From an uncultured Solirubrobacteraceae bacterium (GTDB lineage Bacteria > Actinomycetota > Thermoleophilia > Solirubrobacterales > Solirubrobacteraceae), in NCBI GenBank assembly GCA_902806205.1, contig CADCVR010000019.1, positions 1 to 64,000 on the forward strand: a stretch of 64,000 bases of DNA, in the 5' to 3' direction. Both the position numbers and the translations under genes were made by a program. The notes beneath the pieces were generated by a model. That model saw only the letters and a list, made by a program, of their open reading frames with translations, had not been told where the DNA came from and ran no database searches. Positions 1 to 64,000 of the stretch are shown piece after piece (positions within the stretch are counted from its first letter, which is position 1; each line of letters starts with the position of its first letter).

Positions 1-393
1 GTCGCGGCGATGGCCCGCGCGCCGCCCTGGCTGTGCGGTGAAACAACCGTGCTCGTCCCGGTGCCGACCGCCCGGGTGCGCGCACGGTCGCGCGGCTTCG
101 ACCAGGCCTCCGTGCTGGCCGCGGGGCTGGCGGGGCGCGGCGTCGGAGAGGCGCACGAGTGCCTCGAGCGCGAGGGCCCCGCGACGCGGCAGCGCGGCGC
201 GGGACGGCGGGAGCGGCTCACGGCGGGGCGTATCGAGGTGCGGCTCCGCAGTGGCGCGGCGATCCCGCGCTCCTGCGTCCTCGTCGACGACGTGCACACG
301 ACGGGCGCGACGCTCGACGCCTGCGCGCGAGCGCTGAAGGCGCAGGGCACCGAACGTGTCGTGGCGCTCACCTACGCGCGGGCGCTGCGGTGA
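1..393 (+). CDS. ComF-family phosphoribosyltransferase-like protein (5' end outside window)
   Basis: The reading frame is open from base 1, so the N-terminus (normally including a zinc-finger region) is probably cut off by the window edge. The visible C-terminal half has the ComF/PRTase features: an RSRGFDQA segment and a PRPP-binding loop of the form VLVDDVHTTGAT followed by a helix. Family members act in competence or nucleotide salvage, but the substrate is usually unknown. Stop TGA at 391-393. The identification is safe at family level; the function in this organism is inferred only. Confidence 0.8.
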   Translation, partial: VAAMARAPPWLCGETTVLVPVPTARVRARSRGFDQASVLAAGLAGRGVGEAHECLEREGPATRQRGAGRRERLTAGRIEVRLRSGAAIPRSCVLVDDVHTTGATLDACARALKAQGTERVVALTYARALR

Positions 394-423
394 GCCCACG
401 TCGCCGGAGCGCGCCGACGCTGG

Positions 424-429
424 CATGAT
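424..429 (+). promoter_or_regulatory. Candidate -10 box for ctaG (leaderless arrangement)
   Basis: CATGAT lies 6 nt before the GTG start at 436, the same geometry as many other genes in this window. A transcript starting about 7 nt downstream would begin at the start codon, and no ribosome binding site is visible. Confidence 0.35.
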
Positions 430-435
430 CGGCCC

Positions 436-1254
436 GTGGCTCTCGCCGCTGCCGCCGACACCTCGTGGACGCTTGCTCCCGGCCCGATCGCCCTGATCGC
501 GATCCTCACGGGCCTCTACGGGCAGCGCTGGCGCACGGTACGCGGCCAGCCCGGCTCCCGGACGGCGAGCGTCGGGCGCCTGCTCGCGTTCCTCGGGGCG
601 ATGACGGTGCTCTTCGTCGCGCTGATCTCCCCGCTCGACCGCCTGGGGGAGCAGCTCTTCGCGATGCACATGGTCCAGCACGTGCTCGTCCTCGACCTCG
701 TTCCGATCGCGCTGATGCTCGCGCTGACCAAGACGCTGCTGCGGCCGGTCACGCGGCGCGTGGCGGTGCTCGAGCAGCGTGCCGGCGTGCTCGCGCACCC
801 GGCCTTCGCGGTGGTGCTCTACGTGGGCACGATGGCCTTCTGGCACATCCCGGCGATGTACGACCTCGCGCTCGAGAACCCCACCGTGCACGTCGTCGAG
901 CACATCACGTTCCTCAACGCGGGACTCCTCTACTGGTGGCACCTGCTGTCGCCGATCCGCGGGCGCATCTCGATCGGCCCGTTCGGGCCCGTGGTCTACA
1001 TGCTGGTGACCAAGCTCCTCGTCTCCTTCATCGGGATCGCCATCACCTTCGCCCCCGACGCGATCTACCCGTTCTACGCCGACGGGCCGCGCGTGTGGGG
1101 CCTCAGCGCCGGCGACGACCAGGCCGTCGCCGGCGCGATCATGGCGGTGGAGCAGTCCGTGGTGATGGGCGTCGCCCTGGCCTATCTCTTCGTGAAGGCG
1201 CTGGGAGAGAGTGAGAAGGAGGACGAGCGCGCCGAGCGCTACGGGCCCGCGTAG
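436..1254 (+). CDS. ctaG: Cytochrome c oxidase assembly protein, CtaG (caa3) family
   Basis: A 272-residue integral membrane protein that starts with GTG. Hydrophobic helices alternate with short loops through most of the length. The conserved histidines of the caa3-type CtaG family are visible (AMHMVQHVLV near residue 80, FWHIPAMYD near 135, VVEHITF near 155, and YWWHLL). The family helps deliver copper to the CuA/CuB centres of heme-copper oxidases at the cytoplasmic membrane. No oxidase genes lie next to it here, although a multicopper oxidase is found at 40 kb. The C-terminus ends in a charged cytoplasmic tail. Confidence 0.85.
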   Translation: MALAAAADTSWTLAPGPIALIAILTGLYGQRWRTVRGQPGSRTASVGRLLAFLGAMTVLFVALISPLDRLGEQLFAMHMVQHVLVLDLVPIALMLALTKTLLRPVTRRVAVLEQRAGVLAHPAFAVVLYVGTMAFWHIPAMYDLALENPTVHVVEHITFLNAGLLYWWHLLSPIRGRISIGPFGPVVYMLVTKLLVSFIGIAITFAPDAIYPFYADGPRVWGLSAGDDQAVAGAIMAVEQSVVMGVALAYLFVKALGESEKEDERAERYGPA

Positions 1255-1278
1255 AGCCTCCACGCCCGCGCCTTTGGG

Positions 1279-2691
1279 TTACGCGTCGCCGAGCACGGTA
1301 CCCGGAGCGAGTTCCAGACGCCCGGGGCCGGTGTGCTCGACACGGGCGACGCCGCGCACGACGATTCCCGCGCCGAAGCCGACGTCGCCGGCGACCTCGA
1401 GGCGCTCGCAGGCCAGCAGCGAGGGCGGGCCAGCGGGGAAGCGCTCCTCGAAGTCGTCGACCAGCTTGTGGTGCGACGGGTCGAGATCGACCACCGGCGG
1501 CCGGTCGTCGCGCTCGGGCGCCAGCTCGACACGGCTGTCCTCGGTGAGCACGAACGCGTCGGAGCGCACGGCGAGCAGGTCGTTGGTCGTCTTGACGGGC
1601 GCGTAGCGGCGGCGGGGCACGCGGATCGCCTGCGCTCCGTCCCAGACGTCGATCGCCGCGCCCATCGCCGTCTCGAGCTGAAGGACGGGCGCGGAATCCG
1701 GGTCCTTCGGATCGACGGTCTTGTGGTTGACCATCATCGGCAGGTCGAGCGCGCCGCCCTCGCGTTGCAGCGCGGCGTCGAGCGCCTTCAGGTCGACCCA
1801 CAGGTTGTTCGTGTTGAAGAAGCGATGCCGCTCGACGTCCTGGAAGCTCTCGACGTCCGCTTCGGGTGCCTGGGCGAGCTCGCGCAGCACGAACCCGCCA
1901 CCGCAGCGGCGCGCGAGGTGGCCGCCCTTGCGGTCGGCGGCCGAGCGGTCGGCAACCTCCATGAGAAACGGTGCGCGCTCCTCCACGAACCACATCAGGA
2001 GCGCCGGGTCGAGCACGGCCCCCAGGTTGTCGGCGTTGGAGACGAAGGCGTAGCGGTACCCCCGATCGAGGAGCGCCGCGAGCATCCCGGAGCCCACGAG
2101 CGACGCGTACACGTCACCGTGTCCGGGCGGAGCCCACTCGAGGTCGGGCTGGGCGGGGTGCGTGGCGGGCTCCAGGTCGTCGGCGCGCAGCTTGGGGACC
2201 TTGCCCTGGAGGAAGTCCAACTCGATGTCCTGCTCGGCGAGGCCGGGGTGCGCCGCGAGGGCCGCGAGTGAGGGCTCCTGCGTCGCGAAGGAGTGCATGA
2301 GCACGAGCGGCAGGCGTGCGCCCGTCTGCCCTCGCAGGCGGAGCACCTGGCGGGCGATGACGTCGAGGAAGGTGAGGCCCTCCTTGATCTCGAGCAGCGC
2401 CTTGGGCCCGCTGAGGCCCATGCTCGTCCCGAGCCCGCCGTTGAGCTTGACGACGACGGCCTGGTCGAGGGCCGCGGCGGCCGCGGCCGGATCGGGCGCC
2501 GGGAGATCCTCGGCGTCCGGGAGCTCTTCGACGGGTTGGATCTCGCTCTCGGCCAGGAGCCCCGCCTCGCCCGCGACGACGCGTTCGACCGCGCGCGAGA
2601 ACGCCCGCAGCGCAGCCTCGGCCGCACCGGCCTCACGGAGCTTGACGACGGCGGAGTGTTCCACGGCGGCGGGATCGTCGGTGGTCGACAC
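1279..2691 (-). CDS. UTP--glucose-1-phosphate uridylyltransferase, UDPGP (UGP2) family
   Basis: About 470 residues of the eukaryote-like UGP2 family rather than the GalU family. The nucleotide-binding signature KLNGGLGTSMG and the following SGPKALLEIK lie near residue 82, with NADNLGA and FNTNNLWVDL further on. The enzyme makes UDP-glucose from UTP and glucose-1-P, feeding the UDP-glucose dehydrogenase at 8205-9524. A GTG at 2691 is preferred because a TAGGGT hexamer (2699-2704) sits 7 nt upstream; an alternative GTG lies at 2700 and overlaps that box. The C-terminus carries the expected beta-helix-like tail. Confidence 0.88.
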   Translation of the reverse strand: MSTTDDPAAVEHSAVVKLREAGAAEAALRAFSRAVERVVAGEAGLLAESEIQPVEELPDAEDLPAPDPAAAAAALDQAVVVKLNGGLGTSMGLSGPKALLEIKEGLTFLDVIARQVLRLRGQTGARLPLVLMHSFATQEPSLAALAAHPGLAEQDIELDFLQGKVPKLRADDLEPATHPAQPDLEWAPPGHGDVYASLVGSGMLAALLDRGYRYAFVSNADNLGAVLDPALLMWFVEERAPFLMEVADRSAADRKGGHLARRCGGGFVLRELAQAPEADVESFQDVERHRFFNTNNLWVDLKALDAALQREGGALDLPMMVNHKTVDPKDPDSAPVLQLETAMGAAIDVWDGAQAIRVPRRRYAPVKTTNDLLAVRSDAFVLTEDSRVELAPERDDRPPVVDLDPSHHKLVDDFEERFPAGPPSLLACERLEVAGDVGFGAGIVVRGVARVEHTGPGRLELAPGTVLGDA

Positions 2692-2761
2692 TGGCGGCAC
2701 CCTACCCGGCGACCGCGCGCCACCCGGGCTCAGAGGACGTGACGCAGAGCCGTCAAGGCCG

Positions 2762-4027
2762 TCAGCCCGCGCCCGTCCAGTCGCGACCGTAGGCCTTCTG
2801 CTCTGCGCTCGGCTCGTCGATCCGCACCCCGAGCGACGCGAGCTTCAGCCGCGCGACCTCGCGGTCGATCGCCTCGGGCACCGCGTGGACCCCGATGCCG
2901 AGCTGCGGGCCGGTCGTCGCGGCGCGCACGAGGTGCTCGGCGGCCAGCGCCTGGTTGGCGAAGCTCATGTCCATCACCGCGGCCGGATGGCCCTGACCCG
3001 CGGCGAGGTTGACGACGCGACCCGAGGCCAGGAGATGCAGTCGCCGGCCGTCCCCGAGGCGGTGCTCCTCGACGAGCGGCAGCGCCTGGCGCACCCCGCC
3101 GGTCGCGACCGCACGCAGCGCCGCGAGGTCGATCTCCACGTCGAAGTGCCCCGCGTTGGCGAGCACCGCGCCGTCGGGCATCCGCGCGAAGTGCTCCTCG
3201 CCGAGCACGCCGCGCGAGCCCGTGACGGTGACGAACACCTGCCCGCGCGCCGCGGCCTCCAGCGCGGGCATGACTTGGAAGCCCTCCATCCGCGCCTCGA
3301 GCGCGCGCATCGGGTCGATCTCGCAGACGACGACCTGCGCTCCGGCGCCCCGGGCCCGCAGCGCGACACCCTTGCCGGTCCAGCCGTAGCCCAGGACGAC
3401 GACGGTGCGCCCCGCGAGCAGGAGGTTCGTGGCACGCAGGATGCCGTCCCAGGTCGACTGCCCGGTGCCGTAATGGTCGTTGAACAGGCGCTCGGTGCGC
3501 GCTTCGTTGACCGCCACCACCGGGCATGCGAGGCGGCCCTCGGCTTCGAGCGCGCGCAGTCGCAGAAGCCCGGTGGTCGTCTCCTCGGTGCCCCCCATCA
3601 ACCCTTCGACGACCTCGCCACCGACCGCGTGGGCGACCCCGAGCAGGTCCGCCCCGTCGTCGAGGGTGATCTGCGGACGGCCGGCGACGAGCGTCGCGAC
3701 GTGCGCCGCGTAGGCGGACTCGTCCTCGCCGCGAGCAGCCAGGACGCGGACTCCCTCGTCGAGCGCGAGCGCCGCCACCACCTCGTCCTGGGTGGAGAGC
3801 GGGTTCGCGGCGCAGAGGGCGACGCGCGCCCCGCCGGCCACGAGGGCACCCACCAGGCACGCGGTCTCCGCGGTGACGTGCAGGCACGCCGCCACGGAGA
3901 TCCCGTCGAGCGGGCGCTCCTCGACGAAGCGCGTCCGCAGCGACCGCAGGACCGGCATCTGGGCGTCGACCCAGGCGATCCGGTCGGCTCCCGCGCCGGC
4001 GAGCGCGGCGTCCGCAGCGGTGCTCAT
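2762..4027 (-). CDS. Adenosylhomocysteinase paralogue with altered catalytic residues
   Basis: 421 residues, homologous to adenosylhomocysteinase but of the shorter type (archaeal/Thermotoga-like, with GTGQSTWDG) that lacks the insert seen in its neighbour. The NAD-binding GYGWTGKG, EETTTG, and the His (residue 50) and Asp (about 123-124) positions are kept. In the segment that normally reads TKxxFDN, this protein reads TERLFND: the catalytic Lys is Glu179 and the catalytic Asp is Asn183. It may therefore catalyse a different reaction or act as a non-catalytic partner. It lies about 30 nt downstream of the canonical gene on the same strand, so co-transcription is likely. Confidence 0.8.
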   Translation of the reverse strand: MSTAADAALAGAGADRIAWVDAQMPVLRSLRTRFVEERPLDGISVAACLHVTAETACLVGALVAGGARVALCAANPLSTQDEVVAALALDEGVRVLAARGEDESAYAAHVATLVAGRPQITLDDGADLLGVAHAVGGEVVEGLMGGTEETTTGLLRLRALEAEGRLACPVVAVNEARTERLFNDHYGTGQSTWDGILRATNLLLAGRTVVVLGYGWTGKGVALRARGAGAQVVVCEIDPMRALEARMEGFQVMPALEAAARGQVFVTVTGSRGVLGEEHFARMPDGAVLANAGHFDVEIDLAALRAVATGGVRQALPLVEEHRLGDGRRLHLLASGRVVNLAAGQGHPAAVMDMSFANQALAAEHLVRAATTGPQLGIGVHAVPEAIDREVARLKLASLGVRIDEPSAEQKAYGRDWTGAG

Positions 4028-4058
4028 CGCGGACGCCGCCCCGGCGATCGCCTGAACC

Positions 4059-5516
4059 TCAGTAGCGGTAGTGATCGCTCTTGTACGGGCCCTCGACCGG
4101 GACGCCGATGTAGGCGGCCTGCTCGGAGCTGATCGGGGTGAGCTTCACGCCGAGCGCGTCGAGGTGCAGGCGGGCGACCTTCTCGTCGAGGTGCTTCGGA
4201 AGCACGTAGACCTGCTTGTCGTAGTCCTCGGTCTTCCCGAACAGCTCGATCTGGGCGATCGTCTGGTTCGTGAAGGACGAGGACATGACGAACGACGGGT
4301 GGCCCGTCGCGTTGCCGAGGTTCATCAGGCGACCCTCGGAGAGCAGGATGATGGAGTGGCCGTCGGAGAACTTCCACTCGTCGACCTGTGGCTTGATGTT
4401 GATGCGCTGGATGCCCTCGGTGCGGGCCAGGCCCGCGACGTCGATCTCGTTGTCGAAGTGGCCGATGTTGGCCACGACGGCGTTGTGCTTCATCCGCGCC
4501 AGGTCGGAGGCCATGAGGATGTCCTTGTTGCCCGTCGCCGTGATGAAGATGTCGGCGGTCTCGACGACCTCCTCCAGCGTCGTGACCTGGAAGCCCTCCA
4601 TCGCGGCCTGCAGCGCGCAGATCGGGTCGATCTCGGTGACGACGACGCGCGCGCCCTGCCCCTTGAGCGATGCGGCGCAGCCCTTGCCGACGTCCCCGTA
4701 TCCGAAGACCACGCAGACCTTGCCGGCGATCATGACGTCGACGGCGCGGTTGAGGCCGTCGACGAGCGAGTGACGGCAGCCGTAGAGGTTGTCGAACTTC
4801 GACTTCGTGACGGAGTCGTTGACGTTGATCGCCGGGAACAGCAGCTTGCCGTCGCGGGCCATCTCGTAGAGGCGCATGACGCCCGTGGTGGTCTCCTCGG
4901 TGACGCCCTGGATGCCGTTGGCGATCTGGGTCCAGCGGTTGGGGTCCTCCTCGAGGGAGTCCGCCAGCAGCCGCAGGAAGACCTCGAACTCCTCCGAGCC
5001 CCCCGTCGACGGGTCCGGCACCTCGCCGGCCGCCTCGAACTCGAGGCCCTTGTGGACGAGCATGGTCGAGTCGCCGCCGTCGTCGAGGATCATGTTGGGG
5101 CCGCCCGTGGGGCTGTCGGGCCACATCAGGGCCTGCTTGGTGCACCACCAGTACTCCTCGAGCGTCTCGCCCTTCCAGGCGTAGACGGGGATGCCCTGCG
5201 GATCCTCGGGCGTGCCGTCCGGGCCGACGGCGACCGCGGCGGCCGCGTGGTCCTGCGTCGAGAAGATGTTGCACGAGACCCAGCGGACCTCGGCTCCGAG
5301 CGCGGTGAGCGTCTCGATGAGCACCGCGGTCTGGATCGTCATGTGCAGCGAGCCCATGATGCGCGCCCCCTTGAGCGGCCGGCTCGCGCCGAACTCCTCG
5401 CGCAGCGACATCAGGCCGGGCATCTCGACCTCGGCGAGCTGGATCTCCTTGCGGCCGAAGGCCGCCAGCGAGAGGTCGGCGACCTTGAAGTCCTGGGCGG
5501 GGGAGGCGGTGGTCAT
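4059..5516 (-). CDS. ahcY: Adenosylhomocysteinase (S-adenosyl-L-homocysteine hydrolase)
   Basis: 485 residues, a full-length canonical enzyme that hydrolyses S-adenosylhomocysteine to adenosine and homocysteine in the methyl cycle. Visible features are [15 protein letters not shown], the catalytic TKSKFDN segment, NAD-binding [16 protein letters not shown], and the C-terminal KSDHYRY that closes the active site of the neighbouring subunit. It has the insert after the DDGGD motif that is typical of bacterial and eukaryotic enzymes. The ATG at 5516 overlaps the TGA of the upstream MerR gene (ATGA), so the two genes are translationally coupled. Confidence 0.95.
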
Positions 5517-5902
5517 CGTGTGGTGGTCTCCATGAGTTCGGTGGCGTGCCGCGCGGCCGCGGCCAGAAGCTTCTGGTGCTTGTCCTGCTCCCACAGCAGC
5601 CAGTCGGCGGCCGGGACGTCGGCGGGGCGGGCCGGCTCGGTGGCGAACCAGCCCTGGAGGGCGGCGCTGAGCTCCTCGTCGCGACGGAGCCGCAGCGCGA
5701 AGCCGACTTCGGTGATGCTCACGGCGTGTGCGTCGAGCAGCTCGCGGAGGGTTCGCAGGCGCTGGAGCTCCCCGGGACCGTAGAGGCGGTAGCCCGCGGC
5801 GGAGCGTCTGGGCTCGATCAGCCCGGCCTCCTCGACGTAGCGGAGCATGCGAGCCGACCACCCGGTCGTGCTCGCCGCCTCGTGAATGGTCAGCGCGTCC
5901 AT
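5513..5902 (-). CDS. MerR-family transcriptional regulator
   Basis: 129 residues. The N-terminal winged helix has the MerR hallmarks ([25 protein letters not shown], with YRLYG in the wing), followed by a dimerisation helix and a short C-terminal region rich in Trp and Ala without an obvious metal-binding cysteine pattern. It is fused by a 4-nt overlap to the adenosylhomocysteinase gene, so it may report on a methyl-cycle metabolite. A dyad with MerR-operator geometry (5910-5933) covers its probable promoter, suggesting autoregulation. The ligand is unknown. Confidence 0.85.
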
Positions 5903-5909
5903 CCGCTCG

Positions 5910-5933
5910 ACCTTACCACGGAGGTGTCAAGGT
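5910..5933 (-). promoter_or_regulatory. MerR-type dyad operator / promoter of the merR-ahcY operon
   Basis: An imperfect palindrome with 10-nt arms (8 of 10 paired, ACCTT...AAGGT at the ends) around a 4-nt spacer. On the minus strand its distal arm supplies TAAGGT, 7 nt before the ATG at 5902. An operator overlapping the -10 region is the usual MerR arrangement. The assignment as its own operator is inference. Confidence 0.45.
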
Positions 5934-5960
5934 TCTGCGGCGCCGGCGCTCAGGTGCGAG

Positions 5961-7031
5961 TCAACCGGCGAGCTCGGCCTTCAGGCGGTCCACGTCGCTG
6001 CGCCCGGCGGGGTCGACGCCGCGGAGCACCGCCAGGTACAAGGAGAGCAGATCACCCGCGAGGACGAGCGAGAGCGCGCGTTCGACGGCGGTGGTGCCGC
6101 GCGAGGCGATGACGTGGGTGCTCGTCCCGTGGGCGCCCATGAGGCTCCGCGTCAGCGCGATGCGCGACTGCACCCGCGGGTGGGTGTCCGGGTCGTCGAG
6201 GAAGACGGTGGAGAAGCGCCCGAGCGGCTCGGCGCCCTGCCAGCCCGCGAGCTCGTAGTGGTCGGAGTCCGGGAGCTCGGAAGCCCACGCCGGGATGCGC
6301 GCCTGACGGTTCAGCTGTGCCGTCCACCGGTGGGCGATGGCCGCGGTCAGGCCGGCGCCGGCGATGTTCGGGATCGTGCCTTCGAGCTCGCGCGCCAGGC
6401 CCTTGAGCAGTCCGTCCTCGGGTCCTTCCGGGCCCCATTCGATGACGAGCTCCTCGAGGTGCTCGGCGGCGACGTCCAGCTCGGAGGTCAGGTGCGGCCC
6501 GGCGCCGCAGGCCGCGGCGGTCTCCAGCGCGGCGACGACCATGTACCCGGCGGCGGTCGCGGGGCGCAGTCCGCCGGCGATGGGGATGACCGGCACGCCC
6601 TCCGCGCGGGCCTGCTCGGCCAGGGTCCCGCCCGTCGTCACGACGACGCGGCGGGCGCCGAGCGCCCCGGCCGCCTCGAAGCAGGCGAGCGTCTCCTCGG
6701 TCTCCCCGGAGTAGGACGCGCACAGGACGGTCGTGTCCGGGGTCGTCCACGGGGGCAGCCCGTAGGCGCGGGCCGGGAGGATCGGGCGCGACGCGTGGTC
6801 CCCGAGCGCAGCCGAGGCGAGGGTGCCGCCGATCGCGCTGGCGCCCATCCCGGCGACGACGAGGCCGCCCGGCGAGTCCCAGGTACCCAGCGCCGCGGAG
6901 TCGGTCTTCCACAGCGCGTCGCGCAGGTGCTCCGGCAGGGCCAGGATGTCGGTCAGCTGGTCGGTCGGATCGGTCGCCGCGATGCTCTCGCGGTCGAGGA
7001 CGCCCTGCGTCAGCCCCTCGCTCGTGCTCAT
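5961..7031 (-). CDS. Bifunctional phosphoglucose/phosphomannose isomerase (SIS domain)
   Basis: About 356 residues with two SIS-type sugar-isomerase halves. The N-terminal half shows GLVVAGMGASAIGG and a phosphate-binding SYSGETEET; the C-terminal half contains HRWTAQLN and SDHYELAGW. Enzymes of this type interconvert glucose-6-P/mannose-6-P and fructose-6-P. The ATG at 7031 is chosen because homology begins there and an in-frame extension upstream is compositionally foreign. The gene is followed across 58 nt by the nucleotidyltransferase gene, so together they can supply activated mannose or glucose for envelope glycans. Confidence 0.85.
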   Translation of the reverse strand: MSTSEGLTQGVLDRESIAATDPTDQLTDILALPEHLRDALWKTDSAALGTWDSPGGLVVAGMGASAIGGTLASAALGDHASRPILPARAYGLPPWTTPDTTVLCASYSGETEETLACFEAAGALGARRVVVTTGGTLAEQARAEGVPVIPIAGGLRPATAAGYMVVAALETAAACGAGPHLTSELDVAAEHLEELVIEWGPEGPEDGLLKGLARELEGTIPNIAGAGLTAAIAHRWTAQLNRQARIPAWASELPDSDHYELAGWQGAEPLGRFSTVFLDDPDTHPRVQSRIALTRSLMGAHGTSTHVIASRGTTAVERALSLVLAGDLLSLYLAVLRGVDPAGRSDVDRLKAELAG

Positions 7032-7089
7032 GGGCCGGAAGTGTGTCAGGCGCGGGAAACCGAAGCGACGCGTCCAGTCCCGCACAGCT

Positions 7090-8205
7090 TCAGAACCGCA
7101 CCGCACCGCCGCCGAGCTTGGTGCCCGGGAAGACCTTGATGCCGTGATCGAGCTTGCAGTCGGCGCCGACGTCGACGCCCTCGCCGAGCACGGCCCGGCC
7201 CTGCACGATCGTGCGCTCGCCCACGGCGACCCTCGGGGCGAGGATCGCGTCGGCGACGTGGGCGCCTGTCGCGATCGACGAGCCGTCGAGCACCACGGAG
7301 CGCTCGACGACCGCGCCGTCGGCCACCGTGACGCCGCGGCCGAGCACCGTCGGTCCGACGACGCGTGCGCCGGCGGCGACCGCGGCGCCCTCCTCGACGA
7401 GAACCGCGCCCGTGATCCGCGCTCCCTCGGCAACCGTCCCGGAAGCGAGGAACTGATGCTCGCGGTCGAGTCGCTCGCCCACTGCGGTCCGGACGTTGCC
7501 GAGCAGGATGTCCGCCGTGCCCTGCAGATAGCGGTCAGGAGTCCCGATGTCCATCCAGTAGGCCCCACGCGCGGCGCAGCCGTAGAGGCCCTCGCCGACC
7601 AGCCCGGGCCACACCTGCGTCTCGATGGAGACGTTGACTCCCGGCTCGATGCGGTCGAGCACGGAGCGCTCGAGCACGTAGATGCCCGCGGAGATGAGGT
7701 ACTCGTCGATGCCCTCGAGCTGGTCGGCAGCGGGCTTCTCCAGGAAGCCCGTGACCTCACCGTCCTCGTGCGTGAGGACCAGGCCGTAGGCGCTGGGATC
7801 GGCCACGGGGACGAGCCCCAGGGTCCCGGTCGCGCCCGTGCGCTGGTGCTGGGCGATCTGCGCCCCGACGTCGATATCGGTGAGCACGTCGCCGTTGAGC
7901 ATGAGGAAGCGGTCCTCGAGGAGCTCCTCGGCGTACTTCAGCGCCCCCGCGGTGCCGCGCGGCTCGGGCTCCTCGACGAAGCGCAGGCGCACGCCGAAGT
8001 GCGAGCCGTCGCCGAGGACCGCCTCGACCTTCGGGGCCAGGAACCCGCAGGACATGATGACGTCCTCCACGCCGTGGCCGGCGAGCCACTCGAGCATGAA
8101 GCCCATGAACGGCCGGTCGACGAAGGTGACGATCGGCTTCGGCGTCCCGCTCGTGAGCGGACGCAGCCGCGTCCCCTCACCGCCGACGAGGATCACCGCC
8201 TGCAC
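7090..8205 (-). CDS. Sugar-1-phosphate nucleotidyltransferase (mannose-1-P guanylyltransferase-like)
   Basis: 371 residues. The N-terminal Rossmann domain has the signature VGGEGTRLRPLTSGTPKP, then LNGDVLTDID and EKP, as in GDP-mannose or glucose-1-P nucleotidyltransferases. The C-terminal third is a left-handed beta-helix of hexapeptide repeats (V/I-x-x-G-A patterns, about residues 250-360). The GTG start overlaps the TAG of the upstream UDP-glucose dehydrogenase gene by one base. With the adjacent PGI/PMI it probably makes an NDP-hexose; which nucleotide and sugar cannot be read from sequence alone. Confidence 0.83.
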   Translation of the reverse strand: MQAVILVGGEGTRLRPLTSGTPKPIVTFVDRPFMGFMLEWLAGHGVEDVIMSCGFLAPKVEAVLGDGSHFGVRLRFVEEPEPRGTAGALKYAEELLEDRFLMLNGDVLTDIDVGAQIAQHQRTGATGTLGLVPVADPSAYGLVLTHEDGEVTGFLEKPAADQLEGIDEYLISAGIYVLERSVLDRIEPGVNVSIETQVWPGLVGEGLYGCAARGAYWMDIGTPDRYLQGTADILLGNVRTAVGERLDREHQFLASGTVAEGARITGAVLVEEGAAVAAGARVVGPTVLGRGVTVADGAVVERSVVLDGSSIATGAHVADAILAPRVAVGERTIVQGRAVLGEGVDVGADCKLDHGIKVFPGTKLGGGAVRF

Positions 8206-9524
8206 TAGGACCGTCCGATGCCCTCGTAGGTCAGCCCTGCCGCCTTGACCGCGTCGGCGTCGAGGGCGTTGCGGCCGTCGATCACCGTCGTGCCGCTCAT
8301 CGCGGCGGCCACGGCGCTCCAGTCGAGGTCCTTGAACTCGCGCCATTCGGTCACGAGCACCGCCGCGTCGGCGCCCACGACGGCGTCGAGCGCGCTCCCG
8401 GCGAAGCGCACGCCGCGGATGAGCTTGCGCGCCTCGTCCTCGGCGACGGGGTCGTAGACGCTGACCGTGGCGCCCGCGGCCTGCATGCGCGCGATCAGCA
8501 CGAGCGAGGTCGCGTCGCGCATGTCGTCGGTGTCCGGCTTGAACGCGAGTCCGAGCAGCGCGATCCTCCTGCCGACGAGCGTGCCGCCGAGGTGCTTGTG
8601 CAGCTTGCCGATGACCCGGCGCTTCTGCAGCTCGTTGACCTCGATGACCGCGCTGAGCAGCTGGAAGTGGTAGCCCGAGTTGCCCGCGAGCTGCTTGAGG
8701 CCCATGACGTCCTTGGGAAAGCAGCTTCCGCCGAATCCGACCCCTGCCTGCAGGAACTTCGGCCCGATCCGATCGTCGAGGCCCATGCCCCTGGCCACCT
8801 CGATCACGTCGGCGCCCGTCTCCTCGCAGACGTTCGCGATCTCGTTGATGAACGAGATCTTCGTCGCCAGGAAGGCGTTGGCCGCGAGCTTGACCATCTC
8901 CGCCGAGGCGATGTCGGTGCGGACGAGCGCGCCCGGGCCGTCGCCGCCGTGCTCAGCGGTCAGCAGCGGACGGTAGAGGTCGACGACCGCGTCGCCGGCC
9001 CAGTCCGAGTCGTCGCCGACCACGACGCGATCGGGCCGGATGAAGTCGTCGATCGCCGAGCCCTCCTTGAGGAACTCCGGGCACGACACGTAGCGGAAGC
9101 CCGTCTTGTCCTGCTCGGCGAAGAGGCGCTTGATGTCGCGCCCCGTCCCGACCGGAACGGTCGACTTCATGACGAGGGCGTGCCGGTCGGAGGCGGGCAT
9201 CGTGCCGACGACGGCGTTGACCGCCGAGAGGTCGGCGTCGCCGGAGTAGGTGGGCGGCGTGCCGACGGCGACGAAGAGCAGCCGCGCGCTGCGCAGGGCG
9301 TCGCCGATGTCGGTGGAGAAGTGCATCCGCTCGCGGTTGCGCCCGACCATCTCGGCCAGGCCCGGCTCGTAGATCGGGATCTCGCCGGCCTTGAGCCGCT
9401 CGATCTTGCCCGCGTCGATGTCGATGCAGTGCACCTCGTTGCCGAGCTCGGCGAAGCCGGCGGCGCTGACGAGGCCGACGTAGCCCGTGCCGACGACGCC
9501 GATGGGCTCTCTGGGGCTGCTCAT
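8205..9524 (-). CDS. ugd: UDP-glucose 6-dehydrogenase
   Basis: 439 residues, standard length. It has N-terminal NAD-binding GTGYVGLVSAAGFAELG, substrate-binding EFLKEGSAIDDF, and the catalytic-cysteine segment GVGFGGSCFPKD near residue 260, followed by the C-terminal UDP-binding domain. It oxidises UDP-glucose twice to UDP-glucuronate, a precursor of acidic polysaccharides. The substrate is provided by the uridylyltransferase at 1279-2691. A TAGCCT box (9535-9540) lies 10 nt upstream of the ATG. Confidence 0.95.
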   Translation of the reverse strand: MSSPREPIGVVGTGYVGLVSAAGFAELGNEVHCIDIDAGKIERLKAGEIPIYEPGLAEMVGRNRERMHFSTDIGDALRSARLLFVAVGTPPTYSGDADLSAVNAVVGTMPASDRHALVMKSTVPVGTGRDIKRLFAEQDKTGFRYVSCPEFLKEGSAIDDFIRPDRVVVGDDSDWAGDAVVDLYRPLLTAEHGGDGPGALVRTDIASAEMVKLAANAFLATKISFINEIANVCEETGADVIEVARGMGLDDRIGPKFLQAGVGFGGSCFPKDVMGLKQLAGNSGYHFQLLSAVIEVNELQKRRVIGKLHKHLGGTLVGRRIALLGLAFKPDTDDMRDATSLVLIARMQAAGATVSVYDPVAEDEARKLIRGVRFAGSALDAVVGADAAVLVTEWREFKDLDWSAVAAAMSGTTVIDGRNALDADAVKAAGLTYEGIGRS

Positions 9525-9534
9525 GAGGCGCGAG

Positions 9535-9540
9535 AGGCTA
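9535..9540 (-). promoter_or_regulatory. Candidate -10 box for ugd and downstream genes
   Basis: TAGCCT on the minus strand, 10 nt before the start codon. The same hexamer at the same distance is found upstream of glyA (35685-35690) and, at 9 nt, upstream of the HAD hydrolase gene (54755-54760). Confidence 0.4.
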
Positions 9541-9559
9541 GCGAGAAGCGCAGGACGGG

Positions 9560-11062
9560 CTACGGGCCGCCGACGCGCGTCAGCCCGCCGGCCAGGCCGA
9601 GCATCTGCCGCTCGGTCAGCGTCTGCAGCAGCGTGTTCGACACCCAGTAGACCGCCTTGTCGGTCCGCCAGGCGACGAGGCGCAGCCGGTCACCGTCGTA
9701 GAAGAGCTCGAACGTCCGGCCGCCGATCTCGCGCTTCTCCGACGGGCTGTCGAGGATCGGCGGCGCCTTCCAGTTCGTTCCCTGGATGCCGTAGTTCTGT
9801 CCCGTTCCCGGGGCGTTGACGACCATGCGATACGCGCGGTAGCGGCGCCGGCCGCGGTCGTACAGGTCGTAGGCGCGATGATCGCGCTCGCGCAGGGTCG
9901 AGCCGTTGACGGCCAGCCTCGGGAAGTAGACGGGAAAGTCGAGCTCCGCGTCCAGCGGGACGGCCTGGTCCTCGGCGACGCGGCGCGACTCCGTGAGCCC
10001 CGCGGGCAGGCCGCCCGACTTGCGTGAGGCCGAGCGCTTGGCGCGGGTGCGTGCCCTGCCGTCGTCGGCGGGGTTCGTCCGCGGGCCCTCCGACGCCTGA
10101 GCGACGATGAAGTCCAGGGCCGCGTCTTCGATGGCCTTGCGGGTGGCGACGAGGAAGGGACCCTCGTTGTCGAGGTCCTTGATCTGGACCTCTTGGATCG
10201 GGTTCTTCGCCGACTCGACCGTCAGCTTGAGCAACCGCAGGATCGCCGAGGTTCCCCGGATGTCCGTGTCGGCGTACTTGAAGAAGATCCTGATGAGCTC
10301 CCGGCGATCGGAGAACAGCTTGGAGACGCCGATCTGCGCCTTGGCCTGGCGGAGGAAGTCCTGCTGACGCGCCCCGCGCACGACGTCGTTGTCGGCGTGG
10401 CGGTAGCGCACGTACTCCAGGGCCGCCTTGCCGCACAGCCGCTGATAGCCGGCCTCGACGTCGATGACGGCGTACTGCTCCGGGCCGCTGTTGTCGTTGA
10501 AGTACCGGCGGTCGATGTCCGCGTAGACGCAGCCGAGGCGGTTCACGGCCCGCTGGAAGCCGCCGAAGTTGACGTTGACGACGTGGTTGATCGGCACGCC
10601 GAGCAGCTTGCGCACCGTCTGGACGGTGAGCTTCGGGCCGCCGAGCGCATAGGCCTCGTTGATCTTGCGCCGGCCGTGGCCCGGGATGTCGACCCGGAGG
10701 TCGCGCGGAAGCGACATGACCGCCGTCGCACCGCGGGAGGGATCCAGGCGCAGCAGGATGATCGTGTCCGACCGCGCGGGCGACATCGTCGCGATGTCGA
10801 CGAACCGCCGGTCGGAGCCCAGCAGGAGGATGGTCTGCGGCCCTCCCGGGTCCACGTCGTCGAGCACGTTGGGCTCGTCGAGGCCGGCGATCGGCGTGGA
10901 GAACTCGTCGATGATGTCCGACGCCGACTTGACCTCGAGCAGCGCCGCGGTCGAGACCGCGGCGGACGTCGCCATGACGATGACCAGCGCTCCCAGCAGG
11001 AAACGCTTGTAGAGCCTCGAGGCGAGGCGCGGCGGGTTCTGTTCGAAGGGGTAGGCGGCCAT
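9560..11062 (-). CDS. LytR-CpsA-Psr (LCP) family glycopolymer transferase, copy 1
   Basis: 500 residues: a short cytoplasmic tail, one N-terminal membrane anchor (about residues 22-45), then an extracytoplasmic LCP domain. LCP landmarks are LLLGSDRR, RSDTIILLRLDP, SLPRDLRVDIPG, KINEAYALGG and CGKAALEYVRYRH. The family attaches glycopolymers from undecaprenyl carriers to peptidoglycan. After the LCP domain comes a ~130-residue C-terminal extension (from about residue 365) ending in a motif around YWVSNTLLQTLT that also occurs in the neighbouring paralogue. It is 13 nt from that paralogue on the same strand. Confidence 0.88.
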   Translation of the reverse strand: MAAYPFEQNPPRLASRLYKRFLLGALVIVMATSAAVSTAALLEVKSASDIIDEFSTPIAGLDEPNVLDDVDPGGPQTILLLGSDRRFVDIATMSPARSDTIILLRLDPSRGATAVMSLPRDLRVDIPGHGRRKINEAYALGGPKLTVQTVRKLLGVPINHVVNVNFGGFQRAVNRLGCVYADIDRRYFNDNSGPEQYAVIDVEAGYQRLCGKAALEYVRYRHADNDVVRGARQQDFLRQAKAQIGVSKLFSDRRELIRIFFKYADTDIRGTSAILRLLKLTVESAKNPIQEVQIKDLDNEGPFLVATRKAIEDAALDFIVAQASEGPRTNPADDGRARTRAKRSASRKSGGLPAGLTESRRVAEDQAVPLDAELDFPVYFPRLAVNGSTLRERDHRAYDLYDRGRRRYRAYRMVVNAPGTGQNYGIQGTNWKAPPILDSPSEKREIGGRTFELFYDGDRLRLVAWRTDKAVYWVSNTLLQTLTERQMLGLAGGLTRVGGP

Positions 11063-11075
11063 GGGCGGTGCTCGG

Positions 11076-12572
11076 CTAGCGGCCGGCCCGCGTGAGCGAG
11101 CGGGCGATACCGAGCATCTCCGTGTTCGTCAGCGCGAGCCCGAGGGTGTTCGAGACCCAGTAGGCGGCCGACTTGGTCTGCCACGCGACGATGCGCAGCT
11201 TCCTGCCATCGTAGAACAAGCGGTAGGTGCGACCGCGCATGCGGAGCTTCTCGCTGTTGCCCGAGAGGATCGGCGGATTCCTCCACGTCGTGCCCTGCAC
11301 GCCGTAGAAGTCCCCGCGGGTCTGGTTCTCCGTGAACACGAGGCGGTAGGCCTGGTGCATGCGCTCCGCACGGTCACGCAGCTCATAGATACGCGTGCCC
11401 GTCCAGCGCCCGCGAGCGCTGAGGCCCTGCGGGAAGTAGATCGGGAAGCCGACGGGGTTCCTGGCCTCCAGGGCCCTGACGACCGCCTCGCCCTCGCGCT
11501 TGGCGTCGACGAGCCCGAATTCCGCCAGGGTGGTCTTCTCGCCTCGGCGCGACCGCTTGGCGCCGTCGCGGACGACCGCCGGGCGCACGCGGCGCTGCTT
11601 CATCGTGGCCGCCAGGAACCGCTCACGCGTCTGCTCGAGCACCTCGTCGCTGGCCGTCACGTACGCGCCGAGGTAGGAGGTCGTGTCCTCCTGGATCACC
11701 GCCGGCAAGCGCACCTGGCGGACCGGCTTGCCCGCGGAGAGCCCGGCCTGCTCGAGCAGCCGCAGCACCTGCTTGTTCTCCTGCAGTGACGGGTCGGTCT
11801 GCGTCGAGCGGCCGAAGATGTCCAGCAGCTCCCCGTAGTTGCGCACGAGCGCGCTCGTCCGCACCTGGTCCTTGGTGTCGCGCAGGAAGGCCTGCTGACG
11901 TGCGGAGCGCACGAAGTCCGTGTCCTTGTAGCGGTAGCGGACATACTCGAGGGCGCGCTCACCGCAGAGACGCTGGTAGCCCGGCTTGATGTCGATGACC
12001 GCGTAGTCGGGCTCGGGCCCCGTGTTGTCGTTGAAGTAGCGCCGGTCGACGTCGGTGTAGATGCAGCCGAGCGTGTTGACGACCCGGCGGAAGCCCTTGA
12101 AGTCGACGACCATCGCGTGATGGATCTCCTCGAGGCCGAGCGTCGCCTTCACGGTCTCGGTGATGAGGCTCAGCCCGCCGACGCGGTATGCCTCGTTGAT
12201 CTTGCGCCGGCCGTAGCCCGGGATGTCGACCGCGAGGTCGCGCGGCACGTTGAGGACCGCCGTGGCCTCCTGCCGGGGATCCAGGCGGATCAGCATCAGC
12301 GTGTCCGAGCGGACGTCCTCCTGCTTTCCGCCGTAGCGACGGTCGGAGCCGACGATCAGGAGGGTCTGCGGTTCGCCGGGCTCGGCCGCCGTGATGACGC
12401 CCGGCTCGAAGGGCGCGGGCGGCGTCACGCGGATGCCGTCACCGACCTTGTCGACCTGCAGGAGCACCGCGGAGGCCACCGCCGCGGTCGTCAGGCAGAC
12501 GATGAGCAGGCCGCCGAGCAGCGCCTTGAGCAGAAAACGCCCCGCGAGCCGGGGCGGGGGCTGCGGACTCAC
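11076..12572 (-). CDS. LytR-CpsA-Psr (LCP) family glycopolymer transferase, copy 2
   Basis: 498 residues, a paralogue of the downstream gene. It has an N-terminal membrane helix (about residues 10-35) and an LCP domain with IVGSDRRYGGK, RSDTLMLIRLDP, NVPRDLAVDIPG, KINEAYRVGG and CGERALEYVRYR. The same C-terminal extension follows, ending in YWVSNTLGLALTNTEM. The GTG start overlaps the stop of the upstream M20 peptidase gene (GTGA). The duplication suggests two glycopolymer substrates or attachment sites. A longer in-frame upstream extension was rejected because it runs antisense-like into the peptidase gene. Confidence 0.87.
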   Translation of the reverse strand: MSPQPPPRLAGRFLLKALLGGLLIVCLTTAAVASAVLLQVDKVGDGIRVTPPAPFEPGVITAAEPGEPQTLLIVGSDRRYGGKQEDVRSDTLMLIRLDPRQEATAVLNVPRDLAVDIPGYGRRKINEAYRVGGLSLITETVKATLGLEEIHHAMVVDFKGFRRVVNTLGCIYTDVDRRYFNDNTGPEPDYAVIDIKPGYQRLCGERALEYVRYRYKDTDFVRSARQQAFLRDTKDQVRTSALVRNYGELLDIFGRSTQTDPSLQENKQVLRLLEQAGLSAGKPVRQVRLPAVIQEDTTSYLGAYVTASDEVLEQTRERFLAATMKQRRVRPAVVRDGAKRSRRGEKTTLAEFGLVDAKREGEAVVRALEARNPVGFPIYFPQGLSARGRWTGTRIYELRDRAERMHQAYRLVFTENQTRGDFYGVQGTTWRNPPILSGNSEKLRMRGRTYRLFYDGRKLRIVAWQTKSAAYWVSNTLGLALTNTEMLGIARSLTRAGR

Positions 12573-13690
12573 GGGCCGACGGCCTCGAGGTGCGGCCCGT
12601 CGCCCCGGCGCTCCAGCCACGCCGGCAGCGTGCGGACGAAGTCGCGGAGCGCCTGGCGGTAGGCGCCGAGCGAGGCGATCGACACCCACTCGTGCGGGCC
12701 GTGGTGGCCGCCGCCCGTGGGGCCGAACTCGACGGCGGGGATCCCGGCCTCGAGGAAGGAGACCGCGTCGGACGCTCCGTCGCGGCCGACGGAGAGCGCA
12801 TCACCTTCGACGGAGCGACCGACGCCGTCACGCAGCGCGAGCACGTACGGGTTGCGCCGCGACACGATGGCCGGCGCGCGCGTGAACACCTTGAGGATCT
12901 CGACGTCGCCGAGCGCCCGGACCTGCGCGAGGATCTCGCCCGGGTCCTGGTTGGGCAGGAAGCGGATGTCGACGTCCATCGAGCAGCGGTCGGGAACCTT
13001 GTTGAACGCGTCGCCGCCCTCGATCCGGGCGAGGTTGATCGACGGCCGGTCGAACAGGTCGGACGACTCCCGCGAGAACGGGAGGGTCTCGATGCGGCGG
13101 TAGATGTCGTGGGCCTTGATGATGGCGTTGTCCCCGAGCCACGGCGTCGAGCCGTGGGCCGCGGTCCCGGACACTTCGACGCGCACGGCCAGGACCCCTT
13201 TGGCCTGCACCCCGACGTGAAGGTCGGTCGGCTCACCCGTGATCGCGAACTCGGCGCGCAGTCCGTCGGCGATCAGCCGGTCGGTCGCGCGGTCCTCGAC
13301 GTCCTCGTCCTCCTCGTCGGGGACGCAGACGAGCTTCACGCGCACGCGGCGCTGATCGGCGACGTCCTTGACGGCGCAGAGCATGCAGGCCAGGGCGCCC
13401 TTCATGTCGTAGGCGCCGCGGCCGATCAGGCGGTCGCCCTCCCGGCGCGGGACGAACTGCGTCGCGAACGCCGGGACGACGTCGATGTGTCCGTGGAAGA
13501 CGACGCAGGGGCCGGTGTCGGGCCCGACCTCGGCGACGATCACGGGCAGCCCGTTGTGCTCGACGGTGCTCACGGCGAGATCCCCGTCGCGCTCGAGCCA
13601 GCCGTGGACGAAGCTCGCGGCGGCGTGGATCTGCTCGGGCCGGGACGTGTCGTAGCTGATCAGCCGTTCGGCCAGGGCACACTCGTCCAT
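12569..13690 (-). CDS. M20-family metallopeptidase (ArgE/DapE/ACY1-like)
   Basis: 373 residues with the M20 dinuclear-metal layout: FHGHIDVVPA (first His and Asp) near residue 68, YDMKGALACM, and an acidic DEEDEDVED segment carrying the bridging acid and general base. A lid/dimerisation domain occupies the middle, and the late GPTGGGHHGPHEWV supplies the last His. It probably cleaves an N-acyl amino acid or a dipeptide; the substrate cannot be assigned. TACGCT at 13698-13703 is 7 nt upstream of the ATG, so this is likely the first gene of the run that reads into the LCP genes. Confidence 0.83.
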   Translation of the reverse strand: MDECALAERLISYDTSRPEQIHAAASFVHGWLERDGDLAVSTVEHNGLPVIVAEVGPDTGPCVVFHGHIDVVPAFATQFVPRREGDRLIGRGAYDMKGALACMLCAVKDVADQRRVRVKLVCVPDEEDEDVEDRATDRLIADGLRAEFAITGEPTDLHVGVQAKGVLAVRVEVSGTAAHGSTPWLGDNAIIKAHDIYRRIETLPFSRESSDLFDRPSINLARIEGGDAFNKVPDRCSMDVDIRFLPNQDPGEILAQVRALGDVEILKVFTRAPAIVSRRNPYVLALRDGVGRSVEGDALSVGRDGASDAVSFLEAGIPAVEFGPTGGGHHGPHEWVSIASLGAYRQALRDFVRTLPAWLERRGDGPHLEAVGP

Positions 13691-13723
13691 GACCCGCAGC
13701 GTAGACGAGCCTGGCGGAGGGGA

Positions 13724-14734
13724 TCAGGACCGCGGGTGCTGGTCGAGGTAGTCGCGTACCAGGTGAGCGGGGAGCCGCCCGCGGGCGGCGACGGGCAGGC
13801 CGTTGGCAGCGGCCCAGCGGCGGACGGCGGCCGCGTCGGCAGTGGGCACGAAGGCCGCGGCGGGTGGCGCCGGGTGGTCGTTCGCCGGCTGGGCGGTGGA
13901 GCACAGCGGCGCGAACGGGCCCTCCGCGCCCGCGGTGGCGGCGTGGCCGCGCAGCTCGCTCAGGGCGGCTCCGAGGAACCGGTAGGTCCATTCCTCGGCG
14001 AGCGGACGCGTCTCGGCGAAGAACAGGGGAACGGCGGGAAAGCGGGCTTGGGCTTCGGCCACAGCGTCGGCGACCTGGCCGCCGGCCACGTGCTCGAGCT
14101 TGAACAGCGCGCTGTAGCGGTTCTCGACGACCAGCGCGGCGCGCGGCAGCGCGGCGAGCTCGCCGAGGGCGTAGGTCAGCTTCCCCGAGAGGAGGCTGCT
14201 CGCGAGGTCCGCGAGCGACTTGCGTTCCACGGCGGCGACGACCACCCCGTCGTGCTCGACGGCGTAGTCCCCGGCGGGCAGCCGCCGCCGGGTCGTGGAG
14301 GCCTGCTGGTGGCGGAAGGCGTACGGATACTTCTCGGCGGAGTCGACCAGTACGTGGAGGACCTGTCCCGCGGCCCGGCGGGTCGGCAGCGTCACGTTGG
14401 GCCGGGCCTGCTTGGCGGTTCGCGGGGACTGCCAGAAGATGACCTCGCGGCCACGAGCCCGGGTCACGACGAGCTGTGAGCGGTTCTCCCTCGCGCGCTC
14501 CAGCACCAGGTCGATCGCCGGGCCGCGCCGGCTGCAGGTGCGTACCGCGAGCCGCTCGAGCACCTCGGCGTCCGGCGGCCAGCCCTCAGCCCGGTGACAG
14601 TAGACCTTGCTCGTCCGTGGCCAGGTCTCCCGGGTCTTGAGCACCAGCCCGTCCGGTCCCAGCGGCAGGCGGACCAGGAACGGCAGGGTGGAGCCCGGGT
14701 CGGGGTTGCGGGCGATGAGCAGCTCGGCGGGCAT
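13724..14734 (-). CDS. ERCC4-type nuclease domain fused to a C-terminal Lsr2-like DNA-binding domain
   Basis: 336 residues. The middle holds an ERCC4/XPF-type nuclease core: VLVDSAEKYPY (about 130), LPAGDYAV (about 153), and VERKSLADLASSLLSGKL (about 168), which corresponds to the GDx(n)ERKx3D motif. The last ~35 residues (AVRRWAAANGLPVAARG, then RLPAHLVRDYL) match the C-terminal AT-hook-like domain of the actinobacterial nucleoid protein Lsr2. The N-terminal 125 residues are unassigned. The domain pairing suggests a nuclease directed to AT-rich or foreign DNA, which is inference. No obvious operon partner is present. Confidence 0.75.
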   Translation of the reverse strand: MPAELLIARNPDPGSTLPFLVRLPLGPDGLVLKTRETWPRTSKVYCHRAEGWPPDAEVLERLAVRTCSRRGPAIDLVLERARENRSQLVVTRARGREVIFWQSPRTAKQARPNVTLPTRRAAGQVLHVLVDSAEKYPYAFRHQQASTTRRRLPAGDYAVEHDGVVVAAVERKSLADLASSLLSGKLTYALGELAALPRAALVVENRYSALFKLEHVAGGQVADAVAEAQARFPAVPLFFAETRPLAEEWTYRFLGAALSELRGHAATAGAEGPFAPLCSTAQPANDHPAPPAAAFVPTADAAAVRRWAAANGLPVAARGRLPAHLVRDYLDQHPRS

Positions 14735-14829
14735 CGCTACCGCACCCTCGGGGCCGGGGCCGACTGACTCGCCGTCGCGCTCACGCCCTCAGTGTCCCGC
14801 AGTACGACCGCTCGCGATGTCGGCGTCGA

Positions 14830-15219
14830 TCAGCGTGGCTGACGAACGTCGAGTCCGAGCGCGCTGGCCGCTGCGGCGAGACGCGCGTCGTAGCAGTACA
14901 CGCGGCCGAGATCGCCGGCGAGGCTCAGGGCGGCGGCGAGATGAAGCGCATCGAGCGACCGGAGCTCTGGCGGCTCGAGACCGGCTGCCGTCTCGAGCGT
15001 CTGGTCGTCGATCGCCAGCAGCGTGACCGTGCTCAGCGCCGCGCGCGCCCGCGCGAGGGCCAGCGCGCCGTATCGAGACGCGGCGCGGCGGCCCTCGACG
15101 AGGAGCAGGGCGCTGCTCACGAGCGCGTCGCCGATCGTCATCTCCGCGCGCAGTGCCCGGCTCTCGGGCTCTGACCTGACGAGCTTGAGGAAGGCCGAGG
15201 TATCGAGGTAGTCCGGCAC
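14830..15219 (-). CDS. vapC: PIN-domain toxin, VapC family
   Basis: 129 residues with the PIN acidic residues: YLDTSAFLKL at the N-terminus, an LLVEGRRAA segment, LRSLDALHLAAAL and CYDARLAAAA near the C-terminus. VapC toxins are Mg-dependent endoribonucleases that cut tRNA or rRNA. The GTG start directly abuts the TGA of the antitoxin gene, a normal antitoxin-first operon. Confidence 0.87.
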   Translation of the reverse strand: MPDYLDTSAFLKLVRSEPESRALRAEMTIGDALVSSALLLVEGRRAASRYGALALARARAALSTVTLLAIDDQTLETAAGLEPPELRSLDALHLAAALSLAGDLGRVYCYDARLAAAASALGLDVRQPR

Positions 15220-15498
15220 TCAGGAGCGCTCGGCGCGGAGCTCGTCGAGCACCTCGCTGCTCGGCGGCCCGGCGATCGGTTCGCTCAGCTCCTCGAGCAC
15301 GTCGAGCAGGCTGCCGTGCCCGCGCCGGGCGTGGCGCTCGGCCACGAGACGATCGATCGCCGAGGCGCGCGCGGCCGCCGGTACCAGTCGCGCCACGTCG
15401 GAGCCGCGGTCGGTGATCACGAACGACTCACCGCCGCGTGCGCGCTGGGCGTAGCGGCTGAGGTTCTGACGCATCTCGCGAATGCCGACCCTCTCCAT
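15220..15498 (-). CDS. Phd/YefM-type antitoxin
   Basis: 92 residues. The N-terminal MERVGIREMRQNLSRYAQ and SFVITDRGSDVARLVP are typical of Phd/YefM antitoxins, which dimerise, bind the operon promoter, and neutralise the toxin through a flexible C-terminal tail (here LDVLEELSEPIAG and following). A start at 15498 is preferred because TACAAT (15506-15511) lies 7 nt upstream; an alternative ATG at 15507 would overlap that box. It forms a pair with the VapC toxin. Confidence 0.85.
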   Translation of the reverse strand: MERVGIREMRQNLSRYAQRARGGESFVITDRGSDVARLVPAAARASAIDRLVAERHARRGHGSLLDVLEELSEPIAGPPSSEVLDELRAERS

Positions 15499-15565
15499 GT
15501 GCGTCATTGTAGCTCGTAGGAGTCGGCCGAGCGTTCGCGCGGGCGGGCGACGCTGGGGGCTTGAG

Positions 15566-15591
15566 GAAAAATGACCCACAAAGGCGGTCAT
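15566..15591 (-). terminator. Candidate Rho-independent terminator of the atp operon
   Basis: On the minus strand, ATGACC and GGTCAT form a 6-bp stem around a 9-nt loop, followed by a run of five T. It lies about 105 nt past the atpC stop. The AT-rich tail is unusual in this DNA, which supports the call; the short stem is the weak point. Confidence 0.5.
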
Positions 15592-15696
15592 CTCCTGCCA
15601 AGCCCCTCGATCGGATCACCGCCACGCCGCCTCGGCCGACGCCAGGGACCTTGACGCGAAGACCCACCCGGGACGTGTGCCGCGGTCGCGGCGGAG

Positions 15697-16122
15697 CTAC
15701 GCGCCCCCGCCCTCGCCCTCGCCCGCGACGCTCAGGAACGCCTCCCAGCGGCGCTTGTCGCGGCGGGCGCGGGCCTCGGCCTCCGAGCCGTCCTCGGCCT
15801 CCGCGATCGCGTCCTCGGCGCGCTTGAGCTTCTCACGCAGGTCGGCCACATCGAGATCGTCCTTGGCGTGCGCCTCCTCGACGAGCAGCAGGACGCCCTC
15901 GGGGCCGACCTGCACGTAGCCCTCGCCCTGAGCGAGGCGCACGACGTCTGAGTCGGACTTGTAGAGCCGCAGCTCGGTCGGCGTGAGCATCCCCAGCAGC
16001 GGCGTGTGCTTGGCACGGATGCCGATGGAGCCCACCTCGGTCCGGGTGGAGACCATCTCGACCTCGTCGTTGAAGAGCTCGCCCTCGGGGGTGAGCACCT
16101 CCACCTTGAACTTGGCGGGCAT
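15697..16122 (-). CDS. atpC: ATP synthase F1 epsilon subunit
   Basis: 141 residues: an N-terminal beta-sandwich beginning FKVEVLTPEGELFNDEVEMV with GSIGIRAKHTPLLGML, then a helical hairpin (about residues 90-130) that is charged and followed by a short glycine-rich tail. It belongs to the central stalk and regulates ATP hydrolysis. It is the last gene of the operon, 3 nt after atpD. Confidence 0.93.
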   Translation of the reverse strand: MPAKFKVEVLTPEGELFNDEVEMVSTRTEVGSIGIRAKHTPLLGMLTPTELRLYKSDSDVVRLAQGEGYVQVGPEGVLLLVEEAHAKDDLDVADLREKLKRAEDAIAEAEDGSEAEARARRDKRRWEAFLSVAGEGEGGGA

Positions 16123-16125
16123 GGC

Positions 16126-17622
<1,497 letters not shown>

Positions 17623-17627
17623 CTACG

Positions 17628-17675
17628 GCCGACGTCACACGCGGACGACGTCACACGCGGCCGACGTCATACGTT
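17628..17675. repeat. Three tandem 16-nt repeats between atpG and atpD
   Basis: Units at 17628-17643, 17644-17659 and 17660-17675. The first two differ at one position (gccgacgtcacacgcg and gacgacgtcacacgcg) and the third is diverged at its end. Each contains the palindrome GACGTC. They start at the stop codon of atpG and lie in the longest gap inside the operon. They may be a protein-binding array or slippage product. Confidence 0.75.
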
Positions 17676-18585
17676 CACACGAGCGACTCTGCGCCGGCGA
17701 CGACTTCCATGATCTCCTGCGTGATCTCGGCCTGGCGCGCGCGGTTCATCTCCAGCGTGAGGTCCTCGATGACCTCGCCGGCGTTCTCGGATGCGTTGCG
17801 CATCGCGGTCATGCGCGCGCCGTGCTCGGAGGCCGTGGACTCCAGGAGCGCACGGTAGATCGAGATCTCCACGTAGTCGGGCACGAGGCGCTGGAGGATC
17901 TCCGCCGGATCGGGTTCGTACTCCACGAGCGCGTGATGGCCGCTCTCGGGCTCCTCCTCCGGGCTGCCGTCCTTGTCGTCCTCCGTGCCCTCGAGCAGCG
18001 TGGCCTGCTGCAGCGGCAGCAGCGTCTCACCGCGGACGACCTGCGACAGCGGCGAGATGTAGCCGTTGTAGAAGATCTCGACCTTGTCGACGTCCCCGTC
18101 GATGTAGGCGGTCATGAGGTCCTCGGCGATCTCCCGGGCGTTCGCGTACGCCGGGCGGTCGGTGAAGCCCGTGTAGGTGCCCTGCGCCTCGCGGTCACGG
18201 AACGTCAGCGATGAGACGCCGCGCCGGCCCGAGGCGAAGAAGACGACCTTGTGGCCCTCGCGCTCGTGGTCGACCGCCGCCTTGATCCCGGCACGCAGGA
18301 TCTGCGAGTTGAACGCGCCGGCCAGGCCGCGGTCGGCCGTGACGAGCATGATCCCTGCCGACTTGACCTCCTCGCGCTCGGTGAGGATCGGCTGGGCGCC
18401 CACCTCGCCGCCCGCGGCCGCCGCGGCCTGCCGCGTCATGCGGCGGATGGCCCCGGCGTACGGCCGCAGGCTCTCGATGCGCTGCTCGGCGCGGCGCAGG
18501 CGCGCCGCGGCGACCATCTCCATCGCCCGGGTGATCTTCTGGATGTTCTTGACCGAACCGATGCGGTTCTGGACGTCGCGCTGGC

Positions 18586-18589
<4 letters not shown>
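17675..18589 (-). CDS. atpG: ATP synthase F1 gamma subunit
   Basis: 304 residues. N-terminal helix with [20 protein letters not shown] and C-terminal helix with [20 protein letters not shown] form the rotor coiled coil. A low-complexity acidic insertion (about residues 195-218, [17 protein letters not shown]) lies in the globular part and is longer than in most bacteria. The ATG overlaps the atpA stop by 4 nt (ATGA), so translation is coupled. Confidence 0.95.
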
Positions 18590-20247
<1,658 letters not shown>

Positions 20248-20273
20248 GTCAAATGGCTCCGTGAGAGGTGCGG

Positions 20274-20804
20274 TTACGCCCGGGCGACCTGCTTGCGCAG
20301 GTTCTCCAGACGGGTGCGGATGGAGGCGTCGAGGATCGAGTTGCCGACGCGCAGGACGATCCCGCCGAGCACGTCCGGATCGACGGAGGAGACGAGGTCG
20401 ACCTTGCGACCGGTCTGCTCGCCGATCTCGCGGCCGATGCGCTCGACGGTGGCCGCGTCGAGCTCGACGGCGGAGGTGATCTGGACCGGCAGAAGCTTGT
20501 TCTCCTCCTGCCAGAGGCGGTCCAGCTCCCGGCGCAGGCGGAAGATCGCGGGCATCCGGTGCTTCTCGATCAAGAGCTCGAGGAAGTTCTGCACCACGGG
20601 GTCGGCGTCCTCGAGCGCGGACGCCAGCCCCTCCTTCTTCTCCTCGGTGGAGAAGTAGGGCGAGAAGAAGAAGACGGCCAGCTCGCGGTTGTCGTCCAGG
20701 GCGTCCGCGACCTCGCCGAGCTGCTCGCGGACCACGTCGAGCTTGCCGCCCTCGAGCGCCACCTCGAAGAGCGAGCGGGCGTAGACGCGGGCGATCTCCT
20801 CCAT
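20274..20804 (-). CDS. atpH: ATP synthase F1 delta subunit
   Basis: 176 residues. The N-terminal helical bundle ([19 protein letters not shown]) and the C-terminal [20 protein letters not shown] are typical. It joins the peripheral b-subunit stalk to the top of F1. It starts 3 nt after the atpF stop and precedes atpA by 26 nt. Confidence 0.93.
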
Positions 20805-20807
20805 GGC

Positions 20808-21401
20808 TTAGCGGCGCTCCCCGCTCAGCGCCGTGAAGTCGAGCTCGCCCAGCGCCTCGTCGACGAGGCGCTTCTGGTCCTCGGCGGTCAGCGTCTTGCG
20901 GGTGACCTTCTCCGTCGCGGCGACGGTCAGGTCGGCGACCTCGGAGCGGATCTCCCCGATCGCACGCCGGGTCTCGGCCTCGATGTCCTTGCGCGCCTGC
21001 TCCATGAGCTCCTCGCCCTTGGCCTTCGCCGCCTCGGCGGACTCGCGCTCGGCCGACGCACCGGCGGTGCGGGCGCGGGTGACGATCTCCTCGGCCTGGA
21101 CCCGAGCCTCCTTGAGGCGCTCGCGGTACTCCGCGAGCAGCTCGTCGGCCTCGGCCTTGGTGCGGGTGGCCGTGTCGATGGAGTCCTCGATCGCGTGCTG
21201 GCGCTTGTCGAGCGCCTCGGTGATCTTCGGAAAGGCGTACTTGCGCAGGATGAACAGCGCGGTGACGAACGACAGCAGCGTCCAGAGCATGAGCCCGAGG
21301 TCCGGGCTCACCAGGAACGTCGAGCTCTCCTCCTTGGCAGCCCCGCCGCCCTGGACGAAGCCGAGGACGTACGCCGTGGCGCTGGTGGCGACGGTCGCCA
21401 T
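20808..21401 (-). CDS. atpF: ATP synthase Fo b subunit
   Basis: 197 residues. A membrane helix (about residues 30-50, [20 protein letters not shown]) follows a short alanine-rich N-terminal segment, and a long charged coiled coil makes the peripheral stalk. It abuts the atpE stop with no gap. Confidence 0.92.
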
Positions 21402-21695
21402 CTACCCGAGGAAGAACGCGATGAGGCCGAAGATGAACGCGTAGAACACGATCGCCTCGGTCAGGGCGAAGCCGAGCCACTGGATCGACGTGATCTCGTC
21501 GCGCATCTCGGGCTGGCGGGTCACCGACTCGATGACCTTGCCGAAGATGTAGCCGACGCCGACGCCGGGGCCGACGGTGCCCAGGCCGGCACCGATGCCG
21601 AGGGCGATGGCCTTCATGCCCTTACGGCCGTACTCGCCGGCGATTTCGGGGGTGACCTCGGCTGCGGCCAGAGTGGTGATGAGGGAGAGATCCAC
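21402..21695 (-). CDS. atpE: ATP synthase Fo c subunit
   Basis: 97 residues forming a two-helix hairpin. The first helix has the glycine pattern [20 protein letters not shown]; the polar loop reads RQPEMRDE; the second helix holds the ion-binding glutamate in [13 protein letters not shown]. The glutamine of sodium-type rings in helix 1 is absent (Val in the GVGVG position) and the residue after the Glu is Ala, so a proton ring is most likely. About 15 residues of N-terminal extension precede the first helix. Confidence 0.95.
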
Positions 21696-21746
21696 GGTTG
21701 CGGCTCCTTGGAAGCGCTGGTTCGGTAGGACGGGAAAGGTGGGGGG

Positions 21747-22643
21747 CTAGTGCTCCTTGGCGACGGCGCCGCCGAGGTAGATGGCCGTGAGCGTCGAGAA
21801 GATGAAGGCCTGAAGCGTCGCCACGAGGCCGATCTCGAAGAGGAAGAAGGCCACCGCGAGCGGCAGCGTGATCAATCCGAGGATGACCGAGCCGACGGCC
21901 GCGAGGTTCAGCAGGACGACGAGGCCGCCGCCCATGAACAGGATCAGCAGGTGGCCGGCCAGGATGTTGGCGAACAGGCGCACGCTGAGCGAGACGAGAC
22001 GGACGAAGTCCGAAATGAGCTCGATGAAGAAGATCGGGACCTTGGCGGGCCCTTGGACGCCCGACGGAACCAGGCCCTTGTAGAAGCCGCCGACGCCCTT
22101 GGCCCGGAAGCCCTCGATGTGGTAGGCGATCCACACGATGAGCGTGAGCACCAGCGGAACCGACAGGTTGGCCGTCGCCGCGTAGAGCGCGAGGCTCGGG
22201 ACCTCCACGCCGAAGACGTCGACCTTGTGCTCCGTGTTGGTCGGCAGCGGCAGGTAGCCGATTATGTTCGAGAACCAGATGAACAGGAACAGCGTGGCGA
22301 TGAACGGGAACCACTTCGCCGCCATCTTGCGATCCATGTTGCCGCCGGCGATGTTGTCGCGCATGGCGACGTACGCGGTCTCGACCGCGGTCTGGATGCG
22401 GTTGGGCCGCGCCTGCATGCGATTGGCCACGTACATGAACGTCCCCACCGTCAACGCGGTCGCGATGAGCAGGTAGAAGACCGCCTTGTTGATGTCGAGC
22501 GGACCGGGGAGGTCGATCCAGGGGTCGAGCTTGAACTCGTCCTGGGGCCGGTACTCCTCGTTGACCTCGATGGCCAACGCGGCTTGCGCGTCGAGCAGCA
22601 GGAGCAAGATCGGGGTGGCCAGGACAGCGAGGCGGAGGGTCAC
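21747..22643 (-). CDS. atpB: ATP synthase Fo a subunit
   Basis: 298 residues. A leader-like hydrophobic N-terminus (VLATPILLLLLDAQAALA) is followed by five or six membrane helices. The essential arginine is in SLSVRLFANILAGHLL, and the last helix has GLVATLQAFIFSTLTAIYL. It forms the proton half-channels against the c ring. The GTG at 22643 overlaps the stop of the upstream gene (GTGA). Confidence 0.95.
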   Translation of the reverse strand: MTLRLAVLATPILLLLLDAQAALAIEVNEEYRPQDEFKLDPWIDLPGPLDINKAVFYLLIATALTVGTFMYVANRMQARPNRIQTAVETAYVAMRDNIAGGNMDRKMAAKWFPFIATLFLFIWFSNIIGYLPLPTNTEHKVDVFGVEVPSLALYAATANLSVPLVLTLIVWIAYHIEGFRAKGVGGFYKGLVPSGVQGPAKVPIFFIELISDFVRLVSLSVRLFANILAGHLLILFMGGGLVVLLNLAAVGSVILGLITLPLAVAFFLFEIGLVATLQAFIFSTLTAIYLGGAVAKEH

Positions 22644-23062
22644 GAGGGCAGCTCGTTCGGTGTCTTGAAGGGACGCAGGATCATCAGCGTCGCGAAGGAG
22701 GCGGTGAAGCAGACGATCACGAGCACGGCGGCGGCGAGCCCTACGCTGTCGTCCTGTCCGGCCAGGAAGTAACCGGCGAAGATCGCCAGGGCGCTGAGCC
22801 AGCCGCGGCCGATCATCGACCCGGCCGTCAGCCCCGCGACCTTGCGCATGTCGGCGACGGCAGCACTCTGGTCGCGCCCGGGCTGGCCGACCGACCGGCG
22901 GCCGATCTCCAGCGCGCGGCGCTCGGTGACCTCCTTGATCGCCTTCTGCACGATCCACGCGACGGCGCCCGTGGCGTAGCCGGCCATCGGGAAGCCGGCG
23001 GCCAGGAATACGGGCAGCGCGAGGGCGAGTACGACGAGGTCGATGTGCTTGAAGAGCGGCAC
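22640..23062 (-). CDS. Small membrane protein in the atpI position
   Basis: 140 residues with about four hydrophobic segments arranged as two pairs (about residues 8-40 and 90-130) around a charged loop. It occupies the position of atpI, directly before atpB and overlapping it by 4 nt. AtpI-type proteins help c-ring assembly or Mg2+ uptake, but I see no strong AtpI sequence motif, so the role is inferred from position. It starts with GTG. Confidence 0.65.
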   Translation of the reverse strand: MPLFKHIDLVVLALALPVFLAAGFPMAGYATGAVAWIVQKAIKEVTERRALEIGRRSVGQPGRDQSAAVADMRKVAGLTAGSMIGRGWLSALAIFAGYFLAGQDDSVGLAAAVLVIVCFTASFATLMILRPFKTPNELPS

Positions 23063-23065
23063 GGG

Positions 23066-23245
23066 TCAGCGCCCCTCCCGCGGGCGCTGGGCGACGGGAC
23101 CGCACGGGCGCCGCCGGGCGCTGCGGGCGCGCATGAGCCTCAGCGGGCCGAGCGGACAGCGCCGCCGACGCGCGCTGTAGCCGGCGATGCCGGCGGAGCG
23201 GCTCGGGCCAGGACGGGATGGGTCGTGAGGATCGTTCTCGGGCAT
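23066..23245 (-). CDS. Possible 59-residue ORF at the head of the atp operon (possible AtpZ remnant)
   Basis: An ATG at 23245 opens a 59-codon frame ending 3 nt before the GTG of the atpI-position gene. Its first ~22 residues (MPENDPHDPSRPGPSRSAGI) resemble the hydrophilic N-terminus of AtpZ/AtpI-like proteins that often lead this operon, but the rest is Arg-rich with no membrane helix. It may be a truncated or frameshifted gene, a leader peptide, or chance. No clear ribosome binding site is visible. Confidence 0.25.
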   Translation of the reverse strand: MPENDPHDPSRPGPSRSAGIAGYSARRRRCPLGPLRLMRARSARRRPCGPVAQRPREGR

Positions 23246-23352
23246 GGGGGCGGCGGCGGCTGCCAGCCTACAGGCGGGGCCGTGGACTGGGCGGTGAGGT
23301 GATCCGGCCGCCGCGGAGACCGGGTTTCGAAGCCTCTGGGGCGGCAGGTATC

Positions 23353-23382
23353 AGCATAGCGGCTGGAGGGAGTTTGTGCGAA
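23353..23382 (-). promoter_or_regulatory. Candidate promoter of the atp operon
   Basis: On the minus strand TTCGCA (23377-23382) and TATGCT (23353-23358) are 18 nt apart in a locally AT-richer stretch. This would give a 5' leader of about 280 nt before the GTG at 23062, or about 100 nt before the small ORF. Two direct TTTGTG hexamers lie just upstream of the -35. Between 23246 and 23424 I see no other gene. Confidence 0.4.
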
Positions 23383-23424
23383 CTTTGTGACACGGCTCGA
23401 CGGCCGCCGCGCACTTCCCGGCGC

Positions 23425-23931
23425 TCAGAGGCGGACGTGCTCGAAGCCGAGCTCCGAACCCTCCACGCGCGCGATCCCCATGGTGTGATGCGGCTGGCGG
23501 CGCTTGTCCGTGGGGCTGCCCGGGTTGAACAGCTGAAAGGCGAATCCTGCCTGCACCGCCGTCTGGTGGAGCGGGATGTGGGAGTGCCCGAAGACGACCG
23601 CGTCGCAGTCACCGAAGCGGCGGCGCTGGCGCTCGAGGCGGCCGGCGGCGGGGCCCGCGTCGTGCACCATCCCGATGCGCACCTCCCCCACCTCGACGAC
23701 CCGCTCGGCGGGTAACCGTGCGCGGACGGCGGGACCGTCCACGTTGCCCGCGACGGCGTGGACGGGCGGACCGAGCGCCTCGAGCGCGGCGAGGACCTCG
23801 GCTTCGACGAGGTCTCCGGCGTGGAGGACCAGGTCGGCCGCGCTCAACCGCTCGAGACACGCGGGGGGCAGGAAGCGGTTGCCGCGCGGGAGGTGGGTGT
23901 CGGAGATGATCGCGAGCGTCGTGGCCCCCAC
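23425..23931 (-). CDS. Metallophosphoesterase, YfcE/MJ0936-type phosphodiesterase
   Basis: 168 residues with the calcineurin-like metal motifs in order: ISDTHLP, HAGDLVE, AGNVDG (variant of GNCD), and VFGHSHIPLH, ending with NPGSP. Small proteins of this class hydrolyse phosphodiesters and dimerise. The GTG at 23931 is chosen because homology starts there and TACGCT (23939-23944) lies 7 nt upstream; longer upstream readings are poor in family features. Confidence 0.87.
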   Translation of the reverse strand: MGATTLAIISDTHLPRGNRFLPPACLERLSAADLVLHAGDLVEAEVLAALEALGPPVHAVAGNVDGPAVRARLPAERVVEVGEVRIGMVHDAGPAAGRLERQRRRFGDCDAVVFGHSHIPLHQTAVQAGFAFQLFNPGSPTDKRRQPHHTMGIARVEGSELGFEHVRL

Positions 23932-24152
23932 GCGGGGGAGCGTACCCCCGGTCCGGACGGCCCCCGCGTCCGGCCCCGGGTCAGAGAGCCGGCGGCCCCG
24001 ACCGCGTAACGCCTTGATCACATCGCCGGTTCGCCGGCTCGTCAGCGTTGAACACGGTCTCCGACCGCCGTGCCGTGCGCGAGGCGCGCGAGGCACCGCG
24101 CAGGCCGGTGCCCTGGGACGACGACCCGACAAGCCGAGAGGAAGGCACCATC

Positions 24153-25773
24153 ATGAGCATCAGCGGAAACTGGGACCGGCGAACCGTCAGCCGGCGTCAT
24201 CTGCTCGGCTGGGCGGGTATGGGCACCGGGGCGCTGATCGCCGCCGGAAGCGGGGTGTCCGCGCAGAAGGCGTGGGCCAAGCCGTTCTTTCACGAGGATC
24301 CCTTCGGCCTCGGCGTCGCCTCCGGCGACCCACTGCCGACCGGTGTGGTGCTGTGGACGCGGCTGGCGCCCGAGCCGCTGGCCGAGGACGGCAGCGGCGG
24401 CATGCCGGCGCGCAAGGTCCCCGTCCGGTGGGAGGTCGCGACCGACGAGCGCTTCCACCGGACGGTGGTCGCCAAGGGCCACAGCTTCGCGACCCCGGAG
24501 CTCGCGCACTTAAGTGCACGTCGAGGTCGACGGTCTCCAGCCCGGCCGCGAATACTTCTACCGCTTCAAGGTGGGCCCGGAGATCAGCCGCGTCGGACGG
24601 ACCAAGACCGCGCCGGCGCCGGGGGCGCCGACGAGCGCGCTTGCGTTCGCGTTCGCGTCCTGCCAGCACTACGAGGAGGGGTACTACGCCCCCTACGCGC
24701 ACATGGCGCGGGAGGACCTCGACCTCGTCGTCCACCTCGGCGACTACATCTACGAGGGGAACGTCGTCAGCCCGGTGGGGCGCGAGCACGCCGGGACCGA
24801 GCCGATGACCCTGGCCCAGTACCGCGCACGCCACGCCCAGTACAAGGGCGACGAGAACCTGCGGACTGCGCACGCAGCGTTCCCGTGGATCGTCACGTGG
24901 GACGACCACGAGGTCGACAACAACTGGGCCGGCGAGGACCAGGACCCCGACGCGGTCTCGCGCGAGGCGTTCCTGGCGCGGCGGGCCGCGGCCTTCCAGG
25001 CCTACTACGAGCACCTGCCGCTCAGGACGGCTCAGCGGCCCGTCGGGCCGGACATGCTGCTCTACCGCAGAGCCGCCTTCGGCGACCTCGCCGAGTTCAA
25101 CGTGCTCGACACCCGCCAGTTCCGCAGCGACCAGGTCTCCTGCCGCCCGGAGAACTCCACGGACGGCTACTGCGCCGCGGCCCTCGACCCGGGCCGGACG
25201 ATCCTGGGCGACGAGCAGGAGCGATGGCTGCAGGCCGGCCTCCGGGCAACGCGGGCGAAGTGGAACGTGCTCGCCAACCAGGTCGTCTTCGCCGAGCGGA
25301 TGGAGGCAAACGGGGTGGCCGGCGGAGGCGACTCCTGGGACGGCTACGTGGCTGACCGGCGGGCACTGGTGGACCTCTTCGCCGGCGCGGGCGGCCGTGC
25401 CCCGTCGAACCCCGTCGTGCTCACGGGCGACATCCACAACAACCGCATCTTCGATCTCAAGGAGGACTTCTCGGAGCCCTCGTCCAAGACGGTCGGCACC
25501 GAGTTCGTGGGCACGTCGATCTCCACGGGCGGCGATGCTCCCCGCCTGCGCAACGGCGGCCAGTGGACGACGATCTACGGTGACCAGACGGGCGTCAACC
25601 CCCACCAGCGGTTCTACGACACCCACCGCGGTTACGTTCGGTGCACGCTCACCCAGGCGGAATGGAGGACCGACTTCCGCGGGATCGAAACCACGCAGTC
25701 GCCGACATCGCCGATCAGCACCGTCGCCTCCTTCGTCGTCGAGGACGGCCGCCCCGGCGCGCAGCGGGCTTAG
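24153..25773 (+). pseudogene. phoD: PhoD-type alkaline phosphatase, interrupted by a +1 frameshift
   Basis: Two frames together encode one PhoD. The first (24153 to about 24509) has a twin-arginine signal (SRRHLLGWAGMGTGALI) and the N-terminal Fn3-like domain (DPFGLGVASGDPLPTGVVLW). The second, one base out, continues without loss from HVEVDGLQPGREYFY through CQHYEEGYYAPYAHM, HLGDYIYEG, WDDHEVDNNW and GDIHNNRIF. The break is at TTAA 24510-24513, where a 3-nt codon is expected; it sits in a 12-nt perfect palindrome. An assembly error is possible; if real the enzyme is lost. A Shine-Dalgarno-like GAGAGGAAGG precedes the ATG. Confidence 0.85.
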
Positions 25774-25782
25774 AGTTTGGAG

Positions 25783-26832
25783 TTAGCGCCGGGCGCGGCG
25801 CGTCGCTCGTCGGGCCGGCGCGCTGCCCGCGCCCGCGCCCGTGCGGATCCGGGCCTGTTCCAGGCGAGCGCGCACGACACGGAACGCTTCACGCGGGCGC
25901 CCGTACTTGTCGAGCAGCGCAGAGTCCCACTTGTCCTTGGGGCCCGCCGGACTCCAGTGGTAGAGGTAGACGCGCCGGATGCGCGCGGAGAGCGGCACGA
26001 GCCGGTCGAAGAGCCAGCGTGTGGCGTCGGCCGCGTGGCCCGGACTCTCCTCGAAGGGGATCTTCGCCCTCGCCGTGCGGTTGACGATCCCTCCGGTCTC
26101 CGTGAACCACACCTGCCCACGAGTGGCCCGCAAGAGCTCCCGCGTGCCCTTGGTCCCGAAGCGGTTGGCGTCGACGTAGTTGTGCAGGCCCCAGATGCGC
26201 GGCTCGTGCTGGGCGGCCGCCCGGAAGCGCCGCACCCAGGAGCGCATGTTCGGCGTGTCGAGCACCTCGGCGGCGACGATGGTGCAGTCCGGGCAGGAGC
26301 GGGAGAGCGCGTCGAAGTAGCGTCCGGCCAGCTCGGGCCGGCGGCAGAGCGGCTGGCTGCAGTGGTTGGGCTCGTTCCAGGTGACGAACTCGCGCGCCCA
26401 CGGGAAGTTCACCCGCAGGCGGCGGAACTGGCGCTGCAGGGCGGTCGGTGTCGGGCGCATCTTCTCGCGGCCCACGCGCCGCGAGTGCCCGAAGGAGAGC
26501 AGCGGGGTGATGCCCGCCGACCGTGCGGCCCGCATCCAGGCGAAGAGCTCGTCGCGCTGGAAGCCACCGTCCATCGCGTCCCAGGGCACGACGTAGCGGG
26601 CGTGGCGGACCTCGAGATCGGCGAACAGCGGAGCCTTGAACATGCCGGGCTTCTGGTCGGCGATCCCGACGAGCGGCGCGGCCGCCGAGGCCTGTGCGAC
26701 GAACGCTGCGCCGAGGCAGGCGACGCCCAACACCAGCGTGAGCAGCGTCCTTCTCGCGTGCCGCAAAGCGGTGCGGCGGTCACCTTCGTGGTGCCCGGGG
26801 AACCGACGCCCGGGTGATCGTCTGACGTCCAT
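25783..26832 (-). CDS. Secreted glycosidase-like TIM-barrel protein (clan GH-A fold)
   Basis: 349 residues with an Arg-rich N-region and a signal peptide (about residues 28-50, LLTLVLGVACLGAAFVAQAS). The mature part looks like a clan GH-A barrel: TWNEPNH (acid/base Glu after Asn) and WFTETGG (nucleophile Glu) sit at the expected separation, with LLSFGHSRR and WGLHNYVDANRFG between. Substrate unknown. The C-terminus is Ala/Arg-rich and low in complexity. TACGCT at 26843-26848 lies 10 nt before the ATG. It converges with phoD with 9 nt between the stops. Confidence 0.7.
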   Translation of the reverse strand: MDVRRSPGRRFPGHHEGDRRTALRHARRTLLTLVLGVACLGAAFVAQASAAAPLVGIADQKPGMFKAPLFADLEVRHARYVVPWDAMDGGFQRDELFAWMRAARSAGITPLLSFGHSRRVGREKMRPTPTALQRQFRRLRVNFPWAREFVTWNEPNHCSQPLCRRPELAGRYFDALSRSCPDCTIVAAEVLDTPNMRSWVRRFRAAAQHEPRIWGLHNYVDANRFGTKGTRELLRATRGQVWFTETGGIVNRTARAKIPFEESPGHAADATRWLFDRLVPLSARIRRVYLYHWSPAGPKDKWDSALLDKYGRPREAFRVVRARLEQARIRTGAGAGSAPARRATRRARR

Positions 26833-26842
26833 CGGCGACCAC

Positions 26843-26939
26843 AGCGTAGGGCCCGCTACGGGGGACCGGAGGCGCGAGGGGATTCCGACGCTCGGATCAC
26901 GGAATCGGAGCACGTAGCTCGCCGCCCATCCTCTAGGGT
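26843..26939. promoter_or_regulatory. Divergent control region between the glycosidase-like gene and tetR
   Basis: It holds TACGCT (26843-26848, minus) and TAGGGT (26934-26939, plus), each 10 nt before its start codon. Between them lie a 7-bp stem (26881-26887 with 26900-26906) and a stretch at 26902-26920 that matches, at 18 of 19 positions, the end of the palindrome at 61791-61884. A TetR operator could lie here, but no clean TetR dyad is evident. Confidence 0.4.
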
Positions 26940-26949
26940 CGCCCCAACC

Positions 26950-27555
26950 ATGGCTTCCGCGCAGCCCAGCACCGCCAAGCGCGCGCAGATCCAGCAGGCG
27001 GTGCTGACCGCGACGGAGGATCTGCTCGCTGCCGGCGGATCCTTCCAGGAGCTGAAGATCGAGCGGATCGCGACCGCCGCCGGCATCTCGCGAACGGCGT
27101 TCTACTTCTACTTCAAAGACAAGCGCGAGTTGCTCATGCGCCTGGCCGAGGACATCAGTGGCGAGCTCTACGGTCACGCCGACGCGTGGTTCTCCGGCGA
27201 CGACGGGGCCCCCGAGGACCAGGTCGCCGAGGCGCTGAGGGGAATCGCGGTGCTCTACTTCGCACACGGGCCGCTGCTGCGCGCGATCGTGGAGGTCTCC
27301 ACCTACGACGAGGAGGTCGCGGTGTTCTGGCGTGCCTTGCTGCAGCGCTTCGCCGACGCGACGACCTTCCGCATCGAGAAGGAGCAGGAGGCCGGCCGGG
27401 CGCCGGCGATGCCGGCCTCCGCCACGGCCTTCGCGCTCGTCTGGATGACCGAGCGCACGTTCTATCAGCAGCTCGTCCAGGGGTCCCCCGTCGACGGCGA
27501 CGAGCTCGTCGCGGCGCTCGACGGCATCTGGATGCGCTCGGTCTACGGCACCTGA
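26950..27555 (+). CDS. TetR-family transcriptional regulator
   Basis: 201 residues. The N-terminal helix-turn-helix is clear (QAVLTATEDLLAAGG, then IERIATAAGISRTAFYFYFK), followed by an all-helical ligand-binding domain with EVSTYDEEVAVFWRALL and FALVWMTERTFYQQL. Regulators with this C-terminal pattern often control lipid or efflux genes; the target is unknown. It is divergent from the glycosidase-like gene. Its last 13 nt overlap the end of the convergent gene at 27543. Confidence 0.88.
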   Translation: MASAQPSTAKRAQIQQAVLTATEDLLAAGGSFQELKIERIATAAGISRTAFYFYFKDKRELLMRLAEDISGELYGHADAWFSGDDGAPEDQVAEALRGIAVLYFAHGPLLRAIVEVSTYDEEVAVFWRALLQRFADATTFRIEKEQEAGRAPAMPASATAFALVWMTERTFYQQLVQGSPVDGDELVAALDGIWMRSVYGT

Positions 27556-28301
27556 CTGCTGCGGGACGCCGTGCGGAGGCGGCCGGGCCGGCGGGTTCCC
27601 ACCGCGATCGCCTCGTCCTCGAGTCGTTCGAAGTCCCACAGGTGCTCGCGCTCCCACCGCGCGAGCACCTCCTGCTCGCCGGCGCGTCCGACGTCGTCGA
27701 GGATCACGAGCGCGTCGGCGGCCAGCCGCGGCTCCAGTGTCGCGAGCGCCGGGTGGCGCGCCAGGGCGATCTCGGCCCGGTCCGCGGGCGGTCCGTCGAC
27801 GACGAGCAGGTCGACGGCCTCGGGCAGCCGCGCCACCCCGGACGCGTCGTACCAGCCGCTCGGGTCCAGCGGTGCGAGCACCACGCGTGCGACGTGGGCC
27901 AGCTCTTCGCGGGCGATGAGCTCCTCGACGCGCTCCGCCCAGCCCGGGTCGTGTTCGAGGGCGGTCAGGCGCCCCGTCCCGCGCTCGGCCAGCAGTCGGG
28001 CGAGGACGACGGTGCTCACGCCGGCGCCGCACTCCACCACCTGCCTGGGTGCGCGGTGGACGATGAGGTTGCAGACGTAGACGAGGCCGCCGGCGCGCAT
28101 CGCCCCGGGGGAGAACGGCAGGTAGGGGCGCCCGTCGAGCAGCGGCCGCAGCACGTGCCAGGCGTGCAGGTCGGCGGGGCCCGGTTGGGTGACGAACCCG
28201 GAGGGCGCCCGCGGCTCACCGCTCGTCGCACCGCTGACGGTGGGTTCCACCGGCGGGTCAGGCGCTGGGCCAGGGTTCGGCATCGGCGCCATGTCCGACA
28301 T
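27543..28301 (-). CDS. Class I SAM-dependent methyltransferase-like protein
   Basis: About 252 residues. After a Pro-rich N-terminal 35 residues, a Rossmann-type domain shows VVECGAGVSTVVLARLL (motif I-like), LTALEHDPGWAERVEELI (acidic end of beta-2), VDLLVVDGPP and ALVILDDVGR. This is the pattern of class I methyltransferases of the type seen beside glycan genes. Substrate unknown. The start is uncertain: ATG at 28301 or a GTG at 28307. It is convergent with tetR, overlapping by 13 nt, so no terminator separates them. Confidence 0.65.
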   Translation of the reverse strand: MSDMAPMPNPGPAPDPPVEPTVSGATSGEPRAPSGFVTQPGPADLHAWHVLRPLLDGRPYLPFSPGAMRAGGLVYVCNLIVHRAPRQVVECGAGVSTVVLARLLAERGTGRLTALEHDPGWAERVEELIAREELAHVARVVLAPLDPSGWYDASGVARLPEAVDLLVVDGPPADRAEIALARHPALATLEPRLAADALVILDDVGRAGEQEVLARWEREHLWDFERLEDEAIAVGTRRPGRLRTASRSSQVP

Positions 28302-28408
28302 GGTGACAAGTGCCGGGCCCGGTCGGATGGCTAGGCTCCGCTGCGTGGTCACGACCGAACGCGCGGCCGTCGTGCGCCTCAGCGTAGGCCCGGCCGGCTG
28401 ACGCACGG

Positions 28409-29437
28409 ATGCGGGTCTGGGTCGACTTCACCAACACGGCGCACGTGATCGTCCTGCGGCCGCTGGTCGAGCGCCTGGAGGCAGCCGGGCACGACGTCGC
28501 GCTGACGGCGCGACCGCTGTCGCACACGCTCGATCTCCTCGACGACTGGGGCCGCTCCTACACCGTGCTCGGCCGCCACGGCGGCGTGGGCCGCACGGCA
28601 AAGGCGCGCGCGGCCGCCGAGCGTGTGCGGGCGATGATCGGCTTCGGGCGCGGCAAGGGCTTCGCCGCGGCGCTTGCGCACGGATCGACCGAGCTGCCGG
28701 TGGCCTGCCGCGTGCTCGGCGTTCCCAACGCCACGATGTTCGACTACGAGTGGGCCGTGGCCCAGCACCACGCCAACTGCCGTACCGCCGACCGCGTGCT
28801 CGTCCCCGACGCGATCCCGGCCGACCGGCTGCGGCGCTACGGCGCCGGGCCGGGCAAGCTCGTGCGTTACCCCGGGCTGAAGGAGGACTATCACCTCGAC
28901 GCCTTCACGCCGGACCTCGAACTGCTCGACAGGCTCGGCATCGACCGGGCGCGCAGCCGGGTGCTGTGCGTCGTGCGCACCGCGCCGGCGTACGCCCTGT
29001 ACCTCGGCGGTTCGGAGAACGCGGCCCTCCCTGAGCTGCTCCAGCGCCTGCAGACCGCAGCCGACGCGGTCGACACGGTGGTGCTGACGCGTACCCCGCA
29101 GCAGATCGCCGACATCACCGCGATGGGGCTCGACCGGCTGAGGGTCCCGCCGCGCGCGGTCGACGGGCTCTCGCTCGTCGCGCTCGCGGACGTGCTGGTG
29201 AGCGCCGGCGGCACGATGAACCGGGAGGCCGCGGTGCTCGGCACCCCGGTCTGGTCGATGTTCGAGGGGCGCCCGGGCGCGGTCGACGACGCGCTGAAGG
29301 CGCAGGGCAAGCTGCGGCAGTTCGAGGCACCGCAGGACGTGGTGCTGGAGCGCAAGGCGGCGCGCGACCCCTGGCCGTTTCGCGGGCGCGACCCGGCGAC
29401 GCTGCTTGAGCTCGCGCTGGGGGACTGGCTGGGTTGA
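28409..29437 (+). CDS. DUF354-family protein (glycosyltransferase-B/epimerase-like fold)
   Basis: 342 residues, beginning MRVWVDFTNTAHVIVLRPLV, as in the DUF354 family, which resembles UDP-N-acetylglucosamine 2-epimerase or lipid-A-disaccharide synthase folds. The C-terminal half has SAGGTMNREAAVLGTPVWSM, a nucleotide-sugar-binding type loop. It is probably a glycan enzyme. It is the first gene of the polysaccharide cluster and converges with the WecA-type gene through a strong hairpin. Confidence 0.78.
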   Translation: MRVWVDFTNTAHVIVLRPLVERLEAAGHDVALTARPLSHTLDLLDDWGRSYTVLGRHGGVGRTAKARAAAERVRAMIGFGRGKGFAAALAHGSTELPVACRVLGVPNATMFDYEWAVAQHHANCRTADRVLVPDAIPADRLRRYGAGPGKLVRYPGLKEDYHLDAFTPDLELLDRLGIDRARSRVLCVVRTAPAYALYLGGSENAALPELLQRLQTAADAVDTVVLTRTPQQIADITAMGLDRLRVPPRAVDGLSLVALADVLVSAGGTMNREAAVLGTPVWSMFEGRPGAVDDALKAQGKLRQFEAPQDVVLERKAARDPWPFRGRDPATLLELALGDWLG

Positions 29438-29452
29438 GGTGCGCGCGAGGTG

Positions 29453-29474
29453 GTCTCCCGCGGGCGCGGGAGAC
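29453..29474. terminator. Bidirectional hairpin between DUF354 gene and wecA-type gene
   Basis: GTCTCCCGC pairs with GCGGGAGAC around a 4-nt loop, a perfect 9-bp GC-rich stem between two converging genes (stop codons at 29437 and 29488). There is no T-run, so it may act as an intrinsic terminator of the GC-rich type or simply as an mRNA 3'-end stabiliser. Confidence 0.55.
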
Positions 29475-29487
29475 GTTCAGCAGGCCG

Positions 29488-30669
29488 CTACCGGCGCCCG
29501 GCTCCGGTCAGCGCCCGCTCGACCGCCTCCTCACCGTCCTCCGGCGCGACGCCACGCGTCCGCCAGAGCTTGAACGCCGCGATGTGACGGGACTTCAGGA
29601 TCTCCAGCGTGGTGACCATCCACAGCGACGCGGCGATCATCACCAGGCCGAACCCGGCGGCGACCAGCGCGTGCGTCAGATCCCAGTCGCCGCCGGGCCG
29701 CGGGGGGACGAAGCGCAGCAGCAGCGCGTAGCCGGCCAGCAGCGAGGCCCACAGGTGCAGCAGGCCCGCCGTGCGGCGCTGCGAGTAGCCGATGCGCAGG
29801 AAGCGGTGGTAGAAGTGGTTGTGGTCGGCGCCCCACGGGGGCCTGCGGTACTTCAGGCGCTTGAGCACGACGAAGGACGTGTCGAGGATCGGCACCGCGA
29901 TCACCAGCAGCGGCGAGAGCAGCGCGATCGTCGCCGCGCTCTTGAGCACGCCCTCGACGGCCAGCGACGCGACGAGGAAGCCGAGCGCCAGCGAACCCGA
30001 ATCGCCCATGAAGATCTTCGCCGGGTGGTAGTTGTGCGGCAGGAAGCCGGCGGTCGCACCCGCCACCACGGCGGCCGTCGCGGCGACCTCCATGCGCCCG
30101 AAGGACGCGGCCAGCACCGTGAACGACAGGCAGGCGATGCCGACGATCCCGGTCGCCAGCGAGTCCATGCCGTCGATCAGGTTCACCAGGTTCGCCACGA
30201 AGGCGATCCACAGGATCGTCAGGACGATGCCGAGGCTCCCGATGTCGAAGTCGCCGATCCCCGGCAGCGTGACGCGCTGGAAGTTGAGGTCGTAGCCGAG
30301 GACCGGGATCAGCGCGGCGAGCAGGACCGCGCCGAACTTGACGCTCGGCTTGAGGCCGCGCAGGTCGTCGACCAGACCGATGGCGGCGACGACGGGCAGG
30401 GCGATGAGCACCCCCACCAGCGCGCCGGTCGGGCGCACGAGGGCCAGCAGCACCACGACGATGGCGCTGACGATCGCCAGCCCGCCGATGCGCGGGATCG
30501 GCGCGGTGTGGATGCGCGGGCGGTCGCCGCCGTGATCCAGCGCGTCGACGCGGTGAGCGAGGCGGGCGGCCAGCGGCGTCAACCCGAAGGCGAGCAGCGC
30601 GGCGAGGAGAAAGCCCCAGACGACGGTGCCGTTCCCGGCCACCGCCTCGAGCGTGTCGGTGAAGGACAT
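29488..30669 (-). CDS. WecA/MraY-family polyprenyl-phosphate sugar-1-phosphate transferase
   Basis: 393 residues with about 10-11 membrane helices. Family motifs: VDDLRGLKPSVKFG (Mg-binding Asp pair), NLVNLIDGMDSLATG (cytoplasmic loop with catalytic Asp), HNYHPAKIFMGDSGSLALGF, and the C-terminal loop HNHFYHRFLRIGYSQRR with the WecA-type histidines. It transfers a UDP-activated amino sugar-1-P to undecaprenyl phosphate, starting a cell-wall glycopolymer. Its promoter overlaps that of the divergent epimerase gene. The HNHFYHR loop favours WecA/TagO over MraY. Confidence 0.87.
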   Translation of the reverse strand: MSFTDTLEAVAGNGTVVWGFLLAALLAFGLTPLAARLAHRVDALDHGGDRPRIHTAPIPRIGGLAIVSAIVVVLLALVRPTGALVGVLIALPVVAAIGLVDDLRGLKPSVKFGAVLLAALIPVLGYDLNFQRVTLPGIGDFDIGSLGIVLTILWIAFVANLVNLIDGMDSLATGIVGIACLSFTVLAASFGRMEVAATAAVVAGATAGFLPHNYHPAKIFMGDSGSLALGFLVASLAVEGVLKSAATIALLSPLLVIAVPILDTSFVVLKRLKYRRPPWGADHNHFYHRFLRIGYSQRRTAGLLHLWASLLAGYALLLRFVPPRPGGDWDLTHALVAAGFGLVMIAASLWMVTTLEILKSRHIAAFKLWRTRGVAPEDGEEAVERALTGAGRR

Positions 30670-30678
30670 TCCGGCGAG

Positions 30679-30688
30679 ACATTACGCT
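30679..30688. promoter_or_regulatory. Overlapping divergent -10 boxes for wecA-type gene and epimerase gene
   Basis: The 10-mer acattacgct holds TAATGT on the minus strand (30679-30684, 9 nt before the ATG at 30669) and TACGCT on the plus strand (30683-30688, 7 nt before the GTG at 30696). Two polymerases could not open both boxes at once, so the genes may be expressed in alternation. The same design recurs at 60616-60625. Confidence 0.45.
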
Positions 30689-30695
30689 ACCGCCG

Positions 30696-31556
30696 GTGGC
30701 ATTCCTGCTCATCCTCGGCGCGGGCTACCTCGGCGCGGCCGCCGCGGAGATCGCGCTGGCCCGCGGTGACTCGGTGCTGCTCGCGGACAACTGGCTGACC
30801 ACCGACCGCGCGCAGCTCGACGGGCTGGCCCGCGCGGGGGGCGACGTGCGCACCGCCGACATCCGCTCGCGGGACCAAATCGATGCACTGCTGGCCGACG
30901 GCCCGGACCGTGTGCTGCTGCTCGCCGCGCAGGCCAGCCGGCCGTTGTCCGAGCGTGAACCCGACCTCACCGAGGAGATCAACATCCTCGGCGTACGCCG
31001 CGTCGCCCAGGCGGTCGGGGCGCTCGGGGACGCGGCGCCGTCACTGGTCTTCGCCAGCACGCTGCACGTCTACGGCGGCCGGCCGGCGGGCGAGATCGGG
31101 CCCGACCATCCCTACGGCGATCAGGGCGACCTCACACACCTCTCGAAGATCTACGGCGAGCTGTGCCTGCGGATGCACGCGCGACGCCACGGGTTCGGGC
31201 TGAGCATCCTGCGGATGGGCATCGTCTTCGGACCCGGGCCCGTGATGCACTCGGCTCCCGAGTCGGTCACGGTGGTCGACACGTTCCGCCGCCGGGTCGC
31301 CGCCGGGGACGCGCTGCGCATCGACGACCCGCGCGCGACCATCGGCGTCGTGCACGTCGCCGACGCGGCGCGCATCCTGGTCGACGAGACGCCGGGCCGC
31401 GGCGAGCTGCGGGTGGCGAACGTCACGGCGGAGACGGTGACCGTCGGTGAGGTGGCCGCGCTGGCCCGCGGTGAGCAGCCGCCCCGGGACGCGCCGTGCT
31501 CGTACGTGAGCCCGTTCGCCTACGAGCACGCGCTCGGGAACCACCTGCGGCCGTGA
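30696..31556 (+). CDS. SDR-family NAD-dependent epimerase/dehydratase, copy 1
   Basis: 286 residues of the extended SDR family. The N-terminal LILGAGYLGAAAAEIAL gives the NAD site (GAGYLGA), followed by LLLAAQASRPLSE, VFASTLHVYGG (catalytic Ser/Thr), and HLSKIYGELCLRMHA where YGELC replaces the usual YxxxK lysine with Cys on a strict reading. A GVVHVADAAR segment matches nucleotide-sugar epimerases. The leaderless GTG start is supported by the -10 box 7 nt upstream. It overlaps the next epimerase gene by 4 nt (GTGA). The exact sugar is unknown. Confidence 0.78.
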   Translation: MAFLLILGAGYLGAAAAEIALARGDSVLLADNWLTTDRAQLDGLARAGGDVRTADIRSRDQIDALLADGPDRVLLLAAQASRPLSEREPDLTEEINILGVRRVAQAVGALGDAAPSLVFASTLHVYGGRPAGEIGPDHPYGDQGDLTHLSKIYGELCLRMHARRHGFGLSILRMGIVFGPGPVMHSAPESVTVVDTFRRRVAAGDALRIDDPRATIGVVHVADAARILVDETPGRGELRVANVTAETVTVGEVAALARGEQPPRDAPCSYVSPFAYEHALGNHLRP

Positions 31557-32437
31557 GATTGCTGATCACCGGGGCCACCGGCTTCCTCGGCTGGCGCGCG
31601 GCCACGCTGCTGGCCGGCCGCGGGCACGACGTAACGTGCGTCGCCCGGCCCGGCCGGGTGGCCCGTGCCGCCGCCGCCGGACTGGCGGTGACCGAACGCG
31701 ACGCGGGTGACCCGGCGATCCAGGCCGACGTGGCCGGCCGCGACGCCGTCCTGCACTTCGCAGGCGTGCCCGACCCCGCCCGGGCGCGCGCGGACCCGGC
31801 GACGGCGGTGCGGGAGAACGCGGGAACCACGTTGAACCTGCTCGACGCGTGCCTGCGTCACGGCGCCGGGCTGGTCTACCCTTCGACACTGCGCGCCGCC
31901 GTGGAGCCGCTGCCGGACGCCTACGCCGCCTCCAAGCGCCTCGGGGAGGAGCTCTGCCGGCTCCACGGCGCCCGGGCGAGCGTCGTTCGGCTGGCGTCGG
32001 TCTTCGGGCCCGGCCAGGTACGCGCCGAGGGCGCCACCGGCGCCATCGCGGCCTTCGCGGCGCGTGCGCTGGCCGGGGAGGCGATCGTGATCCCGGGCGA
32101 CGCACGCAGGACGCGGGACTTCGTCTACGTCGACGACGTCGTCCTCGGACTGGAGGCGCTGGCCGCCGAGGCGCGGTGGGGCGAGACGCTCGCCGGCGCC
32201 AGCGGGAAGGCCACCCCGCTGCTGCGCGCCGCCGAGCTCGTGGTCGCGTCCGCGGGCACGGGCGTGGCGATCGACACCCCCGGCGGCAGGCTCGATCCGG
32301 CGGAGGACGCGAGCTACGCCGCCGACCCGTCGGCGCCGCGGTTAGGCTTCGAGCCGCGTCCGCTCCCGGCGGCGATCTCCGCGTATGTCGACTGGCTCGC
32401 CCAGCATCCCGCTTCTCAAGGCGGCGCCCAAGCCTGA
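31553..32437 (+). CDS. SDR-family NAD-dependent epimerase/dehydratase, copy 2
   Basis: 294 residues, starting GTG in a GTGA overlap with copy 1. NAD-binding LLITGATGFLGWRAATLLAG, LHFAGVPDPARARAD, YPSTLRAAVEPL, and the catalytic YAASKRLGEELC (YxxxK) are all present, then RDFVYVDDVVLGLEAL as in nucleotide-sugar epimerases. It is translationally coupled on both sides and overlaps the next gene by 53 nt. It probably acts on the sugar supplied to this glycan locus. Confidence 0.84.
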   Translation: MRLLITGATGFLGWRAATLLAGRGHDVTCVARPGRVARAAAAGLAVTERDAGDPAIQADVAGRDAVLHFAGVPDPARARADPATAVRENAGTTLNLLDACLRHGAGLVYPSTLRAAVEPLPDAYAASKRLGEELCRLHGARASVVRLASVFGPGQVRAEGATGAIAAFAARALAGEAIVIPGDARRTRDFVYVDDVVLGLEALAAEARWGETLAGASGKATPLLRAAELVVASAGTGVAIDTPGGRLDPAEDASYAADPSAPRLGFEPRPLPAAISAYVDWLAQHPASQGGAQA

Positions 32438-34367
32438 ACAGATCGCCGAACGCCTCGGCGACGGTCCGTGGCGCGGCCTCGAGCTGTGCCTCATGCCCGG
32501 CGACGTGGCCGACGACGCGGCCGTGGCGCGCGCCGTGGCCGCCACGCGGGAGGGGGCGCGGGCCACCGGCCGCGACGTGACCCTGCTCGCCGAGGCGCCG
32601 GTGGCCTGGCCGAGCGGCGCCCACGTTCGGGTCGACCGCCTCGACGACGAGGCGCGCGTCGGCCTCCGGCGCAGCGCCGACTTCGCCGCGGGCATCGCCT
32701 CGCCCGTCCTGACGATCCACCTGTTCGCACCGCAGCAACCGGCCGAGTACCGCGACGGGCGCCCGCTCGACGAGGACGAGGTTCAGCGCTTCCTCGACTT
32801 CTTCGCCGACGCGTGCGCCGCGCGCGGCGTCACGCCGCTGATCGAGAACGTCCCGCCCGTCCTGCGGATGCGCAGCGGGGGCGTGTTCCTCTCCCCGCTC
32901 GGCGGCCACTGGGCCGACCTGCTCGCCTGGCGCGCCCGCGTGCCGGCGCTCGGATACACCTTCGACACCTCCCACGCCGCGCTGTTTCGCGCGTTCGTCG
33001 CCGCCTACCCCGGGCTGTTCGGGCTCTTCGGCGACGAGGGGCTCGAGCTCGAGCGCTACGTCGAGGAGCTCGGGCCGGCCACGGAGGTGGCCCACGTGTC
33101 CGACGCCGCGGGGGTGCTGGGCGAGGGCCTGCCCTATGGGGCCGGCGAGCTCGACCTCGACCCCGTGACCCGCCGGCTCGGCGACCTCGTGCCGTACATC
33201 GTCGCGGAGATCAACGAGCCCGACCCGGCGCGCTCACCGGCGATGAAGGCGGGCTACCGCGAGGTCGAGCGTGCGCTCGGCCTGGCGCCCGTCGCCTGGC
33301 GGCGCCCCGTCCGCCGCCTGCCCGGGGAGGAGTTCGACTGGCCGGCGGTCGTCGGGCGCCGCGACCCCGTGCCCGCGGTGCTGGAGCTCGAGCGGCGCTT
33401 CGGCGGGAGCCGTGTCGTCCTCACCGGTGGCGCCGGCTCGATCGGGCGCGGCCTGGCGACCTTCCTCGACGGGTTGCGGCCGCAGCGCATCACCCTGCTG
33501 GACTCCCACGAGGCCTCGCTGGCGGCCGACCGCCGCGCGCGCCTGGGCGGCGCCGCCGTCCGCTTCGACCACGCGCTCTGCGACGTACGCGACCGCGAGC
33601 GCGTGCGCGAGGAGATGACGCTCGCCCGGCCGGATGTCCTCATCCACCTGGCGGCCTACAAGCACGTGGACTGGGCCGAGCGGTACCCGGAGGAGTTCGT
33701 CGCCACCAACCTCGAGGGAAGCTGGAACGTGATCGAGGCCGCCGTGGCCGCGGGCGCGCGGTCGGTCGTGGTGGCCTCGACCGACAAGGCGGCGCTGGCG
33801 ACGTCCTCCTACGGGCGCACGAAGCGCCTGATGGAGCAGCTGGCGGCGGCCGCCGCCGCGCGCCACGGCATCGAGGCGATCGCCGTGCGGCTGGTCAACG
33901 TCCTGGGCACCGCGGGCAGCGCGTCGGACCTCTTCCGCCGCCAGGCGCTCGCGAGCGTGCCCTTCACGATCACCAACCCCGAGATGCGTCGCTACTGGAT
34001 CACCCAGGCGCACGCCGCGTCGATGCTCGCGCACGGCGCGCTGCTGGCGGGTACGGGCGAGCGCCTGGCCACCGCGGCCGACCCCGCGGAGCTGAGCGTC
34101 GGCGACCTCGCCTCGCGCATCTGGCGTCAAGCGGGCCACCGCGGCGAGCCGGAGGCCGAGCTCGTCGGCGTGCGTGCCGGCGAGGTCATGGCCGAGGTGC
34201 TGTGCGGCCCCGGGGAGACGCTGGGCCCCGGAGCCCACCAGGGTGTCCGGGCGATCACGGGGCCGGCACCGGACCCCGAGGTGCTGCTCGCGGTGGTCGA
34301 CGCGCCGGCGCACGTGCGCCGAGCGGCGTGGCGCGGGCTTCTGCGCGAGCCCGGCGGCGCGCCGTAG
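32385..34367 (+). CDS. Fusion of xylose-isomerase-like TIM barrel and CapD-type nucleotide-sugar dehydratase
   Basis: 660 residues with two enzymes in one chain. Residues 1-310 look like an AP-endonuclease-2/xylose-isomerase-like TIM barrel (VTPLIENVPPVLRM, YTFDTSHAALFRAF, VAHVSDAAG, YIVAEINEP). Residues 345-600 are a CapD/PglF-like extended SDR: VLTGGAGSIGRGLA, HLAAYKHVDWAERYPEEF, VASTDKAALATSSYGRTKRL (catalytic YGRTK). CapD-type enzymes dehydrate or epimerise UDP-HexNAc. The ATG at 32385 overlaps the previous gene by 53 nt; no other start precedes the clear homology. Confidence 0.8.
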   Translation: MSTGSPSIPLLKAAPKPEQIAERLGDGPWRGLELCLMPGDVADDAAVARAVAATREGARATGRDVTLLAEAPVAWPSGAHVRVDRLDDEARVGLRRSADFAAGIASPVLTIHLFAPQQPAEYRDGRPLDEDEVQRFLDFFADACAARGVTPLIENVPPVLRMRSGGVFLSPLGGHWADLLAWRARVPALGYTFDTSHAALFRAFVAAYPGLFGLFGDEGLELERYVEELGPATEVAHVSDAAGVLGEGLPYGAGELDLDPVTRRLGDLVPYIVAEINEPDPARSPAMKAGYREVERALGLAPVAWRRPVRRLPGEEFDWPAVVGRRDPVPAVLELERRFGGSRVVLTGGAGSIGRGLATFLDGLRPQRITLLDSHEASLAADRRARLGGAAVRFDHALCDVRDRERVREEMTLARPDVLIHLAAYKHVDWAERYPEEFVATNLEGSWNVIEAAVAAGARSVVVASTDKAALATSSYGRTKRLMEQLAAAAAARHGIEAIAVRLVNVLGTAGSASDLFRRQALASVPFTITNPEMRRYWITQAHAASMLAHGALLAGTGERLATAADPAELSVGDLASRIWRQAGHRGEPEAELVGVRAGEVMAEVLCGPGETLGPGAHQGVRAITGPAPDPEVLLAVVDAPAHVRRAAWRGLLREPGGAP

Positions 34368-34402
34368 GGGTCGCTCAGAACGCGGCGGCCGGCGCGGCGG
34401 CG

Positions 34403-35674
34403 TCAGAGATGCTCGTAGAGGGGGAAGCGGTCGGCCAGCGCGGCGACGCGCTCGGCCAGCTCCGCCTTCTGCGCGGGGAACGCGGACCCCAGCGTGGTGG
34501 CCATGACCCGGCCGACCTCGGTGAAGTCCTCCACCTGCAGCCCGCGCGTGGCCAACGCACTCGTGCCCACGCGCAGCCCGCTGGTGACCATGGGCGGGCG
34601 CGGGTCGAACGGCACCGCGTTGCGGTTGACGGTGATGCCGATCTCGTGCAGGCGGTCCTCGGCCTGCTGTCCGTCGAGCTCGGACTCGCGCAGGTCGACG
34701 AGCGCGAGGTGCACGTCGGTGCCTTTCGTGAGCACGGAGATCCCCTGGCCGGCCGTCATCAGCTCGGCCGCGACGGCCCGCGCCCCGTCGATCGTGCGCT
34801 GCTGGCGCTCTGCGAACAGCGGGCTCATCGCGATCCTGAACGCGACGGCCTTGGCGGCGATGACGTGCTCGAGCGGCCCGCCCTGCTGGCCGGGGAACAC
34901 GGCGGAGTTGATCTTCTTCGCGTGCTCCTCCTGGCAGAGGATGAACCCGGAGCGCGGGCCGCCGAGCGTCTTGTGGACCGTGCTGGCCACGACGTGGGCG
35001 TGGGGCACCGGCGAGGGGTGCAGCCCGGCGGCGACGAGGCCGGCGAAGTGCGCCATGTCCACGAACAGAAGCGCGCCGACCTCGTCGGCGATCTCCCGGA
35101 AGCGGGGGAAGTCCAGCTGGCGGGGGTAGGCCGACCAGCCCGCGATGATCATCTTCGGCCGCCGCTCGCGCGCGACCTCCGCGACGCGGTCCATGTCGAT
35201 GAGCGACGTCTCGCGCTCGACCTCATACGGGGCGATGTCGTACAGGCGGCCGGAGACGTTGAGCTTCATGCCGTGCGTGAGATGACCGCCGTGGGCCAGC
35301 GACAGGCCCATCAGCGTGTCGCCCGGGGTGAGCAGCGCGTGGAACACCGCGGCGTTGGCCTGCGCGCCGGAGTGCGGCTGGACGTTGGCGTGCTCGGCGC
35401 CGAAGAGCTCCTTGGCGCGGTCGATCGCCAGCTGCTCGGCGACGTCGACGTGCTCGCAGCCGCCGTAGTAGCGCTTGCCCGGGTACCCCTCGGCGTACTT
35501 GTTGGTCAGCACGGAGCCCTGCGCTTCCAGCACGGCCTGCGGTACGAAGTTCTCGCTGGCGATCATCTCCAGCGTGCGCTGCTGGCGCCCGAGCTCCTTG
35601 GCGAGGACCTCCGCGATCTCGGGGTCGACCTCGGTGAGCGGGCGGTCGAAGTAGTCCGGGCTCAGGTCACTCAT
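34403..35674 (-). CDS. glyA: Serine hydroxymethyltransferase
   Basis: 423 residues, full length. [33 protein letters not shown] near the N-terminus, [15 protein letters not shown], and the PLP-lysine segment [20 protein letters not shown] near residue 230 identify it. It interconverts serine and glycine with tetrahydrofolate. TAGCCT (35685-35690) lies 10 nt before the ATG. Confidence 0.96.
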
Positions 35675-35684
35675 GAGACCCGAC

Positions 35685-35690
35685 AGGCTA
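35685..35690 (-). promoter_or_regulatory. Candidate -10 box for glyA
   Basis: TAGCCT on the minus strand, 10 nt before the ATG at 35674 and just past the end of the rpiB gene. It matches the box and spacing upstream of ugd. I see no glycine riboswitch fold in the 21-nt gap. Confidence 0.4.
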
Positions 35691-35695
35691 GGCGC

Positions 35696-36136
35696 TCAGT
35701 CGGATTCCAGCTCGCTGATCTGCTCGACGCGGCGCGCGTGGCGGCCGCCCTCGAAGTCGGTGGCGAGGAAGGCGGCCACGATGTCGTCGGCCTGGGCGGT
35801 GTCGAGCCGTGAGCCCGACAGCGTCACGACGTTGACGTCGTTGTGGCGGCGGGACTGGGCGGCCTCCTCGGCGTCGTGGGCGTTGACCGCGCGGACCCCG
35901 TGGACCTTGTTGGCGACGATGGAGACACCGACGCCGGAGCCGCAGGCGAGCACGCCGACCTCCGCGTCCCCCGCGGCGACCAGGGCCGCGGCGGTGTGGG
36001 CGAAGCCCGCATAGTCGACGGACTCGTCGCTCTCCGTCCCCACGTCGGTGACGTCGTGGCCGCCGTCCTGGAGCGTCTGCTTGACGTGCTCCTTGAGGGC
36101 GAAGCCGGCGTGGTCGGAACCCAGAGCGATGCGCAT
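35696..36136 (-). CDS. rpiB: Ribose-5-phosphate isomerase B
   Basis: 146 residues. The RpiB/LacAB start MRIALGSDHAGFALKEHVK, DVGTESDESVDY, GVLACGSGVGVSIVANKVHGVRA and RRHNDVNVVTLSGSRL are all present. It interconverts ribose-5-P and ribulose-5-P; the active-site cysteine lies in LACGSG. TACCGT (36146-36151) lies 9 nt upstream of the ATG. Confidence 0.95.
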   Translation of the reverse strand: MRIALGSDHAGFALKEHVKQTLQDGGHDVTDVGTESDESVDYAGFAHTAAALVAAGDAEVGVLACGSGVGVSIVANKVHGVRAVNAHDAEEAAQSRRHNDVNVVTLSGSRLDTAQADDIVAAFLATDFEGGRHARRVEQISELESD

Positions 36137-36215
36137 GATGCCCTCACGGTACCCCTACGAGCGGTGAGTGGCCACCGGGCTTTCAGCCTGTGTGGAAACC
36201 TACGCGCTCGCCGGG

Positions 36216-36833
36216 TCAGAGGCGCGCGGCGACCGCGGCCGCCGGGAGCGCACCCTCGCGCACCACCGTCCACCGGCCCGCGTGTTCGTAGTCGGTGAGG
36301 TCGACCACCGTCGAGGCGACGCCGGGGAGCTCGCCGCCGTCGAGGACGAGGTCGGCGCCCGAGCGGACGTGTGAGTCGACGTCGGCCAGGCGCCGCGCCT
36401 CCGGCTCGCCCGAGAGGTTCGCACTTGACTGCAGCACGGGCCGGCGGACCCCGCCGAGCGCCGCCGTGGCCCGGGTGAGCGACGGGACGCGCAGCCCGAG
36501 CACCGACGTGTCGAGGCCGCAGGCCAAGGGGAAGCGCGCCGCGGGATTGGTCACCAGCAGCGTCACCGGGCCCGGCAGCAGCGCGAGCAGCGCGTCGCGC
36601 GTGGCCGGACCGAGCTCGGGCAGGGCGGCCAGCGCGAGCGAGGGCGCAAAGAAGAGCACCGCGGCAGGCTGCTCGCGGCGGCGGCGCTTGAGGGCGTAGA
36701 GGCGCCGCTGTCCTTCCTTCGACGCGGGCTCACAGGCCAGGCCGTAGACCGTGTCGGCGGGAAAGATCGCGACCCCGTCCACGGCCATGCAGCGCTCGAA
36801 GGCCTCCGCGTCGGCGGCGGTCAGGGTCGCCAC
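36216..36833 (-). CDS. Sua5/YciO/YrdC-family threonylcarbamoyl-AMP synthase
   Basis: 205 residues. FPADTVYGLACEP, LYALKRRRREQPAAVLFF, LPGPVTLLV, LGLRVPS and VLQSSANLSGEPEA are the expected YrdC-domain segments, with the KRR positions binding ATP and bicarbonate. The enzyme makes threonylcarbamoyl-AMP for tRNA t6A37. It lacks the extra C-terminal Sua5 domain, so it is the TsaC-length form. The GTG at 36833 overlaps prmC by 13 nt. Confidence 0.92.
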   Translation of the reverse strand: MATLTAADAEAFERCMAVDGVAIFPADTVYGLACEPASKEGQRRLYALKRRRREQPAAVLFFAPSLALAALPELGPATRDALLALLPGPVTLLVTNPAARFPLACGLDTSVLGLRVPSLTRATAALGGVRRPVLQSSANLSGEPEARRLADVDSHVRSGADLVLDGGELPGVASTVVDLTDYEHAGRWTVVREGALPAAAVAARL

Positions 36834-37660
36834 GCGCTCACCACCCGCTCGGTCCCCGCGAGGTCGCGGCCGACGTCGGTCTCCCACGGGGATCCCTCGC
36901 CCGCCCAGAGGGCGCGTACGGCCGCCGCCTGCCCGGCGCCGACCTCCAGGCCGGCCAAGCGCGCGCCGCTCGCCCGGATCGCCGCGACCAGGCGGCGGTG
37001 CACGTCGAGGCCGTCGCTGCCGGCGAAGAGCGCCCGGGGTGGCTCGTGCTGCGCGATCTCGGGCGCCAGGGCGGCGCCCGTCTCGACGTAGGGCGGGTTG
37101 GAGAGCACGGCGCCGGCGTCGAGGCCGGCGAGGAGGTCGCCCTCCGCGAACGTCACCTCGAGGCCGAGCCGCCGCGCGTTGGCCTCGGCGACCGCGAGCG
37201 CCGCGCCCGAGACGTCGGTCGCGAGCACCTCGAGATCGGGCCGCTCGTCCTTGAGCGCGAGGGCGATCGCGCCGCTCCCGGTCCCCACGTCGACGACGCG
37301 CGCGCCCGGCGGGAGCCCCCGGACCGCCCACTCCACGAGCGCCTCGGTGTCCGGGCGCGGGATGAGCACGCGCGGGTCGACCTCGAGCTCCAGGCGCCGG
37401 AAGCCCTTGGTCCCCGTGAGGTAGGCGACGGGCACCCGTTCCACCGAGCGCCGCCGTACCGCGATCTGGAACGCGCGGATCGCGGGGCCCTCGACGGGCG
37501 TGTCGCGCTCGAGCATCAGCCGCGTGCGGTCGATCCCGAGCGCGTGGGCGAGCAGGATCTCCGCGTCGAGGCGCGGCGTGTCGACTCCCGCGCCCTCCAG
37601 CGCGATCTGGGCGGAAGCCAGCGCCTCGCCGATCGGCACGCCGGAGAACGGACCGGGCAT
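36821..37660 (-). CDS. prmC: Peptide chain release factor N5-glutamine methyltransferase
   Basis: 279 residues: an N-terminal helical domain, then a class I methyltransferase fold with VVDVGTGSGAIALALK and the catalytic SNPPYVE. It methylates the glutamine of the GGQ motif of release factors, which is encoded by the preceding gene. The ATG overlaps the prfA stop by one base (TGATG), so prfA-prmC-sua5 form one coupled unit. Confidence 0.95.
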   Translation of the reverse strand: MPGPFSGVPIGEALASAQIALEGAGVDTPRLDAEILLAHALGIDRTRLMLERDTPVEGPAIRAFQIAVRRRSVERVPVAYLTGTKGFRRLELEVDPRVLIPRPDTEALVEWAVRGLPPGARVVDVGTGSGAIALALKDERPDLEVLATDVSGAALAVAEANARRLGLEVTFAEGDLLAGLDAGAVLSNPPYVETGAALAPEIAQHEPPRALFAGSDGLDVHRRLVAAIRASGARLAGLEVGAGQAAAVRALWAGEGSPWETDVGRDLAGTERVVSAWRP

Positions 37661-38712
37661 CAGCCCGCGCTGTCGGCCTGGTCCTCGAGCCGGCGGCGCT
37701 TCTCGTCGTTCTGCAGCGCGCTGGTGAACTCGGTCAGCTCACCCTCCAGGACGGCGTCGAGGTTGTGCGCGGTGAACTTGATGCGGTGGTCGGTGACGCG
37801 CCGCTCGGCGTAGTTGTAGGTCCGGATCTTCTCCGCGCGGTCGCCCGTGCCGACCTGCGCGCGGCGGTCTGAGCTCAGCGTGGCCTGCTGCTCGGCCAGG
37901 GCCGCCTCGTAGATGCGCGCGCGCAGGATGCGCATCGCCTTCTCGCGATTCTGCAGCTGGCTCTTCTCGTCCTGCATCGCGACGATGATGCCCGTGGGCC
38001 GGTGGGTGATGCGCACCGCGGAGTCCGTGGTGTTGACGGACTGGCCGCCCGGGCCGCCGGAGCGGTAGACGTCGATCTGCAGATCTGACTGCTGGACGTC
38101 GACGTCGACCTCGTCGGCCTCGGGCAGCACGGCGACCGTCGCGGTGGAGCTGTGGACGCGCCCCTGGGACTCCGTCGCGGGGACGCGCTGCACCTTGTGG
38201 GTGCCGCCCTCGAACTTGAAGATCGAGTAGGCGCCGTCCCCCTTGACCGCGAAGGTGTACTTGCCCTCCCCCGCGTCCATCGCCTCGGTGGAGAAGCCGC
38301 GCTTCTCGGCGTACTTGGACAGCATGCGCGCGACGTCGCCGGCCCACAGCGCGGCCTCGTCGCCGCCCGCGCCGCCCTGCACCTCCAGGATGACGCTCTT
38401 GTCGTCGTTGGGGTCGCGCTCGACCATCGCCAGGCGCAGCCCCTCCTCGATCTCCTCCAGGCGCGCGCGGGCGCCCGCGAGCATCTCGCGGACCTCGGGG
38501 TCCTCGCCCTCGGAGAGCATCTCCTGCGCGCCCTCGACGTCGCCGTGGCTGCGGCGCCACTGCTCGCAGAGCTTCGCGGCGGGCTCGAGCTGGGAGTACT
38601 CGCGGCCCACGTCGGCGTAGCGCCTGCGATCGGAGATCACCGCGGGGTCCGTCATCAGGCGACCGAGCTCGGCGAACCGCGCCTCGATCTGCTCGACCAG
38701 CTTCACGATCAT
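37660..38712 (-). CDS. prfA: Peptide chain release factor 1
   Basis: 350 residues. The GGQ motif is in YRSGGPGGQSVNTTDSAVRI, near residue 225, and the PAT-type decoding loop (KVQRVPATESQGRVH) lies before it. It releases peptides at UAA and UAG. TACCCT (38724-38729) lies 11 nt before the ATG at 38712. It is first in the prfA-prmC-sua5 unit and diverges from the DJ-1-like gene. Confidence 0.96.
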   Translation of the reverse strand: MIVKLVEQIEARFAELGRLMTDPAVISDRRRYADVGREYSQLEPAAKLCEQWRRSHGDVEGAQEMLSEGEDPEVREMLAGARARLEEIEEGLRLAMVERDPNDDKSVILEVQGGAGGDEAALWAGDVARMLSKYAEKRGFSTEAMDAGEGKYTFAVKGDGAYSIFKFEGGTHKVQRVPATESQGRVHSSTATVAVLPEADEVDVDVQQSDLQIDVYRSGGPGGQSVNTTDSAVRITHRPTGIIVAMQDEKSQLQNREKAMRILRARIYEAALAEQQATLSSDRRAQVGTGDRAEKIRTYNYAERRVTDHRIKFTAHNLDAVLEGELTEFTSALQNDEKRRRLEDQADSAG

Positions 38713-38792
38713 TACGACCGGCGAGGGTAGCGGCGGGATCCGGCGAGGGCAGCCCCCTTGCGGACGGATCGCGGCACCGGCAGGCTCTCGCC

Positions 38793-39404
38793 ATGTCCAC
38801 CGACCCAACCACCGCTCCGCGACATGTCGGGATCCTGCTGTTCGACGGCGTCGAGGAGCTCGACGCCGTCGGACCCTGGGAGGTGCTGGCGCACTGGGCC
38901 CGTCACCACCCGGAGGACGGGTGGAACGTGTCGTGCCTCTCGCGCGACGGCCGTCCGGTCACCGCCGCCAAGGGCCTGGTCCTCGGCGCCCACGTCGCGT
39001 TCGACGACGCCCCGCGGCTCGACGTGCTCGTACACCCCGGCGGCGCGGGCACCCGCCCGCTGATGCGCGACGCGGCGTACCTGGACTGGGTCCGCGCGCA
39101 GCGCGCTGCCGTCCCGCTGCTGACCAGTGTCTGCACCGGCTCGCTGGTCTACGCCGCGGCGGGCCTGCTGCACGGACGTCCGGCGACGACGCACTGGGGC
39201 GCCGTCGACGAGCTGCGGGCGGTCGACCCCAGCGTGCACGTTCGTGAGCACGACCGCTGGGTCGACGATGGCGACATCATCACCGCCGCCGGGGTCAGCG
39301 CCGGGATCGACATGGCGCTCCACCTCGTCGCCCGCCTGGCCGGCACCGACCGCGCCCGCGAGGTTCGGCGCGGTATCCAGTACGACCCGCAACCGCCGGT
39401 GTGA
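38793..39404 (+). CDS. DJ-1/PfpI-family protein (isonitrile hydratase-like)
   Basis: 203 residues with the class I glutamine-amidotransferase-like fold: GILLFDGVEELDAVGPWEVL at the N-terminus, the nucleophile-elbow cysteine in LLTSVCTGSLVYAAAGLL, and TTHWGAVDELR. That Cys and Asp pattern is close to isonitrile hydratase and AraC-type amidase regulators, but there is no DNA-binding domain. Function unresolved. It ends 6 nt before the inverted-repeat element at 39411. Confidence 0.8.
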   Translation: MSTDPTTAPRHVGILLFDGVEELDAVGPWEVLAHWARHHPEDGWNVSCLSRDGRPVTAAKGLVLGAHVAFDDAPRLDVLVHPGGAGTRPLMRDAAYLDWVRAQRAAVPLLTSVCTGSLVYAAAGLLHGRPATTHWGAVDELRAVDPSVHVREHDRWVDDGDIITAAGVSAGIDMALHLVARLAGTDRAREVRRGIQYDPQPPV

Positions 39405-39410
39405 TCGCTA

Positions 39411-39574
39411 AGAACCTGTTTCGAAATGAGGCGCCGTCGTGAGGGAGCCGGATCGTGGATGACCGGCGTCGCGCGATGCCGTGATCAATCCTGTTCGGAT
39501 TGATGGCGGCGTCGGGTGGCGTCGGTTGCCGCGAGACGGTTTCCTCACGGCCGCGCCTTTTCGAAACAGGTTCT
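39411..39574. repeat. 164-nt palindromic (MITE-like) element, copy E1
   Basis: A self-complementary element. Its ends (agaacctgtttcgaaa and the reverse complement) are perfect for 16 nt and imperfect to about 35 nt. Inside are a box gccggatcgtggatg (39447-39461), an 8-bp inner hairpin (39484-39491 with 39497-39504), and a second box (39511-39540). The same architecture, with near-identical spacing and homologous boxes, occurs at 61628-61789. No coding capacity. It starts just past the DJ-1-like stop and ends inside the stop codon of the DUF1385 remnant. Confidence 0.75.
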
Positions 39575-39950
39575 ACGCCACGACCTCGACGCCGATGATG
39601 CCGGCCGCCGCGTCCTCCGGCGCCTGCGTGGAGAGCACCACGGTCAGCGCGATGATCGCCACCTCGAGCTGGCGGTGGTCGGGCTCGCGGGTCGGCCGAC
39701 CGCCAGGCCGATGCCGCCACCAGCGCAAAGAGCCACGCGCCCGGGGAGAGCTCCTCGCCCTCGTCGCCCATCGTCGTATTGATCGAGACCAGCTGCTCAG
39801 CGCGCGGAACCCGATCCGCATCGACTCGTCGAGCGCGACGACGCCGCGCAGGACCGGCAGCCGCAGGAGCCGGTGGCGGCGCGGAACCGCGACGCCAGGG
39901 ATCATGACGCCCTCGAGGACGGCCTTGGCCGCCGACGGGGCGTCTGACAC
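39572..39950 (-). pseudogene. Decayed DUF1385-family gene
   Basis: The reverse strand holds pieces of a DUF1385 membrane protein in conserved order but in two frames. They are AVLEGVMIPGVAVPRR joined directly to HRLLRLPVLRGVVALDES, then (one frame over) MGDEGEELSPGAWLFALVA, then the C-terminal HRQLEVAIIALTVVLSTQ. The family is usually about 300 residues; only about 125 codons remain, with the central membrane region deleted. Neighbouring rpmE and prfA are its usual company in related genomes, by my recollection. Its stop TAG overlaps the tip of element E1. Confidence 0.65.
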
Positions 39951-39959
39951 CCGCGGCGG

Positions 39960-40166
39960 TCAGCCGGACTTGCGGGCGGCGCGGCGCTTGAAGCGCTCCA
40001 CGCGGCCACCCGTGTCGACCAGCTTCTGGCGACCGGTGTAGAACGGGTGGCAGTTCGAGCAGATCTCGACGTTGATCGTGTCCTGCGTCGAACGGGTCGT
40101 GAACTGGTTGCCGCAGGTGCAGGTGACCTGCGCCTCTGCGTACTTGGGATGGATCTCGATCTTCAT
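39960..40166 (-). CDS. rpmE: 50S ribosomal protein L31 (zinc-binding type)
   Basis: 68 residues. Four cysteines (C16, C18, C36, C39) in CTC and [10 protein letters not shown] form the zinc site, so this is the C+ form. The ending is Lys/Arg-rich. TAGAAT (40178-40183) lies 11 nt before the ATG and no ribosome binding site is visible. Confidence 0.97.
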
Positions 40167-40348
40167 GGCTTAAGAGGATTCTAGCGCCCGGGTCGCTGTC
40201 TGAGGGGCCGGCCTGGACGCTCGTCGCGACCTCGGGTGCAGCCGGTGGGGGGAATGCCGCCTTCGCGTCAAATGGCTGACACATCGGCGGCGACTTTTGG
40301 TGACGGCCCCGGGAGTCGCGCATCGCATTGTTACCCTCCTGCCGAAAT

Positions 40349-42973
40349 ATGGGACTTCTTCACGGGACCGCGCCGCTGGGCGACGCTCGCGACACGACGC
40401 CAAAGGGCTGGGGCACCGAGACGGCGATCTGCCTGTTCGCGGCGGTGCTCGCCTTCGGGACGCTCGCGTGGATGCAGATGCTTCACACCTACGTCGTCGC
40501 GTTCGAGCCAGGCACCGGCGGTTCGCATTTCCTGCGTGACGGGCTGCTGCTGCTGCCCCTGGGGCTGGCGGCGTCCTTGTGGGGCTTGCACCGTCGAACA
40601 GACGCCGGCCTGCTGAGGGTGGCGGCGGTCACCGCCGCGGCGTTCGTCGCCCTGCTCGTCCCGGCGACGGCGGCTCACAGCGTCCTGCACGACGCCGACG
40701 CGGCGGGGGCGGCCCACGCCGGCGCCTCCGGGGGCACGGTCACGCTGCCGATGGCGCCGGAGAGCCATGGGCTCACGAGCACGGTGGTCCACGGCTTGAC
40801 GGACGCGTTGCTCGCCCTGCCGGTCGCGTTCTTGCTGTCGCTGGTCGCGCTTGCCCTGCTGCGCCGACGCCGCCGGCCGGCGGTCATCCCCGCCGCCCCT
40901 CGCAGGCGACTCGTGCTCACCGTCTCGACCCTGGTCGTCGCGGCCGCGGCCGCGGCCGTGCCGATGAGCGGGGCGGCCAGCCCCGACTTCCCCCGCTTCA
41001 CCCAGCCCTTGACGATTCCGCCCGTGCTCACCGGCCGGGACATCACCCTCACCATGGCCCAGACGCAGCAGCAGGTCCTGCCCACGGGTCCACCGACGAC
41101 GGTCTGGACCTACAACGGCAGCATGCCCGGGCCGACCATCCGCCGGCCGACCGGCGAACCGACGAACGTCACCATCAAGAACGACCTGCCCGCGACCGCC
41201 GGGAGCATGTCGACCCACCACCACGGGGCGCAGACGACCGAGGACAGTGACGGACACCCGACGAGCTTCCTGATCCCCCCGGGCGGCAGCAAGACCTACG
41301 TCTATCCCGCGATCGACAACGGCGCCCCCGAGCGCGCGGCCCCGCAGTGGTACCACGACCATCGAGACATGGTCACGGGACGCAACGTCTGGATGGGCCT
41401 CTTCGGCGCGTTCATCTACGACGATCCCCTGGAGCAGAGCCTGAACCTCCCGAAGGGTGAGCACGACGTCCCGCTGATGGTGGCCGACCGGACGTTCGAC
41501 GCCGAGAACCAGATGCCCTACACCTTCCTGGCCGGCGGCGTCATGGGCGACGTGATCCTGGTCAACGGGGTCCCTCAGCCGTTCCAGGAGGTCGGGGACC
41601 GCCGGTACCGCTTCCGGCTCTACAACGTCTCGAACAAGCGCGACTACAGCTTCCGCCTGAGCAACGGCCAGTCGATGACGCAGGTCGGCGCCGACACCGG
41701 ATTGCTGCCCGCGCCCGTGTCGCGCACGAGCATCCGGCTGGGGCCGGCGGAGCGCGCCGACGTGATCATCGACTTCGCGGGTCGCCTCGGCGAGAACATC
41801 GTGCTCCAGAACGCAGAGGCATTCTCGCCGTCTGACCGGACTGCGGAAGTGATGCAGTTCCGGGTGACGCGGGACGTCAACGACACGAGCTCCCCGCCTC
41901 CCGCCACGCTGAGGCCGCTGGCGCCGACCGCCCCGCCGGTCGTCACCCGCACCTGGAACTTCGACCGCACGGCCGGGAAGTGGACGATCAACGGGGCCGG
42001 GTTCGACCCCGCCCGCGTCGACGCGAAGCCGACGCTCGGCACGACCGAGCGCTGGGTGTTCCGCAACCCGACGACCCAGGCGCACATGGTCCACGTCCAC
42101 CTGGGCGACCAGAAGCTCGTCACCCGCGACGGCCAGCCGCCGCCGGCCTTCGAGCGGCTCAAGGAGACGTGGTACGTGGCCCCGGGCGAGGAGGTGGTGG
42201 TGGACATCCCGTTCACCGACTACACCGGCACGTTCATCATGCACTGCCACGTCCTCGAGCACGAGGACGACGGGATGATGACCCAGTTCCAGACGCTTCC
42301 CGGCCGCGCGGCCGATCCTCATCCCCCCGGGCACTCCCCTCCGGGGACCGGGAAGCCCCCCGCGCCGACGCCGCCGACGCCGGGGCGGACCACGCAGCTC
42401 AAGGCCCCGGCGAAGCTGCGGGTGGAGCGCGCCCAGATTCGCGACGGGCGCCTGCAGGCGCTGGTGCGCACGACCGCGCTGGCGACGGGCAGCGCGCGCG
42501 TCAGCCTCCAGGCGGCGGGGCAGACGGTGACGTTCTCCGAGCCCATCGTGCGCGGCACGGTGCGCGTGTCGCGCAAGCTGTCCCGGGCGCAGTCGCGGCT
42601 GGGCACGGGGATCCTGAGCGTCTCCTACGCAGGCAACGCGCGCGTGCGGCGCGACGCGGTACGCCTGCGCGCGGCAAGCCGCTCGGCGAGGCTGGTCCGG
42701 AAGACGGCGCGCATCGTCGCCGGTGAGCTGCAGGTCTCCGGAACGGTCTCCCGCGCGGCGCCCGGCGTGGTGCGGGTGCGCCTGGGCTACGACGCCGGCG
42801 ACGGGACGGCGAAGTTCCTCAACTACCGCGCGCGGATCACCCGCGGTCGCTGGCGCCTGTCGGAGAAGCTGCCGACGGCCGCGCGCCGGGGCGGCCAGCT
42901 GTCGATCCAGTACACCGGCTCGCTCCGCGGACGGATCGCCGGCGCGCAGACCGAGAAGCAGGTCACCCCCTGA
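40349..42973 (+). CDS. Membrane-anchored multicopper oxidase with C-terminal repeat modules
   Basis: 874 residues. Residues 1-225 hold about five hydrophobic helices. Residues 235-650 are a laccase/CueO-type multicopper oxidase: [38 protein letters not shown] and [14 protein letters not shown] supply the four-copper ligands, including the type 1 Cys-His and a Met. After a Pro-rich linker come two ~95-residue repeats (about residues 690-870) with IxxGxL and SYAGN/QYTGS patterns, probably beta-sandwiches. TACCCT (40332-40337) precedes the ATG. Likely role: copper or metal oxidation at the membrane. Confidence 0.83.
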
Positions 42974-42981
42974 CCGAACGC

Positions 42982-43034
42982 GGGCGGCGTGTGCTCAGAT
43001 CCACCTCAGGGGTGGATCCGAGCGCACGCCGCCC
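42982..43034. terminator. Long bidirectional hairpin between multicopper oxidase and ETF-QO genes
   Basis: Arms of 24 nt (42982-43005 and 43011-43034) pair at 22 positions around a 5-nt loop. It lies just after the oxidase stop and 12 nt before the ETF-QO stop, between converging genes, so it can end both transcripts. No T-run is present. Confidence 0.7.
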
Positions 43035-43045
43035 CACGTCGGCCT

Positions 43046-44818
43046 CTACATCAGCTGGTACAGCGGGCCGTCGCCGCCCTCCGGGGTCGTCAGGCGACCG
43101 CCCTTGGCCGTGATCGCTCCGCACTGCACGCAGTTGGTGTAGTTGACGATGACGTCGACGTGGGCCCGGGGGTCGCCCTCGGTCGCCTCGAGCTGCTCCT
43201 CGGCGATCTCGTAGACGCCCGCCGGGCACATCCAGCGCCAGGACTCCGCGATCACGCGCGGGACGTTCTTGCGCACCCTGATGTGGTTCGGGGCGTCGTC
43301 GCGGGTCGCGTTGCCGGTGATGAAGACCGAGGAGAGCTTGTCGAACGTGTACGTGCCGTCCGGCTTGGGGTAGCTGTCCTTCGTCTTGCCGAGGAACATC
43401 GGCGTCTCGTCGGAGGGCTTCATCGGGATGCGGCGGGCGGGGAACCTCCCCTTGGTCGCGATGAGCAGATTGGTGAGCGGCCCCCCCTTGATCAGACCCT
43501 TCTGCGCCAGGGGCTGGCGCGTGTTGCGCACCTCCCACAGCTCCTGGCCGACCAGTGAGGCGTCGATGTCCTCCTCGTACCGCGCGAAGCTCGTCTCGCC
43601 GCGCTTGAGCGCGTGATGGATGTTCTCCGCGGCGATGATGCCGGCCTTGATGGCGTAGTGGACGCCCTTCAACGCCGTCGTGTTGACCATGCCGCCGGCG
43701 TCGCCGACGAGCACCGCGCCCGGCATGGAGAGCTTCGGCATGGACCAGTAGCCGCCGCCGGGCAACGCCTTGGCGCCCCAGCCGACGCGCTCTCCGCCCT
43801 CGAGGATCCGCCTGACGAGCGGATGCAGCTTGAACTGCTGCAGGAGGTCGTGGGCGGAGGTGGTCGCGTCGGCGTAGTCGAGGTCGACGACGAATCCGAT
43901 GGAGACCAGATCCTCGCCGGTCTTCTCGTTCTTCATGGGGTAGATCCACGACCCCCCCGTGTGGTGGTACTTCGCGCTCAGCTTGAGCGGCCAGGGGCCG
44001 ATCGTGTGGATCACGCGGTCCAGCGGCTCGGCCACCTTCCAGATCTCCTTCACCCCGAGCTCCCAGCTCTGGGGCTCGCGGCCGGCGGCGAGGCCGAACT
44101 CCCGGATGGCGGCGCCCGTCAGGTGGCCCCAGCAGCCCTCCGCGAGGACCGTGGCCTGCGCGGTGATGTCGGCTCCCGGCTCGAAGTTGCCGAGCTCCTC
44201 GCCGTGCTTGCCGCGCCCCTTGTCGCCCGAGCGGATGCCCTGGACGCGCCCGTCGGTGACCAGCAGCGCGGTGGCGGCCGTCTCGGTGAGCACGTAGGCG
44301 CCCGCGGCTTCGGCCTGCGCGGCGAGGTACCGGCACAGCGCGGCGACGGAGATGACCTCGGCGCCGTGGTTGCGAAACGGCGGTGGGGTCGGGATGCGCA
44401 CCGACGTCTTGGAGGAGGGCAGCAGGTACACGCCCTCCTTCTCGACCTCCCCGAACGCGAAGCCGGCTTCGCGCCAGTCCTCGCGGGAGACGTCGGGCAG
44501 CAGCTCCAGCAGCGGGTCGGGCCGCATGACCGCACCGGACAGGTTGTGCCCGCCGCAGGCCTTGGCCTTCTCGACGACGGCGACGGGGACCTCGCCGAGG
44601 CGCTCCATCGTCTGCGGGTCGTCCCCGAGCAGCTGGAGCAGCCGGGTCGCGCAGGCGAGGCCCGCGGTACCACCGCCGACGATCGCCACACCGACCTCGA
44701 TGCGCTCGTCCTCGGGGTCCAGGGCGCGCTTGACGAACTCGCGCTGCGAGTCCACCGGGGGAGGGAACGCGGCGGGAATCGTCGCGTGTGCGTTGCCGTC
44801 TTGGTTCCTACCGGCCAT
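43046..44818 (-). CDS. Electron transfer flavoprotein-ubiquinone oxidoreductase-like protein
   Basis: 590 residues. N-terminal FAD site VAIVGGGTAGLACATRLLQL near residue 42 and GAVMRPDPLLELLPD are typical of ETF-QO. The C-terminal region has a [4Fe-4S] ferredoxin segment with CPAGVYEI and NCVQCGAITAKGG. It passes electrons from ETF to the quinone pool at the membrane. It is 7 nt downstream of etfA, so the three genes form one operon. Confidence 0.9.
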   Translation of the reverse strand: MAGRNQDGNAHATIPAAFPPPVDSQREFVKRALDPEDERIEVGVAIVGGGTAGLACATRLLQLLGDDPQTMERLGEVPVAVVEKAKACGGHNLSGAVMRPDPLLELLPDVSREDWREAGFAFGEVEKEGVYLLPSSKTSVRIPTPPPFRNHGAEVISVAALCRYLAAQAEAAGAYVLTETAATALLVTDGRVQGIRSGDKGRGKHGEELGNFEPGADITAQATVLAEGCWGHLTGAAIREFGLAAGREPQSWELGVKEIWKVAEPLDRVIHTIGPWPLKLSAKYHHTGGSWIYPMKNEKTGEDLVSIGFVVDLDYADATTSAHDLLQQFKLHPLVRRILEGGERVGWGAKALPGGGYWSMPKLSMPGAVLVGDAGGMVNTTALKGVHYAIKAGIIAAENIHHALKRGETSFARYEEDIDASLVGQELWEVRNTRQPLAQKGLIKGGPLTNLLIATKGRFPARRIPMKPSDETPMFLGKTKDSYPKPDGTYTFDKLSSVFITGNATRDDAPNHIRVRKNVPRVIAESWRWMCPAGVYEIAEEQLEATEGDPRAHVDVIVNYTNCVQCGAITAKGGRLTTPEGGDGPLYQLM

Positions 44819-44825
44819 AAGGGTC

Positions 44826-45800
44826 CTAGGCGCCGCGCTTGGCCGCGATCGCCTCGGTGAGCTTGGGCACGATCTTGTTCAGGTCGCCGACGACCCCCAG
44901 GTCTGAGAACTCGAAGATCGGGGCGTTCGCGTCCTTGTTGATCGCGACGATGTTCTCCGAGGACTGCATGCCGACCTTGTGCTGGATCGCGCCGGAGATG
45001 CCGGCGGCCAGGTAGAGCTTCGGCGCGACGGTCTTGCCCGTCTGACCGATCTGGCCGGCGTACGGGTACCAGCCGGCGTCGACGACCGCGCGCGTGGCGG
45101 CGACGGCGGTGTTGCCGCCGAAGGCCCTGGCGAGCTCCTCGAGGAGGCCGAAGCCGTCGGCGTTCCCGAGGCCGCGGCCACCGGCGACCAGCGTGCCGGC
45201 GCCCTCGATGTCGACGTCGGCGCCCCGCTGCTCGCCGCGCGAGACGATCACGGCCCGTGCCGCCTGCGGCGATGGCTCGGCCTCCACCGCGACGACCTCG
45301 GCCGAACCACCCGAGGTCTTGGCCTCGAACGCGTTCAAGCGCCCGACGATGATGCCCTTGTCCCGGTAGCGGGACTGCGAGATGGCGGAGTCGCCGAGGA
45401 TCGGGCGCTGGGCGATCAGCTTGCCGTCCTCCACGATGACGCCCGTGACCTCCATCGTCACCCCGGCCCGGAGCCGGGCGGCAAGGCCGGCACCGGCCTC
45501 GAAGCCCACCAGGCCGCCGCCGAACAGGGCGTACTGGACGCCGTTCTCCTCCATCACCTGGGCCATCACGTCGACGACGGGTTGCGCGAGGCCCTCGGGG
45601 CCTTCGGCCTTGAAGACCTTGGCGGCGCCGTAGTCGCCGAGGGTCGCGGCGAGCGCGTCGGGAATCTCCTGCCCGACGACGACGGCGTGCGCCTGACCGC
45701 CGGTCTCGGCCGCCAGACGCGCACCCTCGGTGATGGCTCCGAGCGAGTTCTTGTTGAAGGTTCCCTCGTGGTGCAGGGCGTAGATCAGGATGTCGGCCAT
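44826..45800 (-). CDS. etfA: Electron transfer flavoprotein alpha subunit
   Basis: 324 residues. The C-terminal FAD domain shows [59 protein letters not shown] and [20 protein letters not shown]. It pairs with EtfB, accepting electrons from acyl-CoA dehydrogenases. Its ATG overlaps the etfB stop by one base. Confidence 0.95.
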
Positions 45801-46591
45801 CAGATCAGCTTCCTCTCGTCGAGCCAGGCGACGATCTTGCCGACCGTCGCGTTCGTGTCGTCGTCCTCGATGATCTGTCCCGCGGCCTTCTGCGGCGGGG
45901 CCCTGAACTCACCGCAGCGGACCTGCGAGCCGTCCGCGCCGACCATGGACGTGTCGATCCCGGCGTCGACGGCCGCGAGGGTCTGCAGCGGCTTCTTCTT
46001 CGCCCCCATGATCGCCTTGAGCGACGGGTAGCGCGGCTCGTTGATCGCGTCGCCGACGGAGATCACGGCAGGCAGCCGGACCTCGACGGTGTCATAGCCG
46101 TACTCGGCCTGACGCTCGCAGCGGACTGCTTCCCCGGTGACGTCCATCTTCACCACCTGCGTGAGCGACGGCATGCCGAGGTGCTCGGCCACGACCGCGC
46201 CGATCGTGTAGCACTCGCCGTCGTCGGACTGCTGGCCGAGGAGGACGAGATCGGGCTCCTCCTGTCCGAGCGCCGACGCGAGCGCGTAGCCCGTCGCCGC
46301 GACGTCGGAGCCTGCGAGGACGGGGTCGGTGAGATGGATGGAGCGGTCCGCGCCGAGCGAGACGGCCTTGTGGAGGGCACGGACGGCGGACTCGGGGCCC
46401 ATCGTGACCGCGACGATCTCGTCGATCTGGAGCTCGCCACCCTCTTTGAGCTGCATGGCCGCCTCGATGGCGTGCGTGTCGTAGGGGTTCAGGTTCTTCT
46501 CTCCTGAACGGTCCATCCGACCCGTGGACGGATCGATGCGCTTTGTGACGGCGGCGTCTGGCACCTCTTTGACCAGGACACAGATCTTCAC
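45800..46591 (-). CDS. etfB: Electron transfer flavoprotein beta subunit
   Basis: 263 residues. MKICVLVKEVPDAAVTKRID-type N-terminus (GTG-initiated), NPYDTHAIEAAMQLKE, GQQSDDGECYTIGAVVAEHLG and LPAVISVGDAINEPRYPSLKAI are EtfB features including the AMP-binding region. A strong AGGAGG (46597-46602 on the minus strand) lies 5 nt before the start. It is first in etfB-etfA-ETF-QO. Confidence 0.95.
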   Translation of the reverse strand: MKICVLVKEVPDAAVTKRIDPSTGRMDRSGEKNLNPYDTHAIEAAMQLKEGGELQIDEIVAVTMGPESAVRALHKAVSLGADRSIHLTDPVLAGSDVAATGYALASALGQEEPDLVLLGQQSDDGECYTIGAVVAEHLGMPSLTQVVKMDVTGEAVRCERQAEYGYDTVEVRLPAVISVGDAINEPRYPSLKAIMGAKKKPLQTLAAVDAGIDTSMVGADGSQVRCGEFRAPPQKAAGQIIEDDDTNATVGKIVAWLDERKLI

Positions 46592-46615
46592 TTCGGCCTC
46601 CTCTGGCAACGGACC

Positions 46616-46651
46616 TCGCCAGTGTAGCCGTGGGGTTGACTGACGGGTCAA
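46616..46651 (-). promoter_or_regulatory. Promoter/operator region of the etf operon
   Basis: On the minus strand TTGACC and TACACT are about 19 nt apart, longer than ideal. The -35 lies inside a dyad, TTGAC (46636-46640) and GTCAA (46647-46651), 6 nt between arms. The 10-mer gttgactgac (46635-46644) is also found at 49187-49196, upstream of the acyl-CoA mutase gene. A shared repressor of acyl-CoA genes is a reasonable guess. Confidence 0.35.
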
Positions 46652-46704
46652 TCGGGCATCTCGCCGATCCGCCGGTGGCGCCGGGCACGCGCGGGATCGT
46701 GACC

Positions 46705-47112
46705 CTACTGGCGGTGGACGGCACCGCGGATGAAGTCGATGATCGCCTGGGTCGGCGCGCCGGGCGTGAACACCTCGGCGACTCCGAGCGCCTTGAGCTC
46801 CGGGATGTCGTCGGAGGGAATCGTCCCGCCGACGGTGACGACGACGTCCTCGATGCCCTGGTCTGAGAGCAGCTCGACGATGCGGGGGACGAGCGTCATG
46901 TGGGCGCCCGAGAGGATCGACAGCCCCACGGCGTCGGCGTCCTCCTGGATCACGGTCGCGACGATCTGCTCCGGGGTCTGATGCAGCCCGGTGTAGATGA
47001 CCTCCATGCCCGCGTCCCGCAGCGCCCGGGCGATGATCTTCGCGCCGCGATCGTGACCGTCCAGACCGGGCTTGGCGACCACGACACGGATCTTCTTCTG
47101 CACGGTGGGCAT
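46705..47112 (-). CDS. icmB: Acyl-CoA mutase small subunit, B12-binding (isobutyryl-CoA mutase type)
   Basis: 135 residues, a stand-alone cobalamin-binding domain. The base-off B12 motif DxHxxG is in [15 protein letters not shown] (Asp18, His20, Gly23), followed by [12 protein letters not shown] and [12 protein letters not shown]. Length and layout match the small subunit of two-chain acyl-CoA mutases such as IcmB. It is 272 nt downstream of the large subunit with its own TATGCT box (47122-47127) 9 nt before the ATG. The 47113-47384 interval shows no gene. Confidence 0.85.
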
Positions 47113-47384
47113 GGGAGCCAGAGCATATTCCGCTCAACCCGATCCGGCCTGCCGCTTGCCGGTGCGCGTGGCCCCGGAGTCGAGCGCCGAGCGTCCTGTG
47201 TTGGCCTGTCGGTCGGTGGGCGCGGGGCGGCGCGGCCGGGAGCATGGCGCGGATGAAGACGCCCAACGGTCGCCGGCCTGTCCCCCGTTCGAAGTTCGAC
47301 ACCCAGCCGCTCGCGCCACGCCGCTCCCGGCCGCGGTGCATACGCCGCTGAGCTCGAGCGGCCACGGCCGCGGAAACCCGGGGC

Positions 47385-49028
47385 TCAGAACACCGGCGAC
47401 TCGGTGAACGAGCCCCAGACGTCCTGCAGCGCGTGAACGATCTCCCCCTCGGAGACCTGGGCGCGTGCGGCGTCGAGCAGCGGCGCCATGAGGTTGCGCG
47501 CGGGGTCCGCGGCCGTCTCGCGGAGCACAGCGAGGCACGCCTCGACGCGCGCCGGGTCCCGCGCCGCCTTGATCGCGCGGACGCGCTCGATCTGCTTGCC
47601 CTCGAGCGTCGGGTCGACCTTCGAGATCGGTAGCTGGCCGTCGTCGCCCTCGGTGTACCGGTTGACCCCGACGACGACACGGCGCCCGGCGTCGATCTCG
47701 GTCTGCAGCTCGTAGCTCGCGTCGGCGATCTCACGCTGGGGGTAGTTCAGCTTGACCGCCTGGACCATCCCGCCGAGCGCGTCGATCTTCGCGAAGTACG
47801 CGTAGGCCTGCGCCTCGATCGCGTCGGTCATCGCCTCGACCGCGTAGGAGCCGCCGAGCGGGTCGATCGTGTTCGTGACCCCCGTCTCGTGGGCGATGAT
47901 CTGCTGGGTTCGCAGCGCGATGCGCACGGCGTCCTCGGTGGGCAGCGCGAGCGCCTCGTCGTAGGAGTTCGTGTGCAGCGACTGCGTCCCCCCGAGCACG
48001 CCGGCGAGCGCTTCGATCGCCGTGCGGACGATGTTGTTCAGCGGCTGCTGCGCGGTCAGCGACACGCCCGCCGTCTGCGTGTGGAAGCGCATGAGCCACG
48101 ACTTCGGATCCTTCGCGCCGAACGTGTCACGCAGCTCGCGCGCCCAGATGCGACGCGCGGCGCGGTACTTCGCGATCTCCTCGAAGAAGTCGATCTGCGC
48201 GTTGAAGAAGAAGCTCAGCCGCGGCGCGAAGGTGTCCGCGTCGAGGCCGCGGGCGACGGCCTGCTCCACGTAGGTCAGGCCGTTCTTGAGCGTGAACGCG
48301 AGCTCCTGCGCGGCGGTCGAGCCGGCCTCGCGGATGTGGTACCCGCTGATCGATACCGAGTTGAACCGCGGCATCTCGTGCGTGGAGTACTCGATCATGT
48401 CCCCGAGCAGGCGCATCGCGTCGTCGATCGGAAAGCACCACTCCTTCTGCGCGATGTACTCCTTCAGGATGTCGGCCTGGATCGTGCCGTTGAGGCGGTC
48501 CGGGGAGACGCCCTGGCGTTCGGCGGCCACGACGTAGAACGCGAGCATGATCGCCGCGGGGGCGTTGATCGTCATGGAGACGGAGACCTGGCCGAGGTCG
48601 ATGCCGGAGAAGAGCGTCTCCATGTCGTCGACGGTGTCGATCGCAACCCCTTCGCGTCCGACCTCGCCGAGCGAGAGCGGCGAATCGGAGTCGTGACCCA
48701 TCAGCGACGGCATGTCGAAGGCCGTCGACAGGCCCGTCTGCCCGTGATCGAGCAGATAGCGGAAGCGCGCGTTGGTCTCCTCCGCGGTGCCGAAGCCCGC
48801 GAACTGGCGCATGGTCCACAGCCGGCCGCGGTACATCGACGGGTAGACGCCACGCGTGTAGGGGTACTGCCCGGGCAGTCCGATGCGCTCCTCGTCGGGG
48901 AGGTCAGCGGCGGTGTAGAGCGGGCGCACCGCCTCTCCGGAGAGCGTCGTGAACGTCGCGTCGCGCTCGGGAGTCAGCCCGTAGGCGGTGAGCCACTCGT
49001 CGTGAGTGGTGGGAACGGTGGTCGACAT
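47385..49028 (-). CDS. icmA: Acyl-CoA mutase large subunit, isobutyryl-CoA mutase type
   Basis: 547 residues, the catalytic TIM barrel of the methylmalonyl-CoA mutase family without a B12 domain. At the two positions that read a substrate carboxylate in methylmalonyl-CoA mutase (Tyr89 and Arg207, Propionibacterium numbering), this protein has Phe76 (MRQFAGFG) and Gln194 (YIAQKEW). The same change and spacing of 118 residues is known for isobutyryl-CoA mutase. Isobutyryl-CoA to n-butyryl-CoA rearrangement is therefore likelier than methylmalonyl-CoA. The MeaB-like GTPase at 59650 is the expected chaperone. Confidence 0.82.
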
Positions 49029-49493
49029 GAGGAGTTGCCTGCGGGTGCGCGGCCGGGAAACGTCGATCCATCCTACCCGCGGCGTGGCCGCGTCACGGCG
49101 GCAGGCCGGGGCCCCGCCCGGGCCGAACCGGCGGCCGTGGGACTCTGGCGCTCCCGTATCGCCGAGCGCCTCGTGCGCCCGACCATGTTGACTGACAACC
49201 TCGGGCGTTTCCGGTTCCACGCGCATGTGCAAACTCTGCTTGTGATGAAGCGCACTTCCCAGGCCGAGGCCGACGCCGTGATGTTGTACGCCCTCCTGGC
49301 CGGCGGGGGAAGAAGCCGCCGCGCTGCCTCACGCCAGGCCCGGGGCCGTGTCCCCGGCGCAAGCCGCGCCGTCGTGCCGCCGCTGCGCGAGCGAGCCGGC
49401 CAGCTTGACGCTGTGACATGGCGTTCGCCGGCGCCGGGCCAACCGCCGCCGGCCCTCCCACCCGAGCTGTAGTACGGGTAGCACGACCGGGCG
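49029..49493. other. 465-nt intergenic region between icmA and the RNA-repair operon
   Basis: It contains a TAGGAT hexamer about 45 nt before icmA on the minus strand and the sequence gttgactgac (49187-49196), shared with the etf promoter region. A plus-strand ORF of 75 codons (49245-49472) is low in complexity with no recognisable motif and no ribosome binding site, so I do not call it. The Pnkp stop is at 49494. Confidence 0.5.
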
Positions 49494-52034
49494 TCACAGC
49501 CGCGGATCGACCGCGTCGCTCTCTAGCGCCAGCACGGAGAAGACGCACTCGTGCACGCGGTGGAGCGGCTCGCGGCGGACGAAGCGCTCCAGCGCCTCGA
49601 CGCCGAGCGCGAACTCCCGGACGGCGAGCGAGCGCTTGCGGCCCAGGTTGCGACCGCGGAGGCGGTCGAGCTGGGCCGGGTCGGCGTACTCGGGGCCGTA
49701 GATGATCCGCAGGTACTCCCGTCCGCGGCACTTGACGCCCGGCTGGACGAGGCCCTTGGCGCCGCGCTCGGCAAAGCCCAGCGGCTTGACCACCATGCCC
49801 TCGCCCCCGGCGGCAGTCAGCTGCTCCCACCACGCGACGGCCTCGTCCTGGCCGGCCGGGTCGGTGACGTCCACGTAGCGCCGGCCCGTGCGCTGCAGCC
49901 AGTCCGGGGCCGCGTCGACGAGCGCGTCGCACTGGTCGAGGTGCCAGGAGTGGTCCCGGTCGACGAAGACACCGCCCTCCGCCGCGAGGACGTGGAACGG
50001 CGCGAGCCGCAGATCGTCGATCCCGTCGACGGGCCAGACGTAGCGCCGGTAGGCGTCGCGGTAGCCCTCGACGTGGTCGGCGCGTGCCCGCGTTCGCCCG
50101 AGCAGCTCCCCGACGTCCTGGCCCCGGCCGGCCGCCTGCTCGAGGGTTCGGGCGGTGGCGGTCAGGCCGGCAGCGGCGGCAGCGCCCACGGCCGCGTACT
50201 GGCGACGCAGCAGCTCGATCGCCTTGGCCGACCAGGGCATGAGCTCGCAGTCCAGGACCAGCCATCGCGTCGACAGGGCGTCCCACCGGCCGGCCGACGT
50301 GACGGCGCTGCGAACACGCTCGACCACACCGGACATGAGCGCGGCGTCGTCGAAGAACGGCCGGCCGGTGCGGGTGACGACCACGCCGGCCGACCCGTCG
50401 GTGACCCCGAAGCGCTCGGCGGCGACGTCGGAGTCGGCGCAGACCACGACGATCGCCCGCGAGCCCATGTGCTTCTCCTGGCAGACGACCCGCGCGACGC
50501 CCGCCGCCCGGTACTCGGCGAGCGCCTGCTCGGGGTGCTCGAGCAGGCCGGAACGCTGCGAGGTGGCCGTCGGGGCCATCGTCGGCGGGAGGTACACGAG
50601 CCAGCGGGGATCGACTGCGAAGCGGCTCATGACCTCGAGCGCGACCGCAGCCTGCTCCTCGCGCACGGTGACCGTGCGGGCCAGCCGCGTCTGCACGATT
50701 CGCTTGCCCGCCACGTCCTCGACGTCGAGCGTCGACGGACCACGGTCGGGGTCGATCCCGGGCGGCAGGGTGAACAGGGGCCGCGCGGGCGCGAAGTACT
50801 CGCGCGCGGCCGGGACGCTGACGAGCTCGCGCTCGGGCCACCGCAGCGCGGTCAGCCGGCCGCCGAAGACGCAGCCCGTGTCGATGTTGATCGTCTGGTT
50901 GGTCCATCGCGGCTCGGCGACCGGCGTGTGCCCGTACACCACGGCCGCCGTTCCCCGGTAGTCCTGCGCCCAGTCGTTGCGCACGGGAAGCCCGAGCTCG
51001 TCGGCTTCCCCGGTGGTGTCGCCGTAGAGGGCGAAGTCCCGCACCCGGCCGGAGGAGCGGCCGTGGTAGGCCTCCTTCAGCCCGGCGTGGGCGACCACGA
51101 GGCGACCGCCGTCGAGCACCGCATGGCTGACCAGGCCGTCCAGGAAGTCGCGCGCCCGGTCGCGCAGGCCGGTTGGGGCGCGGCCGAGCTGGTCGAGGGT
51201 CTCGGCGAGCCCGTGGGTGAGCCGGACGTCGCGGCCCTTGAGCTTGCGGACCAGCTTGGCGTCGTGGTTGCCCGGCAGGCAGAGCGCGTGGCCGTCGGCG
51301 GCCAGGCGCATGATGAGCTCGAGCACCTCCCCGGAGGCCGGCCCCCGGTCGACGTAGTCGCCGACGAAGACCGCGCGCCGACCCCCGGGCGGCGCGGCCG
51401 ACAGGCCGTCGGACGCCACCGCCCAGCCGAGCTCACCCAGGAGCGAGACGAGCTCGGCGTGGCAGCCGTGGACGTCGCCGATCACGTCGAAGGGGCCGGG
51501 ATCGGCACGCCGATCCGTCCAGAGCGGGGAGCGCACGAGCTCGACGGCCTCGGTCTGATCGGGACTGTCGAGCACCCAGGTGCGGCGGAAGCCCTCCTTC
51601 TGCAGCCCGCGCAGCGAGCGGTGCAGCTGCGTGCGCTGGCCACGGACGACGTGCGGGCCGAAGTCCCGGTCGGGCCGGCCGCGGTTGCGCGCTCGACAGA
51701 CGGCCTCGGAGAGATCGAGGACGATGGCGACCGGGAACAGGTCGTGCGCCTGGGCGAGCTGGACGAGGCGCCTGCGGCTCGGGCGCTGCACGTTGGTCGC
51801 GTCGACGACCGTCAGGCGCGGCTGCGCCAGCCGGCGAGCGGCGATGAACTCCAGGACCGCGAAGGCGTCCTCGGTCGCGCTCTGGTCGTTGGGGTCGTCG
51901 GCGACCAGGCCGCGGCAGGCGTCCGACGACAGCACCTCCGTCGCCAGGAAGTGCCTTCGCGCGAACGTGCTCTTGCCCGAGCCGGAGGCGCCGACGAGCA
52001 CGACGAGGCTCGGGTCGGGGACGTCGATCCTCAT
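49494..52034 (-). CDS. pnkp: Polynucleotide kinase-phosphatase-adenylyltransferase (Pnkp) of RNA repair
   Basis: 846 residues, three enzymes in order. Kinase (1-170): P-loop VGASGSGKSTFARRHF. Phosphatase (180-480): calcineurin-type GDVHGCHAEL, GDYVDRGPASG, GNHDAK and YGHTPV. Adenylyltransferase (480-846): ligase-like CQEKHMGSRA with the nucleotidyl Lys and a later VVKPLG. This is the bacterial Pnkp that heals and seals cut RNA together with Hen1. The ATG overlaps the hen1 stop (ATGA). The length is close to Clostridium thermocellum Pnkp. Confidence 0.93.
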   Translation of the reverse strand: MRIDVPDPSLVVLVGASGSGKSTFARRHFLATEVLSSDACRGLVADDPNDQSATEDAFAVLEFIAARRLAQPRLTVVDATNVQRPSRRRLVQLAQAHDLFPVAIVLDLSEAVCRARNRGRPDRDFGPHVVRGQRTQLHRSLRGLQKEGFRRTWVLDSPDQTEAVELVRSPLWTDRRADPGPFDVIGDVHGCHAELVSLLGELGWAVASDGLSAAPPGGRRAVFVGDYVDRGPASGEVLELIMRLAADGHALCLPGNHDAKLVRKLKGRDVRLTHGLAETLDQLGRAPTGLRDRARDFLDGLVSHAVLDGGRLVVAHAGLKEAYHGRSSGRVRDFALYGDTTGEADELGLPVRNDWAQDYRGTAAVVYGHTPVAEPRWTNQTINIDTGCVFGGRLTALRWPERELVSVPAAREYFAPARPLFTLPPGIDPDRGPSTLDVEDVAGKRIVQTRLARTVTVREEQAAVALEVMSRFAVDPRWLVYLPPTMAPTATSQRSGLLEHPEQALAEYRAAGVARVVCQEKHMGSRAIVVVCADSDVAAERFGVTDGSAGVVVTRTGRPFFDDAALMSGVVERVRSAVTSAGRWDALSTRWLVLDCELMPWSAKAIELLRRQYAAVGAAAAAGLTATARTLEQAAGRGQDVGELLGRTRARADHVEGYRDAYRRYVWPVDGIDDLRLAPFHVLAAEGGVFVDRDHSWHLDQCDALVDAAPDWLQRTGRRYVDVTDPAGQDEAVAWWEQLTAAGGEGMVVKPLGFAERGAKGLVQPGVKCRGREYLRIIYGPEYADPAQLDRLRGRNLGRKRSLAVREFALGVEALERFVRREPLHRVHECVFSVLALESDAVDPRL

Positions 52035-53407
52035 CGCTCGAAGACCGCCATCTGCGTGGGCGGGCCGACTTCGCGGTCCTCCGGGCCGATCGGCACGTGG
52101 CGGACCCGGTAGCCGTGGCGCGACCCGACCCCGGCGCTCCAGGCGGCGAACTGTTCGCGCGTCCACTCGAAGCGGTGGTCGGGGTGCCGGAAGCGCCCCG
52201 CGGGAAGCGTCTCCCAGCGTGGGTTGTATTCGGCGTTCGGGGTGGTGACGATCACCGTCGCGGGCTGCGCGTCGGCGAAGACGTTGACCTCCGCGGCCGC
52301 CAGCCGCGGAGGGTCGAGGTGCTCGATGACCTCGACGAGAGCCGCGGCGTCGAATCCGCGCAGGCGCTTGTCGCGGTAGGTCAGCGGGCTCTGGAGCAGA
52401 CGGATGCGGTCGCGGCGATCGTCGTGGAGCTCGTCGAGCCTGAGCCGGCGGGCCGCGATCTCGAGCGCGCGGCTCGAGACGTCCACGCCGACGACCTCGT
52501 CGTAGCCGTCCTGCACCAGGAGGCGCAGCAGCGCGCCGGGGCCGCAGCCGAGGTCGAGCACCCGCCGCGCCCCGGACGCCTTGAGTGCGGCACGCACCGT
52601 CCCGAGCCGCTGGTCGCGCAGCAGGACGCGCTCTTCGAGCGCCCCTTCGGGGTCCTCCTGCGCGGCGGGATCGACCGCGCTAGCTTCCAGGCGGTCCAGC
52701 GCGGGATGGAACAGGCTGGCCTCGTGCTTGAGGTAGCGGCGGGTGATGAGCTCCTTCTCGGGGTGACCGGGCAGCCAGTCGCCGCCGCGGTGCAGGAGCT
52801 TGTCGATCTCGGTCTGGTCGACCCAGTAGTGCTTGTCGTCGTCGAGGACGGGAAGCAGCACGTAGAGGTGGGTGAGCAGGTCGGCGAGCCGGACGGCGGC
52901 GGTCAGCCGCAGGCCGACGTGCCGGCTGTCGCCCCACTCCGGGTGCTGCTCGTCGAGTCCGATCGACTGCACGTCGACGGCGTAGCCGAGCGGCTCGAAC
53001 AGCCGGCGCACGAGGGCCTCGCCGCCGCGGGCGGGAACCGTCGGCAGCCGGGCCTCGAGCCCGATGGCCGTCGCCGCGAGCTCCGGGTGAGTGCGGCACT
53101 GCCCGCTCATCGCGCTCTTGAAGACCGTCACCAGTGCGACCGACATCAGCGACGAGGCGACGTAGGGCCGGTCGTTGACGTACTCGGCCAAGGCGAAGGC
53201 CGTCGACCCGTGGCCGCGCCGCACGAGCCCCACCGGGTCGACGTCGAGCACGAGCGCCGCGGTACACCGCTCGGGTGACGCCTCCGGATAGACGACGTGC
53301 GCGGCTCCGAACGGCAGGCCGAAGCGCTGCACGCGGTCGGGGTGCTTGTGCAGCAGGAAGCCGAGATCGGTCGCCGGCCGGTGGGTCGTCGTCAGGGTCA
53401 GGAGCAC
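52031..53407 (-). CDS. hen1: Hen1 RNA 3'-terminal ribose 2'-O-methyltransferase
   Basis: 458 residues. The N-terminal half is the ligase-activating domain (VLLTLTTTHRPATDLGFLL start). The C-terminal methyltransferase has RRVLDLGCGPGALLRLL, LVEVIEHLDPPRLAAAE (metal-binding Glu/Glu/His), TTPNAEYNPRW and RHPDHRFEWTREQF with the second metal His. Hen1 methylates the 3'-end before Pnkp seals, blocking re-cleavage. GTG at 53407 is the best start. The gene overlaps Pnkp by 4 nt and follows the next gene by 4 nt. Confidence 0.93.
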   Translation of the reverse strand: MLLTLTTTHRPATDLGFLLHKHPDRVQRFGLPFGAAHVVYPEASPERCTAALVLDVDPVGLVRRGHGSTAFALAEYVNDRPYVASSLMSVALVTVFKSAMSGQCRTHPELAATAIGLEARLPTVPARGGEALVRRLFEPLGYAVDVQSIGLDEQHPEWGDSRHVGLRLTAAVRLADLLTHLYVLLPVLDDDKHYWVDQTEIDKLLHRGGDWLPGHPEKELITRRYLKHEASLFHPALDRLEASAVDPAAQEDPEGALEERVLLRDQRLGTVRAALKASGARRVLDLGCGPGALLRLLVQDGYDEVVGVDVSSRALEIAARRLRLDELHDDRRDRIRLLQSPLTYRDKRLRGFDAAALVEVIEHLDPPRLAAAEVNVFADAQPATVIVTTPNAEYNPRWETLPAGRFRHPDHRFEWTREQFAAWSAGVGSRHGYRVRHVPIGPEDREVGPPTQMAVFER

Positions 53408-53411
53408 GGAG

Positions 53412-53948
53412 TCAGCGGCGGCCGGTGGCCTCCGCGGCGAGCGCGTGGAGGAACGGCACGAGCTCCTCGTCCATGAGCTCCATGGCGTTGATCTGGCGGT
53501 GGCCGATGACCTGCACGGACGCGTCGATGTCGACGTTGTACGCCTCGTGCTTGACCCGGAAGCCCGTGAGGACGGGCCGGTGGTGGTTGACATGGTGCTT
53601 GTCGCCGACGAAGAGCTCCCACCGCAGCCAGGGGTGCTCCGCGACGAGGAGGTCGCCGAGGTGCACGCCCATGTCGGTGGCCACGGAGTACCACTCCTCG
53701 GCCATCAGCTGGGGCTTTCCGGGACGCGGCGCCACCCGGTCGCGGAACCAGTGGTCCAGCGCGGAGACCGAGGCGTCGTCCCCCCCGAGCGTGATCGCGT
53801 CGCGCGCGAGAAGCGCGGCGAGCTGCGCCTTGCGCTCCTCCCTCTCGGCCATCAGCTTGTCGAAGTGCATCCGGGCCTGCTCCAGCGAGACCCGCGCCAG
53901 CGGTCCGTCGACGCCGGGATCGAAGAGCTCATACCCCGTCCAGTCCAT
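53412..53948 (-). CDS. Unknown protein upstream of hen1-pnkp
   Basis: 178 residues, soluble, no recognised family. A charged helix occupies about residues 21-48, and the second half is rich in His, Asp and aromatic residues (WELFVGDKHHVNHH, VKHEAYNVDIDASVQVIG, ELMDEELVPFLHAL). It ends 4 nt before hen1 and carries the only visible operon promoter (TAGCAT at 53955-53960, 6 nt before the ATG). It is a candidate accessory factor or substrate adapter for RNA repair. Confidence 0.75.
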   Translation of the reverse strand: MDWTGYELFDPGVDGPLARVSLEQARMHFDKLMAEREERKAQLAALLARDAITLGGDDASVSALDHWFRDRVAPRPGKPQLMAEEWYSVATDMGVHLGDLLVAEHPWLRWELFVGDKHHVNHHRPVLTGFRVKHEAYNVDIDASVQVIGHRQINAMELMDEELVPFLHALAAEATGRR

Positions 53949-53954
53949 GGCTCG

Positions 53955-53960
53955 ATGCTA
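53955..53960 (-). promoter_or_regulatory. Candidate -10 box of the RNA-repair operon
   Basis: TAGCAT on the minus strand, 6 nt before the ATG of the first gene. A leaderless mRNA would result. No separate promoter is apparent for hen1 or pnkp. Confidence 0.35.
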
Positions 53961-53980
53961 CGGGTCCTCGAGACGACGGC

Positions 53981-54745
53981 TCAGCGCACCACACGGCGCG
54001 CCGCCACCGAGCGGCCCGCGGTGCCGACCAGGCCGACGAGGCCGAGCGCGACTCCAGCCCTCAGCCGCCGCCCGAGCCGGTCGAAGCGCATGACGTCCCA
54101 ACCCTGCTCGCGCGCGACGCGCAGCAGCTCGGTGTCCGGGTTGACCGCGACGGGATGCCCGACGGCGCGCAGCATCGGCAGGTCGGACTCCGAGTCGGAG
54201 TAGGCGTAGCTCGTGGCGAGGTCGTAGCCCTCCTCGGCGGCCAGGCGGCGAAGCTCGATCGCCTTGCCCTCGCGGTAGGTGAACGGGCCGCCCGCACGGC
54301 CGGTGTAGACGCCGTCGACGATCTCCGAGCGTGCGCCGATCGCCCCGTCGAAGGCCAGCACGTGGGCCATCATCTCGGCCATCTCCTGGGAGGCGGCGGT
54401 GACGATGTAGACTGGGCGGCCCGCGTCCTGGTGGGCGTAGGCGGTGTCGAGCATCTGCGGGTAGAGCCGCGGCAGGACGCCCGCGAGAACCTTCGGGGTC
54501 ATGCGCTGGAAGTCGACCACCCGGCGCCCGCGGATCATGTCTGCGACCTCCAGCTTGACCTGGTCGGTGGCCTTGTCCGTCGAGCCCTGCAGGCGGAACT
54601 TCACGTTCTGCCACCCGTAGCGGGCCATCTGGCGGCGGCTGAGCAGGCCCGCACTGCGCGCGGCGCGGGCCCAGTGCAGGCCGGACGACCCCGCCATGAG
54701 CGTCTTGTCGAGGTCGAAGAACGCGGCGCCGCGGGGCTCTGGCAT
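53981..54745 (-). CDS. HAD-family hydrolase, SerB/IB-like phosphatase
   Basis: 254 residues. HAD motif I FFDLDKTLM (nucleophile Asp), motif II IVTAAS, and motif IV YAYSDSESDLPMLRAVG are intact; the cap is of the C1 type. Family members hydrolyse phosphoserine or lysophospholipid headgroups. The C-terminus ends in a hydrophobic stretch and basic tail (LRAGVALGLVGLVGTAG), perhaps a membrane contact. TAGCCT (54755-54760) lies 9 nt before the ATG. The substrate is unknown. Confidence 0.83.
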   Translation of the reverse strand: MPEPRGAAFFDLDKTLMAGSSGLHWARAARSAGLLSRRQMARYGWQNVKFRLQGSTDKATDQVKLEVADMIRGRRVVDFQRMTPKVLAGVLPRLYPQMLDTAYAHQDAGRPVYIVTAASQEMAEMMAHVLAFDGAIGARSEIVDGVYTGRAGGPFTYREGKAIELRRLAAEEGYDLATSYAYSDSESDLPMLRAVGHPVAVNPDTELLRVAREQGWDVMRFDRLGRRLRAGVALGLVGLVGTAGRSVAARRVVR

Positions 54746-54922
54746 GCCGGCCGAAGGCTAGATGAGTTCTCTCGCGAGGCGATCCCGACGATGCGCCTGG
54801 CTCGGTTCACAGACGGGGCGCAGTGCCCCGGGGCGACCGTAGAGGACGGTGAGCAGCTGTTTTCTAAAATCAGAGCGGTTCCTCGGAGCGATTCCTTCCG
54901 CTTCGACTCACGACGTCAGTCG

Positions 54923-56104
54923 TCAGCCATGGACCTTCAGGATGAGCGCGTCGCCCTGCCCGCCGCCCGAGCAGATCGCCGCGACGCCGTAGCCGCCACC
55001 GCGGCGCCTGAGCTGCTGCACGAGCGCCCCGACGATGCGCGCGCCGGAGGCGCCGATCGGGTGCCCGAGCGCGACCGCGCCGCCGTTGACGTTCACGCGG
55101 TCCTCGTCGATGCCGAGCATCCGCAGCGACTGGAGGGTCACCGACGCGAAGGCCTCGTTGATCTCCCACAGGTCGATGTCGGAGGGCTGCAGGCCCGCCT
55201 TGTCGAGCGCCTTCATCGCCGAGAGCGCCGGGGTGGTCTGGAGGACCGCGGTATCGCCGGCGGTCTGCGCGTGGGCGACGATCTCGGCCAGGACGGTCTT
55301 GCCGTTCGCGGCCGCCCACCCGTCCGCGGCGAGCACGAGCGCGCCCGCGCCGTCGTTGACTCCGGGTGAGTTGCCCGCGGTGTGCGAGCCTTCCTTGCCG
55401 TGCAGGCCGGGGAGCTTGGCCAGCGCCTCCAACGAGGAGCCGCGGCGCGGACCCTCGTCGACCTCGACGAGCGTGTCGCCCTTGCGCCCCTTCACCGTCA
55501 CCGGGACGACCTCGTCGCTCATGCGGCCGTCGTCGATCGCGGCCAAGGCGAGCTCGTGGGAGCGCAGCGCCCAGCGGTCGAGGTCGAGCCGGGTGAGCTC
55601 GAACTGCTCGGAGGTCTCCGTCGCCTCGACGAACATCTGCTTGCCGGTGAACGCGTTGGTCAGGCCGTCGTGGACCATGGCGTCGAGCGCCTTGGCGTCG
55701 CCCATGCGGTAGCCGAAGCGAGCCTGGGGAAGCAGGTAGGGCGCGCCGGACATGGACTCCATCCCGCCGCCGACGCCGACCTCGACGTCGCCGCCCCGGA
55801 TCGCCTGGTCGAGGATCACCGCGGCGCGCAGCCCGGAGGCGCACACCTTGTTGACGGTCTCCGAGGTCGTCTCCTTGGGGATCCGGGCGTTCAGCTGGGC
55901 CTGGCGGGAGGGGATCTGGCCCTGGCCGGCCTGGAGCACCTGGCCCATGACGACGTGGTCTACCTGCTCCGGGGCGACGTCGGCGCGCTCGAGCGCAGCG
56001 GAGATCGCGAGGCCACCGAGCTCGGTGGCCTTGAGGCTCGAGAGGCCGCCGCCGAGCTTGCCGATGGGCGTGCGGGCGGTGCCGAGGATGACGGTCTTGG
56101 GCAT
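54923..56104 (-). CDS. Acetyl-CoA acetyltransferase (thiolase)
   Basis: 393 residues. Catalytic Cys in NKVCASGLRAAVI (about residue 90), GHPIGASGARIVGAL (His) and the second Cys in CSGGGQGDAL near the end. N-terminal ILGTARTPIGKLGG matches acetyl-CoA acetyltransferases of the biosynthetic/degradative type. TACCCT (56112-56117) lies 7 nt before the ATG at 56104. It is divergent from the aminopeptidase gene, and the 177-nt gap on its 3' side has no gene. Confidence 0.93.
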   Translation of the reverse strand: MPKTVILGTARTPIGKLGGGLSSLKATELGGLAISAALERADVAPEQVDHVVMGQVLQAGQGQIPSRQAQLNARIPKETTSETVNKVCASGLRAAVILDQAIRGGDVEVGVGGGMESMSGAPYLLPQARFGYRMGDAKALDAMVHDGLTNAFTGKQMFVEATETSEQFELTRLDLDRWALRSHELALAAIDDGRMSDEVVPVTVKGRKGDTLVEVDEGPRRGSSLEALAKLPGLHGKEGSHTAGNSPGVNDGAGALVLAADGWAAANGKTVLAEIVAHAQTAGDTAVLQTTPALSAMKALDKAGLQPSDIDLWEINEAFASVTLQSLRMLGIDEDRVNVNGGAVALGHPIGASGARIVGALVQQLRRRGGGYGVAAICSGGGQGDALILKVHG

Positions 56105-56139
56105 GGGCCTGAGGGTAGTCGCCGGGTAGCGTGGGCGGC

Positions 56140-57600
56140 ATGGACGATGTCTGTGCCACCACCGCCGCACCCGTCGACACCGCGGCGGACACGGTGGCGC
56201 TCGGGGTCTTCGCGGGCAAGCGGATCCCCCACGACCTGGACGGCGCGCCGCTGCAGGCGCTGCTCGACGCCGGCGAGGCGCGCGCAGCGTTCAAGCACCT
56301 CGCGGTCACCCACGCCGCGGGCAAGCGCTGGATCCTGGTCGGGCTCGGCGGGCGGGACGACTTCACCCCGGAACGGGCGCGGATCGCCGCCGCCGTCGTC
56401 CACGGGCGCGCCCGCGAGCTCGGCGCCGCGAGCCTCTGCTGGGAGCTCCCCCACCGCCTCGACGACGTCGAGGTCGCGGCCTTCGTGGAGGGGACGCTGC
56501 TGGCCGCGCGACGCTTCGACCGCTACAAGGCGCCACCGGAGGACCCGGAGACCGAGGAGCGCCCAGGCGGCCTTGCCGCACTCATCGCCTCCGACCACGC
56601 CGACCGCTCCGCCGCGGTGGCGCGCGCCGTGGTCGTCGCCGGGGCGCAGAACCGGGCGCGCGACCTGCAGGACCGCGCGCCGAACGACCTGACGCCGACC
56701 CGGCTGGCCGACCGCGCGCGCGAGCTCGAAGCGCTCGGGGTCGGCGTGGAGGTCGAGGGACGCGCGAAGATCCTCGCGCGGCGGATGGGCGCCTTCGCCG
56801 CGGTGTTCCAGGGATCGGCCGAGGAGCCCGCGCTGATCACGCTGCGCTGGCGCGGCGCCCGCGCCCGCGGCCCGGTGCTCGGGCTCGTCGGCAAGGGCGT
56901 GACCCATGACACGGGGGGCTACGCGCTCAAGCCGAAGGGCTCCATCGCGGCGATGAAGTTCGACATGAGCGGCGCGGCCGCGGTGCTCGAGGCGGTCGCG
57001 GCGATCGCGGAGCTCGAGCTTCCCGTCGACCTCGTGGCGGTCATCGGCGCGACGGACAACTCGATCGACGCCGCAGCCGTCCATCCCGGCGACGTGGTCC
57101 GCGCGGCCAACGGGCTGACCGTCGAGGTCAACAACCCCGACGCGGAGGGCCGGCTCGTGCTCGCCGACTGCCTCACGCACGCGCGGTCGCTGGGAGCGGA
57201 GCGCCTGGTGGACCTCGCGACGCTCACAGGCGGCGCGATCACGGCGCTCGGCACGGTCCACTGCGCGCTGTTCGCCAACGACGAGCAGTGGGCAGGAGCG
57301 CTCGAGGCTGCCTCGGCGACCAGCGGGGAGCTCGTGTGGCGCATGCCGCTTCACCCGGATTACGCCGAGCAGCTCAAGGGCCGCTACGCCGACCTGGACA
57401 ACTCGCCGGGCGGCGGAAAGGCGCAGCCCGTGCTGGCGGCGGAGTTCCTGCACCGCTTCGCGGGCGACACGCCGTGGGCGCACATCGACCTGACCGCGGC
57501 CAACGACCTCGGCAAGCCCTACGCGAAGCACGGCGGCGCGGGGTGGGGCGTCCGGCTGCTCGTGGAGCTGGCCGAGCAGCACGGGGCCGCGCCGGCCTGA
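56140..57600 (+). CDS. pepA: Leucyl aminopeptidase (M17 cytosol aminopeptidase)
   Basis: 486 residues. The M17 signature NNPDAEGRLVLADCLTHA and metal/substrate segments VGKGVTHDTGGYALKPKG, MKFDMSGAAAVLEAV are intact. N-terminal domain about 160 residues, catalytic C-terminal domain the rest. It removes N-terminal residues from peptides. The ATG at 56140 is 7 nt after TAGCGT (56127-56132); an alternative GTG at 56131 overlaps that box. Confidence 0.92.
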   Translation: MDDVCATTAAPVDTAADTVALGVFAGKRIPHDLDGAPLQALLDAGEARAAFKHLAVTHAAGKRWILVGLGGRDDFTPERARIAAAVVHGRARELGAASLCWELPHRLDDVEVAAFVEGTLLAARRFDRYKAPPEDPETEERPGGLAALIASDHADRSAAVARAVVVAGAQNRARDLQDRAPNDLTPTRLADRARELEALGVGVEVEGRAKILARRMGAFAAVFQGSAEEPALITLRWRGARARGPVLGLVGKGVTHDTGGYALKPKGSIAAMKFDMSGAAAVLEAVAAIAELELPVDLVAVIGATDNSIDAAAVHPGDVVRAANGLTVEVNNPDAEGRLVLADCLTHARSLGAERLVDLATLTGGAITALGTVHCALFANDEQWAGALEAASATSGELVWRMPLHPDYAEQLKGRYADLDNSPGGGKAQPVLAAEFLHRFAGDTPWAHIDLTAANDLGKPYAKHGGAGWGVRLLVELAEQHGAAPA

Positions 57601-57623
57601 CGCCTCTCTCCGCAGAAGGCGGG

Positions 57624-57666
57624 GCGGCGAGCCCGCCGCACGGACGGCGCGACGGGCTCTCGCCGC
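57624..57666. terminator. Hairpin between pepA and the secreted protein gene
   Basis: GCGGCGAGCCCG pairs with CGGGCTCTCGCCGC (2-nt bulge) around a 17-nt loop. It lies between converging genes, 23 nt after the pepA stop and 4 nt before the stop at 57671. Confidence 0.5.
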
Positions 57667-57670
57667 GGGC

Positions 57671-58162
57671 CTACTTGTCGCGGTTGCCGCCGCTGCTCTC
57701 GATCTCGCCGTCGTCGACCTTGTTGTCGGCGTCGGCCGGCATGCGGCGGGCCTCGAGGACCACCGTTCCGAAGGTCTGCTCGTCGCCGAGCCGGATGCGT
57801 GCGATGGCCAGCGCCGGCTCGTTGTGCTTCGTGCGCTGGCACCCACCGCGGCCGGCGGCGTCAGTCACGAACGAGCAGACCGCCGTATCGGCGGGCTCAC
57901 GAACGGTGTTCCCGTTCTCGGCCCAGAACGTGTACCGGGTGTTCGGTGCCAGGCCGCTGACGCGCACGTGGCTGTTCCACAACTCGTCGTCCGGGCTCGA
58001 GGCGCCGGCCACGTAGTTGCTGACGCCGCGGCCGTCCGCGCCGGGCGCGGCCGCCGTCGCCTTGAAGTCGAAGCGGTTGTTGCTCTCGTGGGCGGCCAAG
58101 GCCGCGGGAGCCGCGGTGGCGACGCCTGCGGCGACGACTCCCGCGATGATCAGCTTGCGCAT
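57671..58162 (-). CDS. Small secreted protein, unknown function
   Basis: 163 residues with a standard signal peptide (MRKLIIAGVVAAGVATAAPA, cut near AALAAHE). The mature part has FDFKATAAAPGADGRGV, a beta-rich NSHVRVSGLAPNTRYTFWAEN and two cysteines that could form a disulfide (CSFVTD and CQRTKHN). It resembles small extracytoplasmic beta domains (CHRD- or Fn3-like), but I cannot assign a family. A Shine-Dalgarno-like AGGAG precedes the ATG by about 12 nt, so unlike many genes here it is led. Confidence 0.7.
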   Translation of the reverse strand: MRKLIIAGVVAAGVATAAPAALAAHESNNRFDFKATAAAPGADGRGVSNYVAGASSPDDELWNSHVRVSGLAPNTRYTFWAENGNTVREPADTAVCSFVTDAAGRGGCQRTKHNEPALAIARIRLGDEQTFGTVVLEARRMPADADNKVDDGEIESSGGNRDK

Positions 58163-58356
58163 GGGTTCTGTGTCTCCTGTGGAGTAGGACGAACTGCGTT
58201 CGCGCCTGAGTACGTCACCCCCGGCACTTCGGAGAGCCCACCCGCACCGTCGTGGCGCGTCGCCACTCGCTCGCCGCACGCGGAAGGCAACGCGCGGGCA
58301 GGTCGGGATCGCAGTACGTTGTCGCGGGTGAGGACCCCCGGGCGCGGCGTCGCGTG

Positions 58357-59631
58357 ATGCGCCGCGGCGCCCTGCTCTGGCTCGTGCTGCTCGCGGCGTA
58401 CGCCACGACGCTCGGCGTCGACGCGACCCCCCGGGAGCGCTACTCCGTCCCCGAGGCGCACCGGCTGCTCACCGCCAAGTCCCTGGCCGAGGACCGCAGC
58501 CTCGAGCTCAGCGACGAGTACGCCGCGCGCGACTGGGCGGCGTTCTCGGCCCGGCCGCTGGTCCCGACCGTCCCGCCGCGCGACGGCCGCCTGATCGAGC
58601 CGCAGGGCATCGGCTTCGCGCTGCTCACCGCGCCGGCCTACGCGCTCGGCGGGCCCCGCGGCGTCGAGGTGCTCTGCGCCGGCCTGCTCGCGCTCGCCTT
58701 CGCGTTGTCGGCTGCGCTTGCGCGGCGCCTCGTCCCGGATCCGTGGGCGACCCGCGCGGCGCTCGTCGCCGGGCTGAGCCCGCCCGCGCTCGCGGGCGCC
58801 ACGACGATCGCTCCCGCGTCGGCGGCCGCCGCGCTTGTGACGGGCGCCGCGCTGCTCGCGCTCCGGGTCCGCGACGACCCCCGCCTGGGTGCCGCCGCGC
58901 GTGCCGCGGGGCTCGTCGCGCTGCTGCCCTGGCTCGGGGTGCGCTTCCTCGCCCCCGGCGGGGTGGTGCTGGTCGCCCTCGCGCGGTGGTTGCGCCGGCG
59001 CCAGCGTGGGGTGACGGGCCTGGTCGCGGTCGAGGTGCTGCTCTCGAGCGCGGTGGCGCTGATCAGCGTGAACGAACGGCTCTTCGGCGGCCTGGTGCCG
59101 AGCGCCGCGGAGCCCGGGGCCGCCCCGGGCGGTGCCGCCGGCGTCGAGGACGCGGCGGAGCTCCTCGGCCGTGTTCCCGCGCTGCTCGGAGCGCTCGTCG
59201 GCCGGGACGCCGGCCTCCTGCGCTGGGCGCCCGTCCTGGCGCTGGCCGGTGTCTCGCTGTGGCTGCTGGCGCGCTCGCGCCGCGACCGCGTCGCCCTGGC
59301 GCTCCCGGAGCGCATCCAGGTGGAGGTCTCCACCACGCTCTTCGCGGCGACCGCTGCCGCCGGACTGGCCGCCGCGGCGCTCGCAGCCCCGTCGCTCCGG
59401 GGCCCCTGGCTCGTCCCGGGAGACGTGCTGGCGGTGCTGCCCGTCGCCGGAGCGCTGGCGGCGTGGGGGCTCCGAAACGCCCCGCGGACGGGCGTCGCGC
59501 TCGCCGTGCTGACGCTGGCGGGCTCGGCGTGGCTGGTTCTCGGCGTGCACCTGGGCAACGACGCCGGCCTCGCTCCCCCGTCGGGACCGTTGCCCTGGGG
59601 CGGCCTCGAAGCGCTGCTGCCGCCGCTGTAG
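58357..59631 (+). CDS. Multi-spanning membrane protein, unknown function
   Basis: 424 residues with about 8-10 hydrophobic segments. After the first helix (LLWLVLLAAYATTLGVDATP) comes a polar stretch (ERYSVPEAHRLLTAKSLAED) that resembles the periplasmic loop of GT-C or mannosyltransferase-like proteins, but the Asp motif is not clear. ATG at 58357 (or GTG at 58354). It stands alone between the secreted protein and meaB. Confidence 0.6.
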   Translation: MRRGALLWLVLLAAYATTLGVDATPRERYSVPEAHRLLTAKSLAEDRSLELSDEYAARDWAAFSARPLVPTVPPRDGRLIEPQGIGFALLTAPAYALGGPRGVEVLCAGLLALAFALSAALARRLVPDPWATRAALVAGLSPPALAGATTIAPASAAAALVTGAALLALRVRDDPRLGAAARAAGLVALLPWLGVRFLAPGGVVLVALARWLRRRQRGVTGLVAVEVLLSSAVALISVNERLFGGLVPSAAEPGAAPGGAAGVEDAAELLGRVPALLGALVGRDAGLLRWAPVLALAGVSLWLLARSRRDRVALALPERIQVEVSTTLFAATAAAGLAAAALAAPSLRGPWLVPGDVLAVLPVAGALAAWGLRNAPRTGVALAVLTLAGSAWLVLGVHLGNDAGLAPPSGPLPWGGLEALLPPL

Positions 59632-59649
59632 CGAACAGAGGGGCGGCGG

Positions 59650-60606
59650 TCAGGCCTCGAAGTGCTTCAGGATCCGCGTGGCGGCACTCGCGGGATCGAG
59701 CCGGCGCTCGACGACCTCCGCGAGCAGGCGGTTGAGCTCGTCGTCGCCGTCCATCCGCGCGGCGAGGTCGCGACGCAGGCGGAAGGTGCAGATCGAGAGC
59801 ACCTCGTTGCGCAGGTTGCGCTGCCGGCGCTCGCTCAGCGTGCCCTCCGCCTCGATGAACACGCGGTGGTCGTCGAGCTTCTCCCTGAGCGCCTCGACGC
59901 CCACCCCGCGCGAGGCCTCGGTCTTGAGGATCGGCACGCGCCACGCGCCCTTGATCGCCGGGGCGAGCGACAGCACCCCGCGGATGTCGCGGACCATCGT
60001 ATCCGTCAGCGGGTGATCGGCCTTGTTGACGACGATGATGTCCGGGATCTCCATGATCCCCGCCTTGAGCGCCTGGATCGAGTCGCCTGAGCCCGGCATG
60101 AGCACGAGCACCACCGTGTCGGCGTGGTCGATGACGTCGATCTCGGCCTGTCCGACTCCGACGGTCTCCAGCAGCACGTCGTCCTTGCCCGAGGCGTCCA
60201 TGAGCAGCGCGGCCTGGAGCGCCGCCTCGCTGAGGCCGCCGAGCGCTCCGCGGTTGGCCATGGAGCGGATGAACACCCCTGTGTCGAGGAAGTGCTCGGT
60301 CAGGCGGATGCGGTCGCCGAGCAGGGCGCCGTGGGTGAACGGGCTCGACGGGTCGATCGAGAGGACCGCCACCTGGCGACCGGCCTCGCGGCGCAGCTTG
60401 GTCAGCGCGGAGATCAGCGTCGACTTGCCCGAGCCGGGCGCGCCCGTCAGCCCGACGATCGACGCCTTGCCCGTCTGCGGGAAGACCTCACGGACAAGCT
60501 CCCAACCCGCCGGGTCGTCGTTCTCCACGAGCGTGATCGCCCGCGCGAGCGCGCGCTTGTCCCCGGCGAGGAGGCGCTCGGCGAGGCTCTGCTCGGCAGG
60601 GGGCAT
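59650..60606 (-). CDS. meaB: MeaB-family GTPase, acyl-CoA mutase chaperone
   Basis: 318 residues. P-loop LTGAPGSGKSTLISALTKL, switch-like VLSIDPSSPFTHGALLGDR, ETVGVGQAEIDVIDHADTV (DxxG-type) and NKAD are all present. The family gates cofactor loading and protects B12-dependent mutases. Its partner is probably the mutase at 46705-49028, 11 kb away. TAATGT (60616-60621) lies 9 nt before the ATG. Confidence 0.92.
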   Translation of the reverse strand: MPPAEQSLAERLLAGDKRALARAITLVENDDPAGWELVREVFPQTGKASIVGLTGAPGSGKSTLISALTKLRREAGRQVAVLSIDPSSPFTHGALLGDRIRLTEHFLDTGVFIRSMANRGALGGLSEAALQAALLMDASGKDDVLLETVGVGQAEIDVIDHADTVVLVLMPGSGDSIQALKAGIMEIPDIIVVNKADHPLTDTMVRDIRGVLSLAPAIKGAWRVPILKTEASRGVGVEALREKLDDHRVFIEAEGTLSERRQRNLRNEVLSICTFRLRRDLAARMDGDDELNRLLAEVVERRLDPASAATRILKHFEA

Positions 60607-60615
60607 GCGGCGGGC

Positions 60616-60625
60616 ACATTACCCT
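60616..60625. promoter_or_regulatory. Overlapping divergent -10 boxes for meaB and the acyltransferase
   Basis: acattaccct holds TAATGT on the minus strand (60616-60621, 9 nt before meaB) and TACCCT on the plus strand (60620-60625, 7 nt before the GTG at 60633). Same design as at 30679-30688. Confidence 0.45.
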
Positions 60626-60632
60626 TGCCCGA

Positions 60633-61316
60633 GTGGAGCCCGTCCTGTCCCCGCCCGCTCCGAGCGCGGTCCTCGCGCCCATGGTGCGCGGCGATCCCCC
60701 GCCGCGTGCGGGCGGCCCCTTGGTGCTCTGGCGCTTCATGCGCGCCAACGGGATGGTCTCGCGTGACTACGCCGGGCTTCTCGCCCGCCTGGCCTGGCTC
60801 AAGCTCCGCTGGCGCGGGCGCTTGCAGACCGACGGCTTCGCGTTCGTCTGCCCCGGGGTGACGTTCGAGATCGGCAAGGGCGCGACGGTCCACCTCGGCC
60901 GCTGGACGTGGCTCGGGCACGGCACGAAGGTCCGCGCGCACGAGGGCGAGGTGCATGTCGGGGCCAAGACGGTCATCGGCCAGGAGTGCACGATCACGTC
61001 GTTTCAGCACATCTCCATCGGGCGGGAGTGCATCGTCGCCGACCGCGTGATGCTGATCGACTTCGACCACGGCGTCGTGGAGGTCGAGCGTCCCGTCCGC
61101 GCGCAGGGCATCTACAAGCGCGACGTGCGCGTCGGGCACAACGTCTGGGTCGGCTACGGCGCCTGCTTCCTGCGCGGGGTCACCGTGGGCGACAACGCGA
61201 TCGTCGGCACGAGCGCCGTGGTGACCGGCGACGTGCCGGCCAACGCGGTGGTCGGCGGCGTGCCCGCGCGCGTGCTGCGGATGCGCGACGCGCCGCGGAC
61301 GCTGCGGTGGCGCTGA
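60633..61316 (+). CDS. Hexapeptide-repeat acyltransferase
   Basis: 227 residues. After an N-terminal helical region the protein is a left-handed beta-helix (about 75-215: VTFEIGKGATVHLGRWTWLG, VHVGAKTVIGQECTITS, then DVRVGHNVWVGYGACFLRGV, NAIVGTSAVVTGDVPANAVV). This is the CysE/LacA-type fold of O- or N-acetyltransferases. Acceptor unknown. It is followed by the DUF3253 gene, 11 nt away. Confidence 0.8.
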   Translation: MEPVLSPPAPSAVLAPMVRGDPPPRAGGPLVLWRFMRANGMVSRDYAGLLARLAWLKLRWRGRLQTDGFAFVCPGVTFEIGKGATVHLGRWTWLGHGTKVRAHEGEVHVGAKTVIGQECTITSFQHISIGRECIVADRVMLIDFDHGVVEVERPVRAQGIYKRDVRVGHNVWVGYGACFLRGVTVGDNAIVGTSAVVTGDVPANAVVGGVPARVLRMRDAPRTLRWR

Positions 61317-61327
61317 GCGCTCTGCTC

Positions 61328-61612
61328 ATGCCGGGAGCCGGGGAGATCGAAGCCGCGATCCGGGAACTGCTCGGGCGACGTGGACCCGGCAGGACGATCT
61401 GCCCGTCGGAGGCGGCACGGGCCGTCTTCGGCGACGACGCGTTCCGCGCCCACATGGACGAGGTGCGTTCCGTGGCCTTCGCTCTGGCCGACCACGGCGA
61501 GATCACGGTCACCCAGCGCGGCGCGGTCGTCGACGGGCGCACCGCGCGCGGCCCGATCCGGCTGGGCGCCACGCTGCCGGACCGGCGTTCGACTCCCCTC
61601 CCGGAACGCTGA
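61328..61612 (+). CDS. DUF3253-family small protein
   Basis: 94 residues, winged-helix-like. The segments GRTICPSEAARAVFG and ALADHGEITVTQRGAVVDG, with RGPIRLG near the end, match the DUF3253 family. A GTG at 61307 in the same frame would overlap the acyltransferase by 10 nt. It may be translated from the same mRNA. Function unknown. Confidence 0.62.
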   Translation: MPGAGEIEAAIRELLGRRGPGRTICPSEAARAVFGDDAFRAHMDEVRSVAFALADHGEITVTQRGAVVDGRTARGPIRLGATLPDRRSTPLPER

Positions 61613-61627
61613 CGTGCGCTGCGCTTC

Positions 61628-61789
61628 AGGGAGCGTCCGAAAACAAGTCGCACGGTTTGGGTGCCGGATCGTGGATGCTCGGGGCCGCGCGGCCCCGCCG
61701 CGAATACCGGTGGTATTCGCAAGGGGCCGGGTGGCTCCGAGCGCCGCGAGAAGGTGCCCAAACACGCAACTTGTTGAGAGACGCTCCCT
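61628..61789. repeat. 162-nt palindromic (MITE-like) element, copy E2
   Basis: The same architecture as E1 (39411-39574): outer arms of about 35 nt (39-nt imperfect inverted repeat starting agggagcgtc), box gccggatcgtggatg (61663-61677), a 9-bp inner hairpin (61700-61708 with 61712-61720) and a second box (61726-61755, 23 of 30 identical to E1). Distances from box 2 to the end are 34 nt in both copies. The outer arms differ between copies but each pairs with its own partner. Confidence 0.75.
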
Positions 61790-61790
61790 T

Positions 61791-61884
61791 AGTGCTCCGA
61801 TTCCGAAGTTCCATGGCAGCATCCGGGCGCCTCGCCGGGCCGTGCCGCCCGGATCCTGCGACGGAACTTACGAATCGGAGCACT
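61791..61884. repeat. 94-nt imperfect palindrome (P3), one base from element E2
   Basis: Two 38-nt arms (61791-61828 and 61847-61884) pair imperfectly (first 12 nt exact) around an 18-nt loop. It lies between converging genes. Its right end plus flank (61872-61890) matches 26902-26920 at 18 of 19 positions. It may be a second type of palindromic element, or a terminator for the G1P-dehydrogenase gene. Confidence 0.65.
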
Positions 61885-61893
61885 TAGCTCAGA

Positions 61894-62985
61894 TCACGTG
61901 GCGAGCTGGCGCACCGTCGAGCCCGCGGGCGGGAACGCCTCCGCGACGAGCTCGGCCGCCTCGCCGGGCCGCAGGCAGCGCTCGGAGAGGATCGTCCAGC
62001 GCTCCGGCCGGGTGGCCGGTGCCCCCTCCATCGCCGCGGCCAGCTGGTGGCGGGTGAGCCCGAGATCCTCGGGGCAGGTGGGCAGCCCGATCCGGAAGAA
62101 GAGTTGCTGCAGCGCGTCCAGCAGCGGTGAGCGGTGAGCGGCCGCGGCCACGAGCGTCCCGAGCGCGACCTGCTCCCCGTGGAGCCCCGCGGCCGTGGTC
62201 AGCCGGGCGTCCAGCGCGTGGGAGATGAGGTGCTCGGCGCCCGAGCAGGGGCGGCTGGTCCCCGCCGCGGCCATCGCCAGACCGCTCAACAGCAGCCCGT
62301 GGGCGAGCACCGTCTGCGACTGCGCCGAGCTGACGTCCTCGAGCTCGAGCGCCGGTCGCGCGGCGGATTCGGCGATCATCGCCGCGAACGCGTCGTAGCG
62401 GTCCTCGCCGGCCTGATCGGCCAGCCGCCAGTCCATGCACGCGGTCAGGTTGCTGACGAGGTCGCCGACGCCCGCGCGCAGCGATCGGGCCGGGGCACTG
62501 ACGATCGCCGCGACGTCCATCACGATCCCGGCGGGCATGCGGGCGGCGTGGCTGGCCCGGGCGCCGTTCTTTCCGACCAGGGAGGCGACGGGTGAGGAGA
62601 TGCCGTCGTTGGAGATCGTCGTCGGGACCGAGACGAAGTCCACGCCCGTGCGGGCCGCCGCGAGCTTGACGGTGTCGATGACCCGGCCGCCGCCCACGGC
62701 CACCGCGACGGTGACGTCCTCCTCGATGATCTCCCCGGCCAGCGCGGCCGCCTGGTCGAGGCGGCCCGTGAGGTGCGAGTGGTGGCGGACCGGGGCACCG
62801 GCGGCGCGGAGCTCGGCCACGACGCCTTCGGCGAACGCCCGCGACGGACCCGGCCCGCTGCCGACCAGCACCTGCCCGAGGTCGAAGTCGTGCGCGCTCA
62901 GCAGCGCTCCGACCTGTCGCAGGCAGTCCTCGCCGACGTGCAGAAGGCGGGGGATCGCCACCTTCCGCGGGCGCGGGACGATCAT
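61894..62985 (-). CDS. sn-glycerol-1-phosphate dehydrogenase-like enzyme (AraM/EgsA type)
   Basis: 363 residues of the iron/zinc alcohol dehydrogenase fold. GGGRVIDTVKLAA (NAD site), VSVPTTISNDGISSP (the ND pair of glycerol-1-P dehydrogenases), GAEHLISHALD and GLHGEQVALGTL (zinc histidines) match the archaeal/AraM G1PDH group rather than glycerol dehydrogenase or dehydroquinate synthase. It would reduce dihydroxyacetone-P to sn-glycerol-1-P. It overlaps the following nucleotidyltransferase gene by 4 nt (ATGA), suggesting the two act in one pathway. Confidence 0.82.
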   Translation of the reverse strand: MIVPRPRKVAIPRLLHVGEDCLRQVGALLSAHDFDLGQVLVGSGPGPSRAFAEGVVAELRAAGAPVRHHSHLTGRLDQAAALAGEIIEEDVTVAVAVGGGRVIDTVKLAAARTGVDFVSVPTTISNDGISSPVASLVGKNGARASHAARMPAGIVMDVAAIVSAPARSLRAGVGDLVSNLTACMDWRLADQAGEDRYDAFAAMIAESAARPALELEDVSSAQSQTVLAHGLLLSGLAMAAAGTSRPCSGAEHLISHALDARLTTAAGLHGEQVALGTLVAAAAHRSPLLDALQQLFFRIGLPTCPEDLGLTRHQLAAAMEGAPATRPERWTILSERCLRPGEAAELVAEAFPPAGSTVRQLAT

Positions 62986-63749
62986 CGGGCCGCGACCAGG
63001 GTGCGCGCCGCGTGGAGGTCGGCGTCGTCGTCGATCTCGACCCAGCCGCCGGGAGGCATCGCCCAGATGTGCCACGGGTGCCCGCCGGCGGCGGTGCCAC
63101 CCACGGCGCCCTCGTACCACTCGTCCGCGCATTCCGGGCGGTCGACGAACGCCTCGAGCGCAGCGCGCAGCGCCGCGAGCACGGGGCCCCGGGCCATGAG
63201 CAGACCGACGTACTCGCCGACGGGTTCGTCGACGCCTGCCTTGCCGATGCGCGTCAGCGTGCCGTCGGCTCCCCGCTCGACCTTCATCGACTCCTCGGTC
63301 AACTGGCCGTCGAGGTCGACCGCCAGCAGCCCGTCGGCCGGGCCCGTGGCCGCCTCGACCAGGAAGGCGGCGACCTGCTCGGGAGAGGCCAGGAGGTCGG
63401 CGTTGACGACCGCGACGGGCCCGCCGGGGGGCAGCTCGCGCAGGGCGCGCAGCAGCGACCACCAGTTGTTGAGCTCGGCGAACTCCGGGTTGGGCACCGA
63501 GCCGACGCGCTGCGGAAGCGAGGCCAGCTCCGCCTCGATCGCCGCAGCGGCGTGGCCCGTGACGACACTGACCGACGCGACGGCTCCGCCGGCACGAGCG
63601 GCACCCTCGAGGTGGCGGTCGGCCAGCGTCCGCTCCCCGACCCGGAGCAGCCACTTGGGCGTGGCGTCGCCGAGCTCCCCGAGGCGGCTGCCGCGGCCGG
63701 CGGCCAGCACGACGACGTGGACGGGATGCGAGGGGGGAAGGCGGGTCAC
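62982..63749 (-). CDS. Nucleotidyltransferase (NTP-transferase fold), probably for an alditol phosphate
   Basis: 255 residues. VLAAGRGSRLGELGDATPKWLLRVG is the classic N-terminal nucleotide-binding signature, then VVNADLLASPEQVA (metal Asp) and WVEIDDDADLHAAR. It resembles phosphocholine, inositol-phosphate and glycerol-phosphate cytidylyltransferase-like enzymes. Coupling to the glycerol-1-P dehydrogenase suggests its substrate is sn-glycerol-1-P, forming CDP-glycerol of unusual stereochemistry. It starts with GTG. Confidence 0.78.
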   Translation of the reverse strand: MTRLPPSHPVHVVVLAAGRGSRLGELGDATPKWLLRVGERTLADRHLEGAARAGGAVASVSVVTGHAAAAIEAELASLPQRVGSVPNPEFAELNNWWSLLRALRELPPGGPVAVVNADLLASPEQVAAFLVEAATGPADGLLAVDLDGQLTEESMKVERGADGTLTRIGKAGVDEPVGEYVGLLMARGPVLAALRAALEAFVDRPECADEWYEGAVGGTAAGGHPWHIWAMPPGGWVEIDDDADLHAARTLVAAR

Positions 63750-63902
63750 AGGTCGTTGACAATATCCCCGTGCCCTCGCAGGGCTAAGCGTCGCGTCTCG
63801 ACGGCCGAGCCGGCCGGGCGCGCAGCCCGAGCTCGACGCCTTCGCAGGCCCTGCTCCGACACCTGCGGCCCGAGCGCCCTGGCGGCGCGGCGGAGCCCCG
63901 GC
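63750..63902. other. Intergenic region upstream of the nucleotidyltransferase gene
   Basis: 153 nt between the GTG at 63749 and the stop of the next gene. It holds short AT-richer sequence (gacaatatcc, 63758-63767) that could be part of a promoter for the nucleotidyltransferase pair; I see no clear -35/-10 pair and no gene. Confidence 0.4.
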
Positions 63903-64000
63903 TCAGGCGGCCGCGGACTCGACCCGCGCGAGGGCGGCGCGGGCGCGGGCCGGGGCGTCGGTGATCAGGCCGTCGACCCCGAGGGCCGCCAGCCGCAGCA
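63903..64000 (-). CDS. Glycerophosphodiester phosphodiesterase-like protein (C-terminus only)
   Basis: The window ends inside this gene. The last 31 codons read LRLAALGVDGLITDAPARA followed by an Ala/Arg-rich end, which matches the C-terminal barrel strand and helix (GVDGIITDxP) of glycerophosphodiester phosphodiesterases. The stop is TGA at 63903-63905. It keeps a glycerol-phosphate theme with its neighbours. Assignment rests on a short stretch. Confidence 0.6.
   Translation of the reverse strand, partial: LRLAALGVDGLITDAPARARAALARVESAAA

What the first reader, a model, noticed from the sequence alone, without database searches (positions are those of the whole stretch)
39411..61789. Two homologous palindromic elements whose outer arms differ but still pair (E1 39411-39574, E2 61628-61789)
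Seen directly: both are 162-164 nt, with outer inverted repeats of about 35 nt, box 1 gccggatcgtggatg (15 of 15 identical, 36 and 35 nt from the left end), an inner hairpin, and box 2 (23 of 30 identical, 34 nt from the right end in both). The outer arms are dissimilar between copies, yet each left arm pairs with its own right arm. That is compensatory change, as expected for a structure under selection (a hairpin RNA, or a folded single-stranded transposition substrate), or for MITEs that acquired different ends. No protein is encoded.
Basis: partly seen in the sequence, partly recalled or inferred. Interest (0 to 1): 0.7.

Follow-up and report, generated by a model that had tools for sequence, protein, structure and literature searches.

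The report
Hairpin shared by unrelated jumping genes
Two short repeats in this bacterium belong to a family of mobile DNA hairpins, for which I found no earlier description, that keeps the same intricate fold while its sequence and its transposon-like ends keep changing, which suggests that the folded strand itself does something.

Summary
E1 (39412-39573) and E2 (61629-61788) are 162- and 160-nt near-perfect hairpins (z about -11). Box 1 occurs at 13 sites in this genome with at most one mismatch; related hairpins occur across Solirubrobacterales and in a few genomes of other orders of its class. In 87 model-aligned copies 43 of 49 base pairs show changes on both sides with pairing kept. G-T(U) mismatches in the arms outnumber A-C about 5:1, and the box-1 strand folds more stably in 90 of 90 elements tested. 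Strand-blind palindrome correction predicts neither, so the fold of one strand appears selected. The flanks are transposon-like (TNA or CTAG). One end type also flanks a 1-kb IS982-family insertion sequence; E1's end type borders a decayed IS5-like one. Related cores thus sit between ends of at least two IS families, and some copies have no such ends. I read E1 and E2 as non-autonomous, MITE-like elements with a conserved hairpin core. RNA versus single-stranded DNA is unresolved. A Y1 (RAYT-type) transposase was not found here, but occurs in 7 of 43 carrier genomes. No Rfam match. New variant of palindromic MITEs.

The parts
39412..39573 (+). E1, whole element, ends GAACCTGTTTC / GAAACAGGTTC (subfamily A)
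   Evidence: model R1 119.9 bits
39409..39411 (.). left flank TAA of E1
39574..39576 (.). right flank TAC of E1 (not identical to the left flank)
39447..39461 (+). E1 box 1 GCCGGATCGTGGATG
39528..39539 (+). E1 box 2 GCCGCGAGACGG, pairs with box 1 with conserved wobbles, a bulged A and an A-G mismatch
61629..61788 (+). E2, whole element, ends GGGAGCGTC / GACGCTCCC (subfamily B)
   Evidence: model R1 108.8 bits
61626..61628 (.). left flank TCA of E2
61789..61791 (.). right flank TTA of E2, also the left flank of the next element
61663..61677 (+). E2 box 1 GCCGGATCGTGGATG
61743..61754 (+). E2 box 2 GCCGCGAGAAGG
61792..61883 (.). adjacent second palindromic element (92 nt, TTA on both sides); perhaps a tip-deleted relative, but not itself a hit of model R1
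   Evidence: fold z -9.7; further copies; no R1 hit at this place; longer element L326:814-947 with the same ends scores 50 bits with R1

Best explanation
E1 and E2 are non-autonomous, IS-derived mobile elements (MITE-like). Each has two modules. (1) Outer terminal repeats of about 16-20 bp that match insertion sequences (an IS982-family IS for the CTAG|ATGRTTGATTCC type, an IS5-like IS for E1's TNA|GAACCTGTTTC type); these let a transposase supplied in trans move them (inferred from ends and flanks, not shown). (2) A ~120-nt inner hairpin with a defined architecture (two boxes that pair through conserved wobbles, an A-G mismatch and a bulged A; covarying stems; a G-rich apical loop). The fold of one given strand is under selection (supported by sequence statistics). 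Most likely (inferred) that strand acts as folded RNA when neighbouring transcription runs through the element, typically at gene 3' ends, where it binds an unknown host or element factor that affects RNA ending, stability or cleavage. The core has been retained while the ends changed between IS families.
For: Copies: 9 exact and 4 one-mismatch box-1 sites; 28 end-to-end palindromes among 82 GTDB pattern hits, 26 of them in Solirubrobacterales by title and taxonomy, 2 in one 'Actinomycetota' MAG. Structure: 36/49 pairs doubly changed in 30 sequences; 43/49 in 87, 92.5% of cells paired, covariation 0.663 against 0.190 shuffled and at most 0.120 slid. Strand specificity: G-T 146 to A-C 25 in outer and 124:28 in inner arms of 51 elements with both boxes; pattern-found elements only 90:11 and 78:16, 29 of 29 with more G-T; outermost 16 nt as control 30:15; box-1 strand folds more stably in 90 of 90. 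Non-Watson-Crick features: U-G 86/87 and 77/87, bulged A 77 of 80. Mobility: TNA both sides in 36 of 152 (25 identical), CTAG both sides in 15; five copies with identical cores in G036; IS982 transposase 158 bits, cut-off 130, in a ~1-kb element with the same ends; two fragments matching IS4/5-type transposase models behind E1-type ends. Position: 47 convergent, 64 tandem, 7 divergent.
Against: Genes whose stop faces the element within 150 nt are if anything antisense to it (63 sense, 90 antisense, p 0.035; 38:40 in the 75-bit set), whereas a simple mRNA 3'-end role predicts sense. No promoter, transcript or RNA-seq evidence. No run of T follows E1 or E2. 11 of 36 TNA pairs are not identical, and neither E1 nor E2 has identical flanks. 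No IS partner for E2's ends was found; the one for E1's ends is a decayed copy at a contig end in another genome, seen from one end only, its fragments below the NCBIfam cut-off. In G111 orientation follows replication (14 of 15), which fits DNA effects as well. The boxes were the search key, so part of their invariance is built in (alignment A2 by exact pattern, A3 through the model made from A2).
Confidence: 0.47

Rival explanations
1. The selected strand is single-stranded DNA: the core is a folded-DNA recognition site (as for REPINs, IS200/IS605 ends or integron attC sites) for a nuclease, transposase or recombinase, and the IS-like ends are secondary.
For: Strand-specific fold with conserved mismatches and a bulge; core copies without IS-like ends in Conexibacter-like genomes and G111/G138; orientation relative to replication in G111, 14 of 15; no sense bias relative to genes; the carriers G060, G111, G138 and G147, from which end-less copies were read, have Y1-transposase matches.
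Against: No Y1 match in this genome or in 36 of 43 carriers; carriers are not significantly enriched (7 of 43 against 10 of 108, Fisher p 0.26); in G111, G138 and G060 the Y1 genes lie tens of kilobases or more from the nearest listed element; flanks look like ordinary target duplications; in G087 only 2 of 5 follow the replication rule.
Confidence: 0.3
2. Domesticated 3'-end structure: the hairpin is kept by host genes as a bidirectional terminator or mRNA-end stabiliser; mobile copies are a source of it.
For: Rare between divergent genes (7 of 152); at the same gene end in three genomes (L049, L151, L268) with compensated differences.
Against: In the L049/L151 pair the core lies in opposite orientations at the same site; three cross-genus repeats of a neighbour gene are about what chance gives for 150 proteins (my estimate); no T-run; five copies with identical cores in G036, i.e. 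recent spread.
Confidence: 0.15
3. No selection: arms are kept complementary by template-switch correction of quasi-palindromes, and the boxes are inherited from a recent ancestor.
For: Such correction is known for palindromes (recalled); some copies are young.
Against: It is strand-symmetric, yet G-T exceeds A-C about 5:1 in arms; it should erase the conserved wobbles and bulge, which persist. Copies are related, so the counts are not independent.
Confidence: 0.07

Closest known systems
Palindromic MITEs with RNA-level effects: ERIC, Correia/NEMIS (review PMC10969869, passages seen)
   Same: Short, dispersed, non-autonomous, terminal repeats and short duplications; transcripts fold as stem-loops; RNase III cleavage (Correia) and effects on transcript levels (ERIC) are told there
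   Different: Other hosts and ends; here a specific internal architecture with covariation across an order, and related cores on ends of different IS families
REPINs (PMC3116915, passages seen)
   Same: Inverted doublets forming hairpins, dispersed in extragenic space; compensatory changes in the hairpin are reported there too
   Different: REPINs are tied to RAYT (Y1) transposases; none matched in this genome, 7 of 43 carriers have one; here duplication-like flanks and IS982/IS5-type ends
MITEs made only of IS982 / IS5-family ends (recalled)
   Same: Ends and CTAG/TNA flanks
   Different: Those would share only the ends; here about 120 nt of structured core, not seen in the two IS982-family elements read
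Integron attC sites (recalled)
   Same: Imperfect palindromes, variable arms, strand-specific fold with unpaired bases
   Different: Cassette arrays and integrase not looked for; conserved boxes lie inside the hairpin, not at its foot

Membership tests
MITE (non-autonomous IS derivative) | too short for a transposase gene | tested here: met
   162 and 160 nt; longer mechanical ORFs run through E1 and E2 from outside in this GC-rich sequence and were not followed up
MITE (non-autonomous IS derivative) | terminal inverted repeats | tested here: met
MITE (non-autonomous IS derivative) | target-site duplication | tested here: inconclusive
   family: TNA both sides 36 of 152, identical in 25, CTAG both sides 15 of 152; E1 (TAA/TAC) and E2 (TCA/TTA) are themselves not identical
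MITE (non-autonomous IS derivative) | autonomous partner with the same ends | tested here: inconclusive
   found for the CTAG|ATGRTTGATTCC type (IS982 family); only a decayed IS5-like copy, one end seen, for E1's ends; none seen for E2's ends, which were not searched for on their own
REPIN / RAYT system | Y1 (RAYT) transposase in the genome | tested here: not met
   PF01797: 0 matches in G000; 17 of 151 genomes of the order, 7 of 43 carriers
ERIC / Correia (NEMIS) | TA duplication (recalled) and family consensus | tested here: inconclusive
   flanks here are TNA or CTAG; consensus sequences not compared
Rfam RNA families | match above gathering score | tested here: not met
   0 matches in the window; at E<=1 over 6 loci only a sub-threshold TPP riboswitch beside the element in L005
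Intrinsic terminator | T-run after the stem | tested here: not met
   read directly after E1 and E2; the scan tool was not run
Integron attC | GTTRRRY/RYYYAAC core sites (recalled) and an integrase | not tested
   -

The most novel reading that the evidence does not exclude
The hairpin core is a passenger in its own right: a structured single strand (RNA or DNA) with its own function or partner protein, which has hitch-hiked on unrelated insertion-sequence families across a bacterial class by exchanging their ends, and which can also persist without any ends.
Probability: 0.35. Interest if true: 0.85.

Novelty: new variant of a known kind. Interest (0 to 1): 0.6.

Why it matters
Palindromic repeats such as ERIC, Correia and REPINs are long known, but selection on their folds is hard to tell from by-products of palindrome mutation. 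Here a strand-asymmetry count separates the two in favour of selection, and some 150 natural variants define the fold. If a partner protein exists it should recognise the two boxes, and end exchange between IS families would be a new route of MITE evolution.

Tried and rejected
REP/RAYT origin for E1 and E2: not supported, no Y1 match in this genome, but 7 of 43 carriers have one, including G060, G111, G138 and G147, from which end-less copies were read; so it is not excluded for that branch. Known RNA family: no Rfam match. An IS with E1's ends inside this genome: the only GAACCTGTTTC site outside the copies (C24:70922) looks like a truncated copy; the ends of the DDE gene 1 kb away were not worked out. 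A gene recurrently beside the core: in 496 predicted proteins within 1.6 kb the largest cross-locus clusters have 6, 4 and 4 members; one member of the first is an ABC ATPase, one of the third an acyl-CoA dehydrogenase, one of the second has no Pfam match; no transposase-like cluster among these. Conserved gene neighbour across genera: three pairs, about the chance expectation by my estimate. Empty site for E2: in the listed matches (list truncated) no relative had both flanks side by side. GC skew to infer replication direction in drafts: too noisy. Sense/antisense bias: weak and threshold-dependent. Viral collection: 3 pattern hits, none palindromic. Palindrome correction as sole cause: disfavoured.

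Rows dropped: the 152-element table was typed; hits on the complementary strand, second fetches of the same place, the partial hit L326:1697-1770 and the deletion copy L139 were left out; of 38 ids listed, 8 were not in the table (same places held under other ids), L121 lacked the exact box 2, 29 were counted; 51 of 90 elements of 60 bits or more had both boxes. Alignment A3: 87 of the 90 sources passed the cut-off. The gene caller is a simple GC-frame script; its 25 'inside a gene' cases may partly be its errors. The TNA finder may take a few CTAG-type elements for TNA (for instance L319, L129, L169).

Full report
What is there. E1 and E2 are single long hairpins bounded by transposon-like ends. 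E1 runs 39412-39573 and E2 61629-61788; both fold far better than shuffled sequence. The window lies in a draft genome of 3.38 Mb in 108 contigs. The named relatives of the elements are Solirubrobacterales, so the host is taken to be of that order, class Thermoleophilia (inference).

How common it is. Box 1 occurs at 9 sites exactly and at 4 with one mismatch; with two mismatches allowed there are 46 sites against 7 for the reversed control pattern. Twelve of the 13 best sites have both ends recognisable and fall into four end types (A-D); L010, and the two-mismatch site L014, have lost the hairpin tip. A two-box pattern finds 82 stretches in GTDB genomes; 28 fold as end-to-end palindromes, 26 in Solirubrobacterales and 2 in one MAG named only Actinomycetota; the others do not. 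A covariance model (R1) matches at E<=0.001 in 43 of 151 genomes sampled from the order. It matches at E<=1e-9 in 10 of 149 sampled from the class, four of them outside the order, and at E<=1e-8 in 2 of 296 sampled from the phylum, this genome and one of its family. These are samples and the large searches use strict filters. Matches below about 60 bits include more distant palindromic families; many that I read share the architecture (GGATG-like box, GCC-like partner, G-rich apical loop), but their membership is softer.

Is the structure selected? In 30 sequences 36 of 49 pairs have changes on both sides with pairing kept. In 87 sequences the figure is 43 of 49, with 92.5% of cells paired; the covariation score is 0.663 against 0.190 when shuffled and at most 0.120 when slid. 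The larger alignment was fitted to the model and leans towards it; the 30-sequence alignment was not, but its members were found by exact boxes. Long palindromes can also be kept complementary by template-switch mutation, which is blind to strand (recalled). I therefore aligned each left arm with the reverse complement of its right arm, without any wobble bonus, and counted the two kinds of transition mismatch outside the boxes. G-T outnumbers A-C 146:25 in outer and 124:28 in inner arms of 51 elements; transversion mismatches number 143 and 172 there. With elements found by sequence pattern alone the counts are 90:11 and 78:16, and 29 of 29 elements have more G-T. The outermost 16 nt, which a transposase should read as double-stranded DNA, show only 30:15, still uneven (p 0.036). 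As RNA the box-1 strand is more stable than its complement in 90 of 90 elements, by 25 kcal/mol on average. The boxes pair through features that correction should erase: two U-G wobbles (86/87 and 77/87), a bulged A (77 of 80 with a base) and an A opposite G (A in 76 and G in 81 of 87). Copies are related, so none of these counts is independent, and box invariance is partly built in by the search. I conclude that the fold of one strand is very probably selected.

How it moves. Of 152 elements, 36 have TNA on both sides with matching ends, 25 of them identical, and 15 have CTAG on both sides. The CTAG|ATGRTTGATTCC ends also flank ~1-kb elements in several genomes. One of these, in G030, carries a 293-aa transposase of the IS982 family (158 bits, cut-off 130); in the copy read in G133 (L362) the frame is interrupted. 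E1's end type with TTA borders a broken transposase at a contig end in G036; two separate pieces match the IS4/5-type models PF13340 and PF01609, and weakly (below cut-off) an IS5-family model. In this genome no IS with E1's ends was found; drafts often lack them. So related cores sit between ends of at least two IS families. Other copies, in Conexibacter-like genomes and in G111/G138, have no long IS-like ends and many begin at or near what read as stop codons (by eye). Several of these have CTAG on both sides, which suggests mobility with very little end sequence. In a few (for example the G111 copy at 5412453) the matching arms seem to reach into the last codons of the neighbouring gene (by eye, not followed up).

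Where it sits. By a crude gene caller, 47 of 152 lie between convergent, 64 between tandem and 7 between divergent genes; 25 overlap a predicted frame and 9 are undetermined. Orientation relative to genes is nearly free, with a slight antisense excess: stop-facing 63 sense and 90 antisense (p 0.035), start-facing 24 and 43 (p 0.027), and in the 75-bit set 38:40 and 9:16. At one gene end shared by L049, L151 and L268 the element is present in all three. Between L049 and L151 the core is inverted relative to the flanks; 7 pairs differ on both sides and still pair, 6 differ on one side, 5 are broken. In G111, whose contig begins with dnaA, 14 of 15 elements place the box-1 strand against the direction of replication (two-sided binomial about 0.001 by my own arithmetic, noticed after the fact, ter taken as half-way). 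In G087, which also begins with dnaA, only 2 of 5 do. I treat this as a lead.

Y1 transposases. Pfam Y1_Tnp matches 17 of 151 genomes of the order and not this one. Of the 43 carriers 7 have it, against 10 of 108 others (Fisher p 0.26). The 7 include G060, G111, G138 and G147, from which end-less copies were read; in G111, G138 and G060 no element listed lies within tens of kilobases of the Y1 gene. So a REPIN-like route is unsupported for E1 and E2 but open for that branch.

What it most likely is. A MITE-like mobile element with two modules: IS-type ends for movement in trans, and a structured core whose single-strand fold is selected. Whether that strand works as RNA or as DNA the sequence cannot tell: wobble tolerance and gene 3' ends fit RNA, while lack of a sense bias, the G111 pattern and the Y1 co-occurrence fit DNA. 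I put RNA somewhat ahead.

Known or new. A review of prokaryotic MITEs tells of RNase III cleavage at Correia elements and effects of ERIC on transcripts (PMC10969869, passages). REPINs are hairpin mobile elements in which compensatory changes are reported (PMC3116915, passages). So the kind is known. I found no report of this family: no Rfam match; no paper in the held library with both Thermoleophilia and miniature inverted-repeat; and no title in the listings shown that names it (listings only; most subscription papers are not held). Different are the covariation around a fixed inner architecture, and the combination of one core type with ends of different IS families.

Noticed in passing
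window 61789-61886: Directly after E2 lies another palindromic element (92 nt, TTA on both sides) with further copies at C24, C49, C64, C15 and C9; a longer element with the same ends (L326) has a core resembling E1/E2.
   Followed up: partly
G111:C1 (hits listed): 14 of 15 elements are oriented against replication, switching strand near the half-way point of a contig that starts at dnaA; not seen in G087 (2 of 5).
   Followed up: partly
G060, G111, G138, G147: Genomes from which end-less copies were read also have Y1-transposase matches, though not next to the listed elements in G060, G111 and G138.
   Followed up: partly
L049:4291-4421 and L151:1501-1631: Same intergenic site in two genomes, but the core is inverted relative to the flanks.
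   Followed up: partly
L219:6075-6129 and L222:1733-1788: Tiny palindromes of about 55 nt that keep only the outer arms of the family; the hairpin tip with both boxes is gone.
   Followed up: no
L376 and L387 (G111:C1:5412453 and 4319672): Matching arms of end-less copies seem to extend into the last codons of the neighbouring gene, as if one arm had been copied from the gene end (read by eye).
   Followed up: no
36 TNA-flanked elements: In 11 of 36 the middle base of TNA differs between the two sides, also in near-identical copies (L032, L102).
   Followed up: no
L005:1624-1735 (minus strand): A sub-threshold TPP riboswitch match (45 bits, cut-off 54.3) abuts a copy of the element (L005:1465-1628), overlapping its last 5 nt.
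   Followed up: no
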